IMG/VR virus record: IMGVR_UViG_3300031600_000349
Location: 1-24,694 of that record
Length of the DNA: 24,694 nucleotides
Reading direction: 5' to 3' (one strand)
From: a virus
The translations under genes and the position numbers were made by a program. Of the stretch, positions 1-24,694 are shown piece by piece; within the stretch, counting starts at the first letter, position 1; every line of letters begins with the position of its first letter. Under the pieces are notes generated by a model that was not told the origin of the DNA, made no database searches, and saw nothing but the letters and a program-made list of their open reading frames with translations.

Positions 1-3000
1 TTTACCACTGTTTCACTTCCTGTCGTAACTCCAGTTATATGGCCAAAGCCATCAACTTCAATATTCTGTATATAAGTCCTATCAGAATTATTTGTTGAGG
101 CTAAAGATGAAGTATCTTCATGATTAAATTCAGTACCAACTAAACTAATGGCATTACCAGCGGTATAGGTTGTATTTGTATCAGTATTTACAACTGTCTC
201 ACTTCCTGTCGTAACTCCAGTTATATGGCCAAAGCCATCAACTTCAATATTTTGTATGTAAGTTCTATCAGAATTGTTTGTTGAGGTTAAAGATGAAGTA
301 TCTGCGTGATTAAATTCCGTTCCAACTAAACTAATGGCATCACCAGCGGTATAAGTTGTATCAGTATCAACAACGGTTTCACTCGCTGTTGTAACTCCCG
401 TTATGTGACCAAAGTCATCAACTTCAATATTTTGTATATAAGTCCTATCAGAATTGTTTGTTGAGGTTAAAGATGAAGTATCCTCATGATTAAATTCAGT
501 TCCTACTAGGTTTATTCCATCACCAGCGGTATAGGTGGTGTTTGTATCTGTATTAATAACGGTTTCACTCGCTGTTGTAACTCCAGTTATGTGACCAAAG
601 TCATCAACTTCAATATTTTGTATGTAAGTTCTATCAGAATTGTTTGTTGATATTAAAGATGAAGTATCATCGTGATTAAATTCCGTTCCTACTAAGTTTA
701 TTCCATCACCAGCGGTGTAGGTGGTGTTTGTATCAACAACGGTTTCACTCGCTGTTGTAACTCCAGTTATGTGACCAAAACCGTCGACTTCAATATTTTG
801 TATATAAGTCCTATCAGAATTGTTTGTTGAGGTTAAAGATGAAGTATCTTCGTGACTAAATTCCGTTCCAACTAGATTGATTCCATCACCAGCGGTGTAA
901 GTGGTATTTGTATTTACAACTGTTTCACTTCCTGTCGTAACACCAGTTATGTGACCAAACGTATCAACTTCAATATTTTGTATATATGTCCTATTAGAGT
1001 TGTTAGTTGAGGCTAAAGATGAAGTATCTTCGTGACTAAATTCCGTTCCAACTAGATTGATTCCATCACCAGCAATGTAAGTTGTATCCGTATTAATAAC
1101 GATTTCATCTGCCGTTGTAAGTCCCGTTATATGACCAAAGTCATCAACCTCAATATTTTGTATGTAGGTTCTATTAGAATTGTTTGTTGAGGTTAAAGAT
1201 GAAGTATCATCATGATTAAATTCAGTTCCTACTAGGTTGATACCATCACCAGCGGTATAGGTTGTATCAACTACTGTCTCACTTCCTGTCGTAACACCAG
1301 TTATATGACCAAAGCCATCAACTTCAATATTCTGTATGTACGTTCTATTAGAATTGTTTGTTGAGGTTAAAGAAGAAGTATCTTCATGACTAAATTCCGT
1401 TCCAACTAGATTGATTCCATCACCAGCAGCATAAGTTGTATCAACTACTGTCTCACTTGATGTCGTAACACCAGTTATATGACCAAAGTCATCAACCTCA
1501 ATATTTTGTATGTACGTTCTATCAGTATTATTTGTTGAGGTTAAAGATGAAGTATCTGTGTGACTAAATTCAGTTCCTACTAGGTTAATACCATCACCAG
1601 CGGTGTAAGTGGTATTTGTATCAACTACTGTCTCACTTGATGTCGTAACACCAGTTATGTGACCAAATCCATCAACTTCAATATTCTGTATGTAAGTTCT
1701 ATTAGAATTGTTAGTTGAGGCTAAAGATGAAGTATCATCATGATTAAATTCCGTTCCTACTAAGTTAATTCCATCACCAGCAGCATAAGTTGTATCAACT
1801 ACTGTCTCACTTGATGTCGTAACACCAGTTATATGACCAAACGTATCAACTTCAATATTCTGTATGTACGTTCTATTAGAATTGTTTGTTGAGGTTAAAG
1901 AAGAAGTATCTTCATGACTAAATTCCGTTCCAACTAAGTTAATACCATCACCAGCGGTGTAAGTTGTATCTGTATTTACAACTGTTTCACTTCCTGTCGT
2001 AACACCCGTTATGTGACCAAACGTATCAACCTCAATATTCTGTATGTACGTTCTATCAGTATTATTTGTTGAGGTTAAAGATGAAGTATCTTCATGATTA
2101 AATTCAGTTCCTACTAAGTTGATACCATCACCAGCAGTATAAGTGGTATCAACCACTGTTTCACTCCCTGTCGTAACACCAGTTATATGGCCAAAGTCAT
2201 CTACCTCAATATTTTGGATATAAGTCCTATCAGTATTATTTGTTGAGGTTAAAGATGAAGTATCTTCATGACTAAATTCAGTTCCAACTAGGTTAATACC
2301 ATTACCAGCGGTATAAGTTGTATCCGTATTAATAACGATTTCATCTGCCGTTGTAAGTCCCGTTATGTGACCAAAGTCATCAACTTCAATATTTTGTATG
2401 TAAGTCCTATTAGAGTTGTTAGTTGAGGCTAAAGAAGAAGTATCCTCATGGTTAAATTCAGTTCCAACTAGGTTTATTCCATCACCAGCGGTGTAGGTGG
2501 TGTTTGTATCAACAACGGTTTCACTCGCTGTTGTAACTCCAGTTATGTGACCAAAGTCATCAACTTCAATATTTTGTATATAAGTCCTATCAGAATTGTT
2601 AGTTGAGGTTAAAGATGAAGTATCATCGTGACTAAATTCGGTGTTATTCAAAATTATACCATTACCAGCGGTATAAGTTGTATCTGTATCCGTATTTACA
2701 ACTGTCTCACTTGATGTCGTAACACCAGTTATATGACCAAAGTCATCAACCTCAATATTTTGTATGTAGGTTCTATTAGTATTATTTGTTGATATTAAAG
2801 ATGAAGTATCATCGTGACTAAATTCTGTTCCTACTAGGTTGATACCATCACCAGCAGCATAAGTTGTATCAACTACTGTCTCACTTGATGTCGTAACACC
2901 AGTTATGTGACCAAACGTATCAACTTCAATATTTTGTATATAAGTTCTATCAGAATTGTTTGTTGAGGTTAAAGAAGAAGTATCTTCATGACTAAATTCC

Positions 3001-3950
3001 GTTCCAACTAAGTTGATTCCATCACCAGCAGTATAAGTTGTATCTGTATTAGTTACTGTTTCACTCCCTGTCGTAACACCAGTTATATGACCAAAGTCAT
3101 CTACCTCAATATTTTGGATATAAGTCCTATCAGTATTATTTGTTGAGGTTAAAGATGAAGTATCTTCATGACTAAATTCAGTTCCTACTAAGTTAATACC
3201 ATCACCAGCAGTATAAGTTGTATCAACTACTGTTTCACTCCCTGTCGTAACTCCCGTTATGTGACCAAAGTCATCAACTTCAATATTTTGTATGTAAGTT
3301 CTATCAGTATTATTTGTTGATATTAAAGAAGAAGTATCCTCATGGTTAAATTCAGTTCCTACTAGGTTAATACCATCACCAGCGGTGTAAGTGGTATTTG
3401 TATCTGTATTTACAACTGTCTCACTACTAGTAGTAACACCAGTTATATGACCAAAGCCATCAACCTCAATATTTTGTATGTAAGTTCTATCAGTATTATT
3501 TGTTGAGGTTAAAGATGAAGTATCCTCATGACTAAATTCAGTTCCAACTAGGTTGATTCCATTACCAGCGGTGTAGGTGGTGTTTGTATCTGTATTAATA
3601 ACGATTTCATCTGCCGTTGTAAGTCCTGTTATGTGACCAAAGTCATCAACTTCAATATTTTGTATGTAAGTTCTATTAGAGTTATTTGTTGAGGTTAAAG
3701 ATGAAGTATCTGCGTGATTAAATTTAGTACCAACTAAACTAATGGCATCACCAGCGGTATAAGTTGTATCAGTATCAACAACGGTTTCACTCGCTGTTGT
3801 AACTCCCGTTATGTGACCAAAACCGTCGACTTCAATATTTTGTATATAAGTCCTATTAGAGTTGTTAGTTGATGTTAAAGATGAAGTATCATCGTGACTA
3901 AATTCGGTGTTATTCAAAATTATACCATCACCAGCGGTATAAGTTGTATT
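1..3950 (-). repeat. Near-tandem coding repeat, 22 copies of 174/180/186 bp
   Basis: I anchored each copy on the TTAT of the reversed 'GHITG' codons. Anchors fall at 35, 221, 401, 587, 767, 947, 1127, 1301, 1475, 1655, 1829, 2009, 2183, 2363, 2543, 2729, 2903, 3083, 3257, 3443, 3629 and 3809. The 21 spacings are only 174 (6 times), 180 (10 times) or 186 bp (5 times). The length change is always in the linker between SETVV and TTYTAG, where a D/N-T dipeptide occurs one, two or three times. All copies stay in frame. Copies are highly similar but not identical and share variants in a mosaic way. The left end is cut by the window. Confidence 0.95.
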
Positions 3951-6569
3951 AGTGTCGGTCGATTCAATGGTGATGTTATCACCTGACGCACTTAATATAA
4001 CATTAGAACCACCTATTAACCTGATATCATCCTGACTCGTATCACTACCACTCAACCTAATAATAGCGTCAGAACCAGAATTAATAACACTAGTAGCGTA
4101 AGTTGTGTTAGTATCGGTGTTCACTACTGTTTCAGTACTAGTGGTTAAATCAGTTATATGGCCAAAATCATCAAGCTCAATGGTTTGGATGTATGTTCTA
4201 CCACCGTTAGTACTAGAACCTTGTGTGGAAGTATCCGCATGACTAAACTCTGCACCTACTAGGTCTATTCCACCACCAGCAGTATATGTAGTATCTGTAT
4301 TAACAACAGTTTCTGTACCTGTTAATATATTGGTTATATGACCAAAATCATCAAGCTCAATACTTTGTATGTAAGTTCTATCAGCATTAACGCTAGAAGT
4401 CTCAGTTGAGGTATCATCGTGATTAAACTCGGTACCAACCAAGTTGATTCCATCACCAGCAGTATAAGTAGTGTCAGTATTAGTTGACTCAATGGTAATA
4501 TCATCACCTGATGGCGTTAAAGTGATGTTATTACCAGCTACTAATGTAATGTCATCAGTCGTTACATCACTACCACTCAATCTAATAATAGCATCAGACC
4601 CAGAGTTTACAACACTAGTATTATAAGTCGTATTAGTATTAACAAATGTTTCACTCGCTGTTGTAAGTCCTGTTATGTGACCAAAATCATCTAGTTCTAT
4701 GTTTTGAATGTACGTCCTACCAGAATTATTAGTTGAGTTCTGAGATGAAGTATCGGCATGATTAAATTCAGTGCCAATTAAATCAATAGCATCACCAGCG
4801 GTATAAGTTGTATTAGTGTCGGTAAATCCTGTTAGGTATCTACCATCCAAATTTTCAGTTATTGTATTACCACTCAAAGTGGTTAAAGTAAACTCACCAG
4901 TAGATGTATTAAATGAGACATCATTTACATAATCGTTGGTATCAACTAGCGTTTCATCTGCTGTTGTAACACCAGTTATATGACCGAATCCATCAACTTC
5001 AATATTTTGTATGTAAGTTCTATTAGAGTTATTTGTTGAGGTTAAAGATGAGGTATCATCATGACTAAATTCGGTGTTATTTAAAATTATTCCATCACCA
5101 GCGGTATAAGTAGTGTCGGTATCAGTTGACTCAATAGTAATTGTATCCCCTGACGCACTTAATATAACATTAGAACCACCAATTAAATTAACATCGTCTT
5201 CACTTAAATCACTACCACTCAACCTAATAATTGGGTTTGGACCAGAATCAATAACATCTAAATCGTAAGTTGTATCAGGTGTAGTTTCTGTGACTGCACT
5301 TAAACCCGTTATATGACCAAAATCATCTATCTCAAGGCTTTGAATGTAGGTCCTACCAGCATTTATACTAGAGTTTTGTGATGAAGTATCATCATGACTA
5401 AATTCTGTTCCTACTAACGTTAGACCACCACCAGCGGTGTAAGTTGTATCAGTATCATTAAAGTCGGCTGACAAAGTATCCCCACTCTGAGTCGTTAAGG
5501 TGATTGTTTTGACTGTGGTACCACTTACACTTATTGAATTTATTTTATCAGCGTAAGCTTCATTCCAATTAGTTATGTCTGTAGTTGTACCAGTCACATA
5601 AGAAGTACTATCCAAAGAACCATCTCCTTTAACGAACTGATTTGAGTTACCACCATCAGTTATAAAAGAATTAGCCGTAATATCATCGACATTTAAGACG
5701 TCTTGTTGATTTAAATTAATTGTTGAATTAGCGCCTTGATAAGGAATAAAGGTATCGTTTAAATCCAAAGTAAAAGTACCCCCACTTAATCTAGTAAACT
5801 CAAGAATATCGTTATTAATGGTTGCACCAGTGACGTAATCATTATCATCTGAAGAAGAGGAATATGAAGGTATTATTGTAGTTAAATCAGGGGCGTTACC
5901 ACTCCTCTCTAATGTTAATGTGTTATTTAGTTCATTATAGGTGACACCACTAATATCATTTCTATCAACACTCCTTATTTCACCTTCAGAATCTCTAGCC
6001 AGTACCTTACTTAACGAGTTATCAAGAGCGGGTTCATCAACTAAAATTAATTTTTCACTTCTGGTAATACCTTTAACATCGACCCATATAGTACGCTCAC
6101 TAAAATCCAAAGAACTACCACTTAAAAGCGTGACTACTTGTGAATTAGTAGTACCCGTAAACTCACCTGTATTAATTTCTCTTATAGATGTAACAGTTAA
6201 ATCAAATGTTACACCAGTATAATTTTCGTAAACAATATTACCATCTACCTCTATAAAGTCGTTACCTTCAAAACCTATTACAGTTTGTACATCACCGCTG
6301 TTTTCGTCAGTAATAGGAGTAATTCCTTCAACAGCAGGGTTCATCCTAGAATCACCAAAGAAGAATATGGTTTCTTGACTGTTACCAGAGAAGGTAGAGT
6401 TTATGTCGGCCAAAGTACCTATGGTTACAACAGTAGACTCATCAACACCACCAGTTAACGCACTATACGTCACACCAAACTGGGTACTACCAGAAAGTTT
6501 TGTATTAGTTAACTGAAATTGTTTGACTTGCCTATTATCTGAATAATCAACTTTGGTAACAAAAGCCAT
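1..6569 (-). CDS. Giant repetitive tail-fibre-like protein, C-terminus beyond left edge
   Basis: The frame is open from ATG at 6569 down to base 1, at least 2,189 codons with no stop. The N-terminus reads MAFVTKVDYSDNRQVKQFQL. About 370 mostly unique residues follow, including FVKGDGSLDSTSYVTG and ITNWNEAYADKINSI, which resemble tail-fibre or adhesin shafts of large phages. The rest is a repeat of 58-62 residues carrying TYTAG, GTEFSH, DTSS, RTYIQNIEV, FGHITG and SETVV. A second module with IIRLSGSD and LSASGD is interspersed three times. The composition is rich in Thr, Ser, Asn and Asp with almost no Cys, as expected for an extended beta-rich trimeric fibre. It is transcribed away from the adjacent virion operon. 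No Shine-Dalgarno precedes the start, and a TATAAATA box lies 40-47 bases upstream on its strand. The fibre role is inferred from size, repeats and context. It could also be a tail-surface decoration protein. The missing C-terminus should hold any receptor-binding or chaperone domain. Confidence 0.85.
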   Translation of the reverse strand, partial: MAFVTKVDYSDNRQVKQFQLTNTKLSGSTQFGVTYSALTGGVDESTVVTIGTLADINSTFSGNSQETIFFFGDSRMNPAVEGITPITDENSGDVQTVIGFEGNDFIEVDGNIVYENYTGVTFDLTVTSIREINTGEFTGTTNSQVVTLLSGSSLDFSERTIWVDVKGITRSEKLILVDEPALDNSLSKVLARDSEGEIRSVDRNDISGVTYNELNNTLTLERSGNAPDLTTIIPSYSSSSDDNDYVTGATINNDILEFTRLSGGTFTLDLNDTFIPYQGANSTINLNQQDVLNVDDITANSFITDGGNSNQFVKGDGSLDSTSYVTGTTTDITNWNEAYADKINSISVSGTTVKTITLTTQSGDTLSADFNDTDTTYTAGGGLTLVGTEFSHDDTSSQNSSINAGRTYIQSLEIDDFGHITGLSAVTETTPDTTYDLDVIDSGPNPIIRLSGSDLSEDDVNLIGGSNVILSASGDTITIESTDTDTTYTAGDGIILNNTEFSHDDTSSLTSTNNSNRTYIQNIEVDGFGHITGVTTADETLVDTNDYVNDVSFNTSTGEFTLTTLSGNTITENLDGRYLTGFTDTNTTYTAGDAIDLIGTEFNHADTSSQNSTNNSGRTYIQNIELDDFGHITGLTTASETFVNTNTTYNTSVVNSGSDAIIRLSGSDVTTDDITLVAGNNITLTPSGDDITIESTNTDTTYTAGDGINLVGTEFNHDDTSTETSSVNADRTYIQSIELDDFGHITNILTGTETVVNTDTTYTAGGGIDLVGAEFSHADTSTQGSSTNGGRTYIQTIELDDFGHITDLTTSTETVVNTDTNTTYATSVINSGSDAIIRLSGSDTSQDDIRLIGGSNVILSASGDNITIESTDTNTTYTAGDGIILNNTEFSHDDTSSLTSTNNSNRTYIQNIEVDGFGHITGVTTASETVVDTDTTYTAGDAISLVGTKFNHADTSSLTSTNNSNRTYIQNIEVDDFGHITGLTTADEIVINTDTNTTYTAGNGINLVGTEFSHEDTSSLTSTNNTDRTYIQNIEVDGFGHITGVTTSSETVVNTDTNTTYTAGDGINLVGTEFNHEDTSSLISTNNTDRTYIQNIEVDDFGHITGVTTGSETVVDTTYTAGDGINLVGTEFSHEDTSSLTSTNNTDRTYIQNIEVDDFGHITGVTTGSETVTNTDTTYTAGDGINLVGTEFSHEDTSSLTSTNNSDRTYIQNIEVDTFGHITGVTTSSETVVDTTYAAGDGINLVGTEFSHDDTSSLISTNNTNRTYIQNIEVDDFGHITGVTTSSETVVNTDTDTTYTAGNGIILNNTEFSHDDTSSLTSTNNSDRTYIQNIEVDDFGHITGVTTASETVVDTNTTYTAGDGINLVGTEFNHEDTSSLASTNNSNRTYIQNIEVDDFGHITGLTTADEIVINTDTTYTAGNGINLVGTEFSHEDTSSLTSTNNTDRTYIQNIEVDDFGHITGVTTGSETVVDTTYTAGDGINLVGTEFNHEDTSSLTSTNNTDRTYIQNIEVDTFGHITGVTTGSETVVNTDTTYTAGDGINLVGTEFSHEDTSSLTSTNNSNRTYIQNIEVDTFGHITGVTTSSETVVDTTYAAGDGINLVGTEFNHDDTSSLASTNNSNRTYIQNIEVDGFGHITGVTTSSETVVDTNTTYTAGDGINLVGTEFSHTDTSSLTSTNNTDRTYIQNIEVDDFGHITGVTTSSETVVDTTYAAGDGINLVGTEFSHEDTSSLTSTNNSNRTYIQNIEVDGFGHITGVTTGSETVVDTTYTAGDGINLVGTEFNHDDTSSLTSTNNSNRTYIQNIEVDDFGHITGLTTADEIVINTDTTYIAGDGINLVGTEFSHEDTSSLASTNNSNRTYIQNIEVDTFGHITGVTTGSETVVNTNTTYTAGDGINLVGTEFSHEDTSSLTSTNNSDRTYIQNIEVDGFGHITGVTTASETVVDTNTTYTAGDGINLVGTEFNHDDTSSLISTNNSDRTYIQNIEVDDFGHITGVTTASETVINTDTNTTYTAGDGINLVGTEFNHEDTSSLTSTNNSDRTYIQNIEVDDFGHITGVTTASETVVDTDTTYTAGDAISLVGTEFNHADTSSLTSTNNSDRTYIQNIEVDGFGHITGVTTGSETVVNTDTNTTYTAGNAISLVGTEFNHEDTSSLASTNNSDRTYIQNIEVDGFGHITGVTTGSETVV
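3958..4100 (-). repeat. Second fibre module, copy 3 in protein order
   Basis: It encodes a roughly 48-residue block running from YATSVINSG through AIIRLSGSD, DDIRLIGGSNVIL and SASGDNITIEST, directly N-terminal to a TYTAG unit. Related blocks lie at 4482-4625 and 5124-5267. The block is in frame within the giant fibre gene. Confidence 0.8.
4482..4625 (-). repeat. Second fibre module, copy 2 in protein order
   Basis: It encodes YNTSVVNSG, AIIRLSGSD, TTDDITLVAGNN and SGDDITIEST. It is the same module as at 3958-4100 and 5124-5267 with clear amino-acid divergence, and again leads into a TYTAG unit. Confidence 0.8.
5124..5267 (-). repeat. Second fibre module, copy 1 in protein order
   Basis: It encodes YDLDVIDSGPNPIIRLSGSD, then SEDDVNLIGGSNVILSASG and DTITIEST. 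The block GGSNVILSASGD is shared exactly with the copy at 3958-4100, although copy 2 between them differs. That suggests recombination between copies 1 and 3. Confidence 0.8.
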
Positions 6570-6584
6570 GAATATGTATTTTTA

Positions 6585-6592
6585 TATAAATA
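6585..6592 (+). promoter_or_regulatory. Candidate T4-type late promoter box TATAAATA, rightward
   Basis: It is an exact match to the T4 late promoter -10 consensus, 38 bases before the ATG at 6630. Initiation would be expected near 6598. A gp55-like sigma that reads such boxes in T4 is encoded at 22625-23365. DNA this AT-rich yields this 8-mer by chance several times per window, so the intergenic position is the main support. Confidence 0.55.
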
Positions 6593-6608
6593 TTATCGTT
6601 TTCCTTTA

Positions 6609-6616
6609 TATTTATA
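6609..6616 (-). promoter_or_regulatory. Candidate T4-type late promoter box TATAAATA, leftward
   Basis: Read on the minus strand this is an exact TATAAATA, 40 bases upstream of the fibre ATG at 6569. Initiation would be expected near 6603. It faces the rightward box at 6585-6592 with both predicted start sites between them, so the two promoters would overlap. Confidence 0.55.
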
Positions 6617-6629
6617 TAAAAAGTGACTT

Positions 6630-7133
6630 ATGCAAACTTTGAAGAAAAAAGATATTAAAAAATATATAGGTAAAATAGATAATAACGCTGAAGTTGAGTT
6701 AGATGAGCTAGTCAATTCGGTTGGTGGTAGTATTGGTAGTGATGATAAAAATTTGAACACTAGTCAAATAAAAACCGCACCACAAGCGACTACAGATGAT
6801 TTTAACACAAAGGCGATTCAACCTAATAGGTACTTATTTAATGTAGATGCTGTTAATGCGGCAGGTAATGCGGTATCTACAGAGTCAATAGATAAATTAG
6901 CTAAAAATAAAATGTTAAAATTATTAGAAAATATATCTACACCAGACTTAAGTAAAACTGATACCTTAACAGATTTTAATAAAAACGATGTGTCGGACAT
7001 AAACGAACTACCATCTAACGTAGCTAGAAAGGTAACTGATTTAATTGAGACTGTTGATAACAATAACTTAAGTAAAAACCAAGTTGAATTAATATTAAAA
7101 ATCATAAATCAAAAATTAGAAAATAATGCCTAA
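6630..7133 (+). CDS. Hypothetical virion-region protein, 167 aa
   Basis: I do not recognise this family. The protein starts MQTLKKKDIKKYIG, is Asn/Asp/Lys-rich and looks mostly helical in its second half, which has leucine-spaced segments around residues 88-100 and 130-165. It has no signal peptide or membrane segment. It is the first gene of a five-gene operon read away from the giant fibre gene and overlaps the next gene by 8 nt, so the two are likely translationally coupled. The ATG has no Shine-Dalgarno and follows an A-rich leader. The context (late-type promoter, fibre gene next door) suggests a late structural or assembly role, which is inference only. Confidence 0.8.
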   Translation: MQTLKKKDIKKYIGKIDNNAEVELDELVNSVGGSIGSDDKNLNTSQIKTAPQATTDDFNTKAIQPNRYLFNVDAVNAAGNAVSTESIDKLAKNKMLKLLENISTPDLSKTDTLTDFNKNDVSDINELPSNVARKVTDLIETVDNNNLSKNQVELILKIINQKLENNA

Positions 7134-7656
7134 TAAAGATTTAAATAGCAAAGTTTACACTGTACCCGATAAGGTTTATAATAAAATCAAACAAGGTTTA
7201 AAAACCGTTGATATAAATGATAAGCAAGGTAAAGGAGTGAAAAGAGCTAAAGATATTGTAAATAATAGAGAGGTCTCATATAGTCAAATGAATAGACTTA
7301 AAAATTATTTTACTAATAACGATAATAATGATGATGAGTTTAAGTTAATTGGTGGTAAAGTAACTAAAAATTGGGTTGAAGATACTTTAAAGCAAGACAC
7401 TGAAAGCATTAAGAAAGAAAAGAAAGTTAAAATGGATGGTGGTCTGGAAAACCAATTCATTAAAACACATGAAAAGGATAATGATAATGCAAACCCAACA
7501 AATCCAGACGGTGGCCTTATTGACGTCACCAAAGGTAGTACTTTTGATAAAGTAATGACTGGGGATGAAGTATACAAATCTAGTGATAGAAAAAATGAGG
7601 CGTATAATAGAGAAATAAAATCTATTAAATATTTAATAGAGTACATGAGTAAATAA
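7126..7656 (+). CDS. Hypothetical virion-region protein, 176 aa
   Basis: No family is recognised. It is a highly charged, Lys/Asp/Asn-rich protein starting MPNKDLNSKVYTVPDKVYN, with a poly-Asn/Asp stretch near residues 64-71 (TNNDNNDDE) and a gap-prone middle, which suggests a partly disordered protein. The C-terminus (REIKSIKYLIEYMSK) is probably helical. Its ATG lies inside the end of the preceding gene (8-nt overlap), and the following gene begins 11 nt after its stop. It could be a scaffold, head-core or connector accessory protein by location, but nothing in the sequence proves that. Confidence 0.8.
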   Translation: MPNKDLNSKVYTVPDKVYNKIKQGLKTVDINDKQGKGVKRAKDIVNNREVSYSQMNRLKNYFTNNDNNDDEFKLIGGKVTKNWVEDTLKQDTESIKKEKKVKMDGGLENQFIKTHEKDNDNANPTNPDGGLIDVTKGSTFDKVMTGDEVYKSSDRKNEAYNREIKSIKYLIEYMSK

Positions 7657-7667
7657 AAACAAATATT

Positions 7668-7991
7668 ATGGCAAACGAATTAGAAAAAGCAGCTAATGCA
7701 GCTAGACAACAATTAATTACAAACAACACTTACAATAACTTTGGTTTAAGTAATCAGTATTCATCAACTCACACAAGAGCTAGAAGTGATGAACAAACAC
7801 CTATTTATGGTAAAGGAACAGGCATACCATTTGATACGTATAATGGTGGTGGTGCTTATGACATTTTTGGTGCTCCTAGTATAGCTGGTTCTGGTAGAAT
7901 CGCTAACGTAGCAACAAACACCTACAGTGAAGAGAATAGTTACACAACACCTAATACTGAAGGTAACACAGGTCAAGTAATTATAGATTAA
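7668..7991 (+). CDS. Hypothetical small virion-type protein, 107 aa
   Basis: No family is assigned. After a short N-terminal helix (MANELEKAANAARQQL), the protein is rich in Gly, Asn, Thr, Tyr and Ser with few charges (YGKGTGIPFDTYNGGGAYD, GAPSIAGSGRIANVATNTY). That composition is common in small phage virion components. It lacks hydrophobic segments. It sits in the middle of the five-gene operon, 11 nt after the previous stop and 4 nt before the next start, with an A-rich leader and no Shine-Dalgarno. Confidence 0.8.
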   Translation: MANELEKAANAARQQLITNNTYNNFGLSNQYSSTHTRARSDEQTPIYGKGTGIPFDTYNGGGAYDIFGAPSIAGSGRIANVATNTYSEENSYTTPNTEGNTGQVIID

Positions 7992-7995
7992 AAAT

Positions 7996-8391
7996 ATGTT
8001 AAAGCTTTACAATTTATATGAACAAGTTATATTAGAAGCAACTGAAATCGAAAAGGTTATGGATGCTATTGAGAAACACTACACCGTAAATATTAAATAT
8101 AATAATGGTAAGAATGATGGGTCTCAAAATATGAAAAGGTATTGTGAAGTTTATAATTTTGGTACAACCTATGGTAATAACAACGCAATAAGGGTTTACC
8201 AATTGTCAGGACCAAATGGTCGTGGATGGAAAACACTTAGATTGGATAGAATCGTCGAGTGGGAACCAACTAACTTTAAATTTAACAATCCAGTTTCTGA
8301 TAGAGCTGGTAGTGATGCGGAAGATTTCAAACCACACGATAAAACTCTAAGTTTTGGTGGTGGTGTAACAATATCAAATTTTAATAAGTAA
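7996..8391 (+). CDS. Stand-alone WYL-domain-like protein, 131 aa
   Basis: The central part has the pattern of a WYL domain (an SH3-like beta barrel that binds nucleic acid or ligands): VNIKYNNG around residue 31, a strand with RYCEVYNFG around 48, AIRVYQLSG around 65, then GWKTLRLDRIVEWEP around 77-91. The 'R-x-Y/V...G...R-x-Y...F/L-R-L-D-R-I' order matches the family. Bacterial WYL proteins usually also have an N-terminal helix-turn-helix and a C-terminal extension. Here only about 30 residues precede the barrel and no DNA-binding helix-turn-helix is evident. It sits inside a virion-type operon rather than among regulators. The role could be regulatory or a virion-associated nucleic-acid binding protein. 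The domain call is fairly good; the function is unknown. Confidence 0.7.
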   Translation: MLKLYNLYEQVILEATEIEKVMDAIEKHYTVNIKYNNGKNDGSQNMKRYCEVYNFGTTYGNNNAIRVYQLSGPNGRGWKTLRLDRIVEWEPTNFKFNNPVSDRAGSDAEDFKPHDKTLSFGGGVTISNFNK

Positions 8392-8395
8392 AGAA

Positions 8396-9010
8396 ATGAG
8401 TGAACAAAAAACTAAATTAATGGAAATGCTTAGTGGTGCTAAGCAAGTAATGGATAAAGTCAACGATAGTAATTTTAAAGTTGACCCAGAGAAGGTTAAT
8501 AGAAGTATGGCTCAAAGTGGTGAGTTACTTGAAAGTCTACCTGAAGGTGCTACACCACAACCCACACCTCAATACACCAATAATGCTTCTCAAAGTAGTG
8601 GTCAATATAAAAACCTAGGAACTAGTAAAATGCCTGATAATATAAAAGAGGCTATGATTAATAACCCAATACCTAAAATGGATATGAACCCTGATGGTAA
8701 TCCATCATTTTCATTAGAAGATGTTCAAGAGTTATTAAATAAAAACCAACAACCAACAGCTCAACCTCAGCAGAGTCAGCCGCAGACACAAACGCAAACT
8801 AATCAAGTCAATGAATCTTACATCACTAACTCTAGTGGTCAGAGATTAATTACTATGACTGAGGCAGAGTTAGATAAGAAGATAGACGATGCTTTGATGA
8901 ATTTTATGTCAAAAACATTTACTAAAAACTTAACAGAGAATACAATTAAAAAGACAATAAATACCTTAATAAAAGAAGGTAAATTGAAAGTTAAGTCAAA
9001 AACTAAGTAA
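8396..9010 (+). CDS. Hypothetical Gln/Pro-rich virion-region protein, 204 aa
   Basis: No family is recognised. The N-terminus is a short helix (KLMEMLSGAKQVMDKV). The middle is a low-complexity linker rich in Gln, Pro, Asn and Thr, including a Gln/Pro/Thr tract around residues 115-138. The C-terminus is a compact, probably helical region (TEAELDKKIDDALMNFMSK, then NTLIKEGKLKVKSK). The architecture of two folded ends on a flexible linker suits an adaptor or head-core protein, but this is a guess. It is the last gene of the 6630-9010 operon and is followed 22 nt later by a strong terminator. Confidence 0.8.
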   Translation: MSEQKTKLMEMLSGAKQVMDKVNDSNFKVDPEKVNRSMAQSGELLESLPEGATPQPTPQYTNNASQSSGQYKNLGTSKMPDNIKEAMINNPIPKMDMNPDGNPSFSLEDVQELLNKNQQPTAQPQQSQPQTQTQTNQVNESYITNSSGQRLITMTEAELDKKIDDALMNFMSKTFTKNLTENTIKKTINTLIKEGKLKVKSKTK

Positions 9011-9032
9011 CTTATATACTAAATATAAAATC

Positions 9033-9061
9033 AAACCTCACTCAATAGTGGGGTTTTTTTA
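9033..9061 (+). terminator. Intrinsic terminator after the virion-type operon
   Basis: A 10-bp stem pairs 9033-9042 with 9047-9056 (one G-U wobble) around the 4-base loop CAAT, and the 3' arm runs into a T tract (9054-9060). Its position 22 nt after the stop at 9010 and before a new promoter region supports it as the end of the 6630-9010 transcript. Confidence 0.9.
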
Positions 9062-9085
9062 TGTTAAAAAACTCTACCTAAACAC

Positions 9086-9116
9086 TTTACTTAATACTAT
9101 ATTTTTAGTATGTTTA
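9086..9116 (+). promoter_or_regulatory. Possible Bacteroidota-type promoter before the first glycosyltransferase
   Basis: TTTA at 9086-9089 is followed after 19 bases by TATGTTTA at 9109-9116. This approximates the Bacteroidota pattern TTTG-N19/20-TAnnTTTG with one mismatch in each box. A 6-bp inverted repeat (9094-9099 with 9106-9111) overlaps it and could bind a regulator. The ATG at 9139 lies 22 bases further on. The preceding terminator means some promoter must lie in this 77-base stretch. Confidence 0.4.
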
Positions 9117-9138
9117 ACGAAGAATTGAACTTAAGTAT

Positions 9139-10383
9139 ATGGAAAAAACAAATAGCAAAAAGATTAAGGTCCTTGTAGTACCTTCTGACCGAACTGGTGT
9201 AAGTTATTATAGGTCAACTAAACCTCACGTACATCTAGAACAAATGTACCCAGAAGAATTTCACGTAGATATAGATTACGAACCTCAATTAAATAACGAT
9301 GAGTGGTTGAAGCAATACGATATTATTCATTATCATAGAACGTTAGGTGATTATGGACATATGGAAGATTTAGTTAAACATTTAAACTCACTAGGAATAG
9401 TTACTATAATGGATTTAGATGACTATTGGTTACCTGAGATGAGTCATCCAGCTTATCACATAATAAAAAATAATGATTTGGATGTAAAGATACGTAATAA
9501 TATTAAAACAGCAGAAAACGTAACTACAACTACATCCATTTTTGCTGACGAAATTAAAAAGGTTAATAAAAGCGTTAAAGTTTTACCTAACGCTATTGAC
9601 CCTAATGAAAAACAATTCATTCCTAACCCTGAACCTTCTGATAAAATAAGGATAGGATGGTTAGGTGGTAGTAGCCACTTAAATGATTTACAACTATTGA
9701 ACAAATTAGTAACTAAATTGAAGTCTGATGGTTTATTAGATAAAATACAATTTGTTATTTGTGGGTTTGACATTAGAGGTAAAGTTAATATGATTAATAA
9801 AGAAACTGGCGAAACCACACAAAGAGATGTCAAACCAGAGGAAACAGTATGGGTTCAATATGAAAAAATATTCACTGATAACTACAGTACAATAAGTCCT
9901 GGATACAAAGACCATTTAAATAGATTTGTCACACAGGAATTCGAAGGCGTAGAAAATGAACCATACAGAAGAGTATGGACCAAACCAATTAGTAGTTATG
10001 CAACCAACTACAATTTATTTGATATATCTTTAGCACCTTTAGTTGATAATACTTTCAATAAAGTTAAAAGTCAATTAAAGGTCATTGAAAGCGGGTTCCA
10101 TAAAAAAGCATTGATTGCTCAAAACTTTGGACCTTATACTTTAGATGTCGATAACGCATACGTTAGAGGCGGTGAGATTGACACAAGTAAAAATGGTTTT
10201 CTAGTTGATTCACATAAGAATCATAAATCTTGGTATCAGTACCTTAAAAGACTCATTCAAGAGCCAGAAATGATAAAAACTTTCGGTGACAATCTTTATA
10301 ATACGGTAAAGGACAAATATAGTTTAGATGTTGTAACAAAAGAAAGGGCTGATTACTATAAGAAATTATTAAAGGAAAAATAA
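9139..10383 (+). CDS. GT-B glycosyltransferase (GT4-like), 414 aa
   Basis: The N-terminal Rossmann-like half starts KIKVLVVPSDRTGVSYYR (residues 8-25), with YDIIHYHRTLG at 60-70 and TIMDLDDYW at 89-97, a pattern common in phage and bacterial GT4 proteins. The C-terminal nucleotide-sugar half starts around IRIGWLGGSSHLND (170-183) and contains NLFDISLAPLVDNTFNKVKS (292-311) and KVIESGFHKKALIAQ, in the usual place of the GT-B donor-binding E-x7-E region. It would transfer a sugar from a nucleotide donor to an unknown acceptor in the cytoplasm. It is the first gene after the terminator at 9033-9061 and is separated from the main glycan run by the HD-like and MazG-like genes. Family call good; donor and acceptor unknown. 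Confidence 0.85.
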   Translation: MEKTNSKKIKVLVVPSDRTGVSYYRSTKPHVHLEQMYPEEFHVDIDYEPQLNNDEWLKQYDIIHYHRTLGDYGHMEDLVKHLNSLGIVTIMDLDDYWLPEMSHPAYHIIKNNDLDVKIRNNIKTAENVTTTTSIFADEIKKVNKSVKVLPNAIDPNEKQFIPNPEPSDKIRIGWLGGSSHLNDLQLLNKLVTKLKSDGLLDKIQFVICGFDIRGKVNMINKETGETTQRDVKPEETVWVQYEKIFTDNYSTISPGYKDHLNRFVTQEFEGVENEPYRRVWTKPISSYATNYNLFDISLAPLVDNTFNKVKSQLKVIESGFHKKALIAQNFGPYTLDVDNAYVRGGEIDTSKNGFLVDSHKNHKSWYQYLKRLIQEPEMIKTFGDNLYNTVKDKYSLDVVTKERADYYKKLLKEK

Positions 10384-10384
10384 A

Positions 10385-10525
10385 ATGGAAATATTAAAGA
10401 AAATAGGTCGCTATTTTAAAAACTTGTTTTACACCATTATAGGTAAAGAAGTAAAACCTGAAGATAAGGAAGTTGAAGAAGAAAAATACACGGACTTTTT
10501 ACTGAAAATAACGTCAAACGAATAA
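10385..10525 (+). CDS. Small hypothetical protein, 46 aa
   Basis: The ATG follows the glycosyltransferase stop by 1 nt, and the frame is open for 46 codons to TAA. The product begins MEILKKIGRYFKNLFYTIIG, an amphipathic and partly hydrophobic helix, and then becomes acidic (PEDKEVEEEKYTDF). It could be a small membrane-associated peptide. The tight coupling to the gene before it supports it as real, but no family is recognised. Confidence 0.55.
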   Translation: MEILKKIGRYFKNLFYTIIGKEVKPEDKEVEEEKYTDFLLKITSNE

Positions 10526-10531
10526 TTTATC

Positions 10532-10579
10532 ATGGATAGAAAAATGCGTGAATTAAATGATATATCTGAAGAACAATAA
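10532..10579 (+). CDS. Very short possible ORF, 15 codons
   Basis: An ATG 7 nt after the previous stop opens a 15-codon frame (MDRKMRELNDISEEQ). It is too short to judge and may be chance. It is listed because the spacing is operon-like and the promoter for the next genes begins just after its stop. Confidence 0.2.
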   Translation: MDRKMRELNDISEEQ

Positions 10580-10581
10580 CC

Positions 10582-10612
10582 TTGTCTAAAAGTGTTTAAA
10601 ATAGTATATTTG
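10582..10612 (+). promoter_or_regulatory. Bacteroidota primary-sigma promoter TTG-N20-TAnnTTTG
   Basis: TTG at 10582-10584 is followed after 20 bases by TATATTTG at 10605-10612, a full match to the -33/-7 pattern of the Bacteroidota primary sigma factor. Transcription would start near 10618, about 11 bases before the ATG at 10629. It suggests that the host RNA polymerase transcribes the HD/MazG/glycan genes without the phage late sigma. Confidence 0.65.
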
Positions 10613-10628
10613 ATTAAAATAAATTAAT

Positions 10629-11210
10629 ATGAGTTTAAAAAAGAGTAAAATTGTCTCTAATACTAAGAAGTATGTAGAGACAGCAAAGGAATATGGGTTC
10701 TTGACACCTGAGTTAGAAGATTTCTTAGGTAGCGACTTTATTGAAGCACCAGCTTCAACTTTAGTTAAGTTACATAACGCATTTGAAGGAGGTTTAATTG
10801 ACCATACTTTAAGAGTTATGAAGCATGGTTATTTAATTAATAAAAATAACCTTATTGATGAATTGAAAATTGATGAGGTTTCTTTATTTAAGATAATCTT
10901 GCTTCATTCAATAGGTAAAGCTAAATTATACATTCCAGAAACTTCAGATTGGCATAGAGAAAACCAAGGTAAGATGTATAAATTTAACGAAGACCTTATA
11001 TCAATGAGAGTTGGTGAACGTTCAGGTTATTACGCTCTTAGTAATGGTGTCGAATTAACTGAAGAAGAATACGCTTCTATCATTAACTTTGATAAATCAG
11101 GTGATACACAATCTGAATGGTATAACACTACCGCTGGGGATGTTTTAAAAATGGCAGTTAAATTAGCAATCATGGAAGAAAAGAAGATTGCAGAAAGAAA
11201 TCAAGATTAA
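10629..11210 (+). CDS. HD-domain-like protein with degenerate metal site, 193 aa
   Basis: The layout matches the HD phosphohydrolase family: HNAFEGGLIDHTLRVMKHG (residues 49-67) supplies the first His, LFKIILLHSIGKAKLY the helix that normally carries the H-D pair, and MRVGERSGYYALSNGVELTEEEYASI the typical GERS/eE-x-A-I region. However, the H-D doublet is H-S here (LLHSIGK), and the C-terminal helix (LKMAVKLAIMEE) lacks the Asp usual in the A-D motif. Metal-dependent phosphohydrolase activity is therefore doubtful, and it may bind a nucleotide without cleaving it. It follows a clear promoter and is 1 nt from the MazG-like gene, so the pair probably acts in nucleotide metabolism or sensing. 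Confidence 0.75.
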   Translation: MSLKKSKIVSNTKKYVETAKEYGFLTPELEDFLGSDFIEAPASTLVKLHNAFEGGLIDHTLRVMKHGYLINKNNLIDELKIDEVSLFKIILLHSIGKAKLYIPETSDWHRENQGKMYKFNEDLISMRVGERSGYYALSNGVELTEEEYASIINFDKSGDTQSEWYNTTAGDVLKMAVKLAIMEEKKIAERNQD

Positions 11211-11211
11211 T

Positions 11212-11562
11212 ATGGAGTTTAAAGAATTAAATGAAAAGGTAATTGAATGGGCTGATAATAAGGGAATCCTTAACATCGCCACACCTAAAAGTCAACTTGG
11301 TAAAACGAAAGAAGAGGTTGAGGAATTGACTGAAGCTTTGGAAGCGCAAGATGAAGGTTTGTTTGAGTTTGTAAACTCAAAAGGTGAAACTAAGAACACC
11401 GATTTTGAAATAGAAGATAGTATTGGTGATATTCTAGTAACATTGATAATTCAAGCTAAGATGCAAAATATTGATATTGTAAAGGCCTTAGAATTAGCAT
11501 ATGATACAATCTCAAAAAGAACTGGTAAAATGGTTAATGGGGTTTTCGTTAAAAATAAATAA
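11212..11562 (+). CDS. MazG-like nucleotide pyrophosphohydrolase, 116 aa
   Basis: The all-alpha NTP-PPase fold is indicated by KTKEEVEELTEALEAQ (EExxE motif, roughly residues 27-42) and by the second metal-binding helix DSIGDILVTLIIQAKMQNIDI, followed by AYDTISKRTGKMVNGVF, which is typical of phage MazG-like proteins. Such enzymes hydrolyse nucleoside triphosphates to monophosphates, and phage copies have been proposed to alter nucleotide or alarmone pools. I chose ATG at 11212, one base after the previous stop. An upstream TTG at 11188 would overlap the HD gene and add eight unconserved-looking residues. Compact single-domain size agrees with phage homologues. Confidence 0.85.
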   Translation: MEFKELNEKVIEWADNKGILNIATPKSQLGKTKEEVEELTEALEAQDEGLFEFVNSKGETKNTDFEIEDSIGDILVTLIIQAKMQNIDIVKALELAYDTISKRTGKMVNGVFVKNK

Positions 11563-11573
11563 ATAATTAGTAA

Positions 11574-13220
11574 GTGATAAGTATAGTATTCTGTACCAGA
11601 GAACATAACCAAAAGCATATAGACCACTTAAAGAAAATGGCTGGTCACCCTAAAGTTGAAGTAATTGAATATATAAACAATGGAGAATCCTTAACTAAAG
11701 CTTATAATAAGTTGCTAGATAAGGCTAAGTTCGACATTGTTGTTTTTTGCCACGATGATATTGAAGTTAAAACGAAGCAAATGGCTAAAAAGATGAAGAG
11801 ACATTACGATAAGACTGATTATGGTATATTGGGTGTTGCTGGTACAAAATACTTACATTCAAATGGTAAGTGGTGGACGGACCCAAAGTCCATGTACGGG
11901 CGTGTATGGCATTCACACAAAGGTAAGCAATGGGAATCTAAATATAGTGAGGATTTAAATAAAGGGGTTGAAGATGTTGTTACAGTAGACGGTGTTTTCT
12001 TTTCTGTGATGAAATCTAGACTTGAAAAAATATTTAACGAAGACGTAGAAGGGTTCCATTTCTACGACATTGATTTTTGTTTTAGAAACTTTTTAGATGG
12101 TGTTAAAGTAGGAGTGCATACAGACATTTCAATCACTCACATGTCCATAGGTGAAACAAATAATGAATGGGAAGAGAATAGAAAGAATTTTGCTGAGGAA
12201 TATAAAGATAAATTACCTATCAAAATAGACAGAGAATTTAGCGACAATCATAGCTTTAATATAATGATTAGTTGCATTAACTTCAACAGTTACACGGGTT
12301 CCGAATTGTATAATTACGAACTGGCCAAAGCACTAGTTAAAAAAGGACACAACGTTACTATATGTTCTAACATAGGTGGTAAAATAGCACAACAAGCCTT
12401 AACACACGGAATTAAATTAGTTGACATTAGCGAACCCTTAGGTTTCAAAAGAGGTGATGGTAAATGGCAAATACAAGGTAATGACGGTAAATTAACACCT
12501 TCCGAAGCAAACAAGCTATATAGAGTAGGTCAAGTTAATATTGACATAATTCATTCAAGTCACACACCAGTAACAAAATTAATGGCTAAGATATACCCTG
12601 AGATACCAATAGTGTCTTCAATTCATTCTGAAGTTATTAGTTTAGAACACCCAGTTTTATCTGATAACGTTAAGAAATATATAGCTATCAGGCCTGAAAT
12701 AAAGGAGTATATCACTAAAGAGCACGATATACCTGAGGAAAAAATAGAAATCATTTATAACCCTATCGATGAAACACGTTTTAAACCTGTAGAGGTTGAT
12801 TCTAAGACCGACAAGAAGATTACTCTGTTTGTAGGGACGATTGACTATCTTAGAAAAGATATGCTCTTAGACCTCATTAAAAGAACTAAAGAAGAAAACG
12901 GTGAGTTGTGGGTAATAGGTAAAGAAAACGGTATTAATTTTGACGACATAGCTAACGGACAAGACCACGTACTATATCTTGGTATTCAAAGTAATGTAGA
13001 AAAATATATGAATATGGCCGACGAAACCGCTGGAATACTTTTAGGTAGAACCACCATTGAAGGATGGATGTGTGGTAAAGGTGGTTGGATTTACGACGTT
13101 GATAACAAAGGTAAAATAAAAGGTAAAAGCTTTCACGAAGTTCCAGAATATATTGATAAATTTAAAAGTGGTGAAGTGGCTGATAAAATACTAGAAGAAT
13201 ATAAAGAAGTTTTAAAATAA
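11574..13220 (+). CDS. Two-domain glycosyltransferase: GT2-like plus GT-B, 548 aa
   Basis: Residues 1-215 form a GT-A/GT2-like domain: ISIVFCTREHN as strand 1, AYNKLLDKAKFDIVVFCHDDIEV with a DD metal site at about 61-62, and VDGVFFSVMKS and HFYDIDFCFR further on, resembling the StrF-type GT2 branch. Residues 228-548 form a GT-B domain: NIMISCINFNSYTGSELYNYELAKALVKKGH, IDIIHSSHTPV, IYNPIDETRFKP, TLFVGTIDYLRKDM and GRTTIEGWMCGK. Two sugars could thus be added by one polypeptide. The start is GTG at 11574, because a stop precedes it in frame and the strand ISIVF must be included. It overlaps the next gene by 1 nt (TAATG). Confidence 0.85.
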   Translation: MISIVFCTREHNQKHIDHLKKMAGHPKVEVIEYINNGESLTKAYNKLLDKAKFDIVVFCHDDIEVKTKQMAKKMKRHYDKTDYGILGVAGTKYLHSNGKWWTDPKSMYGRVWHSHKGKQWESKYSEDLNKGVEDVVTVDGVFFSVMKSRLEKIFNEDVEGFHFYDIDFCFRNFLDGVKVGVHTDISITHMSIGETNNEWEENRKNFAEEYKDKLPIKIDREFSDNHSFNIMISCINFNSYTGSELYNYELAKALVKKGHNVTICSNIGGKIAQQALTHGIKLVDISEPLGFKRGDGKWQIQGNDGKLTPSEANKLYRVGQVNIDIIHSSHTPVTKLMAKIYPEIPIVSSIHSEVISLEHPVLSDNVKKYIAIRPEIKEYITKEHDIPEEKIEIIYNPIDETRFKPVEVDSKTDKKITLFVGTIDYLRKDMLLDLIKRTKEENGELWVIGKENGINFDDIANGQDHVLYLGIQSNVEKYMNMADETAGILLGRTTIEGWMCGKGGWIYDVDNKGKIKGKSFHEVPEYIDKFKSGEVADKILEEYKEVLK

Positions 13221-13933
13221 TGACAATAAGAGTTTTAATATTAAACTTAAATAACTTAAATTTTATAAGGGACTGTGTTTCAGATTTGAGAGCGCAGGCC
13301 CATTTTAATTTTAAAGTAACCATAATCGACCAAGATTCAACTGAAGAAGGTAATAGAGAATTTTTAGAGTCTATAAATGATAGTAGGTTTGAAATTATTT
13401 TTAACGAAAACAATGAACCAGTTAATAAAATGTGGAACTGGTTTGCCAACACCTACGATGAAGATTTGTTATGTTTTTTAAACAACGATGTAAGAATACC
13501 AAAAAACTTTATTTTAGATACTATTGAGACCTTCCACAAAGAGGAAGAAGTTGGTATTGCTGTTCACGCAACAAATCACCCTCATTACAGCCATGTTAAA
13601 TCTAAACTAATGTATGCTATTGTTCCCAAATTTAAATACATGCAAGGTTGGGATTACACAATAAGAAAAGAATGTTTCACGCAAATACCAGAAGAATTAA
13701 AAATATATTGCGGTGACGACTTTTTATTTCACCAAACATATTTAAAAGGCTTTGATTTAGCATACATAGTCAGCTCTCCGATAATACACTATGAGGGTCA
13801 ATCTAAAAAGTTCATGAGAACTACTGGTGTGGAGGATATAAAAACCTATAAAGATTTAGGTTTTAAACATTATTTAAAAATAAATTATGAATTTAGTAAC
13901 ATAAAACCAACTTACAAAGAATTTAAAAATTAA
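13220..13933 (+). CDS. GT2-family (GT-A) glycosyltransferase, 237 aa
   Basis: It has the GT-A pattern: TIRVLILNLNNLNFIRDCVSDL (residues 2-23), FKVTIIDQDSTEEGN with a D-x-D-S nucleotide-binding stretch (31-45), the acidic metal site LCFLNNDVRIP (84-94) and an acceptor-side acidic region (YCGDDFLFHQ). The size is normal for a soluble single-domain GT2 without a membrane anchor. The ATG overlaps the preceding stop by one base and the next ATG is 1 nt after its stop, so it belongs to the coupled glycan operon. Sugar specificity cannot be read from sequence. Confidence 0.85.
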   Translation: MTIRVLILNLNNLNFIRDCVSDLRAQAHFNFKVTIIDQDSTEEGNREFLESINDSRFEIIFNENNEPVNKMWNWFANTYDEDLLCFLNNDVRIPKNFILDTIETFHKEEEVGIAVHATNHPHYSHVKSKLMYAIVPKFKYMQGWDYTIRKECFTQIPEELKIYCGDDFLFHQTYLKGFDLAYIVSSPIIHYEGQSKKFMRTTGVEDIKTYKDLGFKHYLKINYEFSNIKPTYKEFKN

Positions 13934-13934
13934 A

Positions 13935-14525
13935 ATGGAAAAAATTGAAGAATTATATAAAGGTTATAAATCAAAACCAATAGTCTATAAATCAAAAGAC
14001 ATTTATGAACACTTACCTGTTATACGCAAGTACGCTAGTGAAGTTGACCATGTAACGGAAATGGGTGTTAGATGGGGTGCTTCTACTATTGCAATAGGAG
14101 TCGCTAACCCAAAGAAAATGATATCATATGACATTACTAAAACATATGACATGTTGAAAGCTGTAAACTTATTAGAAGCATCTGAGATAGATTTCAGTTT
14201 TATTCTAGGTGATACACTTAACATTGAGATTGAAGAAACTCAAATGTTATTTATTGACACGCTACACACCTACAATCAATTAAGTAAAGAATTGGAGTTG
14301 CACGAGGGTAAGGTAACCAACTACATCATCCTACATGACACCGAAAGCTTTGGTAGGAAAGATGAAAGTATATACTCACATGCCTCACAAACATTGAAAG
14401 AAATGAAAAAGGGTAAAGTTGGTCTAATGACAGCGGTCGAAGATTTTTTAGAAGTAAATAAAAGTTGGGTTATTGAAAAACATTATAAAAATAATAACGG
14501 TTTAACCGTATTAGCCAGAATTTAA
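13935..14525 (+). CDS. Class I SAM methyltransferase (Methyltransf_24 / CmcI-like), 196 aa
   Basis: Motif I is degenerate but recognisable as TEMGVRWGASTIAI (residues 41-54). It is followed by MISYDI with Asp66, a FILGDTL strand (89-95) and LFIDTLHTYNQLSKEL (105-120), whose D-x-x-H is typical of the cephalosporin hydroxylase/rhamnosyl O-methyltransferase-like group, then NYIILHDTESFG with His134-Asp135. These residues usually bind a metal used in O-methylation of sugars. It lies between glycosyltransferase genes, so it probably methylates a hydroxyl on the glycan being made. Methyl acceptor unknown. Confidence 0.8.
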   Translation: MEKIEELYKGYKSKPIVYKSKDIYEHLPVIRKYASEVDHVTEMGVRWGASTIAIGVANPKKMISYDITKTYDMLKAVNLLEASEIDFSFILGDTLNIEIEETQMLFIDTLHTYNQLSKELELHEGKVTNYIILHDTESFGRKDESIYSHASQTLKEMKKGKVGLMTAVEDFLEVNKSWVIEKHYKNNNGLTVLARI

Positions 14526-14536
14526 TAAAAATTGAT

Positions 14537-15154
14537 ATGAAAACTAGGGTCAATTTTTTTGATTTAGGCATGTTTGATGGAGCTGAATCCTTAATGTTTT
14601 TAGAAGATATTAAAGGTTTAAACGTTGACCCATACATTTATGGGTTTGAGGCGTATCAACCGTTTTACGAAAATATATGTGAGTTGTTTAGTGATAACAA
14701 TAACGTTAACATAAATAATTTAGCAATTTCTAATAGTGATTCTTACGTTAAACTTTTTCTAGAAAAAAGCGGTCAGGGAAATTCAATATACGAAAGTAAA
14801 AATAATGTTGACGCTAAAAATTTTATTGAAGTTAAAAGTGTTTCATTCGCTGACTGGATGATTAAAAATGTAACAAATTATAAGAACAATTTCAATATAC
14901 TAAGGTTTAATATAGAAGGTGCCGAATTACCACTTATGGAAGACATTATCAATAAAAAGATTCATAAAGATTTTAAGATTTTTTTAGGGTCACACGTTGG
15001 TGTGGATATAAAAAAAGTGGGTGAAATAAAGGATAAATTTAATTATTATGTCAACCTATTAAAAAGTAATAACATAAATGTAGAGTTATATTGTAAAGAC
15101 TTAACAACTAGTAACGTCAACTTACATAATTTAATCAAAGAAAAACTAAAATGA
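14537..15154 (+). CDS. FkbM-family SAM methyltransferase, 205 aa
   Basis: Motif I reads VNFFDLGMFDGAESLMF (residues 5-21), the acidic residue after strand 2 is in YGFEAYQPFYENI, and the family-defining late motif ILRFNIEGAELPLMEDII (121-138) is present. FkbM-type enzymes methylate sugar or polyketide oxygens. The start ATG is 11 nt after the previous gene, and its stop overlaps the next start by 4 nt (ATGA). With the neighbouring Methyltransf_24-like gene, it gives the glycan locus two distinct O-methyltransferases. Confidence 0.85.
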   Translation: MKTRVNFFDLGMFDGAESLMFLEDIKGLNVDPYIYGFEAYQPFYENICELFSDNNNVNINNLAISNSDSYVKLFLEKSGQGNSIYESKNNVDAKNFIEVKSVSFADWMIKNVTNYKNNFNILRFNIEGAELPLMEDIINKKIHKDFKIFLGSHVGVDIKKVGEIKDKFNYYVNLLKSNNINVELYCKDLTTSNVNLHNLIKEKLK

Positions 15155-15801
15155 TTGTAATATATAGCGCTATTTACGGAAATAAAAATAAAATACTTGA
15201 GGTACCTGAAATTGATGGTGTTAGTAACATAATGTACACAGATTATGACATTACCCCTAAGTATTATAAAGGTTGGGAAATAAGAAAATCTAAAGGTGAA
15301 GAATTCAATAGTAGTGTATTGAATGCCAAACAATTTAAACTTTTACCACATAAATTCTTACCTGAGTATGATACAACAATTTGGGTTGATGGTAGTATTA
15401 AAACTAAAAATATAGTCGAATTCATTGAATTGTATAATAAAAATGAAATGGTTGTTTTTGACCATAATCACACTACATTTGATAAAAGAGATTGCATATA
15501 TGACGAAGCTAAAGTGGTCATGTCTCAAGGTTTAGATAAGAAATCAACAATCAATAAACAAATAGGTGAGTATAAATCAGAAGGATTTCCGAAAAATAAT
15601 GGTTTAATATGTGGCGGGGTTTTATTAAGAAAGAATACAGACTTAATTAATAAAATTATGGATGAATGGTGGAGTGAAATTATAAAAGGAAGTTTTAGAG
15701 ACCAATTATCATTTAATTATGTTGCTTGGAAAAATGATTTTAAACCACACTATATAAAAGATGACATTAGGTCAAACAAATATTTTAAAATTAATGAGTA
15801 A
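15151..15801 (+). CDS. DUF616 (TOD1/MUCI70-like) glycosyltransferase, 216 aa
   Basis: The protein follows the DUF616 pattern closely: MIVIYSAIYGNKNK at the start, YTDYDI (residues 29-34), a NAKQFKLLPHKFLPEYDTTIWVDGSI block (58-83), HTTFDKRDCIYDEAK (107-121), the GFPKNNGLICGGVLLRKN region (145-162) and WWSEIIKGSFRDQLSFNYV (173-191). The WVDGS and RDQLSF motifs are thought to form the GT-A donor and active-site region in this family. It is translationally coupled to the FkbM gene (ATGA) and overlaps the start of the pyruvyl transferase gene by 8 nt. Family call strong; linkage made is unknown. Confidence 0.85.
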   Translation: MIVIYSAIYGNKNKILEVPEIDGVSNIMYTDYDITPKYYKGWEIRKSKGEEFNSSVLNAKQFKLLPHKFLPEYDTTIWVDGSIKTKNIVEFIELYNKNEMVVFDHNHTTFDKRDCIYDEAKVVMSQGLDKKSTINKQIGEYKSEGFPKNNGLICGGVLLRKNTDLINKIMDEWWSEIIKGSFRDQLSFNYVAWKNDFKPHYIKDDIRSNKYFKINE

Positions 15802-16843
15802 AAGAACTGCAATTTTTAGTCTAGCACCCCATGATAGACATAACTATGGTGATATATTATATGGTAATTTATTAAACAAACTTTATGCTGATAAAGACGT
15901 TGACTTTTACTATGTTGGGTTGGTGGACATTGATATGACAGAGTTAGGAGGTGGGGTTGTTATACCAGTCAGTAAGATGATTGAAATAAGTAAAATTTAC
16001 ACTGATGTTACAATATACGTTGGAGGTGGTGAGTTTTTAAACTCTGCTTATGGTGGCTTAAAGTCTTTTATAGATAACAACCTTAAAAAATCAATAGACA
16101 GAACTTTAAGGTATCCTTTTATGGTGGATAAATCACTGTTTGATTCGGATATAAATCTTAGTGTTAAGTTTATATCATTTGGTGGTGTAATGCCAAATGC
16201 ACCACAAGTAGCTAAATTATTTAATGAAGGTGATATTGTATACGCTAGAGATTCACTGACATCTTTCTTAGTTAAAGAAAAAGGTGTTAAGAATGTAAAA
16301 ACATTTCCAGACTTAGGTCAATTCACTAGAGAAATACTAAATTTAGAAAGCTTAACAAATGATTTGTTTGATGACTACGTTGTTATTCAAGTGGGTAAAG
16401 CTAAATTCGAATCTAAGGAGGTGTTGAAGAATGAAATAATAAAGTTAAGTGAAGTAGAAAACGTAATACTATTACCAGTGGCTTATTGTAACGAACATGA
16501 CGACGACAAAATATTGGCTGAGTTGGAAAAAGAAATCAATCTACCCAACGTCAAATTATTTAAGGATAAAAACATAATCAATATAACTAAGGTAATTGCT
16601 AATAGTAATATGTGCATTGGTACTAGCCTACACTTAATGATGGTAGCTAACAGTTACGGGGTTAAATATTTACCACTTAACAGTGTCAAGAAAATTGATA
16701 GGTATCAAAACACTTGGCATGAAACTAAGGTTAAATGTAATGAGAACAACCTTTTCGAGAAGTATAAAAAATCAATTAATAAAGAGTACAAGTTTTTCGA
16801 AAAATATAATGTTTCAGATTTAAAAAAAATAATAGGTATATGA
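15794..16843 (+). CDS. Polysaccharide pyruvyl transferase family protein, 349 aa
   Basis: Recognisable blocks are FSLAPHDRHNYGDILYGNLL (residues 8-27, the N-x-GD motif), VTIYVGGGEFLN (72-83), GDIVYARDSLTSFLVKEKG (146-164), FPDLGQF, and MCIGTSLHLMMVANSYGVKYLPL near 270-292. Together these mark the family that adds ketal-linked pyruvate from phosphoenolpyruvate to sugars, or structurally related GT-B-like enzymes. I chose ATG at 15794. A GTG at 15761 in the same frame would overlap the previous gene by 41 nt and add 11 residues of another frame's coding DNA. The stop overlaps the next ATG by 4 nt. It would add a negative charge to the phage-made glycan. Confidence 0.85.
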   Translation: MSKRTAIFSLAPHDRHNYGDILYGNLLNKLYADKDVDFYYVGLVDIDMTELGGGVVIPVSKMIEISKIYTDVTIYVGGGEFLNSAYGGLKSFIDNNLKKSIDRTLRYPFMVDKSLFDSDINLSVKFISFGGVMPNAPQVAKLFNEGDIVYARDSLTSFLVKEKGVKNVKTFPDLGQFTREILNLESLTNDLFDDYVVIQVGKAKFESKEVLKNEIIKLSEVENVILLPVAYCNEHDDDKILAELEKEINLPNVKLFKDKNIINITKVIANSNMCIGTSLHLMMVANSYGVKYLPLNSVKKIDRYQNTWHETKVKCNENNLFEKYKKSINKEYKFFEKYNVSDLKKIIGI

Positions 16844-17817
16844 TAGATAAATTTAAAAGAAAAATGGCTATGCTTTCATTAGCATTGTCTAAAGTAGAAA
16901 AATCTTCACTCAATAAAGAGTCGGGTGGGTTTGATAGCGAAAGCTTATTATCTCAAACTATGAACCAAGGTACCATGGCCGACGCCTTATTAAAGGGTGA
17001 AATAACGACTGAAGTAAAAGATTTAAGGTGGAGAACTTATAAAGTATTAAATGAGAGTGAAAATTTTAAAACTAAGATAAGTGGTTATGACGAAGACGGT
17101 ATACCAATAACTGAAACTACTACTTCCGAAAAAAGAAACCTTAAAAAGGTTAATGTTGATTCGTATGACGATTATGAAGTTGAGTTAGTTATTAATAACG
17201 AGGAAACAACAAAATCTACATATGATGAAATATCTAATGAAAGTCTAAAAATTTTAAAGGAAAAAGAAATTGAAGAATATGAAAAAAACAACGATAAATT
17301 TGACCTTATTGGAATGGAAGGTGACGGGTCAACGGTAGGTGAGATATCATTTCACGATATGGTGTCTGATATGAAAACTGGTAGGTCAATAAACATTACC
17401 AGAGAATTAAAACCTAAATTTGAAATTGAAGAGTACGCTAAAAAATTAGTGATTAGGAATATAAATGATGAAAGTAAGTTATTAGAGTTTTATATTTCTA
17501 AATATCCTGACGAATACAACAGAAAAAGTAGATTGATGTTGAGTGAGGTTAAAAAGATAAGTAAAAACCCTAGAGCTGTGAATATGTTAGATATAAACGG
17601 CGTTGATTTTATAACTGATAGAGCAATAGGCGCCGATAATGGCATGGAATATTCTTATGTTATAAATAAATTTGACAAAATAATTGAACACAATGGTCAC
17701 TATGTGTTAAAGTTTTTAGCCACACCAGAAGTCAATGGTAGATTCATTTTTGATAAATACAGGCAAGAAGCTTTAGAAGAGCGTTATAGGAATAAAGAGA
17801 GTAAAAAATCTAGTTAA
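16840..17817 (+). CDS. Hypothetical phage protein, 325 aa, end of glycan operon
   Basis: No family is recognised with confidence. Notable parts are SLLSQTMNQGTMADALLKGEITTEVKDLRWRTYKV in the first 70 residues, an acidic middle, and a more ordered C-terminal half (ITRELKPKFEIEEYAKKLVIR, LLEFYISKYPDEYN, then a beta-rich stretch NGMEYSYVINKFDKIIEHNGHYVLKFLA). It is soluble, highly charged and has no signal peptide. Although ATGA-coupled to the pyruvyl transferase, it does not look like an enzyme of sugar metabolism. It may be a conserved phage structural or DNA-metabolism protein into whose vicinity the glycan genes were inserted. The terminator at 17849 closes this transcript. Confidence 0.75.
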   Translation: MIDKFKRKMAMLSLALSKVEKSSLNKESGGFDSESLLSQTMNQGTMADALLKGEITTEVKDLRWRTYKVLNESENFKTKISGYDEDGIPITETTTSEKRNLKKVNVDSYDDYEVELVINNEETTKSTYDEISNESLKILKEKEIEEYEKNNDKFDLIGMEGDGSTVGEISFHDMVSDMKTGRSINITRELKPKFEIEEYAKKLVIRNINDESKLLEFYISKYPDEYNRKSRLMLSEVKKISKNPRAVNMLDINGVDFITDRAIGADNGMEYSYVINKFDKIIEHNGHYVLKFLATPEVNGRFIFDKYRQEALEERYRNKESKKSS

Positions 17818-17848
17818 TGGTTTAGTTTTTATTTTTTATACATATATT

Positions 17849-17882
17849 AAATGCGAGGTTAAAAAAAGCCTCGCATTTTTTT
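17849..17882 (+). terminator. Strong intrinsic terminator abutting the phoH start codon
   Basis: A perfect 10-bp stem pairs 17849-17858 with 17869-17878 around a 10-base loop, followed by a T run to 17882. The next base begins the ATG of phoH. It ends the glycan-operon transcript and leaves no room for a promoter or leader between it and phoH. Confidence 0.9.
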
Positions 17883-18629
17883 ATGGCAAAGAGACAACCA
17901 AAAAAGACAGAAAAAACAGAAAGAGACCAAAAGGCTACTAGAAGTAAGCCGACAAGTAAGATACTAACTAAAAGAGTTACCTTAAAGTGTAAGAATGTTA
18001 AACAAAAAGAATATGCTAATTTAATTAAAGAAAAAGAAATCATATTCTGCTCAGGTCCATCTGGTGTAGGTAAAAGTTATGTGGCAATGGCCGTAGCTTT
18101 GAAACTACTTCAAGATGGAGATAATTCATTCAATAAGATATTAATTGTTAAACCAGCTGTAGAAGCTGAAGAAAACCTAGGTTTCTTACCAGGTGATTTA
18201 AAAGAAAAGATGGCACCTCATATGGCATCATCAATTGATATCGTAGACAAAATAATAGGTAAACCAAATAGACTAAAATTAGAAGAGTCTGAAGAGATTA
18301 TGATTGAACCGCTGGGCTTCCTTAGGGGTAAATCAATTGATAATTCCATATTGGTTATGGAAGAAGCTCAAAATATGTCACCTTCTCAAATGAAAACTCT
18401 ATTGACAAGGATAGGGTATGGGTCTAAATACATCATCTCAGGTGATATGGACCAATCAGATAGATACAAAGACAGTAAACAAAGTGGATTATATGACGCT
18501 ATCAATAGACATAAGTTTATTGAAGAGTTAGGGTTTTTTGAATTTAATGAAAACGACATTGTAAGAAATCCATTGATAACCAAAATGCTTATCAACTATA
18601 AAGTAGAAAATAAAGTAATGGATAAATAA
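17883..18629 (+). CDS. phoH: PhoH-like ATPase, 248 aa
   Basis: A basic, Lys/Thr-rich tail (residues 1-35) precedes a PhoH core. Walker A is FCSGPSGVGKSYVAMAVALKLL (about 55-76), then ILIVKPAVEAEENLGFLPGDLKEKM, MIEPLGFLRGKSIDNSILVMEEAQNMSPSQMKTLLTRIG with the Walker B acidic pair, and KYIISGDMDQSDR (sensor-like SGD-x-Q). PhoH proteins are RNA-helicase-like P-loop ATPases very common in large phages; their role is uncertain and may concern RNA metabolism or phosphate stress. The next Met lies after Walker A, so ATG 17883 must be the start even though a terminator ends right before it. Confidence 0.93.
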   Translation: MAKRQPKKTEKTERDQKATRSKPTSKILTKRVTLKCKNVKQKEYANLIKEKEIIFCSGPSGVGKSYVAMAVALKLLQDGDNSFNKILIVKPAVEAEENLGFLPGDLKEKMAPHMASSIDIVDKIIGKPNRLKLEESEEIMIEPLGFLRGKSIDNSILVMEEAQNMSPSQMKTLLTRIGYGSKYIISGDMDQSDRYKDSKQSGLYDAINRHKFIEELGFFEFNENDIVRNPLITKMLINYKVENKVMDK

Positions 18630-18676
18630 TAAAGACATTCTGTTCACTTTAGACAAAAAATACGTACAATAATAAT

Positions 18677-18715
18677 ATGAAAATAGGAATAACATTATTC
18701 ACGTTTAAGATGTGA
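18677..18715 (+). pseudogene. Stub of a gene start (12 codons), left behind at endonuclease insertion
   Basis: The frame MKIGITLFTFKM-stop begins with five codons (IGITL) identical in DNA to codons 4-8 of the HAD-like gene at 19803. The identity stops exactly at the last base of the endonuclease stop codon. It looks like the original start of the HAD-like gene, cut off when the minus-strand endonuclease cassette entered. Confidence 0.6.
18683..18697 (+). repeat. 15-bp direct repeat, left copy
   Basis: ATAGGAATAACATTA here is repeated exactly at 19812-19826. The two copies flank the endonuclease gene. The left copy overlaps its stop codon (18695-18697) by three bases. Confidence 0.9.
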
Positions 18716-19693
18716 TATGAGATAATCTTTATTAGTCCTTTTTAAATGTTTGTAAATCCTCAATTCATTTTTTCTAAAATCCGTTAAATTATTATATTTA
18801 TTTATAATTTTTTTTAATTCATTTATTGTTAATTTAATATTAGACTTTTTATCAGGCATATGTTTAGCGGCTTCATCAACAATTTTAAGTTTCAACAACA
18901 TTCTATATTCTTTCTCATGTTTATTTTTAAATTCATTAAACGAATTATATTTTTTACATAATTTAAATAATTTTTGTTTATTATATATTTTATTATATAC
19001 ATTATTTATTTTTATTTTGTTAACATCATCTTCTCTTAAAGTTAAGTCAGTGGTTTTATTTATTAGTTTAAGATTATCATTAATTTGTTTCTTAATATCT
19101 TTAATATAATTTCTACTTTTTTCGTAAATATGAATCAATGTGATATTTTTATTCTTGGTTAAAGATATTTTTAATTCATCATTATTTTCTAAAGTATGCC
19201 AATATTTACCCTGATACTCAAAAGCCAATTTATATTCTTTGTAATATAAATCTAGTTCATATGGTTTAATTATTTTTCGATTGTTATATGATGCTTTTAA
19301 ATTTAAAAGTTGATTCATTAAGTCTTCTAAAATCATCTGTGGGATACTATATTTAAATGGGGTCATATGAGACGTTAATTCATCTAAATAACCTTTTAAA
19401 CGAGCAGATTGATAAGCTGGCTCATCAAACTCTTTTAATTCTCTTATTGAAGTATATTTATTAAAAATTTTTTTTAATTCATTATAATTTAAATCTCTAT
19501 AACCTAGATTTATTTTAGTTTTGTGACCTTTTTTATTTCTCCATAATAAAAATTTTTCACTTTTTTTTAAACCCAATCTATACCCTTTATTGTCAATTGA
19601 AGATTTAGACTTATTCAAAATTGTTGCTATTTCTAAATTAGTTTTATTTGAATAAATTTCTTTTAATTTCTTTTCTTGCATTGTAGTCCACAT
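18695..19693 (-). CDS. VSR-like (EDxHD type) homing-type endonuclease, 332 aa
   Basis: The N-terminus is a SANT/GcrA-like helix-turn-helix (WTTMQEKKLKEIYSNKTNLEIA..., residues 2-42). Residues about 117-200 form a nuclease core like that of the VSR/EDxHD group: ILEDLMN (121-127), YELDLYYKEYKLAFEYQGKYWH (145-166) and ITLIHIYE (184-191). About three copies of a module with a KY..., F/L... and HM pattern surround it (around 66-110, 240-279 and 290-330; for example KKYNSFNEFKNKHEKEY). Such modules accompany phage homing endonucleases and probably contact DNA. The gene is on the opposite strand to its neighbours, more AT-rich, and lies between phoH and the HAD-like gene, all signs of a free-standing mobile gene. 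It would cut a cognate site in phages lacking the insertion. Confidence 0.8.
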   Translation of the reverse strand: MWTTMQEKKLKEIYSNKTNLEIATILNKSKSSIDNKGYRLGLKKSEKFLLWRNKKGHKTKINLGYRDLNYNELKKIFNKYTSIRELKEFDEPAYQSARLKGYLDELTSHMTPFKYSIPQMILEDLMNQLLNLKASYNNRKIIKPYELDLYYKEYKLAFEYQGKYWHTLENNDELKISLTKNKNITLIHIYEKSRNYIKDIKKQINDNLKLINKTTDLTLREDDVNKIKINNVYNKIYNKQKLFKLCKKYNSFNEFKNKHEKEYRMLLKLKIVDEAAKHMPDKKSNIKLTINELKKIINKYNNLTDFRKNELRIYKHLKRTNKDYLISHLKRE

Positions 19694-19811
19694 AATAATC
19701 TCTCATTTATAATAATAAATTATAACCAATTTTCACTAAAAGTGAATAATAAATAAAAAGATATACCTTTTTTATTTTTAGGTGGTATATTAAAAATAAA
19801 AAATGGCTCAG
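18698..19811. mobile_element. Endonuclease cassette inserted between phoH and the HAD-like gene
   Basis: The segment between the 15-bp direct repeats holds essentially the minus-strand endonuclease gene and its AT-rich 5' flank. The limits are set by where the duplicated start of the HAD-like gene (IGITL codons) ends and resumes. No terminal inverted repeats or transposase are present, so homing by the encoded nuclease is the likely means of spread rather than transposition. Confidence 0.6.
19694..19802. other. Intergenic region between divergent endonuclease and HAD-like genes
   Basis: This is 109 very AT-rich bases. It holds a 6-bp hairpin with a 3-base loop (19732-19737 with 19741-19746) and a second inverted repeat (19761-19767 with 19784-19790) that could fold just before the ATG at 19803. 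Near the endonuclease start, the minus strand has TATAAATG (19704-19711), one base from the late box but too close to the ATG to be convincing. I see no clear -33/-7 pair. Confidence 0.5.
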
Positions 19812-20384
19812 ATAGGAATAACATTAAACGAAGTAATTAGAGACTATGTAGGTCAACTAAAGTACGTTTATAAGAAATATTACGGTGAAGATTTAGAAGA
19901 TGTTAAAGTAGAAGACTTTGACTTAGCCAGTTTTTTCAAGTTTGACTCACAGGAAGCTTTTCATAAGTTTCTATACAGCGAGAGTCCAATGGAAATATTC
20001 GCACACGCTGACCAATCATATAAAAATGTCGGTCCAATTCTAAACAGTTTTATTAACGACATAAACGACTACGAAGAACACGAGGTTATATTATTAAGTA
20101 GAGACGTACATAAAAGTAGACCCGCAACACTATTCTTTTTATCAAAACTAGGGTTTACTGGTAATAGCATTAAATTCGCACTTGATACTAAGAAATTATG
20201 GGATGATGTAGATGTTTTAGTTACAGCAAACCCAGTAGCTTTAGATAGTAAACCTGAAGGTAAAATTTCAGTTAAAATCGAAGCAACTTACAATGAAAAT
20301 ACTGAGTCTGATTATACATTAGAATCAATATTAGATTTTATAAATAATGAAGAGCAATTTAAAAAAATAATGAATAATGATTAA
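19803..20384 (+). CDS. HAD-like (deoxyribonucleotidase-type) protein lacking the nucleophile, 193 aa
   Basis: The C-terminal half resembles phage HAD-superfamily 5'-nucleotidases: HEVILLSRDVHKSRPATLFFLSKLGF (motif II-like, residues 93-118), then KKLWDDVDVLVTANPVALDSKPEGK (130-154), matching the usual 'DvlvTdNP..l..KP.GK' region. The N-terminus reads IGITLNEVIRDYV where active members have D-x-D (iDlDdvL); both Asp residues are absent, so phosphatase chemistry is unlikely. It may have a structural or binding role. Its start was disturbed by the endonuclease insertion (see stub at 18677). It overlaps the next gene by 8 nt. Confidence 0.6.
   Translation: MAQIGITLNEVIRDYVGQLKYVYKKYYGEDLEDVKVEDFDLASFFKFDSQEAFHKFLYSESPMEIFAHADQSYKNVGPILNSFINDINDYEEHEVILLSRDVHKSRPATLFFLSKLGFTGNSIKFALDTKKLWDDVDVLVTANPVALDSKPEGKISVKIEATYNENTESDYTLESILDFINNEEQFKKIMNND
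19812..19826 (+). repeat. 15-bp direct repeat, right copy
   Basis: This is identical to 18683-18697 and encodes codons 4-8 (IGITL) of the HAD-like gene. Confidence 0.9.
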
Positions 20385-20727
20385 AATATTTGGAGATTTA
20401 TATTACATCGACTTTGAAAAGTTAGATGCCTTTGTGGCTGATGGTCAAAAAGATAATGTATTTAAAACAGTGGATAAAGAATATAACTATGATAATGAAT
20501 TGGTAAAGACGAAAATAATTGAAGCTGCTGAACCTACCACTAAAGAAGTTAACGTCGTGAGATATGAAATAATTAGAAATTTCATTGACGATATCTCAAT
20601 GGCTGGTGGTACAAGTGACGAACATGATGAAATGTTGGGGTCTAATAATCTAATTAAAACCGATGTAAAATTTAAATTAGCGTATAATACTCTAATTTTT
20701 TATAAGATATTAAAAAAAATTGATTAA
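20377..20727 (+). CDS. Small hypothetical phage protein, 116 aa
   Basis: No family is recognised. It begins MIKIFGDLYYIDFEKLDAFV, continues with an acidic linker, then VNVVRYEIIRNFIDDISM and a C-terminal helix (FKLAYNTLIFYKILKKID). It is soluble and close in length to small accessory proteins of T4-like phages. The start overlaps the HAD-like gene by 8 nt and the next ATG follows 4 nt after its stop, so it is part of the same transcript as the glycosyltransferases and the late sigma factor. A TATAAATA at 20339-20346 lies inside the previous gene upstream, but may be chance. Confidence 0.75.
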   Translation: MIKIFGDLYYIDFEKLDAFVADGQKDNVFKTVDKEYNYDNELVKTKIIEAAEPTTKEVNVVRYEIIRNFIDDISMAGGTSDEHDEMLGSNNLIKTDVKFKLAYNTLIFYKILKKID

Positions 20728-20731
20728 AAAA

Positions 20732-21847
20732 ATGGAAAACGAAAAAAAACAAGTACAAGTAAAAGAATTTATAAGTAAAATTGATAATAAAGATTTTGGT
20801 TTATATTTCTTTACTTTGGATACAAAAGGTAACCCAACTGCTGGTATTGCTAATATATACGAGCACGTTAAAGTCTTAAATGATTTAGGGTATAAAGCTC
20901 ATATATTACACGAAAAAGATGACTATCATGGCGTTGAAGAATGGTTAGGTGAAGAGTACGCTAAACTACCACACGTTTCAATTGAACAACAAAATTTAAA
21001 ACTAGTTGCAATAGATTACATTATTGTACCTGAGATTTTTGCTAACGTAATGGAGCAAGTAAAAGACTTCCCATGTAAGAAAATAGTATTTTCACAGTCC
21101 TATTCTTACATCTTAGAATTTTTACCAATTGGTAATAGGTGGGATTTAAACTTTGGCTTTACTGATGTAATCACAACATCTGAAAGACAGTCAGAGTACA
21201 TCAAAGACCTATTTCCAAGTATCGACACTCATATCATACCGCCGTCAATACCTGAGTACTTTAAAACGACTGATAAGATTAAAAAACCGATTGTCTCTAT
21301 TGTAACTAGAGACCAGAAAGCTGCACTAAGATTGGTTAAGTCGTTCTACTTACAACATCCAATGTATAAATGGATTACGTTTAGAGAACTTAGAGGTTTA
21401 CCTAGAAAAACGTTTGCTGAGCAACTAGGTGAGTCTTGTCTAGCTATATGGGTTGATGATGAATCCAGTTTTGGAACATTCCCTATTGAAGCTATGGAGT
21501 GTGACACACCTGTTATAGGTAAGATACCTGCTATGATTCCTGAATGGATGGAAGACGATAGTTCGGATGAACAACAAATTAGTTTGAAAGATAATGGTGT
21601 TTGGACTAATAACGAATTATCTATACCTAATTTAGTGTCAGAGTTCATGAGAGTATGGTTAGAAGATAATGTACCTAGTACCTTAATGGAAGGTGTTAAA
21701 AAATCTAAAGGTCAATACACTGAAGATAAGCAAGTTGAAAATATCAAACGTGTATATGGTAATCTAATTGCTAATAGAAGAAGTGAGTTTGAAGCACTTA
21801 TTGATATAACTAAAGAAAAAGAAAAAGAAAACAAAGATGAAAAATAA
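20732..21847 (+). CDS. GT-B glycosyltransferase (GT4-like), 371 aa
   Basis: The N-terminal half carries LYFFTLDTKGNPTAGIANIYEHVKVLNDLGYKAHIL, the glycine-rich acceptor-side loop of GT4 proteins, and YIIVPEIFANVM and KKIVFSQSYSYI. The C-terminal half has ITTSERQSEYIKDLFP, HIIPPSI, and the donor-site signature SSFGTFPIEAMECDTPVIG with the E-x-x-x-C/P spacing typical of GT4. A Lys/Glu-rich tail (TKEKEKENKDEK) ends the protein. ATG 20732 is preferred over a TTG at 20720, which lies inside the previous gene. It overlaps the next gene (GT2) by 11 nt. The acceptor is unknown; pairing with a GT2 repeats the theme of the upstream glycan cluster. Confidence 0.85.
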   Translation: MENEKKQVQVKEFISKIDNKDFGLYFFTLDTKGNPTAGIANIYEHVKVLNDLGYKAHILHEKDDYHGVEEWLGEEYAKLPHVSIEQQNLKLVAIDYIIVPEIFANVMEQVKDFPCKKIVFSQSYSYILEFLPIGNRWDLNFGFTDVITTSERQSEYIKDLFPSIDTHIIPPSIPEYFKTTDKIKKPIVSIVTRDQKAALRLVKSFYLQHPMYKWITFRELRGLPRKTFAEQLGESCLAIWVDDESSFGTFPIEAMECDTPVIGKIPAMIPEWMEDDSSDEQQISLKDNGVWTNNELSIPNLVSEFMRVWLEDNVPSTLMEGVKKSKGQYTEDKQVENIKRVYGNLIANRRSEFEALIDITKEKEKENKDEK

Positions 21848-22625
21848 AAATGATATCACAGTAATCACGCCTCTTTATAATGTGGACGAGACTTTACTTA
21901 ATAATGCTATCAAGTCGATAGCAATGCAAGAAACAAAACCAGATACGGTAATGTTTGTTGTTGGTACCGATAAAGACCATGGTGTTTTATCTGATTTAAT
22001 GAAAAATTACGATTTGAATTTTGATGTTATTAAACATGACAAATCAACTGATTTTCAAGCTCAAATGAATCTAGGTGTTGAAAATTGCAAAAGTAAATGG
22101 TTTATCTTTTTAGAGCAAGACGATGAGTTAAGTGGAAAATGGGTAAGTAACGTTGTGAAGTATAGAGAAGTTTATACTGACACTCAAATATTTCTACCAA
22201 TAATATTAGACGTGGACCCTCAAAGCAATTTTATTGGGTTCACTAACGAAGCTGTATGGGCATCTCAATTCTCAGATGAAATGGGTGTGTTGGATAATGC
22301 TGCACTATTGAGGTATCAAAATTTTAATATGGATGGAATGGCCATGTTAAAAGAAGCATATCAAGAATTCGGTGGACTTAAAGAAAGCATGAAATTGAGT
22401 TTTATAAGTGAATTCCTATTAAGGTTTACATTCAATTCATGTAAAGTGATGATTATCCCTAAATTAGGGTATAAACATCTAAATGACAGAGAAGGTAGCT
22501 TATTTAACTCTTATAAAAAAGAGTTAACGCCAGATGAATCAAGATGGTGGTTATCTTTGGCTAAGAAAGAATATTTCCACGTCAATGACAGAAATATCCT
22601 TTATGAAAAAACAGAAAAATCTTAA
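21837..22625 (+). CDS. GT2-family glycosyltransferase, 262 aa
   Basis: The N-terminal GT-A domain is clear: DITVITPLYNVDETLLNNAIKSIAMQETKP (residues 5-34), VMFVVGTDKDHGV, DFQAQMNLGVENCKSKWFIFLEQDDELS with the metal-binding D-D at about 95-96. The C-terminal part (NMDGMAMLKEAYQEFGGL, LSFISEFLLRF) fits the acceptor side of GT2 proteins. There are no membrane segments. The ATG lies 11 nt inside the preceding GT-B gene, and its stop overlaps the sigma factor ATG by one base, so late sigma synthesis is coupled to translation of glycan genes. Confidence 0.87.
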   Translation: MKNKNDITVITPLYNVDETLLNNAIKSIAMQETKPDTVMFVVGTDKDHGVLSDLMKNYDLNFDVIKHDKSTDFQAQMNLGVENCKSKWFIFLEQDDELSGKWVSNVVKYREVYTDTQIFLPIILDVDPQSNFIGFTNEAVWASQFSDEMGVLDNAALLRYQNFNMDGMAMLKEAYQEFGGLKESMKLSFISEFLLRFTFNSCKVMIIPKLGYKHLNDREGSLFNSYKKELTPDESRWWLSLAKKEYFHVNDRNILYEKTEKS

Positions 22626-23365
22626 TGGCAAAAAAAAGAGGACGTAAAAGAATCAAAGGTTTATATTTTGGCCCTGAAGAAGAGGAAGCCGTTGTTAGGT
22701 TTTTGAATGAAGAAGACCCTATTAAAAGAGATAAAATTTATAATAAGCACTTAAGAGCTGCTTTTAATACAATGATTGAGTCTATTATTAGACGTTATAA
22801 ATTATATAGGAAAACTTATACTTTTGAAAACCTACATGGTGACACACTCTCTTACCTTATGTTAAAAGCTGATAAATTTAAACCAGAAAAAGGTAAAAGA
22901 GCTTACTCGTATTACGGAACTATATGTAAAAACTATATATTAGGATTATTGATTAAAGATGAGAAGAATATGAGGCAGACGCTGGAGTTCACGTCATCAA
23001 TTAATAAGGTGCATGAAAAGGACGAGTTTATTTACCATTTATCGGATACCGATTATATGCTAAGCGACTTAATAGATACCATGTGCGATGAGATTAAAAG
23101 TGAGTTAAACGGCGAAGATGAGGGTAAAAAGAAATTAACAGAGAATGAACGTAAAGTAGGCGAAGCTCTAATTTCTATTTTAGGAAACTGGGAAACTTTA
23201 TTTGAGTCACTAAGTGGCGGTTCCAAATTCAATAAGAATAGCATACTTAGTACAATTAGAGAATACACAGGGTTAGTAACTAAAGACATTAGGATTGCTA
23301 TGCGGAGATATAAGACAATATATGAGCTAACTAAAGCTGATAAAATAGATAAGGGTTTTTTATAA
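22625..23365 (+). CDS. T4 gp55-like late-transcription sigma factor, 246 aa
   Basis: A basic N-terminus (MAKKRGRKRIKG) precedes a sigma region-2-like domain: IKRDKIYNKHLRAAFNTMIESIIRRYKLY (33-61), ENLHGDTLSYLMLKADKFKPEKGKRAYSYYGTICKNYIL (68-106). The 'KF-P-GKRAYSYYGTI-KNYI' block is where region 2 melts and contacts -10 DNA. An acidic linker and a helical C-terminal part (residues 160-246) follow, with no clear region 4, as expected for gp55. It ends in a short hydrophobic tip (DKGFL) that might contact the sliding clamp, as the T4 gp55 tail does; that is speculative. It is longer than T4 gp55 (185 aa). It would direct host RNA polymerase to TATAAATA late promoters. Confidence 0.8.
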   Translation: MAKKRGRKRIKGLYFGPEEEEAVVRFLNEEDPIKRDKIYNKHLRAAFNTMIESIIRRYKLYRKTYTFENLHGDTLSYLMLKADKFKPEKGKRAYSYYGTICKNYILGLLIKDEKNMRQTLEFTSSINKVHEKDEFIYHLSDTDYMLSDLIDTMCDEIKSELNGEDEGKKKLTENERKVGEALISILGNWETLFESLSGGSKFNKNSILSTIREYTGLVTKDIRIAMRRYKTIYELTKADKIDKGFL

Positions 23366-23384
23366 TTATTATCTTTTTTTTTTT
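23347..23384 (+). terminator. Possible weak terminator after the late sigma gene
   Basis: A 6-bp AT-rich stem (23347-23352 with 23369-23374, large loop) leads into 11 consecutive T residues (23374-23384). The stem overlaps the stop codon region of the sigma gene. The stem is weak, so it may slow or only partly stop transcription. Confidence 0.35.
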
Positions 23385-23417
23385 AGGTATTTAATAAAAA
23401 TAAAGTTTTTATCTATT

Positions 23418-23425
23418 TATAAATA
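23418..23425 (+). promoter_or_regulatory. Candidate T4-type late promoter box TATAAATA
   Basis: This is an exact late consensus in the intergenic region before the virion-type genes at 23549 and 23924. It is part of the palindrome TATTTATAAATA (23414-23425), so the opposite strand also reads TATAAATA at 23421-23414. Rightward initiation would fall near 23431. Chance occurrence is possible in such AT-rich DNA. Confidence 0.5.
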
Positions 23426-23536
23426 AACACATGTATTATTAATGCTTTAAGTAATTTACAACCATTGTGGGCAACTACAAGGGAAATTAATGGTATGATA
23501 TATGAAGGTAACCTAAATAAGTATAACAAATATTAA
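23423..23536 (+). pseudogene. Remnant resembling the C-terminus of an HNH-type endonuclease
   Basis: A start-less open frame of 37 codons contains ALSNLQPLWATTREINGM and IYEGNLNKYNKY-stop. The 'NLQPLW' followed by a G-N-x-N/K end resembles the second half of phage HNH endonucleases, where NLQPL-W/C follows the catalytic His. There is no ATG and the zinc/His-containing part is absent, so it is a fragment. It lies immediately before, and in the same frame as, the TTG-started gene at 23549. The HNH origin is a pattern judgement from memory. Confidence 0.45.
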
Positions 23537-23548
23537 AAATATAAGATT

Positions 23549-23917
23549 TTGCCTAGAAGTAAAAAACAAGAAATAAAAATAAATGATAACAGTTCTCTTC
23601 AAGGATTGTTACAAGAAGTCTACAATAACGCTTGTAATCAAATAACTGACGCTCAAAAGGTCGTTAATGAAATTGGTGTTGGTTCGGTACCTGAAGATGT
23701 AGATGATTGGGCTAAAGTAGCCAAAGCTAAAACTGATGCTTTAAAGGTTAAAGATTCTGCAATAAAAACTAAATTAGATGTAGGTAGACTTCAAAGTGAT
23801 ATTATTAAATTTAGTGGTGAAATTAAAACCGCTTTAGATAATAATCCAGAAGTAGTATCTAACGATAGTTTTGCTAAGATTAGAGAAATGATTAACGAGT
23901 CTAAAAGTAAAGAATAA
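23549..23917 (+). CDS. Small virion/packaging-type protein, TTG start, 122 aa
   Basis: The frame starts at TTG 23549 (product begins MPRSKKQEIKINDNSSLQGLLQEVYNNACNQITDAQKVV). A stop at 23534-23536 lies upstream in frame, and the next in-frame ATG comes only near the C-terminus (REMINESK), so an unusual start codon is required. The protein is mainly helical and hydrophilic (DDWAKVAKAKTDALKVKDSAIKTKLDVGRLQSDIIKFSGEIKTAL). Size, helical content and position before a virion-type gene would suit a small terminase subunit, but no motif proves this. The TTG may be a secondary start adopted after the upstream sequence was replaced by the endonuclease remnant. Confidence 0.7.
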   Translation: MPRSKKQEIKINDNSSLQGLLQEVYNNACNQITDAQKVVNEIGVGSVPEDVDDWAKVAKAKTDALKVKDSAIKTKLDVGRLQSDIIKFSGEIKTALDNNPEVVSNDSFAKIREMINESKSKE

Positions 23918-23923
23918 GATTTA

Positions 23924-24694
23924 ATGAATGTTACTAGAGAAAAATCTGACATATTTGCTCAAATAGCGGCTTTAAGGGTATCTTCAGAAGGTTACCCTAA
24001 ATTCTCTAATACAAATTCTATTGACTCAATTTCACAGGAAACTAACAGTTTAGATTTCTTATTAGACTTAACTAAGTCGTTAATAGGTTTTGAGCCTTTA
24101 AAGGAAGGCCTTATAGACGTTTTAACCCATAACCTAGAAGATATAGAGTTAGATGTTAAAAAGGCCCTTAAGGAGGCTTTAAAATCGCTCGTTAGTTGTA
24201 GTATTAACCCTTCATTACCAGATTCGTTTGTTCAGGATGGAATTACTTTGGAAATCGATAGAGTAGATTTACTAGATAAGTTTAAGGTGAACCCAAATTC
24301 AGGGGCTGGTAAATTGCTTTACAATGATGTAAACTCTGGGACCAACAGCACTGACTTCAATACTTTCTTATACGAAGTAATACAAGACAACGGTGGTACT
24401 AGTTCTTGGGGGAATCAGACTTTAGGTGAAGATATACTAAACATCAGATTCACACAAAATGCAACCACATCTAACGGTAATAATAATACCTTAAACATTA
24501 AACCTAGTTCAAATTATGAGGATAGTAAGTTGACCGACATAAATAACGACTATATCGACAGCATCAAACTATTTGAGACTAATAAATTAATAAACTCAGT
24601 TATAGAGTCTTTATTTGGTAGCATTAGTCTGAACACTTCTAAAAATAAAAACACTATTGAGAATGAAATTAAAATTCAGGAGATAATAGATAGA
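23924..24694 (+). CDS. Hypothetical virion-type protein, N-terminal 257 codons, runs off right edge
   Basis: ATG at 23924, 6 nt after the previous stop, opens a frame that continues without a stop to the end of the window. The protein starts MNVTREKSDIFAQIAALRV. It includes a helical block (EDIELDVKKALKEALKSLVSC), SINPSLPDSFVQDG, VNPNSGAGKLLYNDV and DFNTFLYEVIQDNGGTSSW, patterns I associate with large structural proteins of Bacteroidota phages but cannot name. It is probably a tail, neck or baseplate component. It has no signal peptide or transmembrane segment. Confidence 0.8.
   Translation, partial: MNVTREKSDIFAQIAALRVSSEGYPKFSNTNSIDSISQETNSLDFLLDLTKSLIGFEPLKEGLIDVLTHNLEDIELDVKKALKEALKSLVSCSINPSLPDSFVQDGITLEIDRVDLLDKFKVNPNSGAGKLLYNDVNSGTNSTDFNTFLYEVIQDNGGTSSWGNQTLGEDILNIRFTQNATTSNGNNNTLNIKPSSNYEDSKLTDINNDYIDSIKLFETNKLINSVIESLFGSISLNTSKNKNTIENEIKIQEIIDR

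Follow-up and report, generated by a model that had tools for sequence, protein, structure and literature searches.

A fixed core of four glycosyltransferase genes frames an exchangeable glycan cassette in a lineage of T4-like phages with probable Bacteroidota hosts

Bacterial O-antigen and capsule loci keep fixed flanks around a traded interior rich in glycosyltransferase (GT) and sugar-nucleotide genes. Both core GTs and variable islands of GTs have been reported before in related phages. The host recognition cluster of pelagimyophages and cyanomyophages, hypervariable and with numerous genes for GTs and sugar nucleotides, forms an island inside a T4-like structural region (PMC7029224). Moraphages, large phages of aquatic Bacteroidota, carry four GT orthogroups that are nearly universal among them, together with PhoH, a sigma factor and T4-type structural genes; the part of their description covered here mentions variable islands without studying them and describes no glycan slot (PMC12619734). 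Outside phages, the passages covered on mimivirus (Megavirinae) fibril-glycan clusters report a clade-specific GT cluster that includes a putative pyruvyl transferase and is associated with methylated sugars; its product is a virion polysaccharide bearing pyruvic acid ketal and O-methyl groups, and a fixed core with a traded slot does not appear in these passages (PMC9614988). Phi92-like phages (Justusliebigvirus) have a four-GT block, gp163-166, and the Actinobacillus NGT/Agt system glucosylates proteins in the cytosol, where Agt extends protein-linked glucose chains on cytosolic glycoproteins (PMC12159676).

The window, meaning the whole 24,694-nucleotide stretch of DNA that was analysed, is a 24.7-kb fragment record. 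The first-pass annotation had described one nine-gene set within it, comprising six GTs (9139, 11574, 13220, 15151, 20732 and 21837, all on the plus strand), two methyltransferases and one pyruvyl transferase. All nine open reading frames were confirmed in coordinates and strand, with structure models and Foldseek comparison providing fold support besides Pfam and PHROG profiles, but comparison with relatives replaces the single set by four core GTs (9139, 11574, 20732, 21837) plus a variable cassette of five genes (13220-16843). Interrupting the nine are genes for an HD-like protein, MazG, g16840, PhoH, a homing-endonuclease-like gene, g19803 and g20377. The comparison sample comprised 30 dereplicated related giant phages from lake and sea (contigs of at most 362 kb, 4.77 Mb in total), mostly genome fragments, so that absences among them are no proof. 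The same set recurs on eight other contigs, with pyruvyl transferase identity of 99-100% in seven and 96% in one, which excludes an assembly artefact; relatives fill the slot with other genes. The 13.5-kb region found no match in a near-identity search of sequenced phages, GT20732 and the pyruvyl transferase found no tblastn match there, and the window gave no Rfam RNA element and no tRNA.

Both the presence of the four core GTs and their order are constant across the lineage: wherever contigs reach, the 30 regions read GT9139 – GT11574 – slot – PhoH – GT20732 – GT21837 – sigma. GT9139 (9139..10383, plus strand) was found in 30 of 30 relatives at 51-69% identity and matches PHROG 7162 glycosyltransferase (4e-42); its AF2 model (pLDDT 89.7) matches GT4 enzymes in Foldseek (E 7e-14). 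Neither it nor GT20732 matched any GT model in Pfam, and confident models predict for both a GT-B fold resembling solved GT4 enzymes. In the phi92-like block a homologue of GT9139 (26% identity) stands next to three further GTs, but the block lies near DNA polymerase and endolysin genes in another gene order, and no cassette of this kind was seen in the stretch around gp163-166. GT11574 (11574..13220, plus strand; 30 of 30 relatives), the left border of the slot, is a two-domain GT, GT2-like plus GT4, since Pfam Glyco_tranf_2_5 (2.6e-29) and the GT4 N-domain (3.3e-16) both matched; its C-terminal half is shortened in some relatives. Beyond the slot, GT20732 (20732..21847) and GT21837 (21837..22625), both on the plus strand, occur in all 27 regions that reach that far. 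GT21837 belongs to GT2 (Pfam, 3.8e-13), with E..DDE invariant in the alignment. GT20732 is related to Actinobacillus Agt/AmGGT (profile match to 8xsg, 1e-14; Foldseek E 2.9e-15; AF2 pLDDT 89.2); it resembles AmGGT, an Agt homologue, although identity is only about 19% and the Actinobacillus system is known with a protein-initiating NGT (PMC12159676). Two side observations were noted on the side of a virion acceptor, namely the grouping of GT20732 with Agt/AmGGT and the MCP gene directly upstream of GT9139 in L066.

Several flanking genes are likewise recurrent. The operon is headed by the HD-like phosphohydrolase g10629 (10629..11210, plus strand; PHROG 28876 metal-dependent phosphohydrolase, 4.7e-7), present in 18 regions, and continues with a MazG-like pyrophosphatase (11188..11562, plus strand; PHROG 715, 1e-28) that occupies this position only in the window's species, other relatives having no homologue there. 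The conserved gene g16840 (16840..17817, plus strand) lies within the slot or at its edge and occurs in 18 regions, on either slot side. A PhoH-like ATPase (17883..18629, plus strand; PHROG 170, 1.4e-68; 29 of 30 relatives) forms the right border, and a sigma-like factor (22625..23365, plus strand), weakly matched by PHROG 234 late sigma (0.013) and Pfam Sigma70_r2 (0.0064), follows the core GTs and is syntenic in 26 regions.

Within the slot, the window carries GT2–methyltransferase–FkbM-like methyltransferase–GT–pyruvyl transferase, plus-strand genes that adjoin or overlap by a few bases in operon-like fashion. They encode the GT2 enzyme GT13220 (13220..13933; Pfam GT2, 3.5e-12), the CmcI/rhamnosyl O-methyltransferase-like MT13935 (13935..14525; Pfam RMNT_CmcI, 4.7e-7), the FkbM-like MT14537 (14537..15154; PHROG 8156 methyltransferase, 2.5e-7; 21.8 bits against Pfam FkbM, slightly under the 22.7 cut-off), the TOD1/MUCI70-type GT15151 (15151..15801; Pfam TOD1_MUCI70, 3.3e-13; PHROG 26101, 1.7e-17) and the polysaccharide pyruvyl transferase PYR15794 (15794..16843, alternative start 15761), whose match to PF04230 PS_pyruv_trans (3.6e-12) spans nearly the entire profile. 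MT13935 has relatives in L041 and L095 at 52-54%, and in L041 the homologues of GT13220 and MT13935 are fused into one 440-aa protein. Among the 30 records the pyruvyl transferase is limited to the window's species and appears in none of the 28 records of related phages; the bacterial genome contigs searched held no close relative of it, and a search by sequence returned no solved structure for it or for MT13935. The combination, which the first-pass annotation did not recognise, is indeed unusual for phages, but GTs with methyl and pyruvyl functions have a precedent outside phages in the mimivirus cluster (PMC9614988). The likeness is one of gene content; mimivirus is a eukaryotic giant virus with other donor pathways.

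What fills the slot differs greatly among relatives, ranging from 1 to 20 genes and from 1.9 to 18.1 kb. Two phages have a median of 0% (mean 0.09) of slot genes in common, and gene sharing outside the slot is about 80% downstream (0.79) and 0.41 upstream. Clustering sorts the 342 slot ORFs into 162 clusters, of which 97 are singletons. Among the families listed, most serve glycans: GT2/4/7/11/15/17/25/61, methyltransferases including FkbM, NeuB, cytidylyltransferases, UDP-GlcNAc 2-epimerase, UDP-sugar dehydrogenase, DegT, FdtA, sulfotransferase and acetyltransferases; CMP-sugar, epimerase and aminotransferase genes are thereby represented. Cores that are 92.9% identical (L040/L048) have only 21% of slot genes in common, yet cores that are 73% identical (L039/L048) have 92% in common, most at 73-94% identity. 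Slot contents are traded between phages as blocks or whole cassettes, much as surface-antigen genes are exchanged in bacteria. In the host recognition cluster, by contrast, the island sits between VrlC and gp14, and tail fibres form part of it (PMC7029224); the present slot has GT11574 and PhoH as its borders, contains chiefly glycan genes and stands within the fixed four-GT core.

These phages form a lineage of large T4-like phages whose hosts are probably Bacteroidota. The T4-like assignment made for the window is borne out by Gp23, portal and terminase on a same-species contig: next to Gp23, L128 carries PHROG matches to portal (1.6e-63), head protease (3.9e-29) and large terminase (1.4e-43). 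In 23 of 30 records, the two same-species contigs G001 and G002 among them, a Gp23-type major capsid protein (PF07068) scored above cut-off. By description, the four core GTs may correspond to the moraphage orthogroups 0000011, 0000025, 0000026 and 0000028. Lysine-tRNA ligase is reported in 24 of 28 moraphages (PMC12619734), whereas PF00152 exceeded its cut-off in 0 of 30 records here, which are often fragments, and for that reason the phages were not assigned to the moraphages.

Promoter patterns set the glycan operons apart from the neighbouring fibre. A Bacteroidota-type promoter, TTG-N20-TATATTTG, stands at the head of the glycan operon (10582..10612, plus strand), and the strict form of the pattern occurs upstream of g10629 in 10 of 18 relatives against 0.1 expected. 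A terminator-like hairpin (9033..9056, plus strand; 10-pair stem and T tract) precedes GT9139, as similar hairpins do in many relatives, and another (17849..17878, plus strand; 12-pair stem and T tract) marks the operon end ahead of PhoH. The fibre said to lie next door does adjoin, as a long repeat protein (3..6569, minus strand) open at the window edge, with 27 FGHIT repeats spaced mostly 58-62 aa apart; on a same-species contig it reaches at least 3008 aa, and it has one weak PHROG virion-protein match (2e-4). A T4-type late promoter, TATAAATA, sits at the fibre start, and in 21 of 24 divergent gaps such promoters stand on the side of the fibre. Enrichment in gaps was confined to the Bacteroidota and T4-late patterns; a sigma-70 consensus scan gave 110 matches against 101 in shuffles, no excess. 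N-x-S/T sequons in the fibre numbered 61 against 59.4 +/- 6.3 in shuffles, again no excess and a point against the virion reading. Since the glycan operons have Bacteroidota housekeeping-type promoters and the fibre has TATAAATA, co-expression with virion genes is unlikely.

The window, being only a fragment, is not a basis on which to judge the missing nucleotide-sugar synthesis, flippase and polymerase. Across the 30 related records (4.77 Mb), however, the Wzx flippase (PF01943), the Wzy polymerase/WaaL ligase (Wzy_C, PF04932) and the initiating phosphoglycosyltransferases WbaP/WecA (PF02397, PF00953) were likewise found in none, and most cellular control genomes gave matches to these profiles. 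The first-pass annotation's statement that no flippase, polymerase or lipid-carrier enzyme is visible therefore extends to the relatives, and in this the lineage differs from O-antigen and capsule loci, which it resembles in fixed flanks and traded interior. The companion claim, that donors come solely from the host, fails as a property of the system, because the relatives' slot holds NeuB, cytidylyltransferase, UDP-GlcNAc 2-epimerase, UDP-sugar dehydrogenase and DegT.

We favour, at close to even confidence, a conserved core glycan with an exchangeable tip, methyl- and pyruvyl-capped here, most likely on a virion protein. Working in the cytosol, the four core GTs would attach a constant sugar chain to an acceptor unchanged from phage to phage, and slot genes would add a phage-specific tip; in the window's species this may comprise about two more residues bearing O-methyl and pyruvyl groups, a small cap that would be anionic, partly hydrophobic and hard to digest. 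Since hosts differ but the core does not, the likeliest acceptor is one that the phage itself encodes, namely a surface protein of the virion in the capsid, the tail or the long repeat fibre; tip variation would then serve to evade agents that bind or attack the particle. The enzymes would probably be made early from host-type promoters and then await the late virion proteins. Held more tentatively is the broader proposal that the lineage wears its own exchangeable glycan coat, with a fixed core on a virion protein and a traded tip defining particle "serotypes"; in the window's species the sugars would be methylated and pyruvylated.

A close rival, possible though on balance doubtful, is that the GTs act early in the cytosol on host lipid-linked O-antigen, capsule or protein-glycan intermediates, the products leaving through the host's own flippase and the changed serotype blocking adsorption of competing phages or released progeny. 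Early expression suits such a change equally or better, given the host-type promoters ahead of the operons, and both the LPS-like repertoire with NeuB, CMP-sugar and UDP-sugar genes and the hypervariability expected of serotype genes point the same way, as does the identical interpretation offered for pelagimyophage GT islands (PMC7029224). AmGGT, whose own substrates are oligosaccharides and not glycopeptides, also counts against a virion protein. Yet the core GTs are constant over very diverse phages and host surface glycans are not; a flippase, polymerase and ligase of the phages' own were not found in the 30 records; and a strictly lytic phage would gain little unless others often adsorb. 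Sequence does not separate virion from host surface.

Two further explanations fare worse. That the slot is a loose island of genes gained at a permissive site, most not cooperating and some serving host metabolism, would suit the few non-glycan slot genes of relatives (NAD synthase, peptidyl-tRNA hydrolase), but appears improbable given that the cassette genes here abut or overlap like an operon, unrelated cassettes draw on the same functional classes, the core GTs are retained throughout and the cassette GT2 and methyltransferase are fused in L041. Similarly improbable is DNA hypermodification, in which the GTs would glycosylate modified phage bases and methyl and pyruvyl groups on the sugars would block restriction. 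T4 DNA glucosyltransferases do have early-type promoters, as these operons do, HD and MazG nucleotide genes stand in the operon, and phages are reported to have GTs that build DNA glycans (Pyle 2024, cited in PMC12619734). Phage DNA nonetheless seems an unlikely target because the own-species thymidylate synthase keeps the canonical LPFNIASY and matches the PHROG for thymidylate synthase, not hydroxymethylase; as regards base-hydroxylating enzymes such as dCMP hydroxymethylase, a 52.7-kb same-species contig (genome incomplete) holds the canonical thymidylate synthase only. Sulfotransferases, NeuB, FkbM and large variable sets are moreover unlike known DNA-modification clusters.

Core GTs of huge aquatic phages had been listed as conserved without a known job, and finding them as the frame of a traded, sugar-specific cassette makes a testable system, which predicts one core and one acceptor under differing tips. 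With the virion as acceptor, phages would control their own surface serotypes; with the host as acceptor, lytic phages would rewrite host surfaces lineage-wide. Small enzymes of three kinds, GT, methyltransferase and pyruvyl transferase, can also be drawn from the slot, and they probably cooperate.

A smaller observation concerns bS21, which in bS21 Bacteroidetes phages lies on the reverse strand beside Gp23 and terminase (PMC9723584). Absent from the same-species contigs, it occurs in 6 of the 30 records, and in G016, G020 and G021 it is encoded on the minus strand, roughly 3-4 kb away from Gp23.

The nine genes that the first-pass annotation read as one glycan-building set are all present in this 24.7-kb viral contig fragment, and they are two separate things: a fixed core of four glycosyltransferases (GT9139, GT11574, GT20732 and GT21837, named by start position in the window) and a cassette occupying a variable slot between GT11574 and PhoH, here GT13220, the methyltransferases MT13935 and MT14537, GT15151 and a pyruvyl transferase. 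Across 30 dereplicated regions, pieced together from loci plus additional stretches of those contigs, the order GT9139–GT11574–slot–PhoH–g19803–GT20732–GT21837–sigma is constant, with GT9139 and GT11574 in 30/30 regions, GT20732 and GT21837 in all 27 that extend to them, and core enzymes 37-69% identical across phages. The slot varies from 1 to 20 genes (1.9 to 18.1 kb); for phage pairs, the median shared fraction is 0% in the slot (51% of pairs have no slot gene in common), 80% in the ten downstream genes and 33% in the six upstream genes. No cassette gene is common to the window and 26 of its 29 relatives, the pyruvyl transferase is restricted to this species among the 30 records, and in one relative (L041:15692-17011) the homologues of GT13220 and MT13935 are one fused 440-aa ORF.

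The 342 slot ORFs form 162 clusters, whose representatives include glycosyltransferase families 2, 4, 7, 11, 15, 17, 25 and 61, many methyltransferases (FkbM among them), a sulfotransferase, acetyltransferases, FdtA, epimerases and, as sugar-nucleotide-type matches, NeuB, cytidylyltransferases, UDP-GlcNAc 2-epimerase, UDP-sugar dehydrogenase and DegT aminotransferases. The earlier claim that sugar-nucleotide genes are absent thus holds for the window's short cassette and does not extend to relatives' slots. Core proteins of loci L040 and L048 average 92.9% identity, yet only 21% of their slot genes are shared, whereas L039 and L048, with cores 73.0% identical, share 92%, mostly at 73-94% identity; cassettes are therefore transferred as blocks. 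Within the species, strain L006/L019 has clearly diverged from the window in MT14537 (92.8% identical) and the pyruvyl transferase (94.8%) alone (window 14537-16843), every other gene compared being at least 98.5% identical.

Family searches give clear assignments for GT11574 (a GT2-like domain fused to a GT4 domain), GT13220, GT21837, GT15151 (TOD1/MUCI70), the pyruvyl transferase and the CmcI-type methyltransferase; the FkbM methyltransferase falls slightly below the Pfam cut-off, with PHROG support. GT9139 and GT20732 match no Pfam glycosyltransferase model, and models built on alignments of 30 and 27 sequences, respectively (mean pLDDT ~89 for both), identify them as GT-B enzymes whose top solved-structure matches are GT4-type. 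The nearest to GT20732 is AmGGT of Actinobacillus, which, like its homologue Agt, extends glucose chains, Agt doing so on cytosolic glycoproteins (PMC12159676). Between PhoH and g19803 lies a homing-endonuclease-like gene (18695-19693, minus strand; PHROG 3339, 2e-12), missing there in most relatives, with a 42% homologue at the same position in L060. MazG (11188-11562, between g10629 and GT11574) is seen in this species only, relatives having other ORFs of ~190 and ~330 aa at its position.

The five cassette genes and the ORF g16840 adjoin or overlap by a few bases, with terminator-like hairpins ahead of GT9139 and at the operon's end before PhoH. A Bacteroidota-type promoter (TTG-N18-21-TAnnTTTG) precedes the HD-like glycan operon head g10629 in 10 of 18 regions (0.1 expected), and the T4 late promoter TATAAATA stands on the fibre side of 21 of 24 divergent gaps. 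From this difference in promoters, the simplest inference is that glycan enzymes would be expressed early and the fibre late. One T4-like lineage carries two promoter types, Bacteroidota housekeeping for glycan and nucleotide genes and TATAAATA for the fibre. The giant T/S/N-rich fibre-like protein (3-6569, minus strand; repeat period ~60 aa) spans at least 3008 aa with 36 FGHIT repeats on a same-species contig (L135 with L004); its N-glycosylation sequons showed no enrichment.

Searches for a flippase, polymerase, ligase or lipid-carrier initiating enzyme found none in the 30 records (4.77 Mb) and were positive in most cellular control genomes, which makes it most likely that the enzymes would act on a pre-existing acceptor in the cytosol. 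Because the four-enzyme core is unchanged at such divergence, that acceptor would be constant, a property that a phage protein fits more easily than host polysaccharides do; slot genes would provide a variable tip, in the window's species O-methyl groups and a pyruvate ketal. We tentatively propose a virion protein as the acceptor, at a probability a little short of even. Remodelling of the host surface, the reading offered for pelagimyophages (PMC7029224), retains a substantial minority probability; early promoters fit it at least as well as they fit a virion protein. DNA modification is unlikely because the thymidylate synthase on a same-species contig, itself an incomplete genome, is canonical.

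The closest precedent for the window's gene combination is the mimivirus fibril cluster, whose glycosyltransferases and putative pyruvyl transferase are held responsible for one pyruvylated and one partly methylated polysaccharide (PMC9614988). Pelagimyophages have a hypervariable island with glycosyltransferases and fibres (PMC7029224). Moraphages, large aquatic Bacteroidota phages, carry four near-universal glycosyltransferase orthogroups with no assigned purpose, and variable islands whose content is deferred to later work (PMC12619734); compared by description, these orthogroups may be the same four core enzymes, although lysine-tRNA ligase, common in moraphages, was not found in our 30 records. 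The new elements are the fixed four-glycosyltransferase frame around an exchangeable glycan slot, the promoters of this arrangement and its methyl/pyruvyl version; no earlier account of it was found in the literature searched, which took in a minority of subscription papers.

The same gene set recurs in eight further contigs (pyruvyl transferase 99-100% identical in seven, 96% in one), so it did not arise from misassembly. The phage is T4-like: contig G001, from the same species, encodes Gp23, portal, head protease and large terminase, and 23 of 30 records have a Gp23 match above cut-off. Ribosomal protein bS21 is encoded by six relatives, in three cases on the reverse strand close to Gp23, as in lake phages with predicted Bacteroidetes hosts (PMC9723584); this pattern and the promoter type make a Bacteroidota host likely. 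In a 298-kb relative (G013; L066, ~8.3-11.2 kb), the Gp23 gene lies immediately upstream of the GT9139 homologue, an adjacency absent from other members examined. A 735-kb uncultured phage (LR756501.1) encodes a GT9139 homologue (36%; 540613-541806) and, distant from it, PhoH (50% identity; 691034-691690).
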